A DNA stretch of 64,000 bases, from contig NZ_AUIG01000011.1 of the NCBI RefSeq assembly GCF_000423585.1, positions 62,001 to 126,000 on the forward strand, written 5' to 3'. The position numbers and the translations under genes are program-made. Below are positions 1 to 64,000 of the stretch, piece by piece. This stretch comes from Salinimicrobium xinjiangense DSM 19287. Its GTDB lineage: Bacteria > Bacteroidota > Bacteroidia > Flavobacteriales > Flavobacteriaceae. Every line of letters begins with the position of its first letter. Position 1 is the first letter of the stretch. The notes under the pieces are model-generated. The model worked only from the letters and a program-made list of their open reading frames with translations, made no database searches and was not told where the DNA came from.

Positions 1-304
1 GCTGTAGCAGTGGTTCTCCCCCTGAAACGGTCACTCCTCCTTTTTTACCGAAGTAAGATCTTTGTTTTATAGCCCGTTCTACAAGCTCTTCGATCTCAAG
101 AAAATGGCCACCCTTAACGTCCATAGTGTCGGGATTAGCACAGTATAAACATCGAAACTGGCAGCCCTGAACGAATACCACCATACGAATTCCCGGACCG
201 TCGTGGGTGCCAAAAGTTTCAATAGAATGCACCCTCAGCCGGTTGGAAGCTTCCGAATTTAACTGTTCTACTTTTTGTGCAACCAGCAAACCATCTTTGA
301 TCAT
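1..304 (-). CDS. pflA: pyruvate formate-lyase activating enzyme (partial, 5' part)
   Basis: Radical SAM enzyme that uses a 4Fe-4S cluster and S-adenosylmethionine to put the glycyl radical on pyruvate formate-lyase. The reverse strand from the ATG at 304 encodes 101 residues before the window edge. Residues about 26-60 carry the family signature: HSIETFGTHDGPGIR, then the cluster motif CxxxCxxC as CQFRCLYC, followed by NPDT and, near the edge, the glycine-rich VSGGEPLL (the SAM-binding GGE motif). The C-terminal part lies outside the window. It sits 95 bp downstream of pflB on the same strand, the usual pflB-pflA order, with a hairpin between them. The identification is secure; only the length is unknown. 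Confidence 0.95.
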   Translation of the reverse strand, partial: MIKDGLLVAQKVEQLNSEASNRLRVHSIETFGTHDGPGIRMVVFVQGCQFRCLYCANPDTMDVKGGHFLEIEELVERAIKQRSYFGKKGGVTVSGGEPLLQ

Positions 305-329
305 GAGCTTTCCTTTTACTCCGGATTAA

Positions 330-385
330 TAAAAAGCATCAGGAGGTTTCATATAGGGGACTAATGACTGAAACCTCCCAATGCT
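330..385 (-). terminator. intercistronic hairpin with T tract between pflB and pflA
   Basis: Inverted repeat GGAGGTTTCA (342-351) and TGAAACCTCC (369-378), with an outer AGCAT/ATGCT pairing (335-339 with 381-385). On the minus strand the stem is followed by five T residues (331-335). It could terminate part of the pflB transcript and so lower pflA expression, or protect the pflB mRNA end. Seen directly; the role is inferred. Confidence 0.6.
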
Positions 386-399
386 ACAGAAATCAACAC

Positions 400-2637
400 T
401 TACATTCTTTCGTGGAAGGTTCTCGCGATCACTTCCAGCTGGTGTGCTTTTGAAAGTCTTATAAAGTTCACTGCATATCCCGATACTCTTATGGTCAACT
501 GCGGATAATTCTCAGGGTGCTCGTAAGCATCCATAAGGGTTTCCCGGTTTAGCACGTTTACGTTAAGGTGGTGCCCGTTGAGTCTGAAATATGCATCCAG
601 TAATCCAACGAGGTTATCGGTTTGATCCTCCCTGTCACTGCCAAGAGACTTAGGCACTATAGAAAAGGTGTTGGAGATACCGTCCTGTGCATCCCGGTAA
701 TCCAGTTTTGCCACAGAGTTCAAAGATGCTATCGCTCCGTGTTCATCACGGCCATGCATCGGGTTTGCTCCGGGAGCGAAAGCTTCCCCGGCTTTTCTTC
801 CATCGGGAGTCGCACCGGTCTTTTTACCGTACATCACGTTTGAGGTGATGGTAAGTAAGGAAAGTGTGGAAAAGGCATTTTTGTAGCACTTGTGTTTAGC
901 CAGTTCTTCTGAAAAGAATTTAGTGATCTCACGGGCAATGCTGTCCACTCTTTCATCATCATTTCCGAATTTAGGATAATCTCCTTCCACTTTGAAATCT
1001 ACCGTAAGTCCTTTTTCATTACGGATTGCCTTCACCTTACCATATTTTATGGCTGAAAGTGAATCGGCAATAATGGAAATACCGGCTATTCCATAGGCCA
1101 TATCGATACCGGGATCTGAATCTACAAAAGCAAGTTGTGCTTTTTCATAGTAATACTTGTCGTGCATGTAATGGATGATGTTCATGGTCTTGGAGTAAAC
1201 TCTTGCCACTTCCACCATCGACTTTTTGAAGTTGGTCATTACTTCCTCATAGTTCAGGTATTCACCTTCCAAAGAAGGAATGTTCTCCAGTAATTTCGCA
1301 CCGGCATTTTCTTCACGGCCTTCATTAAGAGCCATTAAAAGCGTCTTTGGAAGGTTCACCCTTGCACCAAAGAACTGGATCCTCTTTCCAAGTTCCTGGT
1401 AAGAAACACAACATGCAATCCCGTAATCATCAGAACCTCTCACGAGTCTCATCAAATCATCATTCTCATACTGAATGGAAGACGTATCTATAGAAACCTG
1501 CGCACAGAATTCTTTAAAACCTTCGGGCAGGTCCTGTGACCAAAGTACAGTTAAGTTAGGTTCAGGAGAAGGTCCGAGGTTGTAAAGCGTTTGTAAGAAC
1601 CGGAAAGAGGTTTTGGTCACCTTGGTTCTTCCGTCGGCAAATTGTCCGCCAATAGCTTCGGTCACCCAGGTTGGATCCCCGCCAAAGATCTCATCATAAG
1701 CTTCGGGACGCAGATGTCTTACCATTCGCAGTTTCATGACAAACTGGTCAATGAATTCCTGTGCTTCCTCTTCGGTTATAAAACCTTCAGCAAGATCTCT
1801 TTCAATATATACATCAAGGAAAGACGAAACATTACCCAAAGACATTGCGGCACCATCCTGCTCTTTTACAGCAGCGAGGTAGGCCATATATACCCACTGT
1901 ACGGCTTCACGCGCATTCTGTGCAGGCCTGCTCAGGTCGAGACCGTACATGCTGCCCATTTTCCTGATATCCTTAAGGGCTATGATCTGGTCTGTGATCT
2001 CCTCTCTAAGACGTATTTTGTGTTCGGTCATTTCCCCGTCCACAAGACGTTTGTCTTCTTCTTTGGCTTCAATCAAACGATCTATTCCATAGAGCGCAAG
2101 ACGACGGTAATCTCCAATGATCCTTCCGCGGGCATAATTATCGGGTAATCCTGTAAGGATACCCTGAGAGCGATAATTTCTTATCTCCTCGTCGTATGCA
2201 GCAAACACAGCGTTGTTATGGTCTTTGGTATAATCAAAGATCTCTTTAACACGCTGTGTTACCTGCTGACCCTTTTCGGCCACTGCTCCTTCAACCACCC
2301 GGATTCCGCCAAAAGGCTTCATAGCTCTCTTTAGAAGCTCATCGGTTTGTAAACCCATAATGACTTCCAGTTCTTTATTTATATAACCTGGTCCATGACT
2401 TGTAATACCCGAAATTGTTTCGGTGTCAATAGCCCTGCAGCCATTCCTTTCTCTTTCCTCTTTCATGGCAGCAATGCAAATTTGCCACAGCTGTTTGGTT
2501 CTTTCGGTGGCACCGGCCAGGAAAGAAGCATCACCATAATATGGAGTAACATTCAAAGTCACAAAATCCCTGACATCAATCCTTTTGTTCCAGTCTCCTT
2601 CGCGGAGCGCAAGTACTTCTCGAGATAGGTTAAGCAT
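400..2637 (-). CDS. pflB: formate C-acetyltransferase (pyruvate formate-lyase)
   Basis: Cytosolic glycyl-radical enzyme converting pyruvate and CoA to acetyl-CoA and formate under anoxia. The 745-residue product is close to the usual 750-760. The adjacent catalytic cysteines are visible at residues 409-410 in [12 protein letters not shown]. The C-terminal glycyl-radical loop [13 protein letters not shown] has its radical Gly at 720. The start ATG at 2637 gives the expected N-terminus. The gene is followed by pflA and lies downstream, on the same strand, of a formate/oxalate-type carrier. An FNR-like palindrome lies about 100 bp upstream of the start, so oxygen-dependent control is likely. No frameshift or missing catalytic residue is seen. 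Confidence 0.98.
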
Positions 2638-2704
2638 AACTTCTGTTTTAGCTGAAGTGGCTTTATTTCTTAGTCTTAGGCCATCTTCCGTTTTAAATTT
2701 TATG

Positions 2705-2748
2705 CAAATTTCTACCGGAATGAATCATTTTAACATGACAATTATCAT
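2705..2748 (-). promoter_or_regulatory. FNR-like operator and -7-like box upstream of pflB
   Basis: Operator ATGACAATTATCAT at 2735-2748 is a 5-4-5 inverted repeat with the spacing of FNR/CRP-family sites. On the minus strand a box GAAATTTG (2712 to 2705), one mismatch from TAnnTTTG, ends 36.5 bp from the operator centre. That puts the operator near -42, the class II activation position. The same arrangement recurs upstream of the OFA carrier and nrfH. The motif is seen; its regulator is inferred and no Crp/Fnr gene lies in the window. Confidence 0.6.
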
Positions 2749-2882
2749 AATTCTGCCCACCTGAATTTTCCTGAAAAGCTTCAATCGTTTTAGTTAATAA
2801 ATAAATTTCGAAGTTGGATTTTAAAGGTTTTGACCTGAGATTTCATACTCTTCTACGGGAAATTTCAGGGCGGATAAAAACG

Positions 2883-2909
2883 AAAAAATGGAACGGTTTC
2901 CCGCTCCAT
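2883..2909 (-). terminator. terminator after the OFA-family carrier
   Basis: Stem ATGGAaCGG (2888-2896), loop of four, CCGcTCCAT (2901-2909). Read on the minus strand the stem is followed by six T residues (2883-2888). It lies 31 bp past the stop of the carrier gene and separates it from pflB. Confidence 0.8.
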
Positions 2910-2939
2910 CTTTCCATCCTTATTAAACTAAACCTAAAA

Positions 2940-4235
2940 CTAACTTTTTACAGTCTCCAAAACCGGAGTCAGCGGCTGTGCCTCAATTTCATTTTTTATA
3001 TTCTTTTCCCTAAGCTTTTTAATATCCCTGCGAATGAGGAAAGAGAATAATAAAGCTATTCCCAGCAGGCCTGCGAAGAAATACAGAGTGACATTATAGT
3101 TGTCTGAAATTGTCCTGGTCCAGGCGGCGAACAATGGTCCTGCCATTCCTGCTGCTGCCCAGGCGGTCAGAATATAACCATGTATGGCTCCCAGCTGTTT
3201 GGTGCCAAACACATCTCCAATATAAGCCGGGATAGTAGCAAAACCACCGCCGTAGCAGGACAAGATCAGGAATATGATCCCCTGAAATACAATTGGATTG
3301 GTGGCTGTGGGAAGCAGAAAGAATGCCACCACCTGGATTGAGAAAAAGATGGTGTACATAGCAGGTCTTCCTATATAGTCAGAAAAACTTGCCCATCCAA
3401 TTCGTCCCACTCCGTTAAAAAGTCCCATGATCCCCACCATAGTAGCCGCAGCCACAACAGTCATTCCTGCATATTCCTGTGCCATGGGGGAAGCAACAGA
3501 AATAATAGCAATTCCGCAGGAAATATTGATAAAGAGCATAAGCCACAGATACCAGAAACGTTTCGTCTTGACGGCTTCATTGGCTGTTAACTGAGAAAGA
3601 TCCTGTTGCACTTTTTTCTTTCCGGAAGCATCAGAAGCATAAAATCCTTTGGGTACCCATCCTTTTGGCGGAGGAGCCAGATATAAAGAAGAAAAAAATA
3701 TGATCACAAAATAAATACTACCCAGAATGAAGAAGGTATTGGCTATTCCTACTTTAGAGATAAGGAAAACCATCAGCGGACTACTTATAAGTGCCGCAAA
3801 ACCAAATCCCATGATAGCCAAACCGGTGGCAAGTCCGCGTTTATCGGGAAACCATTTTACAAGGGTGGAAACCGGGGTAATATATCCCAAACCAAGACCT
3901 ATACCTCCAAATACACCGTAAAAGAGATACAGCAGGTAAATAGATTCCAGGTAAATAGCCAGGCCTGAACCTGCGATCCCTATTCCGAAAAAGATCGCTG
4001 CCAGCAATCCCGATTTTCGGGGGCCTTTCTTTTCCAGGTAATGCCCCAGGAATGCAGCCGAAATTCCAAGGAAGAAAATGGCAAGACTAAAGGTAAATTG
4101 TGTATCGGCCAGCTCCCATCCAAATTTCTGGATCAAGGGTTTGGTAAAAACACTCCATGCATAAACAGAACCAATAGAAATGTGGATGCCGACAGCAGAC
4201 GCGGCTATAAGCCACCTATTTTTCACTTTTCCCAT
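2940..4235 (-). CDS. MFS transporter, oxalate/formate antiporter (OFA) family
   Basis: Integral inner-membrane carrier of 431 residues with about 12 hydrophobic helices. The N-terminus (RWLIAASAVGIHISIGSVYAWSVF) and the loop after helix 4 (PDKRGLATGLAIMGFG) are typical of the OFA branch of the major facilitator superfamily, which exchanges formate, oxalate or related carboxylates. Known members prefer different substrates, so formate is an inference from position: the next gene downstream on the same strand is pflB, whose product makes formate. Both genes have the same operator type in front. The gene has its own terminator, so it is a co-regulated neighbour rather than strictly in the pfl operon. 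Alternative: a monocarboxylate carrier of other specificity. Confidence 0.85.
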   Translation of the reverse strand: MGKVKNRWLIAASAVGIHISIGSVYAWSVFTKPLIQKFGWELADTQFTFSLAIFFLGISAAFLGHYLEKKGPRKSGLLAAIFFGIGIAGSGLAIYLESIYLLYLFYGVFGGIGLGLGYITPVSTLVKWFPDKRGLATGLAIMGFGFAALISSPLMVFLISKVGIANTFFILGSIYFVIIFFSSLYLAPPPKGWVPKGFYASDASGKKKVQQDLSQLTANEAVKTKRFWYLWLMLFINISCGIAIISVASPMAQEYAGMTVVAAATMVGIMGLFNGVGRIGWASFSDYIGRPAMYTIFFSIQVVAFFLLPTATNPIVFQGIIFLILSCYGGGFATIPAYIGDVFGTKQLGAIHGYILTAWAAAGMAGPLFAAWTRTISDNYNVTLYFFAGLLGIALLFSFLIRRDIKKLREKNIKNEIEAQPLTPVLETVKS

Positions 4236-4269
4236 GAGAGAAAGATTTTAAGTCTTTTAGAATATCAGG

Positions 4270-4313
4270 CAAAATAAAAGCAGTTGGCATCAAAAAAATA
4301 TGACTGAGGTCAG
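4270..4313 (-). promoter_or_regulatory. FNR-like operator and -7-like box upstream of the OFA carrier
   Basis: ATGACTGAGGTCAG at 4300-4313 shares the ATGAC-N4-RTCA form of the pflB and nrfH sites. TTATTTTG (4277 to 4270 on the minus strand), one mismatch from TAnnTTTG, ends exactly 36.5 bp from the operator centre, as at the other two genes. The predicted leader is about 28 nt. Confidence 0.55.
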
Positions 4314-4382
4314 CCGGGAGGAAATCTTCAAAATTTCCGACTGAATTCCTCTCCTAAATGGCATTTTCCCCCTTCAAAATCT

Positions 4383-4390
4383 TAAATTTG
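4383..4390 (+). promoter_or_regulatory. -7 element TAAATTTG
   Basis: Exact match to the Bacteroidota TAnnTTTG consensus, 21 bp upstream of the ATG at 4412. It supports that start over the in-frame ATG at 4358, which lies upstream of the promoter. No clear -33 element is seen. Confidence 0.55.
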
Positions 4391-4411
4391 CACCCGCTAA
4401 ATAACTATAAA

Positions 4412-4807
4412 ATGATTGCAGAGGAAGAGCACCCGGAACAGAGATTACCTGAATTATACTCTAAGAGCCTGATCCTTATATTCGCCATTCTTTTCTCCAC
4501 CATCTTTGCCGCTGCCCTGCTCATTGTTAATCTCCGGACTCTCGGAAAAATAAAAGAAGCGGGCTGGGTACTGCTTTTCGCAATAGCTTATATCATAGCC
4601 ACCGCCCTGGTAATGCAGGGTTTTAGCCTCTCCCCTTCCATGACCATAGTGGCAAATGTACTTGGTGCCGCTATTTTAAATGAGTTCTTCTGGAATAAAT
4701 ATATTGGCAGTGACTTCGCTTATAAAAAGAAAAGCTGGATCAAACCTACCCTTATCTCTATCGGAATAGCGCTGATATTTTTCCTGCTTCTTATGGGAAG
4801 CATGTGA
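4412..4807 (+). CDS. hypothetical membrane protein
   Basis: A 131-residue protein starting MIAEEEHPEQRLPELYSKS. A short acidic cytoplasmic N-terminus is followed by four predicted membrane helices: about 19-40 (LILIFAILFSTIFAAALLIV), 47-66 (AGWVLLFAIAYIIATALVMQ), 71-87 and 110-128. The chosen start lies just after a good -7 box. The gene stands alone, divergent from the OFA carrier, and no family is recognised with confidence. The function is unknown. Confidence 0.65.
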   Translation: MIAEEEHPEQRLPELYSKSLILIFAILFSTIFAAALLIVNLRTLGKIKEAGWVLLFAIAYIIATALVMQGFSLSPSMTIVANVLGAAILNEFFWNKYIGSDFAYKKKSWIKPTLISIGIALIFFLLLMGSM

Positions 4808-5151
4808 AGATAGTGGGCAGTGCGCAGTGATTAGTGGGCAGTAGATTTTTTAAAGATGGTTAATTAGTTAATCGGTGATTGGTTCATTGGAATATTTGTT
4901 CTGCGAAGATCAGCGTGATCTGCGGGAAACTTTTTTATTGTATTGAATATTGTATATTATATAAGCTGAAAAACTCTTGAAATGATGGAAATGGCTGCAA
5001 ATAGAGTAACAGTTTCTTCGTGCTTTTCTTTTTTGTCTTCGTGAACTTAGTGTAAAACCTTTTAATAAATTCCAAATTACAAGCACCAAATTCCAATGGG
5101 AGAAAAAAAACCTCCCAAATGGAAAGCTTCTCTTTTTTCAAAAATGTCTTT
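4808..5151. repeat. repeat-filled spacer between convergent genes
   Basis: No gene is seen. It begins with four in-register heptads of the AGTGGGC type (4812-4839). A reversed copy of the dispersed unit that elsewhere reads CGCAGATCACGCAGATCTTC...AACTAATTAACC follows (about 4860-4930). The rest (4990-5110) is a reversed copy of the family containing GAGCACAAAGAAA and TTGGAATTTGGTGCTTG. Confidence 0.7.
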
Positions 5152-8100
5152 TTAAGCAGCCAACAGATTCTTTCGTTCCTGCTTTGACATCCTGTTATAA
5201 CGTACAATGGCCACTACTGTTATAGCCAACAGAATTGCGGTCATCCAGTACACCCATTGAGGAATAGGAACGGGATCTCCCGAAGCATAGGAGTGCAAGC
5301 CGGAGAGATAATAATTCACTCCGAAAGAGGTCATAATTATTGAAGAAAAAGCCCATAGGCTGGCTATGTTGAGCACCAGGGAATTCTTGAGTTTGGGAAT
5401 TAATCTCAGGTGTAGAACAAAAGCATATACCATGATAGAAATTAAAGCCCAGGTTTCCTTTGGATCCCATGCCCAGTAGCGTCCCCAGCTTTCATTGGCC
5501 CATACACCACCCAGAAATGTTCCAACAGCCAGGAGGAACAGACCTATGGTAATTGACATCTCATTCACCATACTCAGCTCCTGCATACTCTTCCACCACT
5601 TTGCCGAAGGTTGAATAGGCTTGAATATTAACAGCACTAAACTGAAAAGTGCCAGTAAGGCAGCCAACGCCAACGGAGCATATCCACTCACAATTACAGC
5701 TACATGTATCTTGAGCCAATAAGAGTGAAGCACAGGCATAAGATTGGTGATCTCCGGGTTGAGCCAGTCGAGAAAAGCAACAAATAACAGCGTACCCGAA
5801 AACAAAATTCCCAGGGGTACTGTAAAATGTGATTTTTTCTCAAAGATCAATCCGAACAACAGAATACACCAGGCTACAAACACCAGCATCTCAAAGCCGT
5901 CACTCCAGGGAGCCCTTCCGGCAATATACCAGCGAAGTCCCAAATGAATTGTAAAAAAAGTAAATCCTATCCATGCAACAGCGAGTCCTGCAATCCATAG
6001 ATACTTTAACCACTTGGGCTGCAAAAACAGCTTAATAATAGCCAGGATCAGCATTACTGCACCGAGTATCCAGAAGATACCAAACAGCCTGTTGCCAAGG
6101 TTCAGCTTGTTGTAGAGAATTTCAATATTGATCCTGTCCTCTCCCGGATGCACCTCAGCTCCGGCTTTCTCCTGAAACAGCTGTATATAAGAAAGCACTT
6201 CGTTTGCTTCTGTATAATTTCCTGAAGCGATTCCTTTATTCAGCGCAGACAGGTATAGCGGAGTGATGCTCTTTACAAAAACCGCATCCTCTTCATCAAA
6301 TCCCATGTTGTGCTGATTGGCTGTAAACCATGTATTATTAGCGTCATGCCGGTTGGGGAAGATTTTTAGAAAATCTCCTCTCAAAATTGCATAGAATATA
6401 TTGAAACGCTCATCAACCTTTAAAAGCTCCTTATGGGCTTCGTTCCTTTCTGCCGGCTTAAGCCTGTTTGCCTCCTCAACCATTCCCTGCAGGAGATATC
6501 TCCCATCGGGGTCGATAAGTTCCTGAAAGCTGATCTTGTCTACCGGAGCATGTCCCATGGCCTCAAATATGGCTGCACCTTTTTTCTCATCCACCTTGAT
6601 CAACGGCAGGGCGCTAAATCTTCCGGGATCCAGTTGCACTGCAAGCAAAAACTGTTCGGCAGTAAGTTTGATCTCTCCTCCCGGTTGATCGATAGTAATT
6701 GTAGAACGACCGCTTAACTTCCTGGTGATCTCATTGGCCAGAGTGTTGAGGGGTTTCATGCGCCCATCCAGATCCTGGATCACGAGATTTCCATAAGCCT
6801 CTGCTTGTGAAACCGGAACAACAGCTTCCCTGATATCTGGCACCTGTCCGTGTCCATACATCTTCAGACCAATGAACAGGGAAACAAGAATGGCCAGTAC
6901 AGTAAGTGCCGTGGTCTTCGGAATTCTGAATTTTGGCACCACCTCAATATTTTCTTCCTTAACAGCTCTTCTTTCTGAATGCTTAGCTCCTTTTGGCATT
7001 TTTGGGCCCTTCTCATTAAGGGTCTTGATCCGGCGGTTAAGAACACTGAACCGGCTACCTTTTACAAAGAAGGTAAAGAACATCCCTATAGTAAGTAGGG
7101 TGTACGACAAATAAGTGATGTAAGTTCCCGGGCGATCCTGACTCACAGAGAGCACTGTACCTTTCTCATCTGTATCATAAGATGCCTGATAGAACCTGAA
7201 TCCTTTATGGTCAAGTACATTATTCATATAAACCCGGTAAGGAAAATTCGAGGCTTCATCGATCACCTGCAATTCACTCGCATAACTGGAAGGACTCTGG
7301 CTACCCGGATATCGCTCCAGTTGAAAATCCCGCAATTGCAGGGCAAAAGGCAGGACTTCCTGCCGGGGACCATAGGACAAATAATATTTTTCTCCGTCTG
7401 CAAAAAAAACATGTCTCTGCGGCTCCCTGCTTACCATGGGAGTATAGGTGCTCAATAATTGCTCTCCATGCTCATCGGTAACCTTTAGTCTGAGCATATT
7501 GGGTAGTTCTTTTGCGATCTCTTCGTCTTCTTCAGCAAAATAGACCAGCTGCCTGCCTTCATAAATTCCCTTGACCAAAAAGGCAGAGCTGTCTGCCTGG
7601 TAAAGATGTCTTACCTGCAGCGGAGCAACTTCCCCGGCTCTCAAAACTCCCATCGCCTGGGTAGTCATCTCCACCACGTGCATATTCCGGTCGCTGTAGA
7701 TCATCCACTTGTCATCTTCCTTGAAGAGTTTTATATTCCCGGAGCTCTCTTTTGAAGTGGAAAGCATCATTTGTCCGAAAGGGAGATCCTCCCCCTGAGG
7801 TATAAAATGATCTTCCCTGTCCGATCCAAAAGCCAGGGCGACATCAATAAGTGTATCCTTCCCCGGTAAATATTCCTCCCGTGCTCCTTTCACATACCTG
7901 TCAAGACTTACATGGAATGTTTTATCATTCATGGATGCCACGACAGTTTGGGGTTCAAACTTATAGGTACTGATCTCCAGGGGCTTTTCAAATCGCAGAT
8001 TCCTGCCATCAATGCCCGATTCACTCAGCTGAATAAATTTTTTGGCGGAAAAATAGGTGTGTTTGGTCTCTCCCTCTCTAATGTGAATAATTCCTTCATT

Positions 8101-8394
8101 GCTGAAGTATCTGGTCACTCCTGCACCCAGGATCATGATCACAAAAGCGATATGAAAAACTCCGAGGGGCCAGCGTTTCTTTGAAAAGAGTTTGTACTGA
8201 CCTATATGAGCAATAAAATTTATTGCAAGCCAGATCATAATTACTTCAAACCACCAGGCTTCATAAACCAGTTCTCTGGCGATTAGGGTTCCATGATCAT
8301 TTTCTATTAAAGTGGCCACTGCCATAGCTGCCGCAAAGGCAATTATTAGTAAAAATGACACCTTGGTCGACAACAAGATTCTTCCTAATTTCAT
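5152..8394 (-). CDS. ccsBA: fused cytochrome c biogenesis protein CcsB-CcsA (ResB-ResC)
   Basis: System II cytochrome c synthase, which carries haem across the inner membrane and attaches it to CxxCH motifs outside. The N-terminal ResB-like half has membrane helices near 10-30, 45-65, 75-95 and about 430, around a large periplasmic domain. A second helix (about 500-520) and another periplasmic part lead into the CcsA half. There eight or so helices surround the tryptophan-rich haem-binding motif WGRYWAWDPKETWALI (about 970-985). Flanking histidines include those in LNPEITNLMPVLHSYWLKIHV. At 1080 residues it matches fused Bacteroidota and epsilonproteobacterial versions. I choose the ATG at 8394; a TTG lies three codons upstream. 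It follows nrfHA, whose products need nine haems attached. Confidence 0.93.
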   Translation of the reverse strand: MKLGRILLSTKVSFLLIIAFAAAMAVATLIENDHGTLIARELVYEAWWFEVIMIWLAINFIAHIGQYKLFSKKRWPLGVFHIAFVIMILGAGVTRYFSNEGIIHIREGETKHTYFSAKKFIQLSESGIDGRNLRFEKPLEISTYKFEPQTVVASMNDKTFHVSLDRYVKGAREEYLPGKDTLIDVALAFGSDREDHFIPQGEDLPFGQMMLSTSKESSGNIKLFKEDDKWMIYSDRNMHVVEMTTQAMGVLRAGEVAPLQVRHLYQADSSAFLVKGIYEGRQLVYFAEEDEEIAKELPNMLRLKVTDEHGEQLLSTYTPMVSREPQRHVFFADGEKYYLSYGPRQEVLPFALQLRDFQLERYPGSQSPSSYASELQVIDEASNFPYRVYMNNVLDHKGFRFYQASYDTDEKGTVLSVSQDRPGTYITYLSYTLLTIGMFFTFFVKGSRFSVLNRRIKTLNEKGPKMPKGAKHSERRAVKEENIEVVPKFRIPKTTALTVLAILVSLFIGLKMYGHGQVPDIREAVVPVSQAEAYGNLVIQDLDGRMKPLNTLANEITRKLSGRSTITIDQPGGEIKLTAEQFLLAVQLDPGRFSALPLIKVDEKKGAAIFEAMGHAPVDKISFQELIDPDGRYLLQGMVEEANRLKPAERNEAHKELLKVDERFNIFYAILRGDFLKIFPNRHDANNTWFTANQHNMGFDEEDAVFVKSITPLYLSALNKGIASGNYTEANEVLSYIQLFQEKAGAEVHPGEDRINIEILYNKLNLGNRLFGIFWILGAVMLILAIIKLFLQPKWLKYLWIAGLAVAWIGFTFFTIHLGLRWYIAGRAPWSDGFEMLVFVAWCILLFGLIFEKKSHFTVPLGILFSGTLLFVAFLDWLNPEITNLMPVLHSYWLKIHVAVIVSGYAPLALAALLALFSLVLLIFKPIQPSAKWWKSMQELSMVNEMSITIGLFLLAVGTFLGGVWANESWGRYWAWDPKETWALISIMVYAFVLHLRLIPKLKNSLVLNIASLWAFSSIIMTSFGVNYYLSGLHSYASGDPVPIPQWVYWMTAILLAITVVAIVRYNRMSKQERKNLLAA

Positions 8395-8449
8395 TTTGAT
8401 CAATTTATCCTGAACACTCCGGCAGTAAGCCTGCCTCCAAAATTTTCAT

Positions 8450-8498
8450 AAAAAAGGCCGGCCTGAAAATTCCGGTAACTGTTATTCTCAGGCCGGCC
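8450..8498 (-). terminator. terminator between nrfA and ccsBA
   Basis: Perfect 11-bp inverted repeat GGCCGGCCTGA (8456-8466) and TCAGGCCGGCC (8488-8498). On the minus strand six T residues (8450-8455) follow. It should end most nrfHA transcripts 22 bp past the nrfA stop. Read-through may still supply ccsBA, for which no separate promoter is obvious. Confidence 0.85.
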
Positions 8499-8518
8499 GG
8501 CAACTACAAACTCTATAA

Positions 8519-10015
8519 CTATCTACTACTTACATTTTTAACGGGAATATTAGCTGCTTCCCGGTCCTTACCTTCTTTCATCCAGTGAGGAATGACTTCT
8601 TTGAGAAATCGTTTCTTGGTCTCAAGTTCTTCAGGCATATCAAGGCCAATGTAACGTTGTAATACTTCCTTACTGGTAAAGTCTGGCATCTCAACAGGTT
8701 GGTTATGTCCAAGATCTGCAAGCAGGCGGGAAAGCTCGATGCGTGCTTCCTGAATTTTTCCTGTTCCCGAAGAGACCATTCTACTCGTCTCAAGAGGAGC
8801 GTGGAAAGCTGCTCCGTGAGAAGCTACAGAAAAATCCCAACGCCATTGTGCATGTCTTATTTTCCTGAGAATTTCCTCCATCTGAGCTTCGGTTGCTCCA
8901 AGATCCCATGCCTTTTTAGCTTCTATATGAGCCCTGGCGATTTGCTTCTGTAAATATCCTGTCCCCTCTTTTATTTTGCGTTGACGCTCATACACGTCGG
9001 TCACCAGGTCTTCTTTACTCTCCCTGTGACATACAAAACATGAATTTTCAACATTGGTAAGTGGAGACCCAATGTGATGGTCGGTAAATTTCTGTCCGCC
9101 TTCAGTTTTGTACGGCATATGACAGTCTGCGCATGACACTCCTCTTTTTGCGTGAACTCCCATAGAGAAGATCTCATAATCGGGGTGCTGGGCTTTGATC
9201 ATCTTCGCTTTACTTAGAGGATGTACCCAATCTGCAAAATCTATGTTGTCGTAGTATTCCTCCATGGCTTCAACGGTAAGTCCGCCATCCCATGGGAATT
9301 TAAGATAAGCTGCTCCTTCCTTCCCGGGGAGGTCTTTTGCAAAATAATATTCCACGTGGCACTGTGCACAAACCAGCGAACGCATTTCCTGGTGGGAAAC
9401 ATCATTTATGTTCTTACCCATGGCTTCAAAAGCCTCTACCAGAGCGGGACGGGTAATGGTAAGATTCATCGTACCGCTGTCATGGCAGTCTGCACAACCA
9501 ATGGGATTGATCATTTCGCTGCCAAAGTCAGAAAATTTGTGGCTGTAGAATTCGGTTACTCCAATTTCATCCATGAGTCTTGGCACATCTGTACTTTTAC
9601 AGGTCCAGCAGGTACTGGGCATAGGACCTTCTCCTTTATTCCAGGGAGAACCAACCCTTGCAGTGGCCTGGATATCGGTTATTGCATGAGCATGCCCGCG
9701 TGGCTGATTGTAATCCTTACTAAAAGCATATCCGGCCCATAGGATCACCAGCTCAGGTTGATCATCAAGTACATCGGCAAAGCCACTGGTACTGTACAGC
9801 CCTCTAAAGGTAGTATCGGCAGTTTTTCTGTAGGATTGGTACTGCCGCGGATAATTAAGACCCCAAACAGAATCACGGGGTTCAATGCCTTCTATCTCCA
9901 CCTTGGGCTGATAGGCGAATCGGGCCTCTGCTCTCCGGTCCATAATGGTATAGGCGAGCAGCGCCAGAAGGAATACGGCTATAATGGTTACTAAAAAAAT
10001 GATCCAGTTTTTCAT
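8519..10015 (-). CDS. nrfA: ammonia-forming cytochrome c nitrite reductase, catalytic subunit
   Basis: Periplasmic pentahaem enzyme reducing nitrite to ammonium with six electrons. The 498-residue product has an N-terminal signal anchor (about 3-23). The special active-site haem motif is CWTCK at residues 136-140, with the lysine ligand typical of NrfA. Four CxxCH motifs follow: 174-178, 216-220, 295-299 and 326-330. Conserved surroundings such as HAHAITD and the DFSVASHGAAFH region fit the family. It lies 42 bp downstream of nrfH, with ccsBA behind it. Expression is probably controlled from the FNR-like site upstream of nrfH. All expected residues are present. Confidence 0.98.
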   Translation of the reverse strand: MKNWIIFLVTIIAVFLLALLAYTIMDRRAEARFAYQPKVEIEGIEPRDSVWGLNYPRQYQSYRKTADTTFRGLYSTSGFADVLDDQPELVILWAGYAFSKDYNQPRGHAHAITDIQATARVGSPWNKGEGPMPSTCWTCKSTDVPRLMDEIGVTEFYSHKFSDFGSEMINPIGCADCHDSGTMNLTITRPALVEAFEAMGKNINDVSHQEMRSLVCAQCHVEYYFAKDLPGKEGAAYLKFPWDGGLTVEAMEEYYDNIDFADWVHPLSKAKMIKAQHPDYEIFSMGVHAKRGVSCADCHMPYKTEGGQKFTDHHIGSPLTNVENSCFVCHRESKEDLVTDVYERQRKIKEGTGYLQKQIARAHIEAKKAWDLGATEAQMEEILRKIRHAQWRWDFSVASHGAAFHAPLETSRMVSSGTGKIQEARIELSRLLADLGHNQPVEMPDFTSKEVLQRYIGLDMPEELETKKRFLKEVIPHWMKEGKDREAANIPVKNVSSR

Positions 10016-10057
10016 AGGTCTAAGGTTAATATCTAAAGGTAAAGGCTGTATTTATCA

Positions 10058-10717
10058 TTAAGGAGTGGTTTGTTTTGTTGCCGGAACAGAATCTTTTTCT
10101 TCTTCGGCTATATGGCTCTTTAACCAGGAGGGAATAATATCCCTTTTCTCGGGCACATGCATTTCTACAGGTTCTATTTGATATCCCACCGCTGAAAGAC
10201 TTTTCACTCTGCCATGAGGCACCTCGCGGTGACACTCCCAGCAGGTGCGGTCTGTTCTGTGAAAATCATGGTTCTCTACTGTGGCTGCAATTTTTGGATC
10301 TGTGATGCGGGCATCATGGCAGCGAATGCAATTGTTCTGAATAACCTCTGCGGAAGCTTCTCTTGCCACGATCACCTCCGGTTCGGCTCTGAGAGTAAAA
10401 ATGGTAGAGTGATAAAGCCCATCCATGGCCTTAAAATAGTATTGATTGAAAACATTATCCTGTGGCACATGGCAGTCGTTACAACTCGCAACTTCCCTAT
10501 GAGAACTCTTGTTCCAGGTGAGGTACTGAGGGGTCATTACATGGCAGTTGATACAAGCCTTGGGGTCATCGGAGAGATAAGAAGCGGCATTGCTGAGCTT
10601 CAGCACATAGAATCCTAGACCTAAAAGTGCTCCCATTGAAATGGCAGCAGCAAGACCCCATTTTCTCGGAGGCAAAAGGCGACGAAAAAAAGATTTCTTT
10701 TTGGCTGGTTGGTTCAT
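10058..10717 (-). CDS. nrfH: cytochrome c nitrite reductase small subunit, quinol oxidase
   Basis: Membrane-anchored tetrahaem NapC/NirT-family protein that takes electrons from menaquinol and passes them to NrfA. With the ATG at 10717 the product has 219 residues: a basic N-terminus (MNQPAKKKSFFRRLLPPRKW), one anchor helix (about 20-40), and haem motifs CINCH (55-59), CNDCH (79-83), CIRCH (130-134) and CWECH (159-163). The open frame extends 32 codons further upstream, but that part overlaps the promoter and has no family character. It is first gene of nrfHA. An FNR-like operator is centred 56 bp upstream of the start. Confidence 0.96.
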   Translation of the reverse strand: MNQPAKKKSFFRRLLPPRKWGLAAAISMGALLGLGFYVLKLSNAASYLSDDPKACINCHVMTPQYLTWNKSSHREVASCNDCHVPQDNVFNQYYFKAMDGLYHSTIFTLRAEPEVIVAREASAEVIQNNCIRCHDARITDPKIAATVENHDFHRTDRTCWECHREVPHGRVKSLSAVGYQIEPVEMHVPEKRDIIPSWLKSHIAEEEKDSVPATKQTTP

Positions 10718-10735
10718 ACACCAAAATTTGGCTGG

Positions 10736-10779
10736 TAAAAATACCTTCCTAAAGCCAAAAAAAATATGACAATTATCAG
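10736..10779 (-). promoter_or_regulatory. FNR-like operator and -7-like box upstream of nrfHA
   Basis: ATGACAATTATCAG at 10766-10779 matches the pflB operator in 13 of 14 positions and in the same orientation. TATTTTTA (10743 to 10736, minus strand), one mismatch from TAnnTTTG, ends 36.5 bp from its centre. The predicted leader before the ATG at 10717 is only about 12 nt, which is acceptable in a phylum that seldom uses Shine-Dalgarno sites. Confidence 0.6.
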
Positions 10780-10965
10780 CTTGTATGCTTTTGACCGGGG
10801 GCTTTTGCGACAATTTTATGCCGACAGAAATTTTCCCGAGGCTTCATTACTTTTCGGCTGCAGCTGTTATTTAAAGACTGTATAAATTATTTATGTCGAA
10901 ATTTATTCTGAACCAGATTTCCTGCATCTCTTAACAGATCACTTTCTAAAGAATAAAAACATGTA

Positions 10966-11004
10966 AAAAAATAAAGAGCTCCAAAAATGTCATTTTTGAA
11001 GCTC
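10966..11004 (-). terminator. terminator after the M14 peptidase gene
   Basis: GAGCTCCAAAAATG (10976-10989) and CATTTTTGAAGCTC (10991-11004) pair over 14 bp with one mismatch. The minus strand then runs into a T-rich tail (10966-10975). It belongs to the AAAATGnCATTTTTGAAG terminator family found repeatedly in this window. Together with the nrfH promoter it accounts for most of the 339-bp gap 10718-11056. Confidence 0.75.
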
Positions 11005-11056
11005 CTTATTATTGAAGGCTTATGGATTCCCTTTGCTTTGAAAAAATATATATTCT

Positions 11057-13654
11057 TTACTCCACTAAATTAGGAACATCGATAAGCGGTCCAAAAAAGA
11101 GCGCGTTAAAAAACAGCTTATTGGTACCAAACCAGGTTCCGCGGAAATTAGGATTATCCACAAAAGAGATCACCCTTCCTGCTCCCAGTCCGTGAACGAA
11201 AATAGAAGCTGTACCCGGAAGTTTCTCAAGGTTCTCTTCTGAAACATATCCACTTACCAACGGATCTTCTTTATAGACCGCCACGGTGCTGTACGGATTT
11301 TCTGCCGGATTCACAAAAAGGTTACTGTTGCGGTAGACCATGAGCTCCCTGTCTCTATACCCAAAGCCGAGCGGATGACTGTTATCAAGATCTGTTCTGT
11401 AAATGGATCCTCCGATTAATTTAGGACCTTCTCTTTCGGCTGCACTGGCAAAATCAAAGCGTTGCCCTTTCATTTCCTCCTTTGCAAGGCTGTCCTTTTT
11501 GATGATAAGATCTTCGGGAAGCAGGCCTTTTTCGGCAGCCCATTTCACGGCACCTTTCTGAACAATCAGCGTTCCTCCCTGCTCTACCCAACTTTTGATC
11601 TTATCTACATCTTTGTCTTTAAGCAGACCGTAACTTCCGTTGACCATGATCAGCTCGTTGTAATCCTGAAGCTTTATGCGGTTAAAATCCAGCAAATCCA
11701 CTTTTGGAAGCGGCATATTCAATTTGCTGTCCAGCAGGTGCCATACTTCTCCGGCTTCATATAAGGAAACTCCTTCGCCAATAAGCATTAAAGGCTTCGG
11801 CTTTTCAATTTTTTCGAAATTTCCGCTGCCCAGGTCTATTCCGGTGCTGCTGAGTCCGCTGCTTACGGCTTCTATGGAAATCTGATGTTCCGCAGCCAGT
11901 CTTTGCAGTAGTTCATGAATTTCTGCTGAAGGCATCTTTTGCATGGCCACCGGAACTAAAATACTTCCGTAACTGAATTCCTCAACTCCATTTTGCGTTT
12001 GTAAACTAAGGGGTTTAAATGCGGTTTTGGTGATAAGGTCATGCTTCAGAAGCTCCTGAAGCACCGCCGGGGCATTATAACTTTCCCAGTTAAAAATGTA
12101 GGCATAATTGCTCTTTTCAACCGGAAACTCTTCAGCCTTTAGAAAAGTGGAATCGATTTGCTGCCCAAGGTTCGAATTCCGAAGCTGTCGTGAATTCAGC
12201 GGTGAAGACGGCAGGCCATAAGCGTGCACCATAGACCAGGCGGTTGTATCGTAGAACAGGCTGTCATGGAATTTGGTCACAGTGTCAAACATGGTGGCCA
12301 CCATCCTGAACTGCGGCTGCTCCCCGGGCACTATAAAGGAATTTGCCGCGGAAAAGTTCTCCCTGCCAGACTTCACATTCCCACCTGCTTCATATACCCT
12401 GATCTTATGTCTTAACAGCAGGTCCATGAAAGCCTTTGCCCGGTTTGGGTCTCCTCCATCCGAAAACACATATCCCTTTGCGGAATTATTCCGCGCCTGC
12501 TCCATTGCCGATTCAAAGAAATCTTTCTGATGACGCAGGAAAATGTCCTTATTCTCCACCGTGGCCTTAAGGGTTGCCAGGCTGTTCACCAAATGATTAC
12601 GAATGGTGAAGGCAAAGGAAACCTCGCCGTGAATACTTTCCTGCAGATGTCCGCGGGAACTGGCTTGTTCAAAGACCAGCCCCAGTCCGCCCTGGATATC
12701 GGGATAGGTCGAACCGTAACCCGGATAAGAATTATCAAACACCTCTTTAGTGAAATACAGGGACCCAATCTCATCCATGGCATCTGCAAAATAAGGTGCC
12801 AGCAGATTGTTCAACTGATCGTAATTCTCCCTCGGAATAATAGGATTTTCGGATCCATGAGGTTTGGTAGGTTCAAAGAAATAAGTGCTGTTGGTGCCCA
12901 TCTCGTGGAAATCGGTCACCACATTGGGATACCACTTATGGTAAAAATTAAGCCGGGCCTTGCTTTCCACATGGACCAGGGGAAGCCAGTCGCGGTTAAG
13001 GTCGAACCAGTAGTGATTCACCCTTCCGCCCGGCCAGGCTTCGTTGTGTTCCCTGTCCAGCGGATCGGCAACCGGCGGGAATCCGCGGTGCATATTGGCC
13101 CAGGTGGTGTGGCGGTCCCTTCCGTCCGGATTAAGAACGGGCTCTATAAAGATCACCGCTTTCTCCAGGTATTCCAGCACTTCCGGCTCCTGTGAAGCAG
13201 TAAGATACCAGGCGGTGAGCATGGCTGCTTCACTGCTGGAAGGTTCATTTCCGTGGACGTTATAGCCAAGCTGAATGATCACGGGCATCTCCTCAAATGA
13301 AGAGATGGAAGCCGCGGGATCTGTCAGCCGCAAATGCTCCTGTCTTATATTTTCGAGATCATCATAATTTCCCTTCGCCGTAATGGTCGCAACGATCATA
13401 GGCCTTTGCTCATAGGTCTTTCCTATTTCCTGAATATGCACCTTGTCTGACTTCTCTGCGAGTTCATAGAAATAGGCAACGAGTCGGTCATGACGGGTAT
13501 GGAAATCGCCGATTCCGTAGCCCAAAAATTCTTCGGGTGTGGGGATATTGGGATCAAAATTAGATTTATCCGGAAAGAAATAATCCTGCTGTGCAGCGGC
13601 AGGGATGTAAAACAGGGACAAAAAACTTAATAATAACAAAAGAGGGAATCGCAT
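11057..13654 (-). CDS. secreted M14-family zinc carboxypeptidase-like protein
   Basis: An 865-residue exported metallopeptidase. The start is the ATG at 13654, giving a signal peptide MRFPLLLLLSFLSLFYIPAAAQ; the open frame upstream has no such feature. The M14 domain covers roughly residues 45-370. The zinc ligands His134 and Glu137 lie in YNVHGNEPSSSEAAM, substrate residues in PVLNPDGRDRH and FDLNRDWLP, and a later histidine in VVTDFHEMGTNSTYFFEP. The C-terminal 450 residues hold no second catalytic motif that I recognise and resemble the glutamine-amidotransferase-like or beta-rich tail of large Bacteroidota M14 proteins. It is monocistronic, with its own terminator, and divergent from a GNAT gene. 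Confidence 0.9.
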   Translation of the reverse strand: MRFPLLLLLSFLSLFYIPAAAQQDYFFPDKSNFDPNIPTPEEFLGYGIGDFHTRHDRLVAYFYELAEKSDKVHIQEIGKTYEQRPMIVATITAKGNYDDLENIRQEHLRLTDPAASISSFEEMPVIIQLGYNVHGNEPSSSEAAMLTAWYLTASQEPEVLEYLEKAVIFIEPVLNPDGRDRHTTWANMHRGFPPVADPLDREHNEAWPGGRVNHYWFDLNRDWLPLVHVESKARLNFYHKWYPNVVTDFHEMGTNSTYFFEPTKPHGSENPIIPRENYDQLNNLLAPYFADAMDEIGSLYFTKEVFDNSYPGYGSTYPDIQGGLGLVFEQASSRGHLQESIHGEVSFAFTIRNHLVNSLATLKATVENKDIFLRHQKDFFESAMEQARNNSAKGYVFSDGGDPNRAKAFMDLLLRHKIRVYEAGGNVKSGRENFSAANSFIVPGEQPQFRMVATMFDTVTKFHDSLFYDTTAWSMVHAYGLPSSPLNSRQLRNSNLGQQIDSTFLKAEEFPVEKSNYAYIFNWESYNAPAVLQELLKHDLITKTAFKPLSLQTQNGVEEFSYGSILVPVAMQKMPSAEIHELLQRLAAEHQISIEAVSSGLSSTGIDLGSGNFEKIEKPKPLMLIGEGVSLYEAGEVWHLLDSKLNMPLPKVDLLDFNRIKLQDYNELIMVNGSYGLLKDKDVDKIKSWVEQGGTLIVQKGAVKWAAEKGLLPEDLIIKKDSLAKEEMKGQRFDFASAAEREGPKLIGGSIYRTDLDNSHPLGFGYRDRELMVYRNSNLFVNPAENPYSTVAVYKEDPLVSGYVSEENLEKLPGTASIFVHGLGAGRVISFVDNPNFRGTWFGTNKLFFNALFFGPLIDVPNLVE

Positions 13655-13782
13655 AGGACCTTGTATTTTTATACTGTGGCCTAAGATATTGATAAAAATT
13701 ATTTTTGGTGCAATGCTCACTCGGGCTTCAGAAAGCTTCCGCCGTTCTTTATACAGCAGCAAATGCTATCTTAGCTTTTGTT

Positions 13783-14349
13783 ATGATCAATGAGAAATAC
13801 TTTGAGGAATTTCCGCAGCTGAAAACTGAGAGACTCCTGCTTCGGAAACAGGAGCTGAAGGATGCGCCTCACCTGCAACAAATGCGTTCCAATGAGCAGG
13901 TGATGCTGTATATGGATTCAGACCGGCATGAGGATATAAAAGCTTCGGAAGCCTTTATCGCCAGGAACCTTGAGAGCTACGAACAGAAAACCGGATTCTT
14001 CTGGGACATCACAGCCGCTGAAACCGGAAATTATTTAGGGGATATCATCCTGCGAAAGATCGACAGGACCAACTTTCGGGCAGAGATAGGATATACGTTA
14101 AAGCCCGACTACTGGGGCCGGGGCTATATGAAAGAAGCCATGCGTGCGGTGATCTCTTTTGGATTTAAGGACCTGGGGCTTCACAGCATCGAAGCCAATA
14201 TCAACCCCGCCAATACCACCTCCCGGGAATTACTCTTAAAAATGGGGTTTTTGAAGGAGGCTTTCTTCAGGGAGAATTATAATTACAACGGAAGGTTTTT
14301 AGATACTGAGATCTATTCTTTATTAGAGAGGGATTTTATTCAGCAATAA
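13783..14349 (+). CDS. GNAT family N-acetyltransferase (RimJ/RimL type)
   Basis: A 188-residue acetyl-CoA-dependent acetyltransferase. The opening LKTERLLLRKQELKDAPHLQQM is the RimJ/RimL signature. The acetyl-CoA loop is in EIGYTLKPDYWGRGYMKEAMRAV, and the C-terminal NPANTTSRELLLKMGF closes the fold. I start at the ATG at 13783 (MINEKYFEEFPQ), because the longer frame overlaps the leader of the divergent peptidase gene and lacks homology-like character. A TTTTG-ending promoter-like stretch lies just upstream. The acetylated substrate cannot be told from sequence. Confidence 0.88.
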   Translation: MINEKYFEEFPQLKTERLLLRKQELKDAPHLQQMRSNEQVMLYMDSDRHEDIKASEAFIARNLESYEQKTGFFWDITAAETGNYLGDIILRKIDRTNFRAEIGYTLKPDYWGRGYMKEAMRAVISFGFKDLGLHSIEANINPANTTSRELLLKMGFLKEAFFRENYNYNGRFLDTEIYSLLERDFIQQ

Positions 14350-14375
14350 AATTCCACACAAAGCAAGGAAGTCAA

Positions 14376-14525
14376 AAATTAAGAGCACAAAGAAATTGTA
14401 ACTCTTTTTGCAGTCACTTGAATCCTATCTAATTAGCTGAAAAAATTATTCAATATAAAATATTCAATATAAAATATTCGATATACAATATCCAATTAAA
14501 AGGTTTCTCGCAAGGGCGCAGAGCT
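14376..14525 (+). repeat. 150-bp direct repeat, copy 1
   Basis: Near-identical to 14857-14992. It differs by an internal 14-bp duplication (CAATATAAAATATT, present twice here) and one C/T change. Starts AAATTAAGAGCACAAAG and ends GGGCGCAGAGCT. The two copies flank the mobile element at 14577-14803. Confidence 0.85.
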
Positions 14526-14567
14526 AAAAAGAAAGAGCGAAAAGTTTTGTCTCAATTGGAATTTGGT

Positions 14568-14812
14568 GCTTGTAATCATTGTTGTCCGGAAAAAGAATCG
14601 AGACCGCTCCACTTCTAGAATCTAGAACCAAGACTTTTTCATAAGATATTGAAATTCAATGTTGTGAAAATATATCTTCATTGGTAGAATATTTGAAATT
14701 CAAAGAACTAAAGACCACCCCCCCTCAGACTGATAGATAAGATCTCTGATCAGCATTAGCGGGCTTTTTCAGAGGTTCCTTCTGTTTTCATCGGACAACA
14801 ATGGCTTGTAAT
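14568..14812. mobile_element. MITE-like element with 12-bp terminal inverted repeats and 9-bp target duplication
   Basis: The element occupies 14577-14803 (227 bp). It begins CATTGTTGTCCG and ends CGGACAACAATG, a perfect 12-bp inverted repeat. It is bordered by a perfect 9-bp direct repeat GCTTGTAAT (14568-14576 and 14804-14812). Removing it restores a continuous copy of the local spacer repeat (GGTGCTTGTAATTC...), as found elsewhere in the window. It has no open frame long enough for a transposase, so it must be moved in trans. A 9-bp duplication fits some IS4-type transposases, but the family is not established here. Confidence 0.85.
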
Positions 14813-14856
14813 TCGGAATTTTCCATAAGGTTCACACTAAGAGCACTAAGCCAAAA

Positions 14857-14992
14857 AAATTAAGAGCACAAAGAAATTGTAACTCTTTTTGCAGTCACTT
14901 GAATTCTATCTAATTAGCTGAAAAAATTATTCAATATAAAATATTCGATATACAATATCCAATTAAAAGGTTTCTCGCAAGGGCGCAGAGCT
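14857..14992 (+). repeat. 150-bp direct repeat, copy 2
   Basis: 136-bp copy of 14376-14525 lacking the internal 14-bp duplication. It ends at the same GGGCGCAGAGCT, after which the two copies diverge (CCACCGCAAAGAGCGC here). Confidence 0.85.
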
Positions 14993-15240
14993 CCACCGCA
15001 AAGAGCGCAAAGAGATCTTTTTTTTCTGAATACTGAACACTGACCACTGATCACTTTTTCCCCCCCAGATCACGCAGATCTTCGCAGAACAAGCATTTCC
15101 CAATTCACTAGTTACTAATCACCATTAACCATTTTGGTGCCTGGTGCTTGGAATTTTTTCCCTCATTTTCAAATTCCTTTTCAGGAAAAATGCTGTAAAT
15201 TTAACAGGCATTGCAATAGCCAAAGGAGTATGATGATAAC
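14993..15240. repeat. rest of spacer: heptads and dispersed units
   Basis: Holds ACTGAAC/ACTGACC/ACTGATC heptads (15032-15052), a copy of the CAGATCACGCAGATCTTCGC unit (about 15066-15090), a TAACTAA/TCACCAT/TAACCAT heptad run and TGGTGCC/TGGTGCT heptads (to about 15160). No gene is seen. Confidence 0.65.
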
Positions 15241-15248
15241 AATGGAAT

Positions 15249-15893
15249 ATGGAAACTCCGTTTACTATAGAACAATTTTTTGAGGTATTCGAGAAATACA
15301 ATACCTCAGTATTTCCGGCTCAATTTATTTTTATTGGATTAGGCATTCTGGCCATTATCCTTATTCATACCCGAAGAAATTATAGCAATTACTTCATCAC
15401 CGGCTTTCTTGGATTTTTATGGCTCTGGATAGGGATGGTTTACCATTTCGGCTTCTTCACTTCTATCAACAAAGCCGCGTATGGTTTTGGGATCCTGTTT
15501 ATTCTTCAGGGATTATTTTTTGTGGGGGAGATGTTCAGAAACAACCTGGAATTTAGCTTCCAAAGAAAACCAAAAATTTTTCTTGGATACTTTTTTATTC
15601 TTTTTGGGCTGATCATTTACCCGCTGATTGGTTACCTCCTTGGAGCTAAATTCAGCACGACGATCTCGCTCGGATTACCCTGCCCTACCACCATCCTAAC
15701 CTTCGGATTCTTCATGCTTACCAACAGCAAATTTCCACGATACCTTTTGATCATCCCAACTATTTGGGCGCTAATAGGAACTTTTGCTGCTGTTAACTTC
15801 GGAGTGTATCAGGATTTTGTCATGTTGCTCACTGCAATCATTGCTAATATTTATTTATTAAAAGGAAATAATGTTCCGGCTGTTGCCTGGTAA
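15249..15893 (+). CDS. DUF6064-like membrane protein
   Basis: 214 residues with about seven predicted membrane helices. The N-terminus PFTIEQFFEVFEKYNTSVFPAQ matches what I remember of the DUF6064 family, and conserved polar patches occur in NYFITGFLGFLWLWIGMVYHFGFF and SLGLPCPTTILTFGFF. The family has no assigned biochemical role. I start at METPFTIEQ; an ATG seven bases upstream (15242) is out of frame. The next gene, also a membrane protein, begins 34 bp downstream on the same strand and may be cotranscribed. Confidence 0.75.
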   Translation: METPFTIEQFFEVFEKYNTSVFPAQFIFIGLGILAIILIHTRRNYSNYFITGFLGFLWLWIGMVYHFGFFTSINKAAYGFGILFILQGLFFVGEMFRNNLEFSFQRKPKIFLGYFFILFGLIIYPLIGYLLGAKFSTTISLGLPCPTTILTFGFFMLTNSKFPRYLLIIPTIWALIGTFAAVNFGVYQDFVMLLTAIIANIYLLKGNNVPAVAW

Positions 15894-15927
15894 TTGTTTT
15901 TGTCAACTGCCTTTTACCTGCTGAGCT

Positions 15928-16272
15928 ATGGAAATTCAAAAAAAGCTCCTGGCGATCAAACTCCTGCACACCCTGGTGTGGGTGTTCTTTGTGGCTGTCA
16001 TTTTCTATGTTGTCTACTCGGGAATTACCGACAACATTACCACCCTCACCTGGATTTCAATTGGGCTGGTGCTGGGAGAAGGTTTTGTCCTGCTGATCTT
16101 TAAGATGTTCTGTCCGCTTACTATTATGGCGCGGAAATACTCAGATTCAGAAAAGGCAAATTTTGACATCTTTTTACCTGAGTGGCTGGCGAAGTACAAC
16201 AAGGAAATTTTTACTTCTATTTTTCTTCTTGGAGTGGTGCTGGTTCTAATGAGGTACTACGAGGTTTTTTAG
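15928..16272 (+). CDS. hypothetical membrane protein, three helices
   Basis: 114 residues with helices at about 14-34, 40-60 and 94-110. A conserved-looking central stretch MFCPLTIMARKYSDSEKANFDIFLPEWLAKYNKEIF lies on one face. I have seen this CPLT...NFDIYLP.WLAKYNK pattern in other flavobacterial hypothetical proteins, but no function is known to me. It follows the DUF6064-like gene by 34 bp, so a two-gene unit is likely. Confidence 0.65.
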   Translation: MEIQKKLLAIKLLHTLVWVFFVAVIFYVVYSGITDNITTLTWISIGLVLGEGFVLLIFKMFCPLTIMARKYSDSEKANFDIFLPEWLAKYNKEIFTSIFLLGVVLVLMRYYEVF

Positions 16273-16736
16273 ATCTAAAAATAACAGCCAATTTCTTTGC
16301 AGTTTGTCATTTCGAACCTGCCTGCCGAAGGGCAGGGGAGCTTTTTCAGCGACTGAGAAATCTCATCATGTGCAATGAAAATTTCTCGCTAAGAAATCCT
16401 GTTCATTGTTAATTGATCATTGGTAATTGAAAAAAGCCACGGATGCCACAGATAATTTTTAATTTCTCCTAAATGCACGTTCTGAGTTGCAAAACATTCG
16501 CTGATACCATTTTTCTGACCACCGACCACTGATTACTATTTTCCTTTCATCTTCAAACTCTCAAATCCCACATCTTAAATTCGCTCTCTTTAGCTTTTAC
16601 ATTGTACAATATTCAATATACATTATACCTTTAAAGGGTTTCCCGCAGATCTTCGCAGAACAAGCATTTCCCAATTCACTAATTAACTAATCACCATTAA
16701 CCATTTTGATGCCTGGTGCTTGGAATTGGTAAAATT
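16273..16736. repeat. repeat-filled spacer
   Basis: Contains a 62-bp TGTCATTTCGA...GAGAAATCTCAT element (16305-16366) with an internal CCTGCC/GGCAGG hairpin. ACCACCG/ACCACTG heptads follow (16517-16535), then a copy of the CGCAGATCTTCGCAGAAC...TAACCATT unit (about 16640-16730). No gene is seen. Confidence 0.7.
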
Positions 16737-17732
16737 TTACTCTCTCATAACAAACTTCGCATAAACAGGAAAATGGTCAGACCCTACCTTTCGTAATTTC
16801 TTCAAATCTGCAACAAAAAATTCTTTAGTCACGAAGAAATGGTCAAGCGGCCACCTCATCACCATAGAAGTTGCGTCAAAACTATTGTACAGCCCCCGTC
16901 CTATCCGCACATTCCGTAGATCACCCGACTGTTCAAAGAGCCTTGCTGTTTGAGACCAGGAGACATCATTAAAGTCTCCTGCCACTAAAGATGGGACATT
17001 TTCACTGGCAACAAGATCCCCCACCTTTAGCAGAGCCACTTCTGCTTCTCCAACATTGTCGGGATACTCCTCACTGGGCATTGGGGCAACCGGATGAACG
17101 GCGTGAAGCATAAAAGTCTTACCTGAAAGCATTTCCACCTTCGCATGAAAAGATGGGACATTTTTATGCTTGAGGTATTTCACCTTCTTTTCCTTCAGTG
17201 GAAGTTTGGAATACAAAGCCATTCCGTAGGCCTGATCATTGGGCTCCTCCATGAAGAATGGATAATTCTCTTTTAGAGTTTCCAGCTCGATCACCCACCA
17301 TTGATCAACTTCCATTGCTAAAAATATATCAGGATCTGAATCTCTAACAGCTTTCAGAAGTTCAGCCGATTCCCGGTTATCTATTAAAACGTTTGACAGC
17401 AAAATACTGACTGAATTTTCTTCGGAAAAATTTTCAACGGCATCAGGAACCGTCTTACTTCCAAACCAATAGGGAAATATCCGGATAGATTGTATGGCTA
17501 TAGCAGCAATCAAACCTGAAGCTAGCAAGAGCGAAGGCCACTTCCATTTTGTAGTAAGGGTACCAAAGATAAGCAGGCAAATTGCAGCAAGAATCCAATA
17601 CTGTAACCGTGGAAAATCCAGCACTTTTGAATACCAGTACGGTAGGTCATAGACAAGAGAAAGCAGGCTGGCGACTATAACAATGCAGCTAATGAGAATG
17701 ATGAAGTAGTAAAAGACTTTTCTAAAGTTCAT
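16737..17732 (-). CDS. membrane-anchored endonuclease/exonuclease/phosphatase family protein
   Basis: 331 residues from the ATG at 17732; a TTG two codons upstream is a weaker choice. Three helices at the N-terminus (about 6-28, 38-58, 64-85) are followed by an EEP-fold domain. Visible family residues: SILLSNVLIDN near 110, the metal-binding Glu in DIFLAMEVDQWW, a His in FMLHAVHPVAPMP, Asp/Asn in SLVAGDFNDVSW, and the C-terminal WPLDHFFV and VGSDHFPVYAKF with the catalytic His. The fold covers nucleases, sphingomyelinases and phosphoinositide phosphatases, so the substrate is open. The active domain is probably periplasmic. Confidence 0.88.
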   Translation of the reverse strand: MNFRKVFYYFIILISCIVIVASLLSLVYDLPYWYSKVLDFPRLQYWILAAICLLIFGTLTTKWKWPSLLLASGLIAAIAIQSIRIFPYWFGSKTVPDAVENFSEENSVSILLSNVLIDNRESAELLKAVRDSDPDIFLAMEVDQWWVIELETLKENYPFFMEEPNDQAYGMALYSKLPLKEKKVKYLKHKNVPSFHAKVEMLSGKTFMLHAVHPVAPMPSEEYPDNVGEAEVALLKVGDLVASENVPSLVAGDFNDVSWSQTARLFEQSGDLRNVRIGRGLYNSFDATSMVMRWPLDHFFVTKEFFVADLKKLRKVGSDHFPVYAKFVMRE

Positions 17733-17849
17733 GACCAATTTTTGAAATAAACGTTAAAATAAGAAAAACAGGACAAAACTTTTTCCTTTAATTCTTCCGC
17801 ACAGCCTGATGCAGCAATTAAAGTTACGGCATACGTAACACTAGAAAGT

Positions 17850-17965
17850 TTCCCACTAAGCCCACAAAGCTAAAAGAAAGAGCACAAAGAAAATCGTTTG
17901 AACCTGGAATTTGGCCCTCCTCCACTTTCCAGGCTTCGGCGGGTAAATACTTGTATCTTGGAATT
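17850..17965. repeat. dispersed spacer repeats
   Basis: A copy of the CACTAAGCCCACAAAGC/GAGCACAAAGAAA family, followed by TGGAATTTGGCCCTCCT...CGGCGGGTAAAT. The latter recurs at 21033-21085 and, reversed, near 48601-48645 and 52270-52320. Confidence 0.6.
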
Positions 17966-18030
17966 TTTTAAAAGATTCACCTAATGAGCTTAAAGAATTC
18001 TGTCTCGGATATATTTATTAAATTAAGGGG

Positions 18031-18438
18031 ATGCAAAAAGGTAAGTTTTTAAATATTCTTCTTGGAAGCCTTCAGGCGGTTAATGGCCTGAGTGCTTTGC
18101 TGGGCGGATATATGCTCATTGATGATCCGACAGGAGAAAGCCTGGCACTGGATGCGCAATGGCTGCAAAACACTCCCTTCCCAAACTACCTGATCCCGGG
18201 GATCGTCCTTTTTTTGCTGATAGGAATAACCAATGTCTGGGGAATGTGGCTCACCTTTAACAGGAAAACAAAACGCGCGGCTTTCGGAACTGTGTTCGGC
18301 CTGATCCTCATGGGCTGGATAATTGGACAGGTGATCTGGATAGGTTATAAAGATTTCCTACAACCCCTGTACTTCACGACTGGTCTGCTACAGACATTCG
18401 CCGGACTGGCTTTGGCCTCGCAAATGAAAAAAACCTGA
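18031..18438 (+). CDS. hypothetical membrane protein
   Basis: 135 residues with four predicted helices (about 8-28, 50-72, 85-105, 113-131). An exposed loop DDPTGESLALDAQWLQNTPFPNYLIPG lies between the first two. The product resembles small DUF-type four-helix proteins in flavobacteria, but I cannot name a family. It is monocistronic, with repeat-rich DNA on both sides. An AT-rich TATATTTATT stretch at about 18010 could be its promoter. Confidence 0.65.
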   Translation: MQKGKFLNILLGSLQAVNGLSALLGGYMLIDDPTGESLALDAQWLQNTPFPNYLIPGIVLFLLIGITNVWGMWLTFNRKTKRAAFGTVFGLILMGWIIGQVIWIGYKDFLQPLYFTTGLLQTFAGLALASQMKKT

Positions 18439-19183
18439 AACTTAAATAAATATAAGGTTTCTAAAATGTCATTTCGAACCTGCCTGCCGAAGGGCAGGGG
18501 AGCTTTTTCAGCGACTGAGACATCTCACGATTGTAATAAAACTTCTCACTAAGACTACGAAGTCAAAAAACAAGAGCACAAAGCAATTTGTCTCAAATTG
18601 GAATTTGGTGCTTGTAAATTGCAATTTCCTTAAGTTCACGCCGCAAAGCTCCATCGCAAAGAGCGCAAATTGGTGTGTCATTTCGACAGAGCCTTTTCTT
18701 TGAAAAAAGAAGAGGCGACGAGAAATCTCATCAGGTTTAACCTTCTGTTTAAAAGCAAATGGCTTCTGTCCTTTTTACTCATAGCTTTCTATTTTCTTTT
18801 GGAATTCGAGAATCTTTAATTTCCATTGATGAAAAAGAACCAATCCCGAGGCCTCGGGACCAGGCTTACGAAAATGGATCAAAATTTTTGAAGCCTTGGA
18901 GAAAATTTAGCCGGGGGAGCACGGTTCCAATTTGCGGGAGCAAAAATGGAAACACCTATCAAAAATCGTTTTGCCTGCATCCGACGACCGGAGGGAGAGG
19001 AATGCACAGCAAAAAAATGAACAAATATGAATAAAGACCAATATTTAATGACCGAAGGAAAAATTGAAGTTAAGAACAAAAGTTTATTTTTTGAATATTA
19101 AGAAGTTACCCCTATAAAAAATTACCATAACTTAGAACTCCTCCCCAGATCGTTTTCCTACGTAACCAATTATTCATTTAAAA
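18439..19183. repeat. repeat-filled spacer, 745 bp
   Basis: Contains a TGTCATTTCGA...CATCTCA element (18467-18527), copies of the GAGCACAAAG and TTGGAATTTGGTGCTTG families (18541-18670), and a second-type element with the internal arms GCCTTTTCTTT/AAAAGAAGAGGC (18676-18730). The last 400 bp hold a 91-codon open frame (18759-19034) that I do not believe is a gene. Confidence 0.65.
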
Positions 19184-20653
19184 ATGATAACACAATCAAT
19201 TCACACCCTGCAGAAAAAAGGCTTTCTCATAGCCATTCTGCTCCTTAGCACCGGGATGCTCTTTGCCCAGGAAAAATCTCAACAGATAAAAGATCTGCTG
19301 AATAAATATCACGAGTACGGTCAGTTCAACGGCTCTGCTTTGGTGGCTGATGATGGCAAAGTGGTCTTTTCCGAAGGCTTTGGGATGGCCAATATGGAAT
19401 ATGATATTCCCAACCGGCCGAATACCAAACACCGGATTGGCTCTATCACCAAGCAATTCACGGCAGTGTTGATCCTGCAACTTGTCGAAGAGGGAAAACT
19501 GGAACTGGACAAGCCTATTTCCAAATATTTACCTGAATATAACGGACCCGCGGCAAATGTGGTGACCATTCATCACCTGCTCAACCACAGCTCGGGCATT
19601 CCAAGCTATACTTCCTTTCCGGCGTTCTTTCAGGAACAAAGCCGGGATCCCTTCACTCCTGTGGAATTTGTAAAGACCTTTGCCGATTCTACCCTGCAAT
19701 TCAGTCCGGGGGAAAAATTTTCCTATAACAATTCCGGATATTTCCTTCTGGGGCATATTATAGAAGAGGTAACCGGAAAATCTTATGAGCAGGTATTACA
19801 GGAAAGGATCCTCGATCCCCTCGACATGAAGGACACCGGCTATGATCATCATGCTACTATATTGAAGAACAGAGCCGCCGGCTATGAAAAGCGCGGCAAT
19901 GATTATATAAACGCACCTTACCTGGACATGTCTATCCCATATGCTGCAGGTTCCCTGTATTCTACCGCCGAAGACCTGTACAAATGGGGCCGGGCTTTAT
20001 ATGGGGACAAGATACTTTCTGATGACTCCAAAGAACTAATGTTCAGTCCGCAAATTGTTGATGGTGACGCACATTACGGCTATGGATGGTCAATAGCAAA
20101 TTTACCCGTAGGTAAGTCGGGAGACAGCTTGCCGATCGTGGCTCACGGGGGCGGCATCAACGGTTTTAATACTTTAATCGTTCGCCTGCCCCGGGAGGAC
20201 GATCTTATCGTGCTGCTGAATAACACCGGGGGCACAAACCTGAGGGACATAGCCGTGGGCATCAACAACATCCTGCACGGAGAAGCAGCCGAAATACCAA
20301 AAAGATCCATTGCGATGGAGCTAATGCCGGTATTCGCAAAAGAAGGCGTGGACGCCGGACTTGCAAAATACAAGACGCTGAAGAAAGATGCCACTTTTGG
20401 TCTAAAAGAAGATGAAATGAACCAGGTGGGATATCAGCTGCTGAATAACGGAAAGATCAAAGAGGCCATAGAAGTCTTTAAGATCAACGTGGCCGAATTC
20501 CCCGATTCGTTTAATACCTATGACAGTTTGGGAGAGGCTTATATGATGGATCGTCAAAAAGAGAAAGCCATTGCTAATTATGAGAAATCCATAGAGATGA
20601 ACCCCAATAACCAGAATGGAAAAGATATGCTGGCGAAGATAAGGGCACAGTAA
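19184..20653 (+). CDS. secreted serine hydrolase (class C beta-lactamase fold) with TPR tail
   Basis: 489 residues. A signal peptide (about 1-29, ending GMLFAQ) directs export. The beta-lactamase/D-Ala-D-Ala-peptidase-like domain covers about 35-370: nucleophile motif SITK at Ser87-Lys90, second motif YNN at 181-183, and an HGG in place of the KTG near 322. The C-terminal 90 residues hold tetratricopeptide-type helices (NQVGYQLLNNGKIKEAIEVF; YDSLGEAYMMDRQKEKAIANY). Such proteins are usually esterases, D-aminopeptidases or peptidoglycan-related enzymes rather than resistance enzymes. Transcribed alone, or with the small gene 43 bp downstream. Confidence 0.88.
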   Translation: MITQSIHTLQKKGFLIAILLLSTGMLFAQEKSQQIKDLLNKYHEYGQFNGSALVADDGKVVFSEGFGMANMEYDIPNRPNTKHRIGSITKQFTAVLILQLVEEGKLELDKPISKYLPEYNGPAANVVTIHHLLNHSSGIPSYTSFPAFFQEQSRDPFTPVEFVKTFADSTLQFSPGEKFSYNNSGYFLLGHIIEEVTGKSYEQVLQERILDPLDMKDTGYDHHATILKNRAAGYEKRGNDYINAPYLDMSIPYAAGSLYSTAEDLYKWGRALYGDKILSDDSKELMFSPQIVDGDAHYGYGWSIANLPVGKSGDSLPIVAHGGGINGFNTLIVRLPREDDLIVLLNNTGGTNLRDIAVGINNILHGEAAEIPKRSIAMELMPVFAKEGVDAGLAKYKTLKKDATFGLKEDEMNQVGYQLLNNGKIKEAIEVFKINVAEFPDSFNTYDSLGEAYMMDRQKEKAIANYEKSIEMNPNNQNGKDMLAKIRAQ

Positions 20654-20696
20654 AATGAGCTTTTCAGCTGATATATACTGAAAAAATCCTAAACCC

Positions 20697-20864
20697 ATGG
20701 GAGGAAAGATCAACAAAGAATGGCATGCCGCACATAAGATGCCCAAAAATCCCAGCATGGATCAAAGGATCTCCTGGCATCTTGAACATGCGAAAAACTG
20801 TGACTGCCGGAATATCGAAGGCAAACTGGCGGAAGAAATGAAGAAAAGAGGAATTAAGTTCTGA
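20697..20864 (+). CDS. small conserved-looking protein, 55 aa
   Basis: The ATG at 20697 opens a 55-codon frame starting MGGKINKEWHAAHKMPKN and ending MKKRGIKF. It carries the pattern MPKNPSMDQRISWHLEHAKNCDCR, which I associate with small hypothetical proteins of soil and marine bacteria. The Cys-x-Cys and several histidines could bind a metal, but this is only suggested by composition. It lies 43 bp after the serine hydrolase and just before a strong terminator, which supports it being the last gene of that transcript. Confidence 0.65.
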   Translation: MGGKINKEWHAAHKMPKNPSMDQRISWHLEHAKNCDCRNIEGKLAEEMKKRGIKF

Positions 20865-20893
20865 AGCCGGTTCAATAGCCAACAAGCAAATAG

Positions 20894-20920
20894 AAACCTT
20901 CCCACTGCGGAAGGTTTTTT
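20894..20920 (+). terminator. rho-independent terminator
   Basis: AAACCTTCC (20894-20902), loop CACTGC, GGAAGGTTT (20909-20917), then T residues to 20920. Ends the serine hydrolase/small protein transcript. Confidence 0.9.
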
Positions 20921-20934
20921 GTTTTCCGTATTTC

Positions 20935-21430
20935 TGTCATTTCGAACCTGCCTGCCGGCAGGCAGGGGAGCTTTTTCAGCGACTGAGAAATCTCATGATG
21001 TTTAACCTACTAATAATTTTTTCAACCGGACCTTGGAATTTGGCCCTCCTACCCCTAAAAAGGCTCCGGCGGGTAAATGCTTGGAATTTTTGAATTTAAA
21101 TGTCATTTCGACAGAGCCTTTTCTTTTGGAAAAAAGAAGAGGCGACGAGAAATCTCATTATGTTTAAGCTACTAATATTTTTTTCAACCCTATCTTGGAA
21201 TTTGATGTTTAATTATTTGAATTTCCTTTTTGGTTTCACACTAAGACCACTAAGCTGAAAAAGTAAGAACACGAAGAAATTGTAACTCAAATTGGAATTT
21301 GGCCCTCCTCCGTCTAAAGTCTCCCTACTAATTTCTCGCAGAGATCGCAAAGCCCACAAAGTCAAAAAGAAGAGCACAAAGAATTTTGTCTCCCATTGGA
21401 ATTTGGTGCTTGGAAATTCTACGCACCCGT
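20935..21430. repeat. repeat-filled spacer
   Basis: A TGTCATTTCGA...TCTCAT element (20935-20996) whose centre is the perfect 20-bp palindrome CCTGCCTGCCGGCAGGCAGG. Next come the GGCCCTCCT...CGGCGGGTAAAT unit (21033-21085), a second-type element with GCCTTTTCTTT arms (21101-21158), and two copies of the CACTAAG/GAGCACAAAG...TTGGAATTTGGTGCTTGG family (21236-21420). Confidence 0.7.
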
Positions 21431-21439
21431 AACTACTCC

Positions 21440-21463
21440 TTAACAAAATTTTAATAAATTTAC
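21440..21463 (+). promoter_or_regulatory. recurring promoter-like element (copy at 21440)
   Basis: TTAACAAAATTT followed by TAATAAATTTAC, 72 bp before the start at 21536. It contains TAAATTTA, close to TAnnTTTG. One of at least six copies in the window. Confidence 0.5.
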
Positions 21464-21535
21464 TAAGGAACCGGAAATCAATTGGGATTACTCATTTTGA
21501 ATAGAAATGGATTTAAAAATTGATTCATTACATAG

Positions 21536-22108
21536 ATGAAAGACAAGCATATAAAATCTGAGATTCATGAAAAGCTAAATCAGGGGATCTCAAAGGCTGA
21601 TTTATATGATCAATTCAAAAACATAATTGATGATCAATCTCTTAAAAAAATCCTGGCATCAAGACCATCTTATGAATTAAGGCTCAAATTCAAAAGAACG
21701 CATTTAATCCTGTCAATAATCTGGATATTCTTTATTCTAATAGAATTACTTGGAGCATTTGACCTCATTGTCTCTTTTGATTTAAGATTTTTCATTTCCC
21801 TGATTGTATCATTTTACATTGCAATTAATATTTGGAAATTCGATGGCCGCTTTTTTCTTCCGGGCATTATTTGGTTCGCGATGACCATTTTTGGTTCCTT
21901 CCGTGAACTGACATCGGTTTATCAATATGATCCTGATTACGACATTTTTTTGGTCATCACAGCAATCTATTCCTCAATCCTGTTAGGAGGAATTATTTTA
22001 ATGTATTATATAAGAAAAATAGTGTTTAGTCATTTCAAATGGTTCCAACCCGAAATGGATGAAAACGATGAAATACAATTCGAAAAATCCACCCCTGACT
22101 CCATATAA
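21536..22108 (+). CDS. hypothetical membrane protein
   Basis: 190 residues. A soluble N-terminal segment (1-55, ISKADLYDQFKNIIDDQSLKKILASRPS) resembles a short helical regulatory domain. Four membrane helices follow at about 57-80, 84-100, 108-125 and 133-158, with an acidic tail. The family is not recognised. The gene is AT-rich compared with the enzymes around it and is preceded by the TTAACA...ATTTAC element shared with several other orphan genes. Confidence 0.6.
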   Translation: MKDKHIKSEIHEKLNQGISKADLYDQFKNIIDDQSLKKILASRPSYELRLKFKRTHLILSIIWIFFILIELLGAFDLIVSFDLRFFISLIVSFYIAINIWKFDGRFFLPGIIWFAMTIFGSFRELTSVYQYDPDYDIFLVITAIYSSILLGGIILMYYIRKIVFSHFKWFQPEMDENDEIQFEKSTPDSI

Positions 22109-22510
22109 AATGTTCCTCAAATCTCCGGGTCGCAAAGAAAGGCTGTGCGGTTTTGCTGTTTGCATTTTTCTGACCACCGACCACTGATTACTTTTTTCCC
22201 GCAGATCACGCAGATCTTCGCAGAACAACCATTCCCCAATTAACTAATTAACCAATCACCAATTAACCATTTTGGTGCTTGGTGCTTGGTGTTTAGAATT
22301 TCCTTCTTCTCATTCTCAAATCTTCAAATCTTCAAATCATCACATTTTCAAATCTCCCATTGGAATTTGGTGCTTGGTGCTTAGTGCTCAGTGATTGCTG
22401 CTTAATAATTCTTCTCTTTATTGTTATTTTATCATTGTTAATTGATTATTGCTAATTGTTAATTGTTCAATGAAAAACAATAAATTTACAGAAGCATCAA
22501 CAGAAATAAA
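22109..22510. repeat. repeat-filled spacer
   Basis: ACCACCG/ACCACTG heptads (22169-22185), the CAGATCACGCAGATCTTCGC unit with its TAACTAA-type heptads (22197-22268), then three in-register TGGTGCT-type heptads (22272-22292), an 8-bp CAAATCTT run (about 22317-22340), and the likely promoter AATAAATTTACAG (about 22479) of the aldo/keto reductase gene. Confidence 0.65.
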
Positions 22511-23449
22511 ATGGGAGATCAGGGAAATGGATTAAACCGCCGGGAGTTCTTGAAAGGATTGGGAAAGACTGCTTTGGCGACCGTAGTTTTAGGATCGGTT
22601 ACTTCAAGAATGTTTGGAGCCTTTAGTCATCCGGAAAATATTGGAATACCCACATTTACCCTGAACAACGGACTACAAATACCGGTTCTGGGATTTGGTA
22701 CAAGTACTTTAAATGACGATGTTGCCATTCGTAGTGTGTCCGATGCTATTTCGGTAGGCTACCGGCTTATCGATACTGCCCATATTTACGGCAATGAAGA
22801 AGCTGTTGGAGAAGGAATTAAGCAAAACGGGATTGACAGGAAGGAGCTGTTCATCACCTCCAAACTCTGGGTCGATGATGCAGGATATGAAAGTACAAAG
22901 CAGGCCTTTGCCACCTCTATAAAAAAATTAGGTGTTGATTATCTGGACCTATATCTAATACATCGTCCTAAAGGAGACGTAAAAGGTTCCTGGAAAGCTA
23001 TGGAGGAACTTTATGAAGCCGGAAAAATAAAAGCTATTGGGGTAAGTAATTTTCTACCGGAAGACCTGGAGGAATTGAAAACCTACTCAAAATTTGATCC
23101 CGCCATCAATCAGATCGAAGCACATGTTTTCTTTCAGCGGAAAGATTTCTATCCATACTTGAAAAAGTCAAGTACACAAATGGAGGCATGGTCTCCGTTT
23201 GCAGCAGGTCGGAATAACATCTTTAGTAACCCTGTACTTGCTAAAATCGGCAAAAAATATGACAAGACAATTGCACAGGTATGCCTAAGATGGCATTATC
23301 AAAGAGGGGTCGTGGCGATCCCAAGGTCTTCCCAAAAAGCACACATGAGAGAAAACCTCGACATCTTCGATTTCGAGCTTTCTCAACAGGACATGGAACT
23401 CATTAAGACCTTAGATTTGGACACCACTCAATTTCCGGAATGGGGGTAA
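22511..23449 (+). CDS. exported aldo/keto reductase
   Basis: 312 residues. The N-terminus NRREFLKGLGKTALATVVLGS is a twin-arginine signal, so the folded enzyme is probably exported. The mature part is an NADPH-dependent AKR barrel, with the tetrad Asp and Tyr in RLIDTAHIYGNEE, Lys in ITSKLWVDD and His in YLDLYLIHRPKG. The C-terminal cofactor motif reads VAIPRSSQKAHMREN. Cytosolic AKRs of the 2,5-diketogluconate reductase type are the closest relatives by motif; the Tat signal is less usual. The substrate is unknown. A DinB-like gene follows by 59 bp. Confidence 0.88.
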   Translation: MGDQGNGLNRREFLKGLGKTALATVVLGSVTSRMFGAFSHPENIGIPTFTLNNGLQIPVLGFGTSTLNDDVAIRSVSDAISVGYRLIDTAHIYGNEEAVGEGIKQNGIDRKELFITSKLWVDDAGYESTKQAFATSIKKLGVDYLDLYLIHRPKGDVKGSWKAMEELYEAGKIKAIGVSNFLPEDLEELKTYSKFDPAINQIEAHVFFQRKDFYPYLKKSSTQMEAWSPFAAGRNNIFSNPVLAKIGKKYDKTIAQVCLRWHYQRGVVAIPRSSQKAHMRENLDIFDFELSQQDMELIKTLDLDTTQFPEWG

Positions 23450-23508
23450 TTTGAGATGAAAAAACAGATTTAGATCGAAACCTTTCTCAGTTCCCATGAC
23501 AAACCTGA

Positions 23509-23955
23509 ATGAACATGAAAGAATTTTTCAAGGACATATTTGCATATCACAATCACTTTAACCAGAAGCTGACCGAACAACTGCTCAAGAACGAAATTAA
23601 ATTACCTGAACGTACTATCCCGCTCTTTTCCCATTCCATAAATGCGCACCAAATCTGGAATGCAAGAATAACGGGAAAAGAAGAATTGGGTGTACATGAG
23701 GTACATTCCTTGCGCGAATGTGCCCGATTTGATAATGAAAATTACAAGGAAACATTGAAAATACTGGAGGAACGGGAATTGAAAGACAGCATCTCATATT
23801 CAAATTCGAAAGGAGTCGAATTCAGTAATTCGATCCAGGAAATTCTATTCCATATAGCTAATCATTTCAGCCATCATAAAGGGCAAATAATATCCGATCT
23901 AAGACAAAGCGGAATTGATCCTATCGTAACCGATTACATTTTTTATAAACGATAA
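23509..23955 (+). CDS. DinB-family protein
   Basis: 148 residues with the four-helix-bundle pattern of DinB/YfiT-like putative metalloenzymes. Candidate metal-binding histidines are in HSINAHQIWNARI and in HIANHFSHHKGQI, the family's usual positions. Members include thiol-dependent transferases in other phyla, but those in Bacteroidota have no established reaction. An ATG two codons later (23515) is an alternative start. It probably shares a transcript with the aldo/keto reductase. Confidence 0.78.
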   Translation: MNMKEFFKDIFAYHNHFNQKLTEQLLKNEIKLPERTIPLFSHSINAHQIWNARITGKEELGVHEVHSLRECARFDNENYKETLKILEERELKDSISYSNSKGVEFSNSIQEILFHIANHFSHHKGQIISDLRQSGIDPIVTDYIFYKR

Positions 23956-24588
23956 ATAAAAGTTTCCCGCAGGTCAACAACTATTCCCCATCTTCCGTCT
24001 ACCGACTACCGACTAACGACTAACGACTATTTTCACACTAAGCTCACAAAGTCAAAAAAGAGGAGCACAAAGAAAAGGCTCCGAAAATGTCATTTCGAAG
24101 GAGCTTTTTCGCGACTGAGAAATCTCAACTACCGTCTACCGTCTAAAGTCTACCGTCTAATTTCACGCAAAGCCCCCAAAGCACCACCGCAAAGAGCGCA
24201 AAGAAATCTTTCTTCCTGAACACTGATCACTGACCACTGATCACTTTTTTCCCGCAGATCACGCAGATCTTCGCAGAACAACCAATCCCTAATCACTATT
24301 CTCTAATTAACCTATTTTGGAATTTGGTGCTTGTAATTTGATATTTCGAATGAATGTCATTTCGAAGGAGCTTTTTCAGCGACTGAGAAATCTTAGTATC
24401 CAACTACAGTTTACCGTCTATCGTCTAAAGTCTAGCGTCTAATTTCTTGCAAAGCCCGCAAAGTTCAACCGCAAAGGCCGCGAACGCCTTCTGCCAATTG
24501 TTTATTGATCATTGGTAATTGAAAAATCACCAATTAACCAATCCCCAATTAACTAATTCACCAGAATGAGGTTTCCCGTAACTGCACC
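23956..24588. repeat. repeat-filled spacer with heptad arrays
   Basis: Heptad arrays TTCCGTC/TACCGAC/TAACGAC (23993-24027), TACCGTC/TAAAGTC (24130-24157) and TACCGTC/TATCGTC/TAGCGTC (24412-24439). Short TGTCATTTCGAAGG...GAGAAATC elements at 24088-24127 and 24355-24395. Copies of the GAGCACAAAG and CAGATCACGCAGATCTTCGC units and ACTGATC/ACTGACC heptads (about 24221-24245). No gene is seen. Confidence 0.75.
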
Positions 24589-24612
24589 TTAACAAAATTT
24601 TAATAGATTTAC
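24589..24612 (+). promoter_or_regulatory. recurring promoter-like element (copy at 24589)
   Basis: TTAACAAAATTT then TAATAGATTTAC, preceded by GGTTTCCCGTAACTGC. Located 107 bp before the HEPN-motif gene. Confidence 0.5.
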
Positions 24613-24718
24613 AAAAGCATCTAAAAATTTAAAGAAAAGTAAATTAGACCCTAATTCAGAAAAATGTCTCATCATTCTACAACTTGTAACAACTAGAGCT
24701 ATAATTCCAATTTAAAGT

Positions 24719-25945
24719 ATGAACAAGTATCTTAAAGTTTTAAAAGAAAACAACCCTAAAATAGAAATTGAAATAAAAGATGATGTTTTCCATATTTTAA
24801 ACCCTTGGAATGATAAATCGGTTTCATTTGTTTTAAAGAAGGGTCAAAGATTAAGTTCTTTGGAACATATTACCTTTCCTGAACAACTGGTTGCTCTTTT
24901 TAATAAAAACAAATCCGAATTAGAATTTATATACGGCCCAATTGATAAGCAAAGTAATCTAGTCACAAGAAGTTTTGATTTCATATTCAAGGGTGAAAAG
25001 TTTTATTGTTCTTTTGACGGTTTTTCAGATTCATTGAAACTAATTGCGAAATCATTCAAAGAGAATTCAACAGAAAGCCAAACAGATTATAGACATTTGC
25101 GGTTTTTGCGAGATTTGTTGACGGATAATTTTTATAAAGATTTCTTCAAGGAAACGATCAACACAAGCTTTTACGTAACGGGCAACTTTGAACTTATTGA
25201 CTTTGATTTTGTTGGTCTATCAAAATCCTTAAACTTTTATATGTCCTTCTTTGATAGAGGGACACCCAAAATAGTTATTCATGCTAAGGAATATGAAGAG
25301 GAGAAATATAAAAATCCGTGTCTAAACGAATTATTTGATACTTTCCCAAAGACCATTAATTCGACTAATATTGATTCAACTCTTCTAGACACCTTTATGG
25401 TGGCGAATCAAACTGAGAATGTTAGACTAAAGTTTATATTTTATTTCCAAGTTCTCGAATATGCTTCTTATTACTATTTGGATAAGAAAATTCAGGACAA
25501 AATACGGAAAACTATGAATGACCCTGAGATTTATGACAAATCCGATTATTTCTCCAAAACCTTAATTGAAGAATTAAAAGATCACTTTTCGCAGAAGGAT
25601 GATTCCACTAAGCTCGAAAAAACTATTCTTGAAAATTGCTCAATTAAGGATATTCAGAATGAAATTGAAGTTAATAAAGATTTCTTTTCAAAAGACCTCG
25701 AGTTCGAAGGAGGATTAAAGATTAATAGAATTTTAAAAGGGGAACACGCCATTGAAAATCTAAAAGAGGGGGATTTAATATTAATTAAAAATAATATTGA
25801 AAGAATTAGAAATGTGTTGGTTCATTTAAGAGAATCAAGAGAAAATAAGGTTATTCTACCTTCACAGAAGAACAATCATAAACTTCTTCCCTACTTATAT
25901 CTCATTCGAAGAATTGCAGAAAAAGTGGCAATAAATTTTTCTTAA
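24719..25945 (+). CDS. HEPN-motif protein, possible defence or toxin RNase
   Basis: 408 residues, visibly AT-rich in all codon positions compared with neighbours, which suggests separate acquisition. No signal peptide or membrane segment is seen. The N-terminal half (1-200) is a beta-rich region I do not recognise. The C-terminal half is helical and ends in ERIRNVLVHLRESRENKVILP, with the R-x4-H arrangement (Arg364, His369) of HEPN ribonucleases. The surrounding pattern (RNxLVHxREsR...P, then a helix LLPYLYLIRRIAEKV) resembles the C-terminus of a family of large uncharacterised HEPN proteins and of ApeA-type abortive-infection proteins. RNA cleavage during stress or phage infection is an inference; the gene has no antitoxin-like partner beside it. 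Confidence 0.6.
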   Translation: MNKYLKVLKENNPKIEIEIKDDVFHILNPWNDKSVSFVLKKGQRLSSLEHITFPEQLVALFNKNKSELEFIYGPIDKQSNLVTRSFDFIFKGEKFYCSFDGFSDSLKLIAKSFKENSTESQTDYRHLRFLRDLLTDNFYKDFFKETINTSFYVTGNFELIDFDFVGLSKSLNFYMSFFDRGTPKIVIHAKEYEEEKYKNPCLNELFDTFPKTINSTNIDSTLLDTFMVANQTENVRLKFIFYFQVLEYASYYYLDKKIQDKIRKTMNDPEIYDKSDYFSKTLIEELKDHFSQKDDSTKLEKTILENCSIKDIQNEIEVNKDFFSKDLEFEGGLKINRILKGEHAIENLKEGDLILIKNNIERIRNVLVHLRESRENKVILPSQKNNHKLLPYLYLIRRIAEKVAINFS

Positions 25946-26123
25946 ATAAGATGCCGATCGAGCAGTAAAAGGATTCTTGAATGTTTCATCCATGTTTGAA
26001 TAAATATTTAAGCTATTTTTAAAAAAATCTGATTAGTACGAGCTTTGTTTTTTCTCATTGGAATATTTTTTTGGCTGCAATGTAAATAAGTACTTTAAAA
26101 TTTTTATTAACCCCACCCCTTCT

Positions 26124-26159
26124 GTAACAAATGCTACACTTGTAGGTAACAAATGTTAC
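26124..26159 (+). promoter_or_regulatory. duplicated operator upstream of the efflux genes
   Basis: GTAACAAATGCTAC (26124-26137) and GTAACAAATGTTAC (26146-26159) are direct repeats spaced 22 bp start to start, two helical turns. The second is also an inverted repeat (GTAAC-AAAT-GTTAC). It ends 48 bp before the TolC start. This form suits a TetR- or MarR-type repressor, but no such gene is adjacent. Confidence 0.6.
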
Positions 26160-26207
26160 TGATAACGGGAGATGCTAAGGGTATTTTTGTCTCACAAATT
26201 TTAAGAG

Positions 26208-27524
26208 ATGAAAAGAACAAGAACCCTTGCCCTTATTCCCATACTGTTATTTAGCTTTCTCCTGCAGGCGCAGGAGACGGTGCGAATTGGGAAAAGGGAG
26301 ATCCTGGAAAGAGTACAGGAGAATAATAGTCAGCTAAGGATCTCACAACAGGAGTTCCTGGCAGCCCGGGCGCAGTACCGGCAGACCAACGCGGTCTTTT
26401 TACCTAACATAAGCGTCTCCCACACCGGGATGACCACTAATAATCCTCTCATGGCCTTTGGTTCCAGACTGAACCAGGAGCGCGTCACCCAAAGTGATTT
26501 CGATCCCGCCCGGCTGAATAACCCCGACCGTATCGATAATTTCGCGACCAAAGTGGAAGTTCAGCAGCCGCTTATTAACCTCGACGGCTTCTGGCAGCGT
26601 GGCGCTGCGAAGAACAAAATGGAAGCTACCGGGTTGCAGAGTGAACGCACCGGGGATTACATGAAACTCGAAACCGAAAAAGCCTATATGCAGCTGCAGC
26701 TCGCCCATAAAGCGGTGACTGTTTTAGAGCAGGCGCTGGAAACGGCTCAAGCCAACCTTAGACTTGCAGAGAACAATTTTAAGCAGGGATACCTGCAGCG
26801 TTCTGATGTGCTGGCAGTGGAAGTCCGCGTGACCGAGGTGAACAACCAGTTACAGTACGCCAGGAGCAATGTGAAGAATGCGAGCGATTACCTCATGTTC
26901 CTCATGGGCGATTCCATTGACGTGGTGCTCATTCCAAAAGATTCCCTCAGCGTACAGCTGAATCCCGTTACCACCCCTAAACTTCCCGGCGACCGTGCCG
27001 ATATCAAAGCCATGGAACTGGCTGCACAGGCACGCAGGAAAATGTACACGGCAGATCAGCTGTCATTCTTGCCGAGGCTTAATGCCTTTGGAAGTTATGA
27101 GCTCTATGATGACGAGATTTTCCAGGGCGACGCTAACGGATACATGGCCGGAGTCTCTCTGACCTGGGATATTTTTGACGGAAGCAAACGCTTTGGAAAA
27201 ACCCAGCAATCCAAAGCCGAATTCAAACAGGCAGAACTGGAACTGGAACAACACGTACACCAGAGTCAGCTGGAACTTAACCGCGCCACCCGCGCATTGA
27301 AGGATGCAGAGAACAAACTGCAGCTCACCCAACTGGCCCTGGAGCAATCCAAAGAAGCCCTGCGAATACGCAACAATCGCTATGAGCAAGGCCTGGAAAA
27401 AACAACCGATCTGTTAGGCGCCGAGACACAATATTCAGAAAAGCAATTGGAATACTACCAAACGGTATATGAATATAATTATGCGGTGGCGTATCTGGAA
27501 TTCCTTACGAGTAGTATTGAGTAG
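26208..27524 (+). CDS. TolC-family outer-membrane efflux protein
   Basis: 438 residues with a signal peptide ending LLQAQE (about 1-22). Two repeated outer-membrane-efflux (OEP) halves show the typical long alpha-helical barrel segments, for example LETEKAYMQLQLAHKAVTV and LELEQHVHQSQLELNRATRAL. The family-specific C-terminal pattern ETQYSEKQLEYYQTVYEYNYAVAYLE is present. It is the outer-membrane duct for the adaptor and RND pump encoded next; the three form a standard tripartite system. A duplicated operator lies just upstream. The order TolC-adaptor-pump is usual in Bacteroidota. Confidence 0.93.
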   Translation: MKRTRTLALIPILLFSFLLQAQETVRIGKREILERVQENNSQLRISQQEFLAARAQYRQTNAVFLPNISVSHTGMTTNNPLMAFGSRLNQERVTQSDFDPARLNNPDRIDNFATKVEVQQPLINLDGFWQRGAAKNKMEATGLQSERTGDYMKLETEKAYMQLQLAHKAVTVLEQALETAQANLRLAENNFKQGYLQRSDVLAVEVRVTEVNNQLQYARSNVKNASDYLMFLMGDSIDVVLIPKDSLSVQLNPVTTPKLPGDRADIKAMELAAQARRKMYTADQLSFLPRLNAFGSYELYDDEIFQGDANGYMAGVSLTWDIFDGSKRFGKTQQSKAEFKQAELELEQHVHQSQLELNRATRALKDAENKLQLTQLALEQSKEALRIRNNRYEQGLEKTTDLLGAETQYSEKQLEYYQTVYEYNYAVAYLEFLTSSIE

Positions 27525-27530
27525 TTAGCA

Positions 27531-27750
27531 GTTGTCAGTTGTGAGTTGTCAGTTGTGAGTTGTCAGTTGTGAGTTGTCAGTTGTGAGTTGTCAGTTGTGA
27601 GTTAACCGAGAACCGAGAACCGACAACCGAGAACCGACAACTGAGAACCGACAACTGAGAACCGACAACTGAGAACCGACAACCGAGAACTGAAAACCGA
27701 CAACCGACAACAACAAACCAAAAACAACAAACAACAAACAACAAACCATA
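27531..27750. repeat. heptad arrays in opposite orientation
   Basis: Five exact tandem copies of the 14-mer GTTGTCAGTTGTGA (27531-27600) are followed by fifteen heptads of the AACCGAC/AACCGAG/AACTGAG type (27604-27708), then AACAACA heptads to the start codon region. The first array read on the other strand is AACTGAC/AACTCAC, so the two arrays can partly pair as a long hairpin between the TolC and adaptor genes. Confidence 0.9.
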
Positions 27751-27754
27751 GAAA

Positions 27755-28837
27755 ATGAAAAAATTGATTTACACAACAATAATTGCTTCCCTGGGATTAT
27801 TTGCGACGAGCTGCGGAGGCGATGATAAAAAACAGGCGGTGAATGAAGGTCCCGTTGTATCTGTGCAGGTGGAAACACCTTCGGGGGCGGGAGATCGTTT
27901 TCTCACTGCCAGCGGACAAATTGAAGCGGTAAACAGCGCCACCCTAAGCACCCGCCTAATGGGCTTTGTCGATGACATCCACGTGAACGTGGGGGACAAA
28001 GTGAGCAAAGGACAGCTGCTGGTTTCCATTAATAACTCTGATCTGCAGGCCAAGCGTGCCCAGGTAAACGCCGGCATCACCGAAGCTGAAGCCGCTTTCA
28101 ACAACGCCCAAAAAGATTACGAGCGCTTCAAGGCACTTTACGAAGAGCAGTCGGCTTCCCAAAAGGAGATGGACGACCAGACTGCACGTTTCGAGATGGC
28201 GCAGGCCAGACTTGAAGCTGCCAAACAAATGAGAAATGAGGTGAACTCACAGTTTGCTTATGTGAACATCCGTGCTCCCTTTAGCGGAGTGATCACCAAC
28301 AAATTTGCCGAGGAAGGCACCATGGCCAATCCTGGTCAGCCACTTTTAGCCATTGAGGCGCCGGGGAACTTTGAGGTGACTGCGAGGGTTCCGGAATCAA
28401 GTATTTCCAAAATAGAAACAGGAACCAGTGTCGATGTGATCGTAAAGTCTGTTGACCAGACCGTTCCGGGAACTGTTGCCGAGGTAAGTACTTCGGCCAG
28501 CAACACCGGCGGACAATACCTGGTGAAAGTGGCTCTTGAAGACACTGAAGCCGATTTGAAATCGGGCATGTATGCCACGGTGAGGTTTCCGGTAGAGAAG
28601 CAGGAAAATACTACTGAAGCTGTAATGATCCCGGCTGAAGCCATCATTACCCGCGGTGACCTGAAAGGAGTTTATACCGTGAGTCAGCAGAATACCGCGA
28701 TGCTGAGATGGTTGAGACTGGGAAGAACGTACGGAGACCGCGTAGAAGTTCTTAGCGGACTTAACCCTGATGAAGCCTATATAGTTTCGGCAGACGGAAA
28801 ATTGTTCAACGGAGCAAAAGTTAGTTTAAAGGAGTAA
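27755..28837 (+). CDS. RND efflux periplasmic adaptor (membrane fusion protein)
   Basis: 360 residues. A lipoprotein signal (LGLFATSC, Cys20) anchors it to a membrane. Domains in order: a first half of the lipoyl/barrel-sandwich (about 55-90, VDDIHVNVGDKVSKGQLL), a coiled coil (about 95-155), the second lipoyl half (RAPFSGVITNKFAEEGTM), a beta-barrel (about 210-280) and a membrane-proximal domain (about 290-358). This is the standard HlyD/AcrA architecture. It connects the pump at 28958 with the TolC protein at 26208. Confidence 0.94.
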   Translation: MKKLIYTTIIASLGLFATSCGGDDKKQAVNEGPVVSVQVETPSGAGDRFLTASGQIEAVNSATLSTRLMGFVDDIHVNVGDKVSKGQLLVSINNSDLQAKRAQVNAGITEAEAAFNNAQKDYERFKALYEEQSASQKEMDDQTARFEMAQARLEAAKQMRNEVNSQFAYVNIRAPFSGVITNKFAEEGTMANPGQPLLAIEAPGNFEVTARVPESSISKIETGTSVDVIVKSVDQTVPGTVAEVSTSASNTGGQYLVKVALEDTEADLKSGMYATVRFPVEKQENTTEAVMIPAEAIITRGDLKGVYTVSQQNTAMLRWLRLGRTYGDRVEVLSGLNPDEAYIVSADGKLFNGAKVSLKE

Positions 28838-28957
28838 AGATGCGTTAAGGATTGAGGCAGTTATCCTCCCGACCGCAGGAAGGGAGATAGCGCCGAAAGC
28901 CTGACCCCGCCAAAGCTTAAGCGAAGGTGGGGAAACGCCCAAACAACCATAAACAAT

Positions 28958-31900
28958 ATGAAAGAAGGATTAGCAGGCAAGATTGCCAAAGGCTTTATAA
29001 ATTCAAAACTGACGGTGTTGCTCATGATCGTGTTCATGATCGTGGGTGTGTACGCGTCGTTTTTAATTCCCCGCGAGGAAGAGCCGCAGATCGACGTGCC
29101 CATGGCCGACATTTTTGTAGGCTACCCGGGAGCCAGCCCTACCGAGGTGGAACAGCGCATTATCAAACCCCTGGAAAAGATGGTTTCCAATATTCCGGGT
29201 GTGGAGTACGTCTACTCTACCTCCATGGAAGAACAGGGGATGTTGATCGTGCAGTTCTACGTGGGCGAGGATATTGAACGTTCCTATGTGAAGCTCTACA
29301 ACGAGCTCATGAAGAATATGGACCAGTTCCCGCCAAATGTTACTCAGCCGCTGGTGAAGACGCGGGCTATTGACGATGTTCCGGTGCTGGGGCTTACCCT
29401 GTGGAGCGAAAATTATGATGATTACCAGCTGCGGCAAATGGCCAACGAGCTGCGGCACGAGATCGAAAAGGTGGAGGATGTTTCTATTGTGAACACCATT
29501 GGGGGCCGTGACAGGCAGCTGCGCGTGGTGCTCGACAAGGACCGGATGGCTGCCAGCGGAGTTGATATGCTGGGGGTTTCTGAAAAGATCAAAGCCTCGA
29601 ATCAGCAGCTTTCCTCCGGAAGTTTTGACCGCAACGACAGTGAAGTTCTGGTTAGCTCCGGAAGCTTTTTGGAATCTCCGGCAGATGTGGAGAACCTCAT
29701 CGTGGGCGTCAATAACGGGCAACCGGTATACCTGAAGCAAATTGCAACGGTACAGGACGGGCCAGAGATCTCAGATTCCTATGTGAACTTTGGATTTGGA
29801 CAGGCAATAAATGCTTCGGAATATCCCGGGGAATATCCTGCGGTCACCCTATCTGTAGCGAAGCGAAAGGGAGCCGACGCGATGAAGATCGCCGATGTGA
29901 TCCTGGAAAAAGTAGAACACCTGCAAACGAACCTTATACCCGAAGATGTGCACGTGGAAGTGACCCGAAACTACGGGGAAACTGCATCGCACAAAGTAGG
30001 AGAATTATTGCTGCACCTTATCGGTGCGATCATAGCCGTGACTCTTGTTGTGATGCTGGCTATGGGATGGCGCGGCGGACTGGTAGTATTCCTTTCGGTA
30101 CCCATCACCTTTGCCCTTACGCTGCTCAGCTATTACATGCTGGATTACACCCTGAACAGGATCACATTATTTGCCCTGGTTTTCGTAACCGGTATCGTGG
30201 TGGATGACTCGATCATTATTGCCGAGAACATGCACCGGCACTTCAAGATGAAACGCCTGCCGTTCAAACAGGCTGCACTATATGCCATCAACGAGGTGGG
30301 GAACCCAACTATCCTGGCGACCTTTACGGTAATTGCATCGGTACTGCCGATGGCCTTCGTAAGCGGATTGATGGGACCCTATATGAGCCCGATGCCAATT
30401 GGAGCTTCTATCGCGATGATCCTGTCACTGTTCGTGGCACTTACCATTACTCCGTATCTCGGATTCATCTTTTTGCGTGAAAAGGAGAAAAAAGGAAAAC
30501 CGGTAAAAGAGGCTCAAAAAATTGAAGATTCGATGATCTATCGCGTCTACAAACGCTTTGAGGAGCCGCTTATCGATAATCCGAAGATCCGTTGGGGATT
30601 CTTGGGTCTAACCGCCTTCCTTTTATTAGGATCTGTAGCCCTGTTCTTTACTAAAGACGTAGCCGTGAAAATGCTGCCTTTTGACAACAAGAATGAATTT
30701 CAGGTAGTGATCGATATGCCCGAAGGAACAACTTTAGAGAGAACAGCCGTAGTGACCAAAGAAGTAGGTCAATACCTAAGCGGAAGCGAACAGGTAGTGA
30801 ATTACCAGACCTACATTGGCACCTCTGCCCCTATCACCTTCAACGGACTCGTACGTCACTACGACCTGCGCGGAGCGAGCAACACCGCCGATATTCAGGT
30901 GAACCTGTTGCCTAAAGGCGACCGAAGCCTGCAGAGTCACGACATTGCAAAACTATTGCGCCCGGATATTCAGGCAATAGGAGATAAATACGGCGCAAAT
31001 ATCAAGCTGGTAGAAGTTCCGCCGGGACCTCCGGTATTATCAACTATAGTTGCGGAAGTCTACGGACCTGATTATGAAACACAGATCGCGCTGGCAGACA
31101 GTATTCAGACTATCCTTCACAACACAGAAGACGTGGTGGATATTGACTGGATGGTCGAAGCCGATCAGAAAGAATACAAGTTCGAGATCGATAAGGAAAA
31201 GGCGATGCTTTATGGAATCGCACCTCAGCAGATCGTGTACACGCTGAATTCTGCTTTGGGAGAAAGAGCGATCACGCAGCTGTATGACGAGGAAGCTACC
31301 CAGCGGGTAGGTATTGTCCTGGCACTTGATGAGGAGGAAAAATCCTCTGTTCAGGATATCATGCAGATAAACATCGCTTCCCAACAGGGACAGATGATCC
31401 CCATTGCCGACCTGGTAACGCCGACGGAAGTGATTAGGGACAAGAGCATCTATCGCAAGAATCAGAAGCGTGTGGTATATGTACTGGCCGATATGGCCGG
31501 AGAACTGGAGAGTCCGGTTTACGCCATCCTCGGAATGGAAGACAAACTAAAGCAGATTGAATTGCCTGCAGGATATGAGATCAGCGACCTGTATATGGGT
31601 CAGCCGCAATATGAAGATGACTATACCGTGAAATGGGACGGAGAATGGCAGATCACCTTAGAAGTATTCCGTGATCTTGGGATCGCATTTTTGGGAGTGA
31701 TCGTGATCATTTACATCCTCATCGTGGGCTGGTTCCAGAACTTCAGAGCCCCTATTGTGATGATGGTAGCCATTCCGCTATCGCTGATCGGGATCGTGCT
31801 GGGCCACTGGATCATGGGCGCCTTCTTTACCGCTACTTCCTTTATAGGAATGATCGCGCTCGCCGGGATCATGGTACGGAACTCGGTGCTGCTCATTGAC

Positions 31901-32203
31901 TTTGTGAACCTCCGACTCGAAGACGGAATTCCGTTGAAGCAGGCAGTGATCGAAGCCGGTGCCGTAAGAACAACTCCAATCCTGTTAACCGCAGGTACGG
32001 TAGTGATCGGAGCCTTCGTGATCCTCTTCGACCCAATTTTCCAGGGACTCGCTATCTCGCTGATGGGAGGAACGATCGTTTCAACCTTCCTTACGCTCCT
32101 GGTAGTGCCGTTGGTGTACTACATGATCGAGAGAAAGAAGTATGAAGACAGGGAGGAGAAACCGGAGGTTGTGGAAGAAAAAGAACCGGTAGAAGTGGAA
32201 TAG
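28958..32203 (+). CDS. RND-family efflux permease (AcrB/AcrD/AcrF type)
   Basis: 1081-residue inner-membrane proton antiporter. It has the usual twelve helices and two large periplasmic loops. The paired aspartates of the proton relay are in FVTGIVVDDSIIIAEN. The pattern GIMVRNSVLLIDF marks helix 10-11, and the C-terminus has a short acidic tail (EKPEVVEEKEPVEVE). The aspartate pair and length suit a hydrophobic/amphiphilic exporter (HAE) rather than a heavy-metal (CusA) pump, but the specificity is not certain. It follows the adaptor by 120 bp and is followed by repeat arrays. Confidence 0.94.
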   Translation: MKEGLAGKIAKGFINSKLTVLLMIVFMIVGVYASFLIPREEEPQIDVPMADIFVGYPGASPTEVEQRIIKPLEKMVSNIPGVEYVYSTSMEEQGMLIVQFYVGEDIERSYVKLYNELMKNMDQFPPNVTQPLVKTRAIDDVPVLGLTLWSENYDDYQLRQMANELRHEIEKVEDVSIVNTIGGRDRQLRVVLDKDRMAASGVDMLGVSEKIKASNQQLSSGSFDRNDSEVLVSSGSFLESPADVENLIVGVNNGQPVYLKQIATVQDGPEISDSYVNFGFGQAINASEYPGEYPAVTLSVAKRKGADAMKIADVILEKVEHLQTNLIPEDVHVEVTRNYGETASHKVGELLLHLIGAIIAVTLVVMLAMGWRGGLVVFLSVPITFALTLLSYYMLDYTLNRITLFALVFVTGIVVDDSIIIAENMHRHFKMKRLPFKQAALYAINEVGNPTILATFTVIASVLPMAFVSGLMGPYMSPMPIGASIAMILSLFVALTITPYLGFIFLREKEKKGKPVKEAQKIEDSMIYRVYKRFEEPLIDNPKIRWGFLGLTAFLLLGSVALFFTKDVAVKMLPFDNKNEFQVVIDMPEGTTLERTAVVTKEVGQYLSGSEQVVNYQTYIGTSAPITFNGLVRHYDLRGASNTADIQVNLLPKGDRSLQSHDIAKLLRPDIQAIGDKYGANIKLVEVPPGPPVLSTIVAEVYGPDYETQIALADSIQTILHNTEDVVDIDWMVEADQKEYKFEIDKEKAMLYGIAPQQIVYTLNSALGERAITQLYDEEATQRVGIVLALDEEEKSSVQDIMQINIASQQGQMIPIADLVTPTEVIRDKSIYRKNQKRVVYVLADMAGELESPVYAILGMEDKLKQIELPAGYEISDLYMGQPQYEDDYTVKWDGEWQITLEVFRDLGIAFLGVIVIIYILIVGWFQNFRAPIVMMVAIPLSLIGIVLGHWIMGAFFTATSFIGMIALAGIMVRNSVLLIDFVNLRLEDGIPLKQAVIEAGAVRTTPILLTAGTVVIGAFVILFDPIFQGLAISLMGGTIVSTFLTLLVVPLVYYMIERKKYEDREEKPEVVEEKEPVEVE

Positions 32204-32727
32204 AACAGAGTTGTGAGTTGTCAGTTGTCAGTTGTGGGTTGTGGATTGTGGGTTGCGAGTTGCGGGTTGCGGGTTGCGTGTTGTGAGTTAGGTTGCAATA
32301 CGATTGTCACACTGAGCCAGCAACTGCAGGGAGCGACGAGCCTGTCCTGAGTTTAGCGAAGGATCGAAGTGCTTTCTAAACGGTTGCTGGTGGTTAGTTG
32401 CCGGTGGAACCAAAAACCCTTCTCCCCCTTTAGGGGCCGGGGGGTATAACGAAGTACGAAGTTAGAATTACGAAGGAATGAACTAAAAAATACTAGAAGC
32501 CACAATACCTTTTTCGGCTCCTCCCGACACTTCGGGATAGGGCGGGGCAGAACGAAAAAAGAGATCGAAGACGAGCCTTTAACCGAGAACCGATAACTGA
32601 GAACAGACAACCGAGAACCGACAACCGAGAACCGAACCGAGAACCGAGAACTGAGAACCGACAACAGAAAACCGAACACCGAAAACCAACATTAAACCTT
32701 AATCCTTAGACCTTAAACATTTACAAG
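32204..32727. repeat. spacer with two heptad arrays and dispersed repeats
   Basis: Begins with GTTGTCA/GTTGTGG/GTTGCGG heptads (about 32210-32289). Next is a GTCACACTGAGC...GAAGGATCGAAGTG element (32310-32371), a CCCCCTTTAGGGGCCGGGGGG palindrome (about 32415-32436), and a second array AACCGAG/AACCGAC/AACTGAG (32581-32690) in the opposite sense. It repeats, more loosely, the plan of the array between the TolC and adaptor genes. Confidence 0.75.
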
Positions 32728-33033
32728 ATGAAACTACTAATAGTAACCAGCGTAGCCGCCTTTCAGAAGGATGTGCTAAAGCTCTTCAAAAAAGCAAAAA
32801 TTGAAGCCTTCAGCTCTTCGGAGATCGATGGCTATAAGAACGGAAATAACCTGGTGGCCACACAAAGCTGGTTTCCGGGGGAAAAGGGAGGCAATGAATC
32901 CTCCATGTTCTTCTCGTTCACAGATGAGGAGAAGATCACCGAATTCTTCAGCCATGTGCGTGAATTCAATAATAAACTGGAGACCAATAACCCTGTGCGT
33001 GCAGTGGTGGTCCCCATAGAACAATCGATCTAA
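32728..33033 (+). CDS. small PII-like protein next to the RND pump
   Basis: 101 residues: MKLLIVTSVAAFQKDVLKLFKKAKIEAFSSSEIDGYK opens a predicted beta-alpha-beta unit. The end, LETNNPVRAVVVPIEQSI, gives a final strand. Size and the predicted ferredoxin-like double beta-alpha-beta pattern resemble the PII/CutA superfamily, and I recall similar genes beside RND pumps in Flavobacteriaceae. No T-loop tyrosine or ATP-binding signature of true PII is evident. A sensor or regulator role for the pump is a guess. Confidence 0.6.
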   Translation: MKLLIVTSVAAFQKDVLKLFKKAKIEAFSSSEIDGYKNGNNLVATQSWFPGEKGGNESSMFFSFTDEEKITEFFSHVREFNNKLETNNPVRAVVVPIEQSI

Positions 33034-33093
33034 CAATGAACAATGATCAATTAACAATTAACTAATAACTATTAACCATTAACAATTAACTAT
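33031..33093 (+). repeat. nine exact heptads filling an intergenic gap
   Basis: TAACAAT, GAACAAT, GATCAAT, TAACAAT, TAACTAA, TAACTAT, TAACCAT, TAACAAT, TAACTAT follow each other without a break. They begin in the stop codon of the upstream gene and end one base before the next ATG. Confidence 0.9.
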
Positions 33094-33094
33094 C

Positions 33095-33316
33095 ATGCTA
33101 AACAGAATAATACGCGGCATCGCCGGAACATTTATCCTTATAAGCCTTTTACTGGCAGTTTATGTAAACATCAACTGGTTGTGGTTCACAGCTTTCGTAG
33201 GCGTGAATTTATTACAATCTTCCCTTACACAATGGTGTTTGATGGAAGATATTCTGAAGAAATTCGGAATAAAAAATGAAAAGCCACAAGTGAAGGAATC
33301 CCGCTCAAAAGCATAG
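33095..33316 (+). CDS. DUF2892 small inner-membrane protein
   Basis: 73 residues: two membrane helices (about 8-26 and 30-48) and a charged tail. The pattern MLNRIIRGIAGTFILISLLLAV...NWLWFTAFVGVNLLQSSLTQWCLMEDIL fits DUF2892, the YgaP-type membrane segment. In other bacteria this domain is often linked to rhodanese or sulfur handling; here it stands alone behind the efflux genes. The role is unknown. Confidence 0.8.
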   Translation: MLNRIIRGIAGTFILISLLLAVYVNINWLWFTAFVGVNLLQSSLTQWCLMEDILKKFGIKNEKPQVKESRSKA

Positions 33317-33413
33317 GATTTTACCGGAGTACAGCTGAAAATTTCCCGAACATGACGAATTGCATCTTTCGGGAACCGGCAGTTTTATAAATTAACCTGT
33401 TAAATCAATTCTT

Positions 33414-34439
33414 ATGAAGAATCTTCTTTTTTCTGTTTTTGCTCTTTTCTTCCTCGCGGGATGCCAGGATAGGAAAGCAGAATACATACGGCAGGACACA
33501 GCTGAATTTCGATTTACGGCCAAACAGCAGGAACATCCCGGCAAAAAGTTGATGGAAACTTATTGCTATACCTGCCACAGCCCCAGTGCACCCATGATGG
33601 AAGGAAGGATTGGTCCGCCAATGGCTGCAGTAAAAGCGCACTACCTGATGGGAGAGCCCTCGAGGGAGGAGTTTGTGCAACAAATAGTCTCTTTCGTAGA
33701 TGAACCTTCTATTGAGTATTCAAAGATGCCCGGTGCAATCAAACGTTTCGGATTAATGCCCTATCAGCAATATCCTGACGGGGCCATAGAGAAGATTGCC
33801 GAATACATATATGAATATCAGATCGAAGAACCCGAATGGTTCGCCGAACACTGGAAAGGAGGTCCCGGCAAGGGTATGTACCGGCAACAAGGTCGGCCAA
33901 TGCGGCAAGGTATGGGACAGGGAATGGGCAGAGGAATGGGCATGCAGCAGCAAAATCCGGCCAATAAAGGCATGGAAATAGCCTCGGAAACCAAAAAGCT
34001 GCTTGGCCAGAACCTGATGGGAGCCATTCAGAAAGAAGGAACTCTTCACGCCCTGGAATTTTGTAATGTGGAGGCCATCCCGCTGACTACTTCCATGGAA
34101 GAAAAGTACAACGCCACTGTGCAAAGGGTTTCAGACAAGAACCGTAATCCGCAGAACGAAGCAACTCCCGCGGAAGCAGAGTTGGTTGATTATTTCGCTG
34201 AACAAATAAAGGCGGGAGAGGATCCGCAGCCGGTATTGATTCCTGAAAAAGGCAAAACCCGCTTCTACTATCCCATAGTCACCAATACCATGTGCCTTCA
34301 ATGCCACGGCAAACCTGAAGACATCGAGCCGCAGGTAAGAGAGAAGATCCTGAAGCTGTATCCACAGGACAAGGCAGTAGGCTATTCAGAAAATGAAGTG
34401 CGCGGGATTTGGAGGATTGAACTTCCTAACAAGCGCTAA
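33414..34439 (+). CDS. lipoprotein cytochrome c with DUF3365 domain
   Basis: 341 residues with a lipoprotein signal (FFLAGC, Cys17). The N-terminal class-I-like cytochrome domain has CYTCH at 51-55 and a possible methionine ligand in GLMPYQQ near 115. A linker (about 149-187) is rich in Gly, Met and Gln (GKGMYRQQG...RQGMGQGMGRGMGMQQQ). The C-terminal DUF3365 (Tll0287-like) domain carries a second haem site CLQCH at 294-298. DUF3365 is usually a haem-based sensor or electron-transfer module. The likely place is the periplasmic face or outer membrane. It is monocistronic with a strong terminator; haem attachment would depend on CcsBA at 5.2-8.4 kb. Confidence 0.88.
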   Translation: MKNLLFSVFALFFLAGCQDRKAEYIRQDTAEFRFTAKQQEHPGKKLMETYCYTCHSPSAPMMEGRIGPPMAAVKAHYLMGEPSREEFVQQIVSFVDEPSIEYSKMPGAIKRFGLMPYQQYPDGAIEKIAEYIYEYQIEEPEWFAEHWKGGPGKGMYRQQGRPMRQGMGQGMGRGMGMQQQNPANKGMEIASETKKLLGQNLMGAIQKEGTLHALEFCNVEAIPLTTSMEEKYNATVQRVSDKNRNPQNEATPAEAELVDYFAEQIKAGEDPQPVLIPEKGKTRFYYPIVTNTMCLQCHGKPEDIEPQVREKILKLYPQDKAVGYSENEVRGIWRIELPNKR

Positions 34440-34465
34440 CCTAAGTGGACAAGGTCAATAATTTA

Positions 34466-34504
34466 AAGTCTCTTCAAAAAAGGTATTTTTGAAGGGACTT
34501 TTTT
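34466..34504 (+). terminator. terminator after the DUF3365 cytochrome
   Basis: AAGTCTCTTCAAAAA (34466-34480), loop AGGTA, TTTTTGAAGGGACTT (34486-34500) and further T residues. One mismatch in a 15-bp stem. Confidence 0.85.
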
Positions 34505-34532
34505 CATGGATTACGGTTTCCCTCATACTGCT

Positions 34533-34556
34533 TTAACAAAATATTAATAAATTTAC
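34533..34556 (+). promoter_or_regulatory. recurring promoter-like element (copy at 34533)
   Basis: TTAACAAAATAT then TAATAAATTTAC, preceded by TTACGGTTTCCC, 57 bp before the TTG start of the RCC1 lipoprotein gene. Confidence 0.5.
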
Positions 34557-34613
34557 CCTGAAGGTATAATACCCTTTATACAAAAGAGGCAAACCTAAAT
34601 TAAAACTGAAAAA

Positions 34614-35792
34614 TTGAAAATAAAGAATTTTATTGCTGTAGTCTTCGGTGCTCTGATCTTTAGCTGCTCAACCGAAACAATTCAAGAGGAAAAAGAAACC
34701 GGAGAAAAGGAAGAACCTGCCGTTGCAACATGTACATGGAGAAGTGTAAGTGCAGGTGCTCACCATAGCATAGGAATTCAAAGTGACGGCAGCCTTTGGG
34801 CATGGGGCAATAATTTTGATGGAAGACTGGGTGATGGAACTGAAATTCAAAGAGACAGACCTGTACAAATAGAGACAGGTAATGAATGGAGTTCTGTAGC
34901 TGCTGGTTATCATCACAGCCTGGCAATAAAGAATGATGGCAGTCTCTGGACATGGGGCAGAAATTATTACGGTCAATTAGGAGACGGAACAACTACAAAT
35001 AAGCTAAAACCTTCCCGGATAGGAGCAGACAATGATTGGGCTGTGATCGATGCGGGTGAAGATCATTCCCTGGCTATAAAAAAAGATGGTACCCTTTGGG
35101 CCTGGGGTTCTAACATCTATGGAAGATTAGGTGACGGAACTACCACAGATCAACTTGAGCCTATCCAGATAGGAGTGAGCAATAACTGGGCTGCCATTAG
35201 TGCAGGCAACTGGACTAGTGCTGCTATAAAGAAAGATGGCAGCCTATGGGTATGGGGATCTAACTATAATGGTATCCTGGGTGATGGAACCATGTACAAC
35301 AGAACCAGTCCTACTCAAATAGGAGTTGATAATAACTGGATATCAATTAGAGTAGCAAAATTTCATTCGCTGGCTTTAAGATATGATGGCACTCTTTGGA
35401 CCTGGGGTATGAACTATGAAAGTACTCTGGGTGATGGCAGTACCATAGAAAAAAATGCTCCAATGCAAATAGGAAAAGATAACAACTGGAAAGAAATTAG
35501 TGCAGGTTTGGCCCACTCGCTGGCTGTCAAAGATGATGGTAGCCTTTGGGCATGGGGAATGAATTACTCAGGACAACTAGGTAATGGCTCCCAAAATGAC
35601 AGTAAGACAGTTATACAAATTGGAACTGAAAATGATTGGCTTGTTCTTAATACGGGAGAATTGCACACATTAGCTCTTAAAAAGGATAAAACCCTTTGGG
35701 TATGGGGTAACAATGGGAGTAAACAACTGGGGCTGGGCCCGGTGGAAACGACACTACCCCCCTCTCCCCCTCGCCTATTGGAGTGTGAATAA
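34614..35792 (+). CDS. RCC1-repeat lipoprotein
   Basis: 392 residues. The only sensible start is a TTG at 34614, giving MKIKNFIAVVFGALIFSC with lipidation at Cys18; no in-frame ATG occurs before the mature domain. After a charged linker come seven repeats of about 51 residues of the form SAGxxHSLAIKxDGSLWAWGxNxxGQLGDGT, the RCC1 blade. Seven such repeats are enough to close a beta-propeller. Bacterial members are mostly secreted or surface proteins of unknown ligand; no other domain is attached. The gene carries the TTAACA...ATTTAC promoter element and is followed by a hairpin. Confidence 0.87.
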   Translation: MKIKNFIAVVFGALIFSCSTETIQEEKETGEKEEPAVATCTWRSVSAGAHHSIGIQSDGSLWAWGNNFDGRLGDGTEIQRDRPVQIETGNEWSSVAAGYHHSLAIKNDGSLWTWGRNYYGQLGDGTTTNKLKPSRIGADNDWAVIDAGEDHSLAIKKDGTLWAWGSNIYGRLGDGTTTDQLEPIQIGVSNNWAAISAGNWTSAAIKKDGSLWVWGSNYNGILGDGTMYNRTSPTQIGVDNNWISIRVAKFHSLALRYDGTLWTWGMNYESTLGDGSTIEKNAPMQIGKDNNWKEISAGLAHSLAVKDDGSLWAWGMNYSGQLGNGSQNDSKTVIQIGTENDWLVLNTGELHTLALKKDKTLWVWGNNGSKQLGLGPVETTLPPSPPRLLECE

Positions 35793-35900
35793 TTACTTAT
35801 TTTTTAACACTTAACCTATCTTCCTTTGAAGGCTACTGGATTTACGGGATATGGAAGATTGAGTTTATGAACAGGCGCTCATGTATTTGGATATGACTTA

Positions 35901-35940
35901 AATGCCCTCCAAAAATGTCATTTCTGAAGGGTATTATTTC
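35901..35940 (+). terminator. terminator after the RCC1 lipoprotein
   Basis: AATGCCCTCCAAAAATG pairs with CATTTCTGAAGGGTATT around a short loop, with three mismatches, followed by TATTTC. Member of the AAAATGTCATTT family. Confidence 0.6.
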
Positions 35941-36049
35941 AATTACGGTTTCGGGAAGCTTTCTTAAATCTTTTTCAATAGATTTACAGGGAAGATTACA
36001 TTATAAATTATCCACCGGCTTATTCCGAAATATCTGGCTTTAAAACTAC

Positions 36050-36491
36050 ATGCTACATTTTAGAAAATTACTTTTCATTCTAGTTTTTTGCAGTGCTAAC
36101 GGACTCACCGCACAAGATTCCGTTCGTTTTCCCGACCACATGATTCCGGATTTTCTCCACCTTCAGAAAGTTCTGCAAGAGCCAGTGAGTCTTTTTCCTA
36201 TTGTACATCACACAGATTCAGATCCAGATCTCAATAGGGAAGCTATTTATTCCAAAGCACTAGAAGTGTTGAACTCCCTTAAGCTTGAGTACATCGATTT
36301 TTCAGCGAGTGACAGTATCTGGAAACCCGGAGAAGATTTCATCAATTATTTTAGTGTAACAGCTACAGCTAAAAACTCTTACCGGTGAAATAAAGCCTGC
36401 GGACATAGATAATTTATCAATTGTAAGGTATACTATGCCAATTGAGGAGGTTAAAGTTAAAACGGAAAAGAAGAAACAAACGGAATTTTAG
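36050..36491 (+). pseudogene. secreted protein gene with a one-base frameshift
   Basis: The first frame (36050-36388) has a signal peptide MLHFRKLLFILVFCSANGLTAQ and runs to residue 112, ending ...ATAKNSYR. Removing one A from the run AAAAA at 36371-36375 turns the end into ...ATAKTLTGEIKPADIDN and continues in a clean frame for 36 more codons to the TAG at 36489-36491. So the gene was probably 146 codons, and this copy carries either a real frameshift or a sequencing slip in a homopolymer. The product family is not recognised. It lies 40 bp before the TlpA-like lipoprotein gene. Confidence 0.6.
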
Positions 36492-36531
36492 TCTTAATAA
36501 ATCGTAAACGGCTGTTATGGTAATCCGACAC

Positions 36532-37716
36532 ATGAAAAATTTATTCTTTGGTACTGCACTGATCTACCTGGCCGCCTCTTGTAACAATAACGAAAAAGAG
36601 GTTACCCCGGAACCGAAAGGAAGCAGCTATGTAATTCAGGGAGAAATTGCCGGTGGTGAGGGAAAAAGACTGGCCCTGTACATTCCCGGGCAGAATCTTG
36701 ACAACAGGCAGATTACCACAATTGTGGATGGCAGGTTCGAATTCTGCGGTAGTCTTGAAAAACCGGAAAATGCTTTTATCACCTTCGAAAAGGAACATGA
36801 ACAGCAGGACGGTTACATGAGCATCTATGAAGTATTTCTTACCGGCGACACCATTAAACTGAAGGCCGAGGTGGCGGAAAAACACGACAACCTTTTTCTT
36901 GAAAATGATACGATCCTTCAGAGTGCGATCAATCAGTATCATCATGCTACTAATAAGAATTTCCGAAAAGCTTACGACGGAGCAATGGTTTTTAGAGACA
37001 GCATCAAAAATGACAGTATGAGACGGCACATTTACCCGGCAATTCGCTCCCGTCTTATTTCCGTTTATGAGCAATATTATACCAATCCTGATTACTCGGT
37101 AGTCAACCTGAGCCGCCTTCGCCAACTTACTGAAGACCGATTTTTATTTGATCCTCGGGATCTTTCTGAAGTAGAGAAAACACAATTGATCTCCTTCTTT
37201 GAAAAGATAGATACAGCCCTGGAGGGAACACCAAATTACAATGTAGTCTCTGTTGCTATGGCAAACCTCAATAACACTGGAAAAGACAAAGAATTCATTG
37301 ATTTCACTTTGCCCGATATGCTTGGCAGGGACCAACAACTTTCTGCAATCATCAAAAAGAATGAATACACGGTTCTTGATTTCTGGTGGGCAGGCTGTCT
37401 TCCCTGCAGAAAATTTAATAAGGCGAATAAGGAAAAGTATGAGGCAATAAAACAACAGGGAATTGAGGTTATAGGTATAAATGTAGATATGGGCAGGAAG
37501 CAATGGGAGTCAGCATCCCGACAAGATGAAATTAAATGGGTAAATCTTTACGCAGGTGCTGATTCAAAGATCCAGGGAGAATATAAGATCACCAGTTTCC
37601 CCACGAAAATCGTAGTAGACAGAAATTTCAAAGTCATCGAAGTTGATTTCAATGACCTGGATGAGCTGCAGGAAAAATTATTCTCTTTTTCGCCTTTGGA
37701 AAAAGAGAAGCTTTGA
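36532..37716 (+). CDS. TlpA-like thioredoxin lipoprotein with DUF4369 domain
   Basis: 394 residues from the ATG at 36532, giving the signal MKNLFFGTALIYLAASC with lipidation at Cys17. The longer in-frame start is five codons upstream. An N-terminal DUF4369 beta-sandwich (about 30-125, YVIQGEIAGGEGKRLALY) is followed by a helical linker and a thioredoxin-fold domain (about 255-390). The redox motif CLPC is at 289-292, with the cis-proline in ITSFPTKIVV. Such proteins act as periplasmic thiol oxidoreductases, often reducing apocytochrome cysteines. A link with CcsBA is possible but is not shown by position. Confidence 0.88.
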   Translation: MKNLFFGTALIYLAASCNNNEKEVTPEPKGSSYVIQGEIAGGEGKRLALYIPGQNLDNRQITTIVDGRFEFCGSLEKPENAFITFEKEHEQQDGYMSIYEVFLTGDTIKLKAEVAEKHDNLFLENDTILQSAINQYHHATNKNFRKAYDGAMVFRDSIKNDSMRRHIYPAIRSRLISVYEQYYTNPDYSVVNLSRLRQLTEDRFLFDPRDLSEVEKTQLISFFEKIDTALEGTPNYNVVSVAMANLNNTGKDKEFIDFTLPDMLGRDQQLSAIIKKNEYTVLDFWWAGCLPCRKFNKANKEKYEAIKQQGIEVIGINVDMGRKQWESASRQDEIKWVNLYAGADSKIQGEYKITSFPTKIVVDRNFKVIEVDFNDLDELQEKLFSFSPLEKEKL

Positions 37717-37790
37717 CTAAAAACTGCCTCTAAAATGTCTTTTCTCACACCTCTTCCTCCACTTATTTTATCCTTTCTGTTTGTGTTTCC

Positions 37791-37814
37791 TTAACAGAAA
37801 TTTAATAAATTTAT
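37791..37814 (+). promoter_or_regulatory. recurring promoter-like element (copy at 37791)
   Basis: TTAACAGAAATT then TAATAAATTTAT, 76 bp before the start at 37890. Confidence 0.45.
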
Positions 37815-37889
37815 GTTAGTCCTGATGATCTGGTTGTAAGCAGAGAGCGGGGCTGGAAACAAAATTTATATTTATTCCTCAAAGCTCCA

Positions 37890-38498
37890 ATGAAACAACT
37901 CATTTTTTCTTTGACATTTCTCCTTTTCTGTAGCTCCGGAGCTATAGGGCAGGCAACATTTGAAAGCAGACAGTATGGATTTGCGATGGCCCAACCTGAA
38001 AACTGGGTGCAGACAGACAATCGGGAACTGCTTCAGAACTTGGGAAAATTTGATCTTAAAGAAGCGGAATTACAGAAGCTAATTAGCGATCATAACGGTT
38101 CCCTGCTGCTTACGTCCTTTTATAAATACAATCCAGAATCTCATGCCGGTCTAATTCCCACAATTCAGCTGAACGTAAGAGCAAACGCTACCCGAAACTT
38201 TGCAGAATTCACCAACCTTATAACTCAAAGTGCGAACAGCTTTAAACAATACTTTTCAGATTTTACATTCGATACCGCTCCCAAAGTCGTTGAAGTTGGC
38301 GGAGTAAAGTCGGTTTATTTTGTTGGCAAATTTACCATGCAAACACCTGCGGGAGAAAGTATAAAAGTGAGAAGCAGGACCTATGCAATCCCTTACGGCA
38401 GCTACTTTTTTCAGCTCAACTTTACCGATGGGCAGGTGACGGAGGACAGTTCAGAATTATTTGATGCCCTCGCTAAAACAATCAGGATCGGCAGATAG
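37890..38498 (+). CDS. hypothetical secreted protein
   Basis: 202 residues with a signal peptide MKQLIFSLTFLLFCSSGAIGQA. The mature part begins FESRQYGFAMAQPENWVQ, the opening of a PsbP/DUF1795-like alpha-beta sandwich, and ends GSYFFQLNFTDGQVTEDSSELFDALAKTIRIG as such domains do. The fold assignment rests on pattern only. It probably shares a transcript with the next gene 42 bp downstream. Confidence 0.65.
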   Translation: MKQLIFSLTFLLFCSSGAIGQATFESRQYGFAMAQPENWVQTDNRELLQNLGKFDLKEAELQKLISDHNGSLLLTSFYKYNPESHAGLIPTIQLNVRANATRNFAEFTNLITQSANSFKQYFSDFTFDTAPKVVEVGGVKSVYFVGKFTMQTPAGESIKVRSRTYAIPYGSYFFQLNFTDGQVTEDSSELFDALAKTIRIGR

Positions 38499-38539
38499 TA
38501 AACAAGACTTTCTGCGGCCTGGCAAATAAATTAATTAAG

Positions 38540-39646
38540 ATGAGAACAGCTTTTCTGATACTCATAATATTACACGGGCTCCTCCATTTTTTAGGATTCG
38601 TAAAAGGTTTCGGCCTCGCAGAAATTAAAGAGCTCAGTCTTCCAATTTCCAGAGCCCTAGGTCTGATATGGCTGGTGACCGGGCTTCTCATCCTCATTTA
38701 CGGGATTTCCTGGTGGACCGGTTATAAATTCAGCTGGCTTCTGGCCCTCATCGCTGTGGCAGTTTCCCAGGTACTTGTCATTCTCTACTGGAAAGACGCC
38801 AGGGCAGCTACCCTGCCGAACCTCATTATCCTGGTTGTGGCTATAATTTCCCTCGGCTCCTATAATTTTAGCAAACTGGTAGAGGCAGATACCGGCAGAC
38901 TTTTAAGCCAGAGTACAGTGCCTAAAGAGAAAATGGTTTCAGAAAAAGACCTCACAGGCCTGCCCCAGCCCGTTCAGAAATGGCTCAGAACTTCCGGAAT
39001 TGTAGGGAAACCGTTTATAAATAACGGTAAGATAATTCAAAAAATGCAAATGAAAATGAAGCCGGGCCAGGAGAAATGGCTCAAGGCTACGGCCCTTCAA
39101 TACTCTACCGTAGACGTCCCTGCTTTTATCTGGAGCGTAGATGCCAGGATGAATGATTTCATCGGGTTTAAAGGCAGAGACAAATTCGAAGACGGGAAAG
39201 GAGAAATGCTTATCAAATTAGAGGGACTGGTGAACGTTGTGGATGGGAAAGGCGAGAAACTCGACGAGGGCAGTCTGCAGCGATACCTGGGAGAAATGGT
39301 ATGGCTCCCTACTCTAGCCTTCAGCCCTTACGTTAGTTGGAAAGAAGTGAATGATAATACTGCTATTGCCACCCTGGATTACATGGGAACTACGGGCAGC
39401 GGCACCTTTTATTTCAACGACGATGGAGACTTTATCAAATTTTCGGCAATGCGCTACAAAGGCAACGAAGTTGATGCAAAACGCCACGAGTGGGTGCTGC
39501 AGGTTGAGGATTATGAAAGATTTGAGGGCATAAGGGTTCCTTCAAAAATGACTGCCACCTGGAAATTGAAAAATGAAGACTGGACCTGGCTGAAACTGGA
39601 AATTGTGGATATCATATACAACGTCGAAGATCCACATCTGCTGTAG
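38540..39646 (+). CDS. DUF6544-like protein with membrane N-terminus
   Basis: 368 residues. Four membrane helices occupy about 1-115. A soluble domain follows, starting LPQPVQKWLRTSGIVGKPF, with KMKPGQEKWLKATALQYS and VPAFIWSVDARMN. This is what I recall of DUF6544 (earlier DUF6920) proteins, whose role is unknown. The C-terminal YERFEGIRVPSKMTATWKLKNEDWTWLKLEI is also typical. It forms a likely two-gene unit with the secreted protein upstream. Confidence 0.72.
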   Translation: MRTAFLILIILHGLLHFLGFVKGFGLAEIKELSLPISRALGLIWLVTGLLILIYGISWWTGYKFSWLLALIAVAVSQVLVILYWKDARAATLPNLIILVVAIISLGSYNFSKLVEADTGRLLSQSTVPKEKMVSEKDLTGLPQPVQKWLRTSGIVGKPFINNGKIIQKMQMKMKPGQEKWLKATALQYSTVDVPAFIWSVDARMNDFIGFKGRDKFEDGKGEMLIKLEGLVNVVDGKGEKLDEGSLQRYLGEMVWLPTLAFSPYVSWKEVNDNTAIATLDYMGTTGSGTFYFNDDGDFIKFSAMRYKGNEVDAKRHEWVLQVEDYERFEGIRVPSKMTATWKLKNEDWTWLKLEIVDIIYNVEDPHLL

Positions 39647-39825
39647 CAAATTTAGTCAGAATCCCTTCAAAAAAATACCTTTCTAAAATGCCATTTTTGA
39701 ACCCTTTTCCTACGGAAGGCTTTAAGGCAGCAAAAGAATTTTCCCACATTTTTCTATAGATTTATGGTAGTGGCAGATTTATTGAAGAAAAATTTTCTCC
39801 TGATGAAGCCTGAAAACGTTTGCAC

Positions 39826-40464
39826 ATGAAAACCGGATTTTCCTTTTTAATTCTGCTTTTAAGCCTTTATAGTTGCTCCACACTTGAAGAACATATCCTT
39901 CAGGAAGAGGTCTATTCTGCGGACTATAAAGAGTTGTTGACAAAAGAGGAATTCAACATCATCGACATTGATTCCGTCAATAATATTCCGGAGTTAACCT
40001 CACAAATGGCAGCACTGGCTTGTGAGAGAAAAACAGCAGGTTTAAAATTTACATTTGATGAGAAAGCATTTCACTTAACAGCCAACGCCCGCTGCCCCAA
40101 TCCGCGGGAAACTAGTTGTCACTTTCAACAGATACAGATCACTATCATCAATGACAGCATAGTCAGGTCCCCTTTCGGAATCATTAAAGAACCCATAGAA
40201 AACCTGGAGGATCTGGTTACTGAGATCAGCAACAAACCATACTTCTTCCGCATAAAAAAAGATATAATGAAACGCGGCCTGATTCATTTGTATTTTGAAG
40301 AAAACGAAGATATTTCAACTGCAAAAAAGGTGCTGGCCGAAATAGCAGAAGTATTCGGAAAAATGAATTCCGGAGAAAAAACTGACTTCTTTGAATACGA
40401 TATTCTCATTACCGAATATTCCCCAATACCTCCTCCCCCTCCACCATTCGAGGCCTCTGAATAA
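39826..40464 (+). CDS. hypothetical lipoprotein
   Basis: 212 residues from the ATG at 39826; the TTG two codons earlier is less likely. The signal MKTGFSFLILLLSLYSC puts lipidation at Cys17. The mature protein is acidic and ends with a proline run (SPIPPPPPPFEASE). Paired cysteines in ALACER and ARCPNPRETSCHF might form disulfides. No family is recognised. A degenerate ATAGATTTATGG promoter-like stretch lies at about 39757. Confidence 0.65.
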   Translation: MKTGFSFLILLLSLYSCSTLEEHILQEEVYSADYKELLTKEEFNIIDIDSVNNIPELTSQMAALACERKTAGLKFTFDEKAFHLTANARCPNPRETSCHFQQIQITIINDSIVRSPFGIIKEPIENLEDLVTEISNKPYFFRIKKDIMKRGLIHLYFEENEDISTAKKVLAEIAEVFGKMNSGEKTDFFEYDILITEYSPIPPPPPPFEASE

Positions 40465-40476
40465 CCACCCTCCTTA

Positions 40477-40510
40477 CCTCCCAAAAATGACATTTTTGGA
40501 GCCCTTTTCT
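40477..40510. terminator. bidirectional terminator between convergent genes
   Basis: CTCCCAAAAATG and CATTTTTGGAG form a near-perfect hairpin, with a CCTTTT tail on the plus strand. It lies between the lipoprotein gene ending at 40464 and the antiporter gene ending at 40520. Confidence 0.7.
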
Positions 40511-40519
40511 GCCTCTGTC

Positions 40520-42667
40520 TTATTTGCGCCTAAACAGCCTCGAAATAGTTTTTCCTATTTCATCCAGTTTCTCCACCGGTTGAAGAATTGAGGGATTCGT
40601 AAGATCTATACCTCCTGTGTCGGACATTCCTGCCTGCACCGGATACACAAGGATAAAACTGTTCTTGTCGAAATACGAGTTTAGATAATTTGGAATTCTT
40701 TCCATGTTGCTGTTATAGGAGAGTTTTCCCTTTCGGCTCATGACAATAAAGAGATTGTCATTATTCTGCACTTCCCGCGAAAGAATGAGAAAATCCTCCC
40801 ATTCGCTAAACTCTCTAAAATCACATTCCACAGGATGTTTGGCGAATACTTCTTTCAGATATTTTCCGGTTTCTGCAGCCGAATAAAAAACGAGTTTCGC
40901 GCCGGTACTTCTGCCTATGTTCCAGATCTTGATCAGCCAGAATGGGAAACCATGTTCTTTTTCGGCATTTTCGGGCACAATGATCACATGTCTTTTGACG
41001 GTATTTAGTGGCTGCACCGGCTTATAAATAAAGGTGGTGGTGTTACATTTTGTGATGATCCCTTCCGTAAGCTCCCCCAGGAAAGAATCGGAGATCCCGG
41101 TCCTTTGATGTAGACCAAGAATAAGGTCTGTGATCTTCTGCTCCCTAACCACGCTGTTGATCCCGTTGACGATATTGATGTCATAGCGCACCAGTTCATT
41201 CAGAAAATTATCGGTCGCCGCAGCAATATGAGAAGCTTTACTGAGCAATTTAGCCGAATTCTTCACCGCAGCTTCATCCTTTGTATCATTCTTGATGATG
41301 GACAGCGCATACAGCCCCGAAATATTTTTCTTCGATTTCACAGTTAGGCCCATGTTGAGCAGTTCTTCAACTGTTTCTGAATTACTCACCGGGATCAAAA
41401 TTCTCTCACTTACCTCTTCTTCTTCGGAAGCAATTCCTGAAGCCTCGGCCATTGAAAGGTTCCTGGCTCCTTTTTGAGCGACAAAGGAGGCAATGGTACA
41501 GGTCACCAGAATCATAAGAATAGTTCCGTTAAGTACACTTTCATTCAGCAGCCTTATAGGCTCGCCTGATGCAGTTTCCCCGGTGATGATATTGTAACCA
41601 ATAAGAACCGCAGCCAGGGTGGCCGCTGCCTGCGCATTGCTGAGTCCGAAGATCAAACTGCGCTCATCTGCAGTAAATTTATAGGTTTTTTGAGTAAGCC
41701 AGGCCGCAGTGAATTTTGCCGAGGTGGCCACAACTGTCATTACAGCTGCCACCTTTATGGTTTCCAGATCCTGAAAGAACACCCGGTAATCGATTAACAT
41801 TCCTACGCCAATGAGGAAGAAAGGGATGAAAATGGCGTTCCCCACAAATTCGATCCTGTTCATAAGCGGCGAGGTCTGCGGAATAAGCCTGTTCAAGGCC
41901 AGTCCCGCCAGGAAAGCTCCGATAATGGCTTCAATCCCGGCTAATTCGGCCAACACTGCCGCCAGAAATACCATCACCAGAACGAAGATGTACTGGGAAA
42001 CATGGTCCTGAAAGTTCTTGAAAAACCATCTTCCAATCACAGGAAATAAGAACCACACGATCATTCCAAAAGCGAAAATGGAAACCGAAAGCCTCACCCA
42101 GAAAGCAGTATTTACTTCTCCGGCGGTCATTCCCACAATTACTGCCAGGACCAGCAGTGCCAGAGTATCAGTGATCATGGTGCCGCCAACGGCAATATTC
42201 ACCGCCCTGTTCTTTGCCACTCCCATTTTACTAATGAGCGGATAGGCTATAAGCGTATGGGAAGCAAACATACTGGCCAGCAGGATCGAGGTAGGAACAG
42301 AAAATGAAAGCACGTAGAATCCAGCTAAAAATCCCAGTCCCATTGGGATGAGAAAGGTGTACATCCCGAAGACCAAACTTTTCTTACTGTTCCTTTTAAA
42401 GTCGCCCATATCAATTTCGAGTCCGGCGAGAAACATGATGTAGAGCAAACCGGCAGTTCCCGAAAGTATGATGCCGCTGTCCCTTTCCATAAGGTTGAAT
42501 CCGTTAGGTCCAACCACAGCCCCGGCAATAATAAGTCCGAGAAGCGGCGGAATTTTGATCCTGTTAAGGAGCAGGGGAGCGACCAAAATAATGAGCAGGA
42601 TCAATAGAAACTTGAGCACCGGGTTGGTGATAGGTAAGCCGGTATCGAGTAAACTAAGCAGGATCAT
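40520..42667 (-). CDS. Kef-type cation:proton antiporter (CPA2) with C-terminal USP-like domains
   Basis: 715 residues from the ATG at 42667. The N-terminal 400 residues hold 12-13 helices of the CPA2 family. Typical stretches are PPLLGLIIAGAVVGPNGF, the GLEIDM region and the antiporter core AELAGIEAIIGAFLAGLALNR. The C-terminal half (about 430-710) has two universal-stress-protein-like alpha/beta domains (ILIPVSNSETVEELLNMGL; HVIIVPENAEKEHGFPF) instead of the RCK/TrkA-N domain of KefB/C. This form is common in Bacteroidota. It probably exchanges Na+ or K+ for protons across the inner membrane, with the tail as regulator. Confidence 0.9.
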   Translation of the reverse strand: MILLSLLDTGLPITNPVLKFLLILLIILVAPLLLNRIKIPPLLGLIIAGAVVGPNGFNLMERDSGIILSGTAGLLYIMFLAGLEIDMGDFKRNSKKSLVFGMYTFLIPMGLGFLAGFYVLSFSVPTSILLASMFASHTLIAYPLISKMGVAKNRAVNIAVGGTMITDTLALLVLAVIVGMTAGEVNTAFWVRLSVSIFAFGMIVWFLFPVIGRWFFKNFQDHVSQYIFVLVMVFLAAVLAELAGIEAIIGAFLAGLALNRLIPQTSPLMNRIEFVGNAIFIPFFLIGVGMLIDYRVFFQDLETIKVAAVMTVVATSAKFTAAWLTQKTYKFTADERSLIFGLSNAQAAATLAAVLIGYNIITGETASGEPIRLLNESVLNGTILMILVTCTIASFVAQKGARNLSMAEASGIASEEEEVSERILIPVSNSETVEELLNMGLTVKSKKNISGLYALSIIKNDTKDEAAVKNSAKLLSKASHIAAATDNFLNELVRYDINIVNGINSVVREQKITDLILGLHQRTGISDSFLGELTEGIITKCNTTTFIYKPVQPLNTVKRHVIIVPENAEKEHGFPFWLIKIWNIGRSTGAKLVFYSAAETGKYLKEVFAKHPVECDFREFSEWEDFLILSREVQNNDNLFIVMSRKGKLSYNSNMERIPNYLNSYFDKNSFILVYPVQAGMSDTGGIDLTNPSILQPVEKLDEIGKTISRLFRRK

Positions 42668-43142
42668 TGGTCTCAAATAAAGTTAAGCTGCATCAAATTT
42701 TGATCAAATATAGACGATCTGCTCTTCATACTGCAGAAGTGAAGCCAAAAGAACACCTCTCAAAAATGCCATTTTTGGAACCTTATTTTGGGACAATTCT
42801 ACCTGTTAACTGATTTCTTACCGGAATTTCAACTTCAGCAGCAGCAGATTCATCATTTTATTTATATTTACTTATAATTTCCTCTTTTCTCGTTCCCTAC
42901 CTGTAGAAAAGTGAATCAAAAACAGCTTTGTGGCTGCTCCAATCGTGTACGAACATATAAGCAATACATCACTTTTTCAGGGAACGATCCTGCGGTCATA
43001 TGCTTCAGTTCGGTTCCAAAAACCAGGGAAAAGAATAACGGCTTTAAAGTATCCAGCTGCAGGGATTCCCAGCTCCAGAGCGAACCACTCCAATATTAAT
43101 AACGAGAAGCTGTTCTTATGACTTAATTTAAAGGAAACATAC
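42668..43142. other. 475-bp region without a recognised gene
   Basis: Contains one AAAATGCCATTTTTGG hairpin (42751-42790) that does not follow a gene end, then a 200-bp stretch with short overlapping open frames (42911-43121) of no recognisable character. It may be the remnant of a lost gene. A promoter for the gene at 43143 should lie here but is not obvious. Confidence 0.5.
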
Positions 43143-43685
43143 ATGGAAAGAGAAAAACTAATCCTGCAAGACAGCTTCACAACACATCAGAAAATTCACC
43201 TTTTAGGGCTTTCGAGTCCGGTGCTGGTGATCATTATTGATCTCCTGGGATTAGGGCTGCACTGGAGCAGTCCGTTTTTCATTTTATTCTTTGCAGCTAT
43301 CATTTTGATTGTGGCAATCATTGCATTTTCAAAAAAAGGTTTTCTGAAAAGCGACGGAAAGCTCTTTAAGGCCAGATTCTTTAGGGGCAAAGTGCTTTTT
43401 GCCAGTTCCATTAATATTCTTGACCGGCCTGTGATCTCGATCCTGAAATTTCGAAGGAGCAGGAAGTACGCCTTTTTTTCGGCGGCTAAACCCGATCTTG
43501 CTTCTTCCTTTAATTCCTTTGAAGTATATGTTTTGAATGACCGCCACATAAAAAGGGACCTACTAATGAGACTGACATCCGAAGAAAAGGCGCAACAGGC
43601 CATAGGATTTCTCACCTCCGATCTTTTACTGAGACATGAAATCTACAGCCCTAATTTTGGTCACGCCCGCATAGGCCGTCGATAA
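43143..43685 (+). CDS. hypothetical protein with two membrane helices
   Basis: 180 residues. A short N-terminus and two helices (about 20-36 and 40-60, ILFFAAIILIVAIIAFSKKG) are followed by a soluble domain (65-180). That domain reads like a PH-type beta barrel (GKLFKARFFRGKVLFASSINILDRPVISILKF; FNSFEVYVLNDRHIKRDLLMRL). The basic C-terminus ends RIGRR. The function is unknown; a lipid- or wall-proximal sensor is only a guess. Confidence 0.62.
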   Translation: MEREKLILQDSFTTHQKIHLLGLSSPVLVIIIDLLGLGLHWSSPFFILFFAAIILIVAIIAFSKKGFLKSDGKLFKARFFRGKVLFASSINILDRPVISILKFRRSRKYAFFSAAKPDLASSFNSFEVYVLNDRHIKRDLLMRLTSEEKAQQAIGFLTSDLLLRHEIYSPNFGHARIGRR

Positions 43686-43767
43686 ATGAATGCCTCCGTT
43701 TTTGAGCCTGCCGCTTCAGCTAAAAAAATCTGCAAATTCTCTCTCTCGGCTAAACGTTCTTCAGCAT

Positions 43768-43805
43768 GACCTCCCAAAAATGACATTTTCAGGACCTCTT
43801 TCTGA
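43768..43805 (+). terminator. terminator-family hairpin
   Basis: ACCTCCCAAAAATGACATTT...CAGGACCTCTT. Located 83 bp after the gene ending at 43685; probably its terminator. Confidence 0.5.
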
Positions 43806-43941
43806 AGAAGCTTTACGGTTTTCAAATATGCCTCAACATTATTTCAATAAATTTGCCGGAATCCGCATTCTTTTCTTTTCCTGCTGCACTGGTTTTTAGC
43901 AACTGTGAACGAGGAACAGATCTTAAAAAATAATTTATTAC

Positions 43942-44868
43942 ATGAAAATAGCAATTATAGGAGCAGGAGGGGTTGGAGGATACTTTGGAGCAAAACTGGT
44001 GAAAGCCGGACATGATGTGCATTTTATTGCCCGGGGAGAGCATTTAAAGGCCATACAAAACAACGGTCTTGTTGTGAAGAGCATTCTTGGTGATTTTAGA
44101 GTTGCTAACCTCAGGGCAACTGAAAAGATCACAGAAATTGATCAACCAGACTTAATAATACTGGGTGTAAAGGCCTGGCAAATAAAAGAGATTCGGGAGG
44201 ATATCAGGAAAGTCCTTCACAAAGACACCGTTATTCTTCCATTACAAAATGGTGTGCTGGCAGCAGATGAATTGTCAGAAAAGATTGATAAAAGAAATGT
44301 TTTAGGCGGATTATGCCGCATCATTAGTAAAATTGAATCCCCGGGAGTGATTCACCATATAGGAGTTACCCCTACAATAGTCTTTGGAGAGCTGGATAAA
44401 TCAATAACAGAAAGAATTTCCGGGATCGACCGCATATTCAAGTCCGCCGGAATTGAGTCGACCATATCTGAAGATATTGAAGCCGATGTATGGAGAAAAT
44501 TCATTTTAATTTGTGTGAGTGGCTTATTGGCAGTTTCAGAAACCACATACGGGGAATTAAGAGAAACAAAGGAAACCCGGCAGCTCATGATCGGGCTCCT
44601 CAATGAAATATTTCTATTGTCTAAAAAAGCCGGAGTGAAAATAGAATCTGACTTTGTCGGGAAGGCAGTTGCATTCATTGACACTTTCCCACCCTCTTCT
44701 ACTTCCTCCCTAACCAGAGATGTCTGGGATCAAAAACCATCGGAGATTGAATATCAAAATGGCAGCGTCGTGAAAATGGGAGAAAAGCATGGGATAGAGA
44801 CTCCCATCAACAAATTCGTTTACAGCTGCATTTTACCCCGTGAATTAAAAGCGAGAGGTTTAAGATAA
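43942..44868 (+). CDS. panE: ketopantoate reductase-family protein (2-dehydropantoate 2-reductase)
   Basis: 308 residues. The N-terminal Rossmann motif KIAIIGAGGVGGYFGAKLVKAGHDV binds NADPH. RGEHLKAIQNNGL and the core VWRKFILICVSG (with the catalytic Lys) are hallmarks of the ApbA/PanE family, as is the C-terminal helix PSEIEYQNGSVVKMGEKHGIETP. The family reduces ketopantoate in pantothenate/CoA synthesis, but distant members reduce other 2-oxo acids and no other pan gene is near. The symbol is therefore tentative. Upstream, TTTCAATAAATTTGCC (about 43838) resembles the recurring promoter. Confidence 0.85.
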   Translation: MKIAIIGAGGVGGYFGAKLVKAGHDVHFIARGEHLKAIQNNGLVVKSILGDFRVANLRATEKITEIDQPDLIILGVKAWQIKEIREDIRKVLHKDTVILPLQNGVLAADELSEKIDKRNVLGGLCRIISKIESPGVIHHIGVTPTIVFGELDKSITERISGIDRIFKSAGIESTISEDIEADVWRKFILICVSGLLAVSETTYGELRETKETRQLMIGLLNEIFLLSKKAGVKIESDFVGKAVAFIDTFPPSSTSSLTRDVWDQKPSEIEYQNGSVVKMGEKHGIETPINKFVYSCILPRELKARGLR

Positions 44869-45079
44869 AAAACATTGCCACCCGAATCAATACAAATTTC
44901 TCAACCTGGATAATCTCAATGCACTTCTACTTGTCCTTAACCCGGACAGTAATAGAAAGTGAGGGAGCCACAAAATTTCAAGCTTCTATTGTTGAGCGGA
45001 GATTAAAGAAGCTTTTCTATGCTTCCGGAATGCTTCAATAAACTTTTCTGCAGAAGCTTACAGTTTCCCACATGCTGCT

Positions 45080-45103
45080 TTAACAGAATTTTAATAGATT
45101 TAC
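45080..45103 (+). promoter_or_regulatory. recurring promoter-like element (copy at 45080)
   Basis: TTAACAGAATTT then TAATAGATTTAC, preceded by TACAGTTTCCCACATGCTGC. It lies 24 bp before the start at 45128, the closest of the set, which suggests transcription starts just after it. Confidence 0.55.
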
Positions 45104-45127
45104 CCTTACATCCTCACAAGACTACAG

Positions 45128-45712
45128 ATGAATCTCTCGCAGAAGAAACTTTTTTTCAAAGGAAAAACCCTCTTTATAATTTCCCTTCTGGTCATTGGTG
45201 TAACCTTTCTTACCGTTTGGCTCACCGGGATCAATTACAACAGGGAAGTCACCTCTAATTTGTATTTATCCCTTTCTATCATAGGCTTCATACTTTTTGC
45301 TTTTATGGCTTACGGACTGTTTAAGGGAGTTGGTCTTGAAGACGATTTTCCAAAATATCAATCCTATAAAACCGGTGATATTCTCAACTACAGCGCCCCC
45401 GGAACATTTAGCACTCCAGATACAGATGTGGGGGAAGGCATTGCGGGAATACTCATGTCAATAGTTTTATGGATCGTGATGACCGTTGCCATTATTTTAG
45501 CAATAGTGCTGCTCGAAGCGATCTTCTGGTTTTCGCTGTTCATCATTATCATGATGCTGTACTGGATCTTTTTTAGAGCTTTAAAACTGGTCTTTAATAA
45601 GTCAGACAAAACCGTGGGAGATATTTTTTCGTCTATAGCGTATTCCCTGTCGTACACTGTGCTCTATTTAGGCTGGATCTTCGCAATAGTGTATCTCACC
45701 CAGATAATATAA
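45128..45712 (+). CDS. hypothetical membrane protein
   Basis: 194 residues with helices at about 16-36, 48-68, 108-150 (two close helices around AIILAIVLLEAIFWFSLFIIIMMLYWIF) and 170-192. A loop FPKYQSYKTGDILNYSAPGTF lies between the pairs. The family is not recognised. It is followed by an outer-membrane-type protein 64 bp downstream. Confidence 0.62.
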   Translation: MNLSQKKLFFKGKTLFIISLLVIGVTFLTVWLTGINYNREVTSNLYLSLSIIGFILFAFMAYGLFKGVGLEDDFPKYQSYKTGDILNYSAPGTFSTPDTDVGEGIAGILMSIVLWIVMTVAIILAIVLLEAIFWFSLFIIIMMLYWIFFRALKLVFNKSDKTVGDIFSSIAYSLSYTVLYLGWIFAIVYLTQII

Positions 45713-45776
45713 ACCAATGATCATCCGGAATCTTTTCCCGCGGAAATCAGATGTGTACCAGATGTAAAAGATAATT

Positions 45777-46406
45777 ATGACTTTAAAACCATTTCTATTA
45801 TTTCTGCTAATGATCACCGGCGTCAATCTGGCTCAGGCTCAGGAGGAACAGAAACATTCTTTTTACGTATCGGGAGAGTTGGGCTTTGGAAATTACTATG
45901 GATTAGATTTCAGCTATAATTATTTATACAAGGAAAAATATTCTTTCAAGCTGGGTTATATCGGTAACATCCGAAAGGCGGAAACCCTTCCCCACGATTA
46001 TACTTCCGGACTTTTTAACGCCCTGTTACTGGGATTTGGAACTCCCGTGGACCAGCTGAAACATTTTCAGCTGGGAGCAGGAAGAATTTACAATCTGAAT
46101 AAAAAGGCCACTATTCGCGTGAATTTATCTGTAGGCCTGGGCTATTCGACAATCAAGGAACCTGGAAACTGGCAAAGCACCGGAAGTCACCTCTTGCAGG
46201 AAAATTATACCTGGGAGTATGATAAATATCGTACCCTAAGCCTTATCATCAATCCCAAGATAGAATTTCCGCTAAGCAGGTTTTATGGATTAACCCTTTC
46301 GCCAATGGTTCAGCTTAACAAGGACAGAACTTATGTGGGAATTGGTGTGGGACACATGATAGGTTTATTGCGGAGCAAAAGAGTACCTGATCCTGCTGAA
46401 CTTTAA
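45777..46406 (+). CDS. outer-membrane beta-barrel-like protein
   Basis: 209 residues with a signal peptide MTLKPFLLFLLMITGVNLAQAQ. The mature part alternates hydrophobic and polar residues, with repeated aromatic girdle residues (FYVSGELGFGNYYGLDFSYNYLY; TLSLIINPKIEFPLSRFYGLTLSPMVQL), as expected of an 8-stranded porin-like barrel. It has no plug or SusC-like features. The ligand is unknown. Probably cotranscribed with the membrane protein upstream. Confidence 0.72.
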   Translation: MTLKPFLLFLLMITGVNLAQAQEEQKHSFYVSGELGFGNYYGLDFSYNYLYKEKYSFKLGYIGNIRKAETLPHDYTSGLFNALLLGFGTPVDQLKHFQLGAGRIYNLNKKATIRVNLSVGLGYSTIKEPGNWQSTGSHLLQENYTWEYDKYRTLSLIINPKIEFPLSRFYGLTLSPMVQLNKDRTYVGIGVGHMIGLLRSKRVPDPAEL

Positions 46407-46519
46407 TTATAAATTTTAATTTCCTCCCGTAGCTTTCTGCCTTCTTTTCAGAAAATTAATAGAAAAATTTCACTTTTGAAGCCTTATCTACGGAAGCATT
46501 ACGGTTTTCCGCAGAAGGC

Positions 46520-46543
46520 TTTGCAGAAAATTAATAGATTTAC
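46520..46543 (+). promoter_or_regulatory. recurring promoter-like element (copy at 46520)
   Basis: TTTGCAGAAAA then TTAATAGATTTAC, preceded by TTACGGTTTTCC. A shorter second copy (CAGAAAATTAATAGAAAAATTT) lies about 75 bp upstream. The gene start at 46620 is 77 bp away. Confidence 0.45.
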
Positions 46544-46619
46544 AGAAAGCCTGCATATTTTAAATCTGCATTTCTCTGAAGTTGAGCCCATAAAATATGG
46601 TAGAAAAATAATTCAATAA

Positions 46620-46838
46620 ATGGAAAAAATCTGGATTATAGCGGTATTGGTATTTATAATAATCAGCTTTCTTTTTTGGAGGATCACCCGTGGCCATTTT
46701 CAGAAAGAATATGGTCAAAAGGTGTGGAAGCAATGGGCAACCAGATTTTTCTATTGGCAAGGAGTAGTATTTGTTGGTACGGGAGGTACATTATTCGTTT
46801 TGTTTCTCCTGAAATGGTCAAATATTCTGAGCTTTTAA
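46620..46838 (+). CDS. small membrane protein, 72 aa
   Basis: Two helices (about 5-20 and 45-65) flank a basic loop RITRGHFQKEYGQKVWKQWATRFFYWQG. The gene has its own promoter-like element and ends 56 bp before the BASS transporter gene. The family is not recognised; coding is supported by its clean frame and its position between promoter and next gene. Confidence 0.55.
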   Translation: MEKIWIIAVLVFIIISFLFWRITRGHFQKEYGQKVWKQWATRFFYWQGVVFVGTGGTLFVLFLLKWSNILSF

Positions 46839-46894
46839 TAACATCATAGAATCTGTTGAAACATCTTTGGAAATACTTCATTTAATTTAAGGTT

Positions 46895-47788
46895 ATGGAA
46901 GCCAACCTCCTCACCCAGGTCTTTTTACCTCTTGCTCTTTTTATCATCATGCTGGGCATGGGCCTTACCCTGAAACCTGCCGACTTTAAAAATGTGATCC
47001 TCTTTCCAAGGGCAGTGGGCATCGGACTGATCTTAAAGCTTCTTTTCATACCTGCACTTACTTTCGGACTCCTATACCTCATCCCCTTACAGCCGGAGCT
47101 GGCTGTCGGGTTCGTCTTGCTCGCAGCCTGTCCCGGAGGTGCAACAACCAATCTTATTACCCATCTTGCAAAAGGGGATGTGGCACTGTCTATTACTTTA
47201 ACAGCTATCGCAAGTGTGATCACGGTTTTTACAATTCCCATTTTGGTGGACCTGGGGATGATACAATTTATGGGAGAAGGACAGATGATCGAACTTCCCT
47301 TCTTCAAAACGATTATTCAGATCCTGCTTATTACCATCCTTCCGGTTTCTATAGGCATGTTACTTTTTAAAAAGTGGCCCCGTCTGGCCCATAAGGCAGA
47401 GAAACCGGTGAAAATTTTGTCGGCTGTATTTCTGGTTTTAATTATAGCTGCCGTACTTATTAAAGAACGTGCAAATCTGGTGGAATTCTTTATCAAAGCG
47501 GGTCCGCTGTCTTTATTGCTGAACCTGCTGGGGATGCTGTCAGGCTATTATATCACTAAAGCCATCACGAAAAATAAAGCCCGCTCCCTTGCCGTAGGCA
47601 TTGAAGTGGGAATTGTGAACGGCACCCTGGGCATTGCCATAGCAGCGGGAATCCTGGAAAATTCGGTAATGACCATTCCGGCAGCCATCTATAGCATCAT
47701 TATGTTTCCCGGTGCGATGCTGCTGGTATACATGGGAAATAAGAAAGATAAGAGCCGTAAAGAACCTGTAGTAACTCCGGTGCAATAA
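46895..47788 (+). CDS. bile acid:sodium symporter family (BASS) transporter
   Basis: 297 residues with nine or ten helices. Signature stretches are MLGMGLTLKPADFKNV, the cross-over motif VGFVLLAACPGGATTNLITHLAKGDVALS and GIEVGIVNGTLGIAIA. The paired discontinuous helices (PGGATTN) bind Na+ in characterised members. Bacterial BASS carriers move bile acids, pantoate, pyruvate or other organic anions. A PanE-like reductase lies 2 kb away, which is only suggestive of pantoate. Inner membrane. Confidence 0.9.
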   Translation: MEANLLTQVFLPLALFIIMLGMGLTLKPADFKNVILFPRAVGIGLILKLLFIPALTFGLLYLIPLQPELAVGFVLLAACPGGATTNLITHLAKGDVALSITLTAIASVITVFTIPILVDLGMIQFMGEGQMIELPFFKTIIQILLITILPVSIGMLLFKKWPRLAHKAEKPVKILSAVFLVLIIAAVLIKERANLVEFFIKAGPLSLLLNLLGMLSGYYITKAITKNKARSLAVGIEVGIVNGTLGIAIAAGILENSVMTIPAAIYSIIMFPGAMLLVYMGNKKDKSRKEPVVTPVQ

Positions 47789-47814
47789 AATCTCACAGGG
47801 ATCGAACCGATATT

Positions 47815-48456
47815 CTAACTCCTCTCCCCTATCAACAGGGTATTACTCCTATAAACATCCTCTTTTTTCCGGAAATGTATTCCTAAAATGTCACTTTTGA
47901 GCAGGTAGTTTATCTGCTCGTCATGAGCGGAATTTACTCCGGCGTTGAAAAGTACTTTGCCACCGGGTTTTAGTAATCCGGCAATATTCTTCCAGAATTC
48001 AATTGAAAAGAATTGCTCCGGCACCTGCAGATCAATAAACAGATCGATAATAATAAGTCCGAATTCTTCTGTTGTTGATTTCACATATAGTTCAGCATCT
48101 TCACAGATAAGTGCAAGAGGTTGATGTGCTTCTATTCCGAATTCGTTGATAGCGATCTCAATGATTGCTTTATCCAGTTCCACGGCAGTGACCTTTCCAT
48201 AGTATCCGTATTTGTTCCGCAGCAGGGGAACTGCACTTCCGCCACCCAGTCCTAAAAGCAGCACCGGGGCTTCACGATCTGCACGGATTTCTGCGAGGCC
48301 GCGGTCCAGCACCTCCTGCAATGCTCCATAAGAGTAATTCGCATTTGCGCTGTCAAGTACTTTCCGTCCATTGATCCAGGTAACTTCCAGCTTTCCGCTG
48401 TAGTGAGATTCAAACTTTTTGGTAAGTGGCCACAGGTAACTCAAAGATTTTTTCAT
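47815..48456 (-). CDS. spermidine synthase-like SAM-dependent methyltransferase
   Basis: 213 residues from the ATG at 48456 (MKKSLSYLWPLTKK); the longer frame adds six residues of no character. The Rossmann core has PVLLLGLGGGSAVPLL (motif I), VTAVELDKAIIEIA (acidic residue for the ribose), ICEDAELYV and IIIDLFIDLQVPEQFF. These are arranged as in the spermidine/spermine synthase superfamily, but the N-terminal lid and the aminopropyl-acceptor residues are poorly kept. Probably a methyltransferase of unknown substrate. Convergent with the BASS gene. Confidence 0.75.
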   Translation of the reverse strand: MKKSLSYLWPLTKKFESHYSGKLEVTWINGRKVLDSANANYSYGALQEVLDRGLAEIRADREAPVLLLGLGGGSAVPLLRNKYGYYGKVTAVELDKAIIEIAINEFGIEAHQPLALICEDAELYVKSTTEEFGLIIIDLFIDLQVPEQFFSIEFWKNIAGLLKPGGKVLFNAGVNSAHDEQINYLLKSDILGIHFRKKEDVYRSNTLLIGERS

Positions 48457-49269
48457 AGCAATGCAAAAATACAATTTAGTGATCAGTGATTGGTGGTCAG
48501 TGATCAGAAGTTTGTAGTGCGGAGCTATATCCCAGAAACAGATTTGAAGATGTGATGATTTGAAAATTTGAAGATCAAGAAAGTAAATTCCGAATACCAG
48601 GCATTTACCCGCCGAAGCTTGTGCGAAGGAGGGCCAAATTCAAATTGGAGACAAAATTCTTTGCGACCTTAGCGATTATCTCTGCGATCTCTGCGAGAAA
48701 TTTTTGAAGGACAGAAATTTTTCCGTTTTACCCCTCCCTCTAAAGGGAGCCGGAAAAATTTTCAAGAGATTTAGAGCATGAGTGAATAAAACATATCTGT
48801 GAATCCGTGGCTTTTTCTCAATGAACAATGATCAATAAACAAGGAACAGGATAAAATCTAAGCACCGATAAAAAAACATTTTAACTTAGTGATTCCACTC
48901 ACGGCTTCGACCATTTTTCCACTCCCTGTCGGTCGTGAAAATAGCTCAGCCTGACACCAGAGCTGCAATCTTTTTAAATTTCAAGCACCAAATCCCAAAA
49001 TCAGATTTGAAAAAATGTGATGATTTGAAAATTTGAGGATGAAGAAAGTAAATTCTAAATACCAGGCACCAAATCACAAATTCCAAAACTGATAGCTTAC
49101 TCAGACAAAGTCTTGGCTCCAGGCTCTAGGCTCTTGGTTCTTATTTTTTGGCTCTTAATTCTTTTTTTCGACCCGCAACCGGCAACCGGGAACAGAATTT
49201 TTGCAACACGGGAGATTTCTGCTCGTCTTTATAGAAAGAGTAAACATCAATCAATCAAAAAACCGAACA
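48457..49269. repeat. repeat-filled spacer, about 800 bp
   Basis: AGTGATC-type heptads (48478-48505). Two copies of a GATGTGATGATTTGAAAATTTGA unit (about 48547 and 49015). A reversed GGTAAAT...GGAGGGCCAAATTC unit (48601-48645) and a reversed TCTGCGAGAAATTT unit. A CCCCTCCCTCTAAAGGGAG hairpin (about 48730). Heptads GACCCGC/AACCGGC/AACCGGG/AACAGAA (49170-49197). No gene before 49270. Confidence 0.65.
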
Positions 49270-49944
49270 ATGAAAACTTTAAGTTTATTACTATTCGTAT
49301 TGCTCATCGTAAATGTACAGCCTGAGAAAAAGCTGGAAAAAGAAGTTGCTTACAAGGGGCAGCAGGTTATTGCAGATTTAGATTTCGCAAGTGACATCGA
49401 ACTAAAAACATGGAAAAAGTCGGCTATTAAGATCGTGGCTTCCGTAAAGATGGAAGATGAAAAGTATAAGGAATTGTATGAGCTGAAACTGAACAGCAGC
49501 GATTCAAACATTGAGATCTGTTCTAATTCTGTAGAACTTATTGAGGCTTACCACGACGAATTTGGCAAAAGAAATGATCTTAAACAGGAGATCAATTACA
49601 CCCTGTTTGTACCCGAAGGAGTGGAAATGGAATTATCGAGCATTACCGGCAGCCTGACTTCAGAATTTCTGCAGGGAAATATCCGGATCGACCTTGTTGT
49701 GGGGGATGTGAATATTGAAAAATTCAAAGGAAATCTCGAGTTGAAATCAGTCACCGGAAAGATCGATCTTCCTGTCAAAGACAGCTCGTATAAAGCCAAA
49801 ACAGTTATGGGCAATATTCACGGTTATGATCCGGCTGCCGCAAGGAAAAAAGGTCTTGTAGGACAGGAAGTTACTAAAGACCTTCAGGATTCTGAAAACC
49901 AACTTAGCTTAAGTACCGTAACTGGGGATATTTATTTGAATTAG
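49270..49944 (+). CDS. DUF4097-like secreted protein
   Basis: 224 residues from the ATG at 49270, which gives a plain signal peptide MKTLSLLLFVLLIVNVQ. The mature part is a right-handed beta-helix-like repeat: VEMELSSITGSLTSEFLQGNIRIDLVVGDVNIEKFKGNLELKSVTGKIDLPVKD shows the strand-turn rhythm of DUF4097 putative adhesins. Such proteins often accompany anti-sigma or PspC genes, but none is next to this one. The role is unknown. Confidence 0.72.
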   Translation: MKTLSLLLFVLLIVNVQPEKKLEKEVAYKGQQVIADLDFASDIELKTWKKSAIKIVASVKMEDEKYKELYELKLNSSDSNIEICSNSVELIEAYHDEFGKRNDLKQEINYTLFVPEGVEMELSSITGSLTSEFLQGNIRIDLVVGDVNIEKFKGNLELKSVTGKIDLPVKDSSYKAKTVMGNIHGYDPAAARKKGLVGQEVTKDLQDSENQLSLSTVTGDIYLN

Positions 49945-50073
49945 TCACTGTAGCTTTTCATAACCAGGTTGAGCTAAGTACAAGGTCATTTAAAATTAGA
50001 CTCTGAATTCGCGGGATTATGATTGCTCCAGTCGCTAAAAGGTTTCTGCGCAATGGGGTAAGGCCACATACGT

Positions 50074-50115
50074 AACCCGTAACCCGGAACCGGCAACAGG
50101 AAGCAGGGAACAGAA
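50074..50115 (+). repeat. heptad array
   Basis: AACCCGT, AACCCGG, AACCGGC, AACAGGA, AGCAGGG, AACAGAA in register. The unit composition resembles 52221-52262 and 52380-52414. Confidence 0.8.
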
Positions 50116-50222
50116 ATCCCAGGCACCAAATTCCACATTCCAAAATGAATAACTTACTCAAAAAAAGTCTTGGCTCTTGGTTCTTGGCTCTCTCCTTGAA
50201 CCTTAAACATTAATCCTTGAAC

Positions 50223-52016
50223 CTACACATACCTCCCTTCAGCTATCATGCTTTGGGCGATCCTTCTCCTTGCCTCCTTCAGGTTAAACCTGACGGGTTT
50301 GGTGAAATGCTTTAATCCCATTAATAACAAGCTACGCTCCTCCCCTTCGGCAAAGCCCAGGATGGCCTCCTGTCCTGCCTGCCTTAAATTTTCGACCGAT
50401 TCATACACAAAGACGCGGCTGATGTCATGAAAAGTTACAGTATCTATCTCTCCCGCACCAGGTCCATGATTTCCGGTTTTTGTTAGTACGCTTTCCAGTA
50501 CGTATGCCTGAATGATCATATCTGAAATATGCATCAGCACCTCCTGTTCTTCCTTTAGCTTCTTTCCAAGCCGCTTTGCAGCGGCACCAGCAATGAGAAG
50601 ACTAACTTTTTTGAGATTTTCGAGAACCTCGAAGGCTGTTTCCGGTGCATCTTCTACCTTCTCGTTTTCCTTCGGAAGGGAGCTGACTTCCTGCCGGACA
50701 TTTTCGGCCGCCTGTAGCAGCTCCAGCTCACCATTCATGGCTTTCTTCAGCAGCATATCCACAATCAGCATCCGGTTGATCTCATTAGTGCCCTCGTATA
50801 TACGGGTGATGCGGGCATTACGGTACAGCCTTGCCATGGGCGCGTCTTCAGAAAATCCCATTCCCCCAAAAATCTGCACCCCCTCATCGACCACCAGGCC
50901 CAGGCATTCAGAACCGAAAACCTTCACGATGGCACATTCGATCCCGTAAGCCAATACCGCGGCGTTCTCTGCCTTTTCTTCGGAAAGACCTTCAGCTTTT
51001 AAAAAGCCCATTTTCTCATCGATAAGGTATCCCGTATGGTAGGTTGCGGCCTCCAGGGCAAAGATCCTTACCGCCATTTGTGCCAGCTTATGCTGAATAG
51101 CCCCGAAGTGAGCAATGGGGCTCCCGAACTGCTTTCGGTTGTTAGCGTATTCCACGGCCAGGTCAAAGGCCCTTTTTGAGGTACCTATGGCCGCTGCACC
51201 CAGTTTGATGCGACCCGAATTCAGCACGCTGAGGGCGATCTTAAAACCTTCCTCCCTTTTTCCCAGCATATTTTCCGCTGGAACCCGCACCTCATTAAAG
51301 AACACCTGCCGCGTAGAGGAACCTTTAATTCCCATCTTGCGCTCTTCCTCACCCAGGCTGATGCCTCCAAAATCCTTTTCCACAATAAAGGCAGACAGGT
51401 TTTTGTCATCCTCCACTTTGGCGAACACGAGGAAGATATTGGCAAATCCGGAATTGGTGATCCACATTTTTTGTCCGGTGAGCAGGTAAGCGGCGCCGTC
51501 TTCCACAGGTGTGGCTCTGGTCTTTCCGGAGTTGGCATCAGAGCCTGAGTCAGGTTCGGTAAGGCAATAGCAGCTTTTCCACTCTCCGCTCACCAGTTTT
51601 GGCAGGTATCGCTGCTTCTGGGCGGGAGAACCGTAGAAGAGGATGGGTGAAATGCCAATGCTGGTCTGCACCCCAAAGGTGGGGGAGAATCCAGACACCC
51701 GGCCCACCTCCTCCACCACTCTGAGGCTGGTGGTAAACGAAACCGGCATGCCTCCGTATTCCTCAGAAATACCAAGCCCCAGCAGCCCCAGACCCCCCGC
51801 TTTTTCCAGCAGGGCCACCGAGCGGCTGTGCTCCTTTTGATGTTCTATCTCCTCTGCCAGGGGTTGCACGTCACGTTGAACGAATTCCTTTACGCTGCCA
51901 AGGATCATCTGCTCTTCTTCGGAAAGACCTTCGTTATAAGAAGGATTCACTTTCGCCCGATAAATCAAAAAATCGCCTCCGGTGCGTTGATCTGTGGTTT
52001 CTTGTGGTGTTTTCAT
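50223..52016 (-). CDS. acyl-CoA dehydrogenase
   Basis: 597 residues; the extra C-terminal 180 residues beyond the usual 380 put it in the long Bacteroidota/very-long-chain-like class. The FAD-binding stretches CYCLTEPDSGSDANSGKTRA and KMWITNSGFANIFLVFAK are present, as is the substrate-loop region MGIKGSSTRQVFFNEVRVP. The catalytic glutamate is in TRIYEGTNEINRMLIVDMLL. It introduces the 2,3-double bond into acyl-CoA in fatty-acid or branched-chain degradation and passes electrons to ETF. No other beta-oxidation gene is in the window. Monocistronic. Confidence 0.93.
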   Translation of the reverse strand: MKTPQETTDQRTGGDFLIYRAKVNPSYNEGLSEEEQMILGSVKEFVQRDVQPLAEEIEHQKEHSRSVALLEKAGGLGLLGLGISEEYGGMPVSFTTSLRVVEEVGRVSGFSPTFGVQTSIGISPILFYGSPAQKQRYLPKLVSGEWKSCYCLTEPDSGSDANSGKTRATPVEDGAAYLLTGQKMWITNSGFANIFLVFAKVEDDKNLSAFIVEKDFGGISLGEEERKMGIKGSSTRQVFFNEVRVPAENMLGKREEGFKIALSVLNSGRIKLGAAAIGTSKRAFDLAVEYANNRKQFGSPIAHFGAIQHKLAQMAVRIFALEAATYHTGYLIDEKMGFLKAEGLSEEKAENAAVLAYGIECAIVKVFGSECLGLVVDEGVQIFGGMGFSEDAPMARLYRNARITRIYEGTNEINRMLIVDMLLKKAMNGELELLQAAENVRQEVSSLPKENEKVEDAPETAFEVLENLKKVSLLIAGAAAKRLGKKLKEEQEVLMHISDMIIQAYVLESVLTKTGNHGPGAGEIDTVTFHDISRVFVYESVENLRQAGQEAILGFAEGEERSLLLMGLKHFTKPVRFNLKEARRRIAQSMIAEGRYV

Positions 52017-52414
52017 AGTTAATTGAATTAACCTTTCGATTGTCCCGCAAAGGCAGTAATTACCTTTCTAATTTACATCGTTTTAGATCATTAATTAAAT
52101 TTTGGCTTTTATATCTTTATCATAAGATTAAATCTCAAGCACCAAATTCCAAATTCCAAATAGATTAGCTTACTCAAACAAGTCTTAACTCCTGGTTCTT
52201 GGTCCTTGATTCTTTTTCACAACCCGCAACCGGCAACCGGCAACAGGTAACAGGAAACAGAAATTCCAAGCATTTACCCGCCGGAGCCATAGTAGGCGAA
52301 GGAGGGCCAAATTCCAACCAGAATAGCGTACTCAGTCAAAAACCTAAATCATGGCTCTTGATTCTTTTTCACACCCCGCAACTGGGAACCGGCAACCGGC
52401 AACAGGGAACCGGT
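52017..52414. repeat. repeat-filled spacer
   Basis: Heptad arrays AACCCGC/AACCGGC/AACAGGT (52221-52262) and AACTGGG/AACCGGC/AACAGGG/AACCGGT (52380-52414, running into the stop codon of the S9 peptidase). Between them lie a reversed GGCGAAGGAGGGCCAAATTC unit (about 52290-52315) and two copies of a TTCTTGGT...TTGATTCTTTTTCACA stretch. No gene. Confidence 0.7.
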
Positions 52415-54433
52415 TTACTCCCTGTATTTCTCAAACCACGCCAAAATAGCCGCTACTTTAGCAACAAGATTACTGGGCCTGTTGGCAATTCCGTGTGAGG
52501 CACCGGGGATGCGAACCATGGCTGCATCAACACCCTCCAGTTTAAGCGCTGTATAATATTGTTCAGATTCTGCTATTGGTGTGCGGTAATCTTCCTCTCC
52601 CGTTAAAAGCATCGTAGGTGTGGTCACATTCTCCACAAGAGAGATGGGGGATCGCTTCATATAATGTTCAGGATCTTCCCAAGGCTTGGAAGGGAACCAG
52701 TATTTATAAAAGAAACCCGGATTATCTGCATAAAGCACAAAGCTGTACCAGTTGATCACCGGCTTTGCCACAACGGCTGCACTAAACCGATTGTTCTTTC
52801 CAATGATCCATGCCGTTAGTACTCCGCCGCCGCTGCCTCCGGTTACGAACAGGTTCTTTTCCTCAATAAAGCCTTTTTGAATTACAGCATCTACCCCACT
52901 CATGAGATCGTCATAATCCTGATTTGGATAGTTGTGATGGATCAGGTTTCCGAATTCTGCACCATAACCACTGCTCCCCCGCGGATTGGCGTAAAGCACC
53001 ACATAACCTGCCGCGGCAAAAGCCTGTATCTCTGCTGAAAAAACAGATCCGTAGCTCGCGAAAGGGCCACCGTGGATCTCAAGGATAAAAGGGTATTTCT
53101 TGTTCGGATCAAAGTCTGGCGGAGTCACCAGCCAGCCCTGAATTTCCCTTTGATCAAAAGAAGATTTCCAGGTCATCTCTTGCACATTTCCCAGTTCGCG
53201 GTAGGAGAAAAGATCTTCATTTAGGTTCGTAATTCGTATTACATTTCTTCCGTCCTTCACGGCAAGATCGGCGGGATGTGCCGGAGTACCGAGTGTGTAA
53301 GCCAGCTTTCCGTTATTAGAAACTGAAAAAGCAGCCGCATTATAGGGTCTCCCGAGGGAAAGTCCGCCAAGATCTTCGGCAACTGTTTCGGTTTTTCCTT
53401 TCAGGTCGATGTGTCCAATTTTCGTTTTTCCGCGGTCGTTGTAGTGGAAATAAAGGCCTCTGCCCTTTCCATCCCACTGAATATTCTCTATATCCCTGTC
53501 AAAATCAGCCGACAGATGCCGTATGTTTGACCCATCAGGATTCATAACGTAAAGTTCGCTCATCTGGTAACCCAGGTATTCATCGTCATAGCCGGTGAAG
53601 GCGATGAGATCCCCTTTGGGAGAAACTTCCGGACTGCTGTCGGGTCCTAGTCTTTCAGTAAGCGGTTTTATTTCTCCGGAAGCTACTTGCAGCTCATAAA
53701 TTTCAGAGTTATTCGGCTCCAGGTCCGAGTCCTCATGCAGATTGGCCGAGAAATATAACTTGCTGTCATCTGCTGACCATTCCGGCGCACCGAGGTTTTC
53801 ATTTTCAGAAGTTAGCTGTCTGGGAGTTCCACCGTCAGTCGAAACGATAAAGATCTGGTTGTTTCCGGATTTTAGGTATCCCTGCCCGTCCCCCCGGTAC
53901 TTAAGCTGATCAATATAAACAGGGGCATCATTCCATTTCGCACCTTCGGGCTTCTGCGGAAGTTTAACAATGGACTCCTGCTGCTGCGGAACGAACATGG
54001 TAAAAGCCAGTTGATCACCTTTATTGGACCAGCTCACATTGCCGGGGGTTTTTGAGGTATTGGTAAGCGGAAAAGTTTCCCGGGTATCCATCCACATGAG
54101 AAAAAGTTTCATTTTCTCATCCTGCTGATTTGAAAGGAAGACGATCTTGCTCCCATCAGGTGACCAGCGCGGGGAAACATCATTTTGATTTCCGGAAGTA
54201 AGCGGCCGGTTCTGACTACCATCGGCATTTACGATCCAGAGATTGGAATGACTGCGATCTGTCATAATATCTTTAAAATTCCTCACGTAAATGATCTTCT
54301 TTCCATCGGGAGAGATCTGGGGGTCTGAAACAAATTCCAGATCAAAGAAATCTGTGAGCTCCAGCGGAGATTTTTGAGCAGAGACAAGCGTACCTACAAA
54401 AAGTAGCAGGAACAAGGGAAATATTTTTTTCAT
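52415..54433 (-). CDS. S9-family prolyl oligopeptidase-like serine peptidase
   Basis: 672 residues with a signal peptide ending TLVSAQ. An N-terminal beta-propeller (about 30-400) shows WD40/TolB-like turns such as PQISPDGKKIIYVRN and PRWSPDGSKIVFLSN. A C-terminal alpha/beta-hydrolase domain has HGGPFASYGSVF as the oxyanion region. The triad is Ser534 in GGSGGG, Asp615 in GEEDYRTP and His647 in GASHGI. This suits a dipeptidyl- or acylaminoacyl-peptidase acting on peptides in the periplasm. Probably monocistronic; its 3' end abuts a heptad array. Confidence 0.93.
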   Translation of the reverse strand: MKKIFPLFLLLFVGTLVSAQKSPLELTDFFDLEFVSDPQISPDGKKIIYVRNFKDIMTDRSHSNLWIVNADGSQNRPLTSGNQNDVSPRWSPDGSKIVFLSNQQDEKMKLFLMWMDTRETFPLTNTSKTPGNVSWSNKGDQLAFTMFVPQQQESIVKLPQKPEGAKWNDAPVYIDQLKYRGDGQGYLKSGNNQIFIVSTDGGTPRQLTSENENLGAPEWSADDSKLYFSANLHEDSDLEPNNSEIYELQVASGEIKPLTERLGPDSSPEVSPKGDLIAFTGYDDEYLGYQMSELYVMNPDGSNIRHLSADFDRDIENIQWDGKGRGLYFHYNDRGKTKIGHIDLKGKTETVAEDLGGLSLGRPYNAAAFSVSNNGKLAYTLGTPAHPADLAVKDGRNVIRITNLNEDLFSYRELGNVQEMTWKSSFDQREIQGWLVTPPDFDPNKKYPFILEIHGGPFASYGSVFSAEIQAFAAAGYVVLYANPRGSSGYGAEFGNLIHHNYPNQDYDDLMSGVDAVIQKGFIEEKNLFVTGGSGGGVLTAWIIGKNNRFSAAVVAKPVINWYSFVLYADNPGFFYKYWFPSKPWEDPEHYMKRSPISLVENVTTPTMLLTGEEDYRTPIAESEQYYTALKLEGVDAAMVRIPGASHGIANRPSNLVAKVAAILAWFEKYRE

Positions 54434-54654
54434 GTAAGGTGAATTTTGCTTGGCTCAAAATACAAAAACCCAGCAATATTTGGTCAATTACATTGTTCCT
54501 AATCCAGAACTCCCAAAAACTTTACTTATTCAAAGAACTTTCTTAAAATATAGCTAATTTTTATATATTCGCAGTCCCTACGCTATTCTTCAGCCTATTA
54601 CCGGACTGAAGGTTTGAACCATTTTTAAATTTTATCTAACCAAAAAATCATCCA

Positions 54655-54951
54655 ATGATCAAACAATTGGCAAAAATGACCGCTGTTGCTTTTACAGCAT
54701 CAATTCTTCTAACTTCCTGTTTTTCCTACACTTCGGTAGTAGGGAATGGAGCTCAGGGTAATCAAGAGGTTACCAAGTGGAATCACTATGTAATTTATGG
54801 ATTGGCCCCCGTGGGAGTATCAGATTCTAAAGCAATGGCCGATGGAGCAGAGAACTACACCGTTCACACCAGACAAACTTTTGTAAACGGATTGGTAAAT
54901 GCACTAACTTTTGGACTTTACACTCCAACAACTACGACAGTTACCAAGTAA
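54655..54951 (+). CDS. Bor/Iss-like small lipoprotein
   Basis: 98 residues: signal ASILLTSC with lipidation at Cys22, then a short domain. The tail KWNHYVIYGLAPVGVSDSKAMADGAENYTVHTRQTFVNGLVNALTFGLYTPTTTTV is of the Bor/Iss-like kind found in many Gram-negatives. Bor proteins elsewhere affect serum resistance; no role is known in flavobacteria. A strong terminator follows at once. The promoter may be TATATATTCGC at about 54560. Confidence 0.7.
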   Translation: MIKQLAKMTAVAFTASILLTSCFSYTSVVGNGAQGNQEVTKWNHYVIYGLAPVGVSDSKAMADGAENYTVHTRQTFVNGLVNALTFGLYTPTTTTVTK

Positions 54952-54960
54952 TTTTTAATC

Positions 54961-54984
54961 GGGCGGGTAATTCCGCCCTTTTTT
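54961..54984 (+). terminator. rho-independent terminator
   Basis: GGGCGG, loop GTAATT, CCGCCC and six T residues, directly after the Bor-like gene. Confidence 0.92.
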
Positions 54985-54991
54985 CTTACCC

Positions 54992-55198
54992 ATGAAAAAA
55001 GTCATTTTCGGAATCCTTTTCCTATTCACATTATTTCTGGCCGTACAGATTTTCGACATTCTGGTTAGTGATTTTGATCGTCTTACAGAATATGGTTACG
55101 GTTACCTCGCCGGAAAAGCTGTTCTCTTCATCCTCCTGCTTTCAGCAAATATTCTTGTTGGAATAACAATTCACAGAGACTCTGTGAGTAAAAATTAG
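54992..55198 (+). CDS. small membrane protein, 68 aa
   Basis: Two helices (about 4-26, 40-60) with a short acidic loop ILVSDFDRLTEYGYGYLAGKA. It starts eight bases after the terminator of the previous gene, so expression would need read-through or a promoter inside that gene. The protein looks genuine by composition but no family is recognised. Confidence 0.55.
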   Translation: MKKVIFGILFLFTLFLAVQIFDILVSDFDRLTEYGYGYLAGKAVLFILLLSANILVGITIHRDSVSKN

Positions 55199-55298
55199 CT
55201 TCTACTAGTCTGACTGTTTAATATTGAAGAAAAGCCCTTCCCCTGAGTTTCCCGATGAAGAGCTTTTATCGTTTTTACTTACTTACCTGAGAAATAGC

Positions 55299-56093
55299 TT
55301 AAGCGAAGGCCTTGTTGTGAAGATTGAAAACCTCCTCAAGGTCCAGGTCCATTACCGAATCGACAATAATATCGGGTTTGAAGGCATAATCATTAAGACT
55401 TTCTCTTGTGGAAATGCCCGAAAGGGTTAGGATGGTAGTATATCCCAGCTGCACGCCTCCAAGAATATCGGTATCCATAGTGTCGCCTATGATCACCGTC
55501 TCTTTTGCTTCCAGACCTAGATATTTCCTTGCAGAACGCATCATCACCGGACTCGGTTTCCCCACCGAAAATGCCTTTTTACCTGTGGCTTCTTCTATCA
55601 TTGCCACTACAGCACGGATTCCCAGATTGGTCCAGCCTGTCTTTTTTGGAGATGGATCAAGATTGGTCGCAATTAATCTCGAGCCGGACAGGATCATATC
55701 TACAGCTGCATTCACCATTTCTAATGTGAAATTGCGTCCTTCTCCCACTACAACAAAGTCGGGTCGCTGATTGACCAGATTGTAACCTTCGCGGGCCAAG
55801 CTGGTGATCAGGCCTCCTTCTCCAAGCACATATGCACTGCCGTGCGGCTTCATAAACGATAGAAAAGAAGCTGTTGCCATAGCACTGGTGTAGACATTCT
55901 GCTAGGTAATATTTATTCCCATTTTTGCCACTTTATTCACGGCATCCAGCGGAGTACGCTGACTGTTATTGGTCATGAAAAGGAACGGGATCTCCTTTTC
56001 CTGTAATTGTTCGATAAATCTATCGGCTCCCGGGATCAGAGTATCGTTACCATAGATCACCCCATCCATATCTATTAAAAATCCTTTTTTCAT
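55299..56093 (-). pseudogene. HAD-IIA (NagD-like) phosphatase gene interrupted by an in-frame TAG
   Basis: From the ATG at 56093 the frame reads MKKGFLIDMDGVIYGNDTLIP (HAD motif I, DMDG), then MTNNSQRTP (motif II), and reaches KMGINIT. There a TAG (55902-55904) interrupts the frame. The same frame continues QNVYTSAMATASFLSF, as expected for the family, through the cap domain (ILSGSRLIATNLDPS) to VGKPSPVMM and the motif IV region VIIGDTMDTDILGG, ending at 55299. Total 265 codons including the amber codon. Family members dephosphorylate sugar or nucleotide phosphates. Both sides look intact, so the nonsense change is recent, a sequencing error, or bypassed. Restart at the ATG at 55880 would lose the catalytic aspartates. 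Confidence 0.8.
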
Positions 56094-56177
56094 AGCTTTG
56101 TTTTTATGGTTATTTAAGCTCAGCGGAGGGTTAAAACGCTTTTCAGAAGGCAATTCCATATGTAAGAAAAACGGGAG

Positions 56178-56534
56178 CTACAGAATAGACATCCTGTCGT
56201 CGAGCCTTTTCCCCTGAAAAACCTTTGCATAAAATTCCAGATCTCCTCTTTTGCTCTTGTATGAAGCGGTTAGCCTGTTGGCAATCTCTGTAAGCGGAAA
56301 ACTGTAAACCTGGATCGTGGGATAGGTCTTTGCACTTTGTTGTGATTCATTTATACCAATTTCTATGTGCTCCATGGCAGCATTGTAGCAAACATATTTT
56401 GCATACAGATTATGCTTTATTATTTCCACCAGCGCTTCAGGCACTTTTTTGGTGGTTCTGCATTCCCTGATCATCAATTTCAGGGAGGATTTCCAAAGAG
56501 CATTCACTTCAGATTGAGTCACATAAGCCGCCAT
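56178..56534 (-). CDS. hypothetical protein, 118 aa
   Basis: Soluble, no signal or membrane segment. Helical N-terminal half (SEVNALWKSSLKLMIRECRTTKKVPEALVEIIKHNLYAKYVCYNAAMEHI) and a shorter C-terminal part KTYPTIQVYSFPLTEIANRLTASYKSKRGDLEFYAKVFQGKR. No family is recognised. It ends 84 bp before the ATG of the HAD gene and could share its transcript. Confidence 0.6.
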   Translation of the reverse strand: MAAYVTQSEVNALWKSSLKLMIRECRTTKKVPEALVEIIKHNLYAKYVCYNAAMEHIEIGINESQQSAKTYPTIQVYSFPLTEIANRLTASYKSKRGDLEFYAKVFQGKRLDDRMSIL

Positions 56535-56758
56535 AATATTTAGTTTTAAAGATTAGCAATAAAATATTCCTTCTACAGATAATATAATTACAAAGAAGCC
56601 AAATTAGCAGAATTAAACTATTTAAAATGAGCAGTTTAGTTAAATTTCAGAAAATAATGAAATTGCAAAAATGAAGAGGTTTAAATCGTGAATTTCAGAA
56701 TTTCGACCTGCTCAAATTTTCAAACCTTCAGCTTTGCCAATAAAGTTATCTCAACAAT

Positions 56759-56790
56759 ACCTCTCAAAAAGGGCTTTTTTGGAACCTCTT
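56759..56790 (-). terminator. terminator after amt
   Basis: ACCTCTCAAAAAGGGC/TTTTTTGGAACCTCT forms an imperfect hairpin 26 bp past the amt stop. Related to the AAAATGnCATTTTTGG family but with a changed loop. Confidence 0.55.
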
Positions 56791-56815
56791 TAACAGTTAA
56801 GAATGCTCAAAACGA

Positions 56816-58042
56816 CTATTCGTACTTCAATTCTGCATAAGCAGCGGTACCATGTTCATGTACATCAAGGCCTTCGATCTCCTCCTGCTCGCTTACTCTA
56901 AGCTCCTTTAAGCGCTTCAGGAGTGAGAATATTCCGTAGGAGGTAAGCCCAGCAAAAATTCCGACGGCGCTTATTCCAATTACCTGCGATAACAGTTGCC
57001 CCCATCCCGCCATGCTTCCGAAGATGCCAACCGCAAGCGTGCCCCAAATTCCGCAGGTAAGATGCACAGAAACTGCTCCCACAGGATCATCCAGTTTTTT
57101 CTTTTCCAGAAATGCTACAGAAAGAACAATAAGTATCCCCGATACAGCTCCAATAAGGAATGCGTCCCAGATCCCCATTACATCGGCGGAGGCCGTTATC
57201 CCCACGAGTCCGCCCAGGATCCCGTTAAGCACCATAGACAGATCATTGGCTTTATACCTGAGTCTTGTAAAAATAAAGGCACTCAATCCTCCCGCCGAAG
57301 CTGCAATACAGGTGGTTACCAGAACAAGCGATGTGGCGGCGGGATTGGCCGAAAGGACAGAGCCGCCGTTAAATCCAAACCACCCAAACCAAAGGAGAAA
57401 GGCTCCTACCGTTGAAAGCGGAATGCTGTGCCCCGGAATTACCTTGATCTCTCCCTCCCCAAACTTTCCAATCCGCGGACCTAAAAGATAGATACCGATC
57501 AAAGCAGCCCACCCCCCTACAGAATGTACAAGAGTAGAACCTGCAAAATCATAAAAACCGAGCTCATCTAAAAAGCCTCCGCCCCATTTCCACATTCCGG
57601 TAATGGGATAGACGAGGCCTACATATATTATTGCAAAGGCGATGAAGCCGGTGAGCTTGATCCTTTCGGCCACTGCACCGGATACTATGGTCGCAGCTGT
57701 TGCCGCAAACATAGCCTGAAAGAGAAAATCTGTATAGAAGGTGTAATTACCCCCGGCATATTCCGGAGATAAGCCGTTCTCGGGAAGCGGAATACCAAAA
57801 CCTGAAAATCCCAAAATTCCTCCTGCGAAGATCTCTCCGGGATACATTAAACTAAAGCCTATGAGCGTATAGGTGAGGATGCCTATGATAATCACCATTA
57901 CATTTTTAAATAGAATATTGATGGTATTCTTTGCCCTTGTAAGACCAATTTCCAGCAGGGAAAACCCCAGGTGCATAATAAAGACCAGGATAATGCAGAG
58001 CATCATCCACACATTGTTGATTGCAAAGTTCAAGTTTTCCAT
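56816..58042 (-). CDS. amt: ammonium transporter
   Basis: 408 residues with eleven helices of the Amt/Rh family. Recognisable stretches are VSGAVAERIKLTGF, the conserved DFAGSTLVHSVGGWAALIG (first pore-lining His) and LWFGWFGFNGGS. The second pore His is in VGAVSVHLTCGIWGTLAVG. It moves ammonium across the inner membrane. Its ATG directly follows the glnK stop codon with no gap (58043/58042), so translation is coupled and the PII protein is expected to gate the channel. The C-terminal tail is short (about 30 residues). Confidence 0.96.
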   Translation of the reverse strand: MENLNFAINNVWMMLCIILVFIMHLGFSLLEIGLTRAKNTINILFKNVMVIIIGILTYTLIGFSLMYPGEIFAGGILGFSGFGIPLPENGLSPEYAGGNYTFYTDFLFQAMFAATAATIVSGAVAERIKLTGFIAFAIIYVGLVYPITGMWKWGGGFLDELGFYDFAGSTLVHSVGGWAALIGIYLLGPRIGKFGEGEIKVIPGHSIPLSTVGAFLLWFGWFGFNGGSVLSANPAATSLVLVTTCIAASAGGLSAFIFTRLRYKANDLSMVLNGILGGLVGITASADVMGIWDAFLIGAVSGILIVLSVAFLEKKKLDDPVGAVSVHLTCGIWGTLAVGIFGSMAGWGQLLSQVIGISAVGIFAGLTSYGIFSLLKRLKELRVSEQEEIEGLDVHEHGTAAYAELKYE

Positions 58043-58381
58043 TTAGTTGAGAGATTTAGTTCCTGTTTCTTTCGTTCTAATCCGGTAGGCTTCTTCTATG
58101 GTTGAGACAAAGACTTTACCGTCTCCCACCTTTCCCGTGTGGGCTGTATTTAGGAGTACCTGCACGGTTTCGTCCAGTTTCTCTTCGGAAACCACAATGG
58201 ACAACATGCGCCGCGGAATATCTGTCGTACTATAAGCCACTCCGCGATAGACATGTCCGTGGGTTTCATTTCCCACTCCTGTAGCCTCCCAGTACGTAAA
58301 AAATACCACGCCAATTTCCTGAAGCGCCTGCTTCACCTCCTGAAATTTTTCACTGCGGATAATTGCTTCTACTTTTTTCAT
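58043..58381 (-). CDS. glnK: PII-family nitrogen regulator GlnK
   Basis: 112 residues from the ATG at 58381; a longer frame to 58420 has no family character. The protein shows MKKVEAIIRSEKFQEVKQAL, a T-loop ending HVYRGVAY whose Tyr50 matches the uridylylated tyrosine of enteric PII, and the B-loop TGKVGDGKVFV. The T-loop start reads TGVGNETHG; the usual GQ(K)GH glutamine is replaced by Glu39 and the loop is a residue shorter. GlnK binds ATP/ADP and 2-oxoglutarate and controls Amt. An unusual palindrome lies upstream. Confidence 0.93.
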   Translation of the reverse strand: MKKVEAIIRSEKFQEVKQALQEIGVVFFTYWEATGVGNETHGHVYRGVAYSTTDIPRRMLSIVVSEEKLDETVQVLLNTAHTGKVGDGKVFVSTIEEAYRIRTKETGTKSLN

Positions 58382-58423
58382 TTCAAATGATTTTCTGCAG
58401 ATAAAATTATATAATTTCATACA

Positions 58424-58511
58424 ACACCCCCTAATAAAACAGGTTAAAGTTCTAAAATTTGCATAATTAATAATTTACACCCCCTAAATTATTGGGGTGT
58501 AAATTATTAAT
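58424..58511 (-). promoter_or_regulatory. 18-bp perfect palindrome and repeated ACACCCCCTAA upstream of glnK-amt
   Basis: ATTAATAATTTACACCCC (58466-58483) and its exact complement (58494-58511) flank the 10-base loop CTAAATTATT. ACACCCCCTAA occurs in the left arm (58477) and again at 58424, 53 bp (five helical turns) apart. The cluster lies 43-130 bp before the glnK start, the right place for an operator or a leader structure. Confidence 0.6.
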
Positions 58512-59005
58512 AACCTATTTTTAATTAGATGATAAAGAGAAGAGGTTCAAAAATGATCCTTTAAAGAAAAAAGTCCGATTTTCCCCTTTTTGACAGGTAA
58601 GCAACGGACAAATTTTTAATGTAAAATGACAGAAAACTCAGGCAGGTAAGAAAACCGTAAATAGCTTCAGCTATATACAGATTAAATATCATTCTTATTC
58701 GGCCGCTCCGGGACGTGGTTATCTTTCGGAAAGATCACCCGCTTTATCATAGATCATATACCTAAAAATAATGCGAACGTTGAGATAGTCCATGTTGCAG
58801 GACCTTCTTTTTTTGGTAGAATATATCCGGGGATTAAACCTCAATAATCAACTGAAAAATCGGTAATTTAAAAAGGAAAGCAATCAAATATCTCTAGCCG
58901 CCATTGAATGCTCTAAAACAAAAGGTAAAGAGAATAGAGTAATCAAAAATATTCTAAGATCAAATAAGCATATTCGGTTCTAAAACATTTATTATTAACT
59001 GCTGC
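58512..59005. other. 494-bp region without a recognised gene
   Basis: AT-rich, with no convincing open frame, tRNA or strong hairpin seen. It lacks the dispersed repeat families common elsewhere in the window. It separates glnK (start side) from the 3' end of manA. Confidence 0.5.
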
Positions 59006-59977
59006 TTATGCCACAAACACTTCCAGCAGCTCTGCTCCTTCGGATTTTATTTGCACCTCATTATTTTCTGCCGGAATAAGCAGGGTTTGCCCCTGGACTA
59101 TTCTTTCTGAATTTCCGTTCACGCTGATTACCGCTTCCCCACTTACACACATATAGATGACAAAGGAATCAAGGTGGGAGTAGTCTTTCCGAATGTTTCC
59201 GCTCACCGGAAGGAAATTTGTTGTGAAGTATTCACAGCTGGCAACATTAGCGGACTGATTTTCAACCCGTGAATATTCTTTTCGGAAATCATCTTTCTTT
59301 TCGAAATCAATGGCATCAAGAGCAAGATCTGTATGCAGTTCCCGGGAATTCCCCTGTTCATCGACTCTATTCCAGTCGTAAATACGGTAGGTAATATCTG
59401 AAGTTTGCTGAATCTCTGCTAATAATACTCTGGCGCCAATAGCATGAACTTTTCCGGTGTTGATAAAAAAGGCGTCTCCCTTTTTCACTTTTTCGAAATT
59501 CAGCAGCTCGGTGATCTTTCCGGAATTGAGATGCTCCAGGTATTCAGCTTTAGAAATGCTCTTTTTGAAGCCTATATTGATCTCTGCTCCCTCATCTGCC
59601 TGTATGATGTACCACATTTCTGTTTTTCCGAAGGAGTTATGCCTCTTTTTAGCAAGTTCATCATTTGGATGCAGCTGCACCGAAAGTTCTGTATTTGCAT
59701 CAATGAATTTTATAAGCAGGGGAAATTCAGGACCAAACTTCTCAAAATTCTTCTCCCCTAAAAGCCGTTCTCCATACTGCTCTAAAAGGGTATTTAAGGT
59801 CTCTCCTTTTAAGGGTCCGTTTTCCACAACCGAAATATTGCCTTTCACTCCCGAAATCTCCCAACTTTCCCCGGTTCTTTCAGAAGTTGATGGCTTATTA
59901 AGGATTTGTTTTAGTTTATTTCCACCCCAGATCTTTTCCTTGAGAATGGGTTGAAAACGGATAGGATAATTAAGCAT
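59006..59977 (-). CDS. manA: mannose-6-phosphate isomerase, class I (short type)
   Basis: 323 residues from the ATG at 59977 (MLNYPIRFQPILKEKIWGGNKL). The longer open frame to 60151 runs into a tRNA gene and is rejected. The zinc-binding motif of the cupin core is visible in LSVQLHPNDELAK, and the second metal region in GKVHAIGARVLLAEIQQTSDITYRIYDW. The reaction interconverts fructose-6-P and mannose-6-P, feeding GDP-mannose synthesis. It lies alone; the tRNA terminator precedes it on the same strand. Confidence 0.93.
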   Translation of the reverse strand: MLNYPIRFQPILKEKIWGGNKLKQILNKPSTSERTGESWEISGVKGNISVVENGPLKGETLNTLLEQYGERLLGEKNFEKFGPEFPLLIKFIDANTELSVQLHPNDELAKKRHNSFGKTEMWYIIQADEGAEINIGFKKSISKAEYLEHLNSGKITELLNFEKVKKGDAFFINTGKVHAIGARVLLAEIQQTSDITYRIYDWNRVDEQGNSRELHTDLALDAIDFEKKDDFRKEYSRVENQSANVASCEYFTTNFLPVSGNIRKDYSHLDSFVIYMCVSGEAVISVNGNSERIVQGQTLLIPAENNEVQIKSEGAELLEVFVA

Positions 59978-60079
59978 TTTTAGCTGATTGGAATTGCAAA
60001 GATAAAAAAAGCCGGTCCGCTTTCTATGCAAAAAGACGATAGAGTCTTCAGGTCTTATATTTAAGAAAATAGCGGAAAT

Positions 60080-60105
60080 AAAAAACCTCTCAGTTTCCTG
60101 AGAGG
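60080..60105 (-). terminator. terminator after tRNA-Leu
   Basis: CCTCTCAG (60086-60093), tetraloop, CTGAGAGG (60098-60105). The minus strand continues into five T residues (60081-60085). It lies eight bases past the tRNA 3' end. Confidence 0.92.
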
Positions 60106-60112
60106 CTTTTTG

Positions 60113-60194
60113 TGCGGGCGAGAGGACTCGAACCTCCACACCTTGCGGCACTAGATCCTAAGTCTAGCGTGTCTACCAATTCCACCACGCCCGC
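60113..60194 (-). tRNA. tRNA-Leu (anticodon UAG)
   Basis: Minus-strand cloverleaf: acceptor GCGGGCG/CGCCCGC, D-arm with GGTAGAC, anticodon stem CTAGA/TCTAG around the loop CTTAGGA (anticodon TAG in DNA), a long variable arm (TGCCGCAAGGTGT) as in class II tRNAs, and TPsiC arm GGTTCGAGTCC. Length 82 with discriminator A. The following bases are CA rather than CCA, so CCA is added enzymatically. Confidence 0.96.
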
Positions 60195-60321
60195 CTGGTA
60201 TTTACGCTGCTCATGCCTTTCGGGAATTTCCCGGCGGGCAGGCCCGCGTTGATAATTTCAATAAGTTTGCTTGTTGTAAGCGGATGCAAATATAAGTATA
60301 AGTTTGAATCTGCAAATAGGA

Positions 60322-60362
60322 AAATAAAAATTTTTCTCCCTGATGGAGAAAAATTTTTATTT
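60322..60362. repeat. perfect 18-bp palindrome
   Basis: AAATAAAAATTTTTCTCC (60322-60339), loop of five, and its exact complement (60345-60362). It lies between the tRNA-Leu start and the divergent M20 dipeptidase gene. Symmetric T runs follow the GC part on both sides, so it could end transcription in either direction or bind a dimeric protein. Confidence 0.7.
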
Positions 60363-60473
60363 GGTATTGAGATATGAGTAGTGAGTATCGAGATTTTCCA
60401 TACTCCTACCAATACTGAAGACTAATTACTCAATACAATTTTTTACCTTTACTTTCTTACCAAAAAACAAAGC

Positions 60474-61874
60474 ATGCAAGACATAAAAAATTATGTAGAT
60501 CAGAACAAAGAGCGCTTTATAGATGAGCTGATTCAGCTTCTGAAAATTCCTTCAATCAGCGCTGACTCGAAGTATAAAAATGACCTTTTAAACACTGCCC
60601 AAGCCGTAAAGCAAAGTTTACTTGATGCCGGTTGCGATGTAGCCGAGATCCATGAAACCCCCGGACATCCCGTGGTCTATGGGGAGAAAATTATTGATGA
60701 GAACTTACCCACGGTTCTTGTTTATGGTCATTACGATGTGCAGCCGCCAGATCCTCTTGAGCTATGGGAGAGTCCGCCGTTTGAGCCGGTGATCAAAAAA
60801 ACCCAGACTCACCCCGAAGGTGCCATTTTTGCCAGGGGAGCCTGTGACGATAAGGGCCAGATGTACATGCATGTGAAGGCACTGGAGTATATGACGAAAA
60901 ACAACGAACTCCCTTGTAATATCAAGTTCATGATCGAAGGTGAAGAAGAAGTTGGAAGTGAGCATCTGGGCTGGTTTATAGAGATGAACCGGGAAAAGCT
61001 GCAAAACGACGTCATCCTCATAAGTGATACCGGAATGATCGCCAAAGATACTCCCTCAGTTACTACCGGTCTGCGCGGACTCAGTTATATGGAAGTGGAA
61101 GTGACGGGGCCAAACCGCGATCTCCACAGCGGACTCTACGGTGGGGCGGTAGCCAATCCAATTAATGTACTTTCTAAGATGATCGCCTCCCTGCAGGATG
61201 AAGATAACCGTATCACTATTCCGGGATTTTATGATGATGTAGTGGAATACAGCGAAGAGGAAAGAGCAAAAATGGCCGAAGCTCCTTTTGACCTGGAGGA
61301 ATATAAAAAGAAACTGAACATAGAAGATGTGCAGGGTGAGGCAGGTTATTCCACCCTCGAACGCGCTTCTATTCGTCCCACTCTTGATGTAAACGGCATC
61401 TGGGGCGGATATATTGGAGAAGGTGCCAAAACGGTGTTGCCTTCAAAAGCTTACGCAAAGATCTCCATGCGTTTGGTAAGTGACCAGGACTGGAAAAAGA
61501 TCAGTCAGCTATTCACCAAACATTTTGAAAGTCTGGCGCCAAAGTCTGTAAAGGTGAAGGTGACTACCCATCATGGCGGACAAGCCTATGTGACACCCAT
61601 CGATACCCTGGAATACCAGGCGGCCAATGATGCATATGCTGAAGTTTTTGGTAAGGATCCTATTCCGCAGCACAGTGGAGGAAGCATTCCTATTGTTTCT
61701 TTATTCGAAAAGGAGCTCAACAGCAAGACTATCCTAATGGGCTTCGGACTCGACACAGATGCTATCCATTCGCCGAATGAGCACTTCGGAATATGGAATT
61801 ATCTGAAAGGCATTGAAACCATTCCCTATTTCTTCAAGCATTTCACTAAATTGAAACAAGCGGAGAAAAAGTGA
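60474..61874 (+). CDS. M20-family dipeptidase
   Basis: 466 residues, cytosolic. The di-zinc site shows as VLVYGHYDVQPPDP (His and bridging region), GACDDKGQMY (bridging Asp), MIEGEEEVGSEHL (general base Glu-Glu), ILISDTGM (Asp) and the last His in TDAIHSPNEHFGIWNY. The lid domain (about 200-360) is the peptidase M20 dimerisation type. Length and motif spacing suit the CNDP/DUG1-like dipeptidase group, which cleaves dipeptides such as Cys-Gly. Monocistronic, with heptads and a strong terminator after it. Confidence 0.92.
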   Translation: MQDIKNYVDQNKERFIDELIQLLKIPSISADSKYKNDLLNTAQAVKQSLLDAGCDVAEIHETPGHPVVYGEKIIDENLPTVLVYGHYDVQPPDPLELWESPPFEPVIKKTQTHPEGAIFARGACDDKGQMYMHVKALEYMTKNNELPCNIKFMIEGEEEVGSEHLGWFIEMNREKLQNDVILISDTGMIAKDTPSVTTGLRGLSYMEVEVTGPNRDLHSGLYGGAVANPINVLSKMIASLQDEDNRITIPGFYDDVVEYSEEERAKMAEAPFDLEEYKKKLNIEDVQGEAGYSTLERASIRPTLDVNGIWGGYIGEGAKTVLPSKAYAKISMRLVSDQDWKKISQLFTKHFESLAPKSVKVKVTTHHGGQAYVTPIDTLEYQAANDAYAEVFGKDPIPQHSGGSIPIVSLFEKELNSKTILMGFGLDTDAIHSPNEHFGIWNYLKGIETIPYFFKHFTKLKQAEKK

Positions 61875-61898
61875 TCAGTGGTCGGTGATCAGTGATCA
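61871..61898 (+). repeat. four heptads beginning in the stop codon
   Basis: GTGATCA, GTGGTCG, GTGATCA, GTGATCA, starting one base before the TGA of the dipeptidase gene. Confidence 0.8.
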
Positions 61899-61907
61899 GA
61901 ATTTTTA

Positions 61908-61945
61908 GACCTCACAGTTTTTGAAATCTGTGAGGTCTTTTTTTT
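61908..61945 (+). terminator. rho-independent terminator
   Basis: GACCTCACAG, loop of ten, CTGTGAGGTC and eight T residues, after the dipeptidase gene. Confidence 0.93.
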
Positions 61946-62068
61946 AACCAACCCCTTTCAGCGGTTATCAACCCTGAAAGCGGGTGTTTGATAATTCACT
62001 CGTCGAGCTGTAATGTCTTTTTGTTCAGGAATTTACTTTTTTTTTAAATTCCTTGCTTTATCTCTTTA

Positions 62069-62103
62069 GACCTACAAGGTTCGGAAAACCTTGCTGGTCT
62101 TTA
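62069..62103 (+). terminator. second hairpin before blaI
   Basis: GACC-TA-CAAGGTT and AACCTTG-CT-GGTC with a short T run. It may be a back-up terminator shielding the BlaI-controlled promoter from upstream transcription. Confidence 0.6.
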
Positions 62104-62119
62104 ACAAACATTTTTCTAG

Positions 62120-62182
62120 TTCTACGCTTGTAGAATAAAATATTTATTCTACATTTGTAGATATACATCTAAAGTTGTAGAA
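62120..62182 (+). promoter_or_regulatory. three BlaI-type operators
   Basis: TTCTACGCTTGTAGAA (62120-62135), TTCTACATTTGTAGAT (62147-62162) and ATCTAAAGTTGTAGAA (62167-62182) each show the TCTA...TGTAGA dyad with the TACA/TGTA core known for BlaI/MecI sites. The third ends three bases before the blaI ATG. Autoregulation follows from family knowledge. Confidence 0.8.
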
Positions 62183-62185
62183 CAA

Positions 62186-62551
62186 ATGCAATTATCCAAA
62201 GCCGAAGAACAACTCATGCAGATCCTCTGGAAACAGGATAAAGCTTTCATGAAAGACCTCATCGATGCCTATCCTAATCCCAAACCTGCTCAAACCACTG
62301 TTGCTACACTGCTAAAGCGGATGCAGGATAAGAACTTTGTTGACTACAAGCAGTATGGAAGATCCCGGGAGTATTTTCCCCTGGTAAGAAAGAAAGACTA
62401 CTTCTCAAAGCAGGTAAACGGCATGATCAAGAACTTCTTCAACGATTCTGCATCGCAATTTGCCTCTTTCTTTACCAAAGAAGCTAATCTGAGTAAGGAG
62501 GAACTGGAGGAATTGCGAAGCCTTATAGACCGCGAAATAAAAAATAAATAG
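62186..62551 (+). CDS. blaI: BlaI/MecI/CopY-family transcriptional repressor
   Basis: 121 residues. The winged-helix N-terminal domain begins LSKAEEQLMQILWKQDKAFMKDLIDAY. The recognition helix is in PAQTTVATLLKRMQDKNFVDYKQYG, and the dimerisation helices are at 75-121. In characterised systems the repressor is inactivated after the partner M56 sensor is activated. The M56 gene starts two bases after the TAG. Three matching operators lie directly upstream. The cue is unknown; in Bacteroidota such pairs are widespread and are not proof of beta-lactam resistance. Confidence 0.93.
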   Translation: MQLSKAEEQLMQILWKQDKAFMKDLIDAYPNPKPAQTTVATLLKRMQDKNFVDYKQYGRSREYFPLVRKKDYFSKQVNGMIKNFFNDSASQFASFFTKEANLSKEELEELRSLIDREIKNK

Positions 62552-62553
62552 CT

Positions 62554-64000
62554 ATGGAAATGTACCTGTTGAAATCAGCTGCCTGCCTGGCAATTTTGAT
62601 ACTCTTTTATAAGCTGCTGCTGGAGAAGGAGAACATGCACGTATTCAAAAGATTCTACCTGCTTGCCGTACCGGTGATTTCATTCGGAATTCCTGCAATT
62701 AGCTTTCCTGAATATATTACAGTTTCATCTGAAGGTACAGCCTTCTTCAGCACGATTTCAACTCCTGAAACCACAGCTGAATTTCCCCTTTTTGAAGTGC
62801 TATTAAGCAGCCTTTATATTTTGGGAGTGCTTTTCTTCGGAAGCAGATTCCTTTTCAACCTTAGTTCTCTTCTGAAGAGAGCGAAAAAAAATCCAAAAAT
62901 AAAAGCTGCCAGTGCCATACATGTGCTTTTAAAAGAGGAAGTTATTCCCCACACCTTCTGGAGTTACATCTATCTCAACCGGAAAAGATTTGAGACAAAA
63001 CAAATTCCACAGGAAGTACTGGATCATGAACTGGCTCACGTAAGGCAAAAACACAGTGCAGATATTCTATTCATGGAAATTTTGCAGGTGCTTCTATGGT
63101 TCCTTCCTTTTATATACCTGCTAAAAAAAGCTGTAAAGCTCAATCACGAATTTCTTGCCGACAGTGCAGTATTACGGGGGACAGAAAACATCAGTCTTTA
63201 CCAACAAATGCTGCTTTCCTTTTCATCGGGGGAGCAGAACGAACTTGTCAATTCAATCAATTATCAATCAATCAAAAAACGATTTACAGTTATGAAAAAA
63301 CAACCCTCTCAAAAGGCCGTTTTACTCAGGACATTTATTTTCCTGCCTCTGCTGGCCGTACTTCTCTACAGCTTTAGTGGCCGGGAAACAGTGCTAGTAG
63401 AAAAAGATACGACGAACAACGAACTCCTTCAGGAAAAAGCCACACCCGAAATGGTTGCTGACTATAATCTATTGGCCCAGAAATACAATTCCGACTGGAA
63501 TACTACAAAAGTGACCTTCATCCCGAATGACCTTATTAAAATGCAGGAAATTTATAAAGTGATGACCCCAGAACAAAAAAGGGATGCAGAGCCTTATCCA
63601 AAAATACCCGAAGATTATAACTATCAAAAAATCGCTACTCCAGAAATGGTTAAGGAATATAACGAACTGGCAAAAATGCTGAAGAATTACAACAAGAAAT
63701 CCAACAATGGACAATCTTTGCCAAAAGATTTATCTCCTATAAAAATTAAGGAAATCAAAAGGATGAGATATCTCCACAGTATAATGACCGAAGAACAAAA
63801 AGAGAAAGCAGAACCATTACCTGGAATATACCCTCCCCCTCCACCTCCACCAACTAAGGATTCTGATAATTCAACTCCGCCCCAACAAATAAATTTTTAC
63901 GACTTGGCCGCAGATGGAGTAACTTTTTACCACAGAGGAAAACCTATTGATGTTGAAAAAGCGAAAAACTTGGTTGAGGTTCAGAAAACTGCAAATTTAA
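62554..64000 (+). CDS. M56 (BlaR1-like) membrane metallopeptidase, 3' end outside window
   Basis: 482 codons are visible from the ATG at 62554, open at the window edge. The N-terminus has helices at about 3-20, 33-50 and 85-105. The zinc motif is HELAH in VLDHELAHVRQKHSADILF, with a further conserved NHEFLADSAVL stretch as third ligand region. A fourth helix is near 263-280. The periplasmic tail holds two tandem repeats (about 300-350 and 365-420), each with TPEMVxxYNxLA and an MTxEQKxxAEPxP segment, then a run of seven prolines (PPPPPPP). No penicillin-binding sensor domain is seen, so the signal differs from that of staphylococcal BlaR1. Paired with blaI. Confidence 0.9.
   Translation, partial: MEMYLLKSAACLAILILFYKLLLEKENMHVFKRFYLLAVPVISFGIPAISFPEYITVSSEGTAFFSTISTPETTAEFPLFEVLLSSLYILGVLFFGSRFLFNLSSLLKRAKKNPKIKAASAIHVLLKEEVIPHTFWSYIYLNRKRFETKQIPQEVLDHELAHVRQKHSADILFMEILQVLLWFLPFIYLLKKAVKLNHEFLADSAVLRGTENISLYQQMLLSFSSGEQNELVNSINYQSIKKRFTVMKKQPSQKAVLLRTFIFLPLLAVLLYSFSGRETVLVEKDTTNNELLQEKATPEMVADYNLLAQKYNSDWNTTKVTFIPNDLIKMQEIYKVMTPEQKRDAEPYPKIPEDYNYQKIATPEMVKEYNELAKMLKNYNKKSNNGQSLPKDLSPIKIKEIKRMRYLHSIMTEEQKEKAEPLPGIYPPPPPPPTKDSDNSTPPQQINFYDLAADGVTFYHRGKPIDVEKAKNLVEVQKTANL

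Follow-up and report, generated by a model that had tools for sequence, protein, structure and literature searches.

What are the tandem runs of seven-base units that stand between genes in this window (the whole 64,000-nucleotide stretch analysed here of Salinimicrobium xinjiangense DSM 19287, a marine member of the Flavobacteriaceae), and what fixes where they lie and which way they point? They are diversified long simple-sequence repeats (LSSRs) with a unit length of seven. Our best reading, which we favour with moderate confidence, is that heptamers grow in 7-bp steps at untranslated gene ends while selection filters their orientation, perhaps through resemblance to a leader.

Period seven in the DNA between genes

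At a score cut of 11 the window holds 32 arrays; of its 39 spacers that measure 50 bp or more, 12 contain them (Table 1). The sequence-only reading was thus right that many spacers carry them, but with 1,417 bp in arrays its phrase "intergenic DNA built from" heptamers goes too far. Inspection of the sequence confirmed the arrays where it had placed them: all 15 units at 27604-27708 have the form AACYGAV, and the arrays at 23993 (five units), 24130 (four units, one of them TAAAGTC), 15032, 24221 and 61871 match their descriptions. At 33031-33093 nine units do keep register, but only six of the nine fit TAACnnT strictly. Those at 22272, 4812, 49170 and 50074 are weak, with about three to four clean units each, although the one at 50074 runs on imperfectly to six; the array at 4812..4836 scores 10, under the cut, and is not among the 32. 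A search with Rfam at gathering score found one tRNA in the window and no other structured RNA family.

Table 1. Heptamer arrays of the window with neighbouring genes (positions in the window; a dot marks arrays without a strand)
Position	Strand	Units	Context
4812..4836	+	AGTGGGC/AGTGCGC, ~3.5 units	4 bp past stop of ORF 4358-4807
14447..14496	+	TATTCAA/TATAAAA, 7 units	
15026..15055	+	CTGAACA/CTGACCA	second copy of composite cassette
22272..22301	+	TTGGTGC, ~3-4 units	
22434..22472	+	ATTGTTA/ATTGATT	38 bp ahead of ATG at 22511
23988..24029	+	CCGTCTA/CCGACTA/ACGACTA, 6 units	
24129..24159	+	CTACCGT, 4.4 units	
24216..24245	+	CTGATCA/CTGACCA	within composite cassette recurring at ~15000-15090
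24405..24441	+	TACCGTC-type	
26208-27524			OEP (TolC-like) gene
27529..27603	+	CAGTTGT/GAGTTGT alternating, 10.7 units	3'-side, begins 4 bp past stop of OEP (TolC-like) gene
27604..27746	+	15 AACYGAV, then AACAACA/AACCAAA-type	5'-side, ends 8 bp ahead of HlyD-like ATG (27755)
32208..32289	+	GAGTTGT/GGGTTGC, 11.7 units	3'-side, 4 bp past stop of AcrB-like gene (28958-32203)
32581..32721	+	AACCGAS, then AACCTTA-type arrays	5'-side, end 6 bp ahead of ATG of ORF 32728-33033 (101 aa, no Pfam match)
33031..33093	+	TAACAAT-type, nine units	first three bases are stop codon of ORF 32728-33033
48478..48507	.	AGTGATC	adjoins start of minus-strand gene 47815-48474
49171..49193	+	ACCGGCA, ~3 units	
50071..50113	.	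CGTAACC/GGCAACA, six imperfect units	
52220..52263	.	CAACCGG/TAACAGG, 6 units	
52380..52413	-	CCGGTTC/CCTGTTG (sense strand)	1 bp past stop of S9 peptidase gene 52415-54433
61875..61899	+	TCAGTGG/TCGGTGA/TCAGTGA	directly past stop of M20 peptidase gene (60474-61874); terminator-like hairpin comes next

The sequence-only reading had proposed comparing period 7 across the genome with shuffled controls, and the excess is large. Intergenic DNA has a lag-7 self-match of 0.322, compared with 0.270 after dinucleotide shuffling (z 16), and raised values at lags 14 and 21 as well, while coding DNA gives 0.249 at period 7. Over 464 kb of the genome we counted 107 lag-7 segments against 0.43 in shuffles, and at each remaining lag in the range 3-13 there were 0-10 segments. 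Three of the 20 stretches fetched, and the window, were known or suspected to bear arrays; when these four are left out, the host genome still gives 33 segments against 0.2. Unselected stretches of congener G011 give 35 against 1.2 and those of congener G006 27 against 0.8, whereas lags 4-6 and 8-12 give 0-4 in the three species. Exact self-match runs of at least 12 bp number 72 at lag 7, eight at lag 8, two each at lags 11 and 12, and 0-1 at lags 4, 5, 6, 9, 10 and 13. In three species period 7 exceeds shuffles roughly 30- to 170-fold, with units of 4-6 and 9-10 close to background. This is the behaviour expected of LSSRs, a single unit length far above statistical expectation together with exclusion of units that are not multiples of three from coding DNA, where we found one period-7 segment in 374 kb of called sequence.

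Placement and polarity at gene ends

Taking gene ends from a simple ORF caller, 58 of 238 arrays lie within 7 bp of a stop, where 10.7 were expected and 24 was the maximum in 20,000 simulations. The preference for starts is weaker (15 against 7.4 expected, p 0.002), and of the arrays within 60 bp of a gene 90 are on the stop side and 34 on the start side.

The arrays are also oriented. We call an array outward-pointing, at starts and stops alike, when the strand read outward from the gene has more G than C. Among arrays no further than 15 bp from a gene end, outward ones prevail by 74:17 in all Salinimicrobium stretches and by 48:10 in the unselected ones, but those more than 60 bp away in unselected stretches show no polarity (23:22). 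The direction is the same in all nine genomes, and is significant alone in only three (G000, G011 and the partly selected G350). By the sign of G-C, codirectional starts with arrays within 15 bp split 17:2 and divergent ones 3:0; arrays in convergent spacers are polarised too (19:4). In start-side arrays within 60 bp the AAC-type strand runs forward ahead of starts, AAC counting 129:12. Array-free DNA has no such skew past stops, and only a weak one ahead of starts. In 78 loci of other genera polarity near genes has the same sign without significance (stop 11:6, start 8:2), and arrays more than 60 bp from stops lean the opposite way (2:9, p 0.065). The sense-strand skew at one end of a gene is the reverse of that at the other. 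Neither replication strand nor transcription-coupled mutation can therefore produce the polarity by itself, and the flip points to selection at gene boundaries.

Turnover and its possible causes

As the sequence-only reading had proposed, units are alike within a locus and differ between loci, in what proves to be a genome-wide period-7 process. The 240 arrays of seven Salinimicrobium species fall into 104 consensus classes, with ACTGATC, AACAATT and AACCTTG leading the 40 commonest listed. At the loci traced across the genus, position and orientation are kept while units change: AAC-type heptamers precede the hlyD start in all nine species with differing units, and the hlyD-acrB spacer has no array in any of the nine. 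Beyond these loci site conservation is mixed, as among 92 orthologous spacer pairs outside the loci of the window operon arrays occur in both members of five, in one only of seven, and in neither of 80. The 61875 array has 3.5 units here and about one at the same place in congeners G005 and G006. As no pair of the nine genomes exceeds ~92% in the acrB-like gene, a clean ±7 bp strain polymorphism could not be shown.

How could such arrays arise? We propose that a 7-bp duplication would occur at a gene end, in untranslated DNA that is dispensable, and that the array would then lengthen or shorten by 7-bp steps, through replication slippage or unequal exchange. Local homogenisation, also suspected in the sequence-only reading and suggested by higher-order units of 14 and 21 bp that it would yield, would act while point mutations make new unit types in register. 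Selection would filter the survivors, so that coding DNA keeps almost none and the short hlyD-acrB spacer is empty of arrays. The AAC-rich, G-poor and start-codon-poor strand is similar to the Bacteroidota translation leader, and would be retained where it points to starts and excluded from the stretch past stops. Start-side arrays carry 2.4 sense start-codon triplets per 100 bp against 7.2 on the opposite strand. At 960 array-free starts AAC is counted 40-46 times at -13 to -10 and roughly 15 times further upstream, and GTT 7-16 and ~17 times, respectively; in Flavobacterium johnsoniae an A at -12/-13 has been shown to promote initiation (PMC6847099, in the part available). The leader rule accounts less well for stops than for starts; selection at the stop side is our inference.

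From ordinary slippage one would expect units of 1-6 bp to be favoured as well, and the lack of enrichment at lags 4-6 counts against it. A polymerase-interaction length of 7 is proposed for the heptamer step in accessible portions of the LSSR literature, which also report that heptamers lead among longer bacterial repeats and offer only conjectural causes. Salinimicrobium is a strong case here, with related species that can be compared at identical sites, and both why seven and why polarised are testable in a culturable flavobacterium.

Could the arrays instead be the arms of intercistronic hairpins, post-stop GTT-type units pairing with pre-start AAC-type ones, and the RNA or cruciform be selected for structure? 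We regard this as unlikely. The arrays at 27529..27603 and 27604..27746 are partly complementary (score 41 for 27529-27746), and of 11 Salinimicrobium species nine carry heptamer segments on at least one side of the moxR-DUF58 spacer, which in these nine folds well (z from -2.1 to -5.9) despite differing sequence. Complementarity within codirectional Salinimicrobium spacers is 10.1 against 7.8 with arms swapped (156 of 5000 shuffles reach 10.1), yet just 4 of the 38 strong stems in codirectional spacers have period-7 arms, array spacers fold at a mean z of -1.21 (n=19) against -1.88 without arrays (n=60 of 377), and the sense strand is the stabler in 9 of 19. In G350 period-7 arms are found in six of the 12 strong codirectional stems, and spacers with arrays have a lower mean folding z (-5.05, n=10) than the others (-2.05, n=43; p 0.018), but 7 of its 10 stretches were picked around array hits, pairing is as good with swapped arms (17.9) as with its own (17.2), and sense is stabler in 5 of 10. 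Convergent spacers, moreover, lack complementarity (5.9 against 6.9) and are equally polarised. We thus rejected hairpins or REP-like palindromes as the general class; stem folding is seen in a subset only. An account of the arrays in general by stop codons likewise fails or holds only in part.

Bacteroidota ribosomes do not use Shine-Dalgarno pairing, and bS1 has multiple OB-folds. The 5'-side arrays might be landing sites for bS1 or another OB-fold protein, AAC every 7 nt (at -11, -18, -25 and -32) acting as a translation enhancer and the 3'-side arrays being a tolerated reverse strand. AAC counts in 29 array-bearing starts do peak at these positions (6, 6, 6 and 7), and the start-side polarity (17:2) is strong. 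S1, Csp and Csr proteins are named as candidates for TAACTGA ahead of starts in the text available of one study (PMC4679880), and binding of bS1 to the A-rich region is mentioned as speculation in that of another (PMC6847099). However, most arrays near genes lie on the stop side, array-free starts give no lag-7 signal, and phasing with the -12 motif is weak, with 10 of 15 arrays in three phases driven by orthologues that are not independent. We consider this account doubtful. A wider version, a Bacteroidota gene-boundary code of heptad DNA in which pre-start AAC-every-7 arrays are extended putative bS1 landing sites and the reverse, non-initiating orientation follows stops, seems improbable; if true, repeat growth by 7 nt would tune expression with phase kept.

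A derivation of the arrays from mobile or composite repeats dispersed through the genome by copying, whether as parts of them or as their ends, is quite improbable. In the host genome dispersed repeats do occur in 26 of 51 array spacers and 22 of 151 spacers without arrays, the association holds for spacers 150-700 long and repeats of at least 25 bp (13/32 against 10/90, p 0.001), and one CTGATCA-array cassette recurs at ~15000 and 24200. But length-matched spacers of congener G011 show no link (6/20 against 37/164, p 0.58), the consensus classes are many (104 in 240 arrays), and arrays at orthologous sites carry different units. Mobile-element ends with flanks common to copies, which the sequence-only reading had named as the explanation that would undo its own, thus fail as a full account, being enriched in the host genome but not in G011. 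Its own proposal of a single ancestral heptamer (A/T)AC(C/T)GnC that spread and diversified, fitting nearly all arrays, is largely refuted and very improbable: the form is an enriched minority (it fits 7 of the 32 arrays in the window and 10 of the 119 sampled from the genome, where 1.1% of random heptamers fit), and some unit families recur across genera, AACYTTR and AGTGRNC standing three times in a row in 42 and 27 of 345 Bacteroidota genomes, but most arrays misfit it and the recurrent AACCTTG, ACTGATC, AAATTCC and AACAATT are not one form.

Relation to known heptamer repeats

Arrays of heptamers were known before, in Bacteroidetes too, and the sequence-only reading overstated their novelty for flavobacteria. 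MacGregor (2015, PMC4679880), in the portions available, describes TAACTGA direct repeats in Beggiatoaceae, Cyanobacteria and five Bacteroidetes, with "other heptamer direct repeats" mixed into long intergenic arrays in Gramella and Aequorivita, as in Salinimicrobium, and "larger assemblages of heptamer repeats" in Elizabethkingia. In Flexibacter litoralis 12 of 14 TAACTGA sets run forward ahead of starts and one is reversed right past a stop, the same polarity as here, and the AAC-type strand forward ahead of starts is what we also find; Microcystis repeats in that account break the rule. Indels between two related Cyanothece strains are there given as mostly in 7-nt increments. The same portions deal with one unit, at starts in Beggiatoaceae, whereas Salinimicrobium has many units, a stop preference and controlled two-ended polarity. 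TAACTGA is not among the 40 commonest classes listed of our 104.

We found no published description of stop-codon abutment or of a two-ended polarity rule for heptamer arrays; clustering at gene ends and consistent orientation thus mean that a known kind of repeat follows a spatial rule that we did not find described. LSSR5-11 are long simple sequence repeats with units of 5-11 bp (Mrazek 2007, as cited in PMC4679880 and PMC4692102; Mrazek and Huang 2014, PMC4060949). The 2014 survey, by the counting rule in its available text, takes a heptamer at least three times in a row, so many of the often imperfect Salinimicrobium arrays would escape it. The STRR repeats of Calothrix and Nostoc (Calothrix heptamers: PMC4692102, in part) are also tandem heptanucleotides of bacterial genomes, in a different phylum. 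Intergenic GGGAATC and GGGGA(T/C)T heptamers of Xanthomonas and Nostoc vary strongly in length and sequence between close species at the same genes, according to the sections available of Rehm (2015, PMC4692102); their units are G-quadruplex-forming G-tracts, which most Salinimicrobium units lack, while two Salinimicrobium arrays (class GGGGATT) carry the Nostoc unit.

Period-7 arrays in Salinimicrobium spacers

The uninterrupted 7-bp runs that the sequence-only reading described in spacers of the window are present: 32 arrays occupy 1,417 bp of 13,428 bp of spacer (counting the 39 spacers that are 50 bp or longer; 12 contain at least one array). These arrays were listed against a separate list of window ORFs; beyond the window, genes were placed with a simple purpose-written ORF caller, which overlooked some ORFs of the window. 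The window spacers match themselves at lag 7 at a rate of 0.322, as against 0.270 for 200 dinucleotide shuffles (z 16); lags 14 and 21 are likewise raised, and coding DNA gives 0.249. Twelve Salinimicrobium genomes were available for comparison. The period-7 excess over shuffled sequence, which that reading proposed to test for, is found in 464 kb of the 3.76 Mb source genome (Salinimicrobium, Flavobacteriaceae), with 107 lag-7 segments (stretches of period-7 self-match) vs 0.43 expected and 0 to 10 at each other lag from 3 to 13.

The window and three further stretches of the source genome (L121, L124 and L127) were known or suspected beforehand to contain arrays, and the efflux-operon loci of four congeners (G001, G003, G005 and G010) were chosen on account of the window arrays. 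Such array-selected stretches are left out of the counts in unselected spacer, which are 33 lag-7 segments vs 0.2 expected in 46.5 kb of the source genome, 35 vs 1.2 in 40 evenly placed stretches of the congener G011 (where the expectation varies with the random seed, 0.6 vs 1.2 for the same stretches) and 27 vs 0.8 in the congener G006. Smaller unselected samples gave eight in G003, two each in G010 and G001, none in G005, seven in G221 and one in G350; AACYTTR matches lie in 7 of the 10 stretches taken from G350 and in one of the 10 from G221, and these stretches are likewise excluded from the unselected counts. Array-selected stretches are included in the tests of stop and start placement, polarity by gene-end type, unit classes, triplet content, non-array skew, complementarity, exact runs, AAC leader peaks, period 7 in leaders and dispersed repeats.

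Exact runs of at least 12 bp in seven species number 72 at lag 7 and 66 at lag 14; outside the multiples of 7 the highest counts are at lags 8 and 15 (8 each), followed by lags 11 and 12 (2 each) and lags 4, 5, 6, 9, 10 and 13 (0–1 each). Since it is mostly lag 7 and its multiples that are enriched, the arrays are not a case of general microsatellite slippage. Nor is period 7 a general property of leaders, as none was found near the start codons of genes without arrays, and called coding DNA has a single lag-7 segment in 374 kb. Shorter 8-bp arrays do occur, and in some ATTGGTG arrays the period shifts between 7 and 8.

The units are diverse: 240 arrays from seven Salinimicrobium species fall into 104 consensus classes, ACTGATC, AACAATT and AACCTTG being the commonest. 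The proposal that nearly all units share the form (A/T)AC(C/T)GnC does not hold: 7 of the 32 arrays in the window conform to it, as do 10 of the 119 arrays sampled from the genome (1.1% for random heptamers). Duplication in steps of 14 bp is suggested by units that alternate (CAGTTGT/GAGTTGT; TATTGAG/TAGTTAG). Heptamer repeats are already known, including in Bacteroidetes, and among 345 Bacteroidota genomes three tandem copies of AACYTTR are found in 42 and of AGTGRNC in 27, both patchily; the reversed control patterns, heptamer repeats themselves, were matched in some genomes too. Four very heptamer-rich Bacteroidota (G112, G124, G132 and G147) match a reversed control ~170–340 times each. 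Around AcrB-like genes, 80 loci contain 53 lag-7 segments vs 2–5 at lags 4–6 and 13 at lag 8; setting aside the two Salinimicrobium loci and lowering the threshold slightly gives 46 arrays in 25 of 78 loci.

Placement and polarity at gene ends

Arrays are concentrated at stop codons, with 58 of 238 (seven species) lying within 7 bp of a stop vs 10.7 expected for uniform positions within each array's own spacer (maximum 24 in 20,000 simulations). The same test near starts gives 15 vs 7.4 expected. Many arrays overlap the stop codon itself: at 31 of 76 stop contacts the array reaches at least 3 bp into the gene. In several convergent spacers arrays were seen, uncounted, between the stop and a terminator-like hairpin. 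A supply of stop codons in every frame was rejected as the reason for arrays after stops, with a stop-triplet content of 7.3 per 100 bp on the sense strand vs 6.6 on the antisense (35 vs 30 arrays).

Arrays within 15 bp of a gene end, when read in the outward direction, are richer in G than in C at starts and stops alike, in a ratio (G>C:C>G) of 74:17 over all Salinimicrobium stretches and 48:10 in unselected ones (p = 5e-7); unselected arrays more than 60 bp from gene ends give 23:22. The outward excess holds at codirectional stops (35:11) and starts (17:2), convergent stops (19:4) and divergent starts (3:0). Species-pooled counts contain orthologous arrays, hence the polarity was also taken per genome: its direction is the same in 9 of 9, and it is significant alone in G000 (25:6), G011 (19:3) and G350 (12:1). 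In 78 loci of other genera the sign within 60 bp is the same, non-significantly (stops 11:6, starts 8:2), with an opposite lean far from stops (2:9). Non-array DNA has no such skew beside stops and a weak one beside starts. In arrays within 60 bp, the sense strand has AGT after stops (186:17) and AAC before starts (129:12).

We considered replication-strand bias, Rho loading and R-loop mutation as candidate causes of this polarity. On the sense strand, the skew at the start of a gene is opposite to that at its stop, which speaks against any single strand-wide mutational bias.

We propose that duplication in steps of 7 bp creates the arrays, and keeps them turning over, in the untranslated DNA at the ends of genes, and that selection would then act as a filter, possibly through one single rule. 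The AAC-rich, G-poor strand resembles the ribosomal leader of the phylum, and would be an advantage ahead of a start and a hazard behind a stop. The likeness to a leader is drawn from 960 starts without arrays, where AAC is most frequent between −13 and −10 and GTT is rare, and from Flavobacterium johnsoniae, where A at −12/−13 promotes translation according to PMC6847099. Start-side arrays hold few start triplets on their sense strand (2.4 vs 7.2 per 100 bp on the other strand; by arrays 9 vs 24, p = 0.014), and a locking of AAC phase to the start codon is suggestive only. PMC4679880 conveys an idea of Mrazek that 7 nt is the length contacting the polymerase. It also describes TAACTGA repeats in Flexibacter litoralis that obey the same polarity rule as the arrays here, 12 of 14 sets being forward before a start and one reversed after a stop, whereas those of Microcystis do not. 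Stop-codon anchoring, two-ended polarity and Salinimicrobium heptad arrays had no account among the matches listed from the open-licence PMC literature.

Hairpins, dispersed elements and history across the genus

A general RNA hairpin as the cause of the arrays is rejected by complementarity and folding, and is retained for a subset. Complementarity within convergent spacers does not exceed that obtained with swapped arms, folding is no stronger in 19 array-bearing Salinimicrobium spacers than in 60 controls, and in array spacers the sense strand is no more stable than the antisense. The subset consists of codirectional spacers forming a stop-to-start hairpin with heptad arms. The moxR-DUF58 spacer (L264–L274; 81–100 bp, stop-to-start) has heptads on one or both sides in 9 of 11 Salinimicrobium species, with fold z of −2.1 to −5.9 in those nine; in G002 and G009 it has neither heptads nor fold. 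Heptad arms are found in 6 of 12 strong codirectional stems in G350 and in only 4 of 38 in Salinimicrobium. Folding in G350 is stronger in spacers with arrays than in the rest (z −5.05 vs −2.05), in a sample partly picked for arrays.

Mobile-element ends, which would have accounted for the arrays in full, fail as such an explanation: arrays are associated with dispersed repeats in the source genome and show no such association in G011.

The efflux operon allows the arrays to be followed across species. The spacer before hlyD ends in AAC-type heptamers in 9 of 9 species, with a unit that varies by species (AACCTTG-, AACAACA- or AACCGAC-like). In the six species aligned downstream of acrB, the spacer there opens with GTT-type units, and the hlyD-acrB spacer (100–124 bp) has no arrays in 9 of 9. 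Outside these loci the picture is mixed: of 92 pairs of orthologous spacers, arrays are in both members of 5, in one only of 7 and in neither of 80. For the comparison of array length between strains that the sequence-only reading suggested, the closest pair among the genomes compared is ~92% identical in one gene.

Features in the window and in fetched stretches (L numbers)
Feature	Location	Observation
AcrB-like gene	window 28958-32203	best named matches of the protein S. sediminis and S. nanhaiense, 97%
ORF	window 32728-33033	no Pfam match
ORF	window 15249-15893	missed by the simple caller
Stop-to-start hairpin with heptad arms	window 27529-27746	example of the subset
Array	window 61875	~3.5 units in window and G010, about one unit in G005 and G006
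Array ATTGGGG/ATTGGTG	L127 ~9346-9400	class GGGGATT, the unit reported from Nostoc in PMC4692102
8-bp arrays TCAAATCT/AGATTTGA	window 22316-22355, 48540-48575; L124	shorter
Composite cassette, two copies	window 14990-15100, 24180-24300	CGCAAAGAGCGCAAAG 9-mers, CTGATCA heptamer array, then CAGATCACGCAGATCTTCGCAGAA
Dispersed element TTTACCCGCCG...GCGAAGGAGGGCC	window ~48600-48650, 52270-52313; L127; L135	beside CCAAATT/CCAAGCA heptamers
C-run/TTTAG/G-run palindromes (CCCCCTTTAGGGGG type) and GTCACnCTGAGC elements	window ~32420-32445; L019, L022, L024 spacers	
tRNA gene, minus strand	window 60113-60194	overlaps 5' end of listed ORF 59006-60151

The tRNA is the only Rfam family matched in the window. 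Elements of the TTTACCCGCCG...GCGAAGGAGGGCC type recur in spacers of the source genome and of G001, and at orthologous spacers some species have the CCCCCTTTAGGGGG-type palindromes and GTCACnCTGAGC elements and others lack them.
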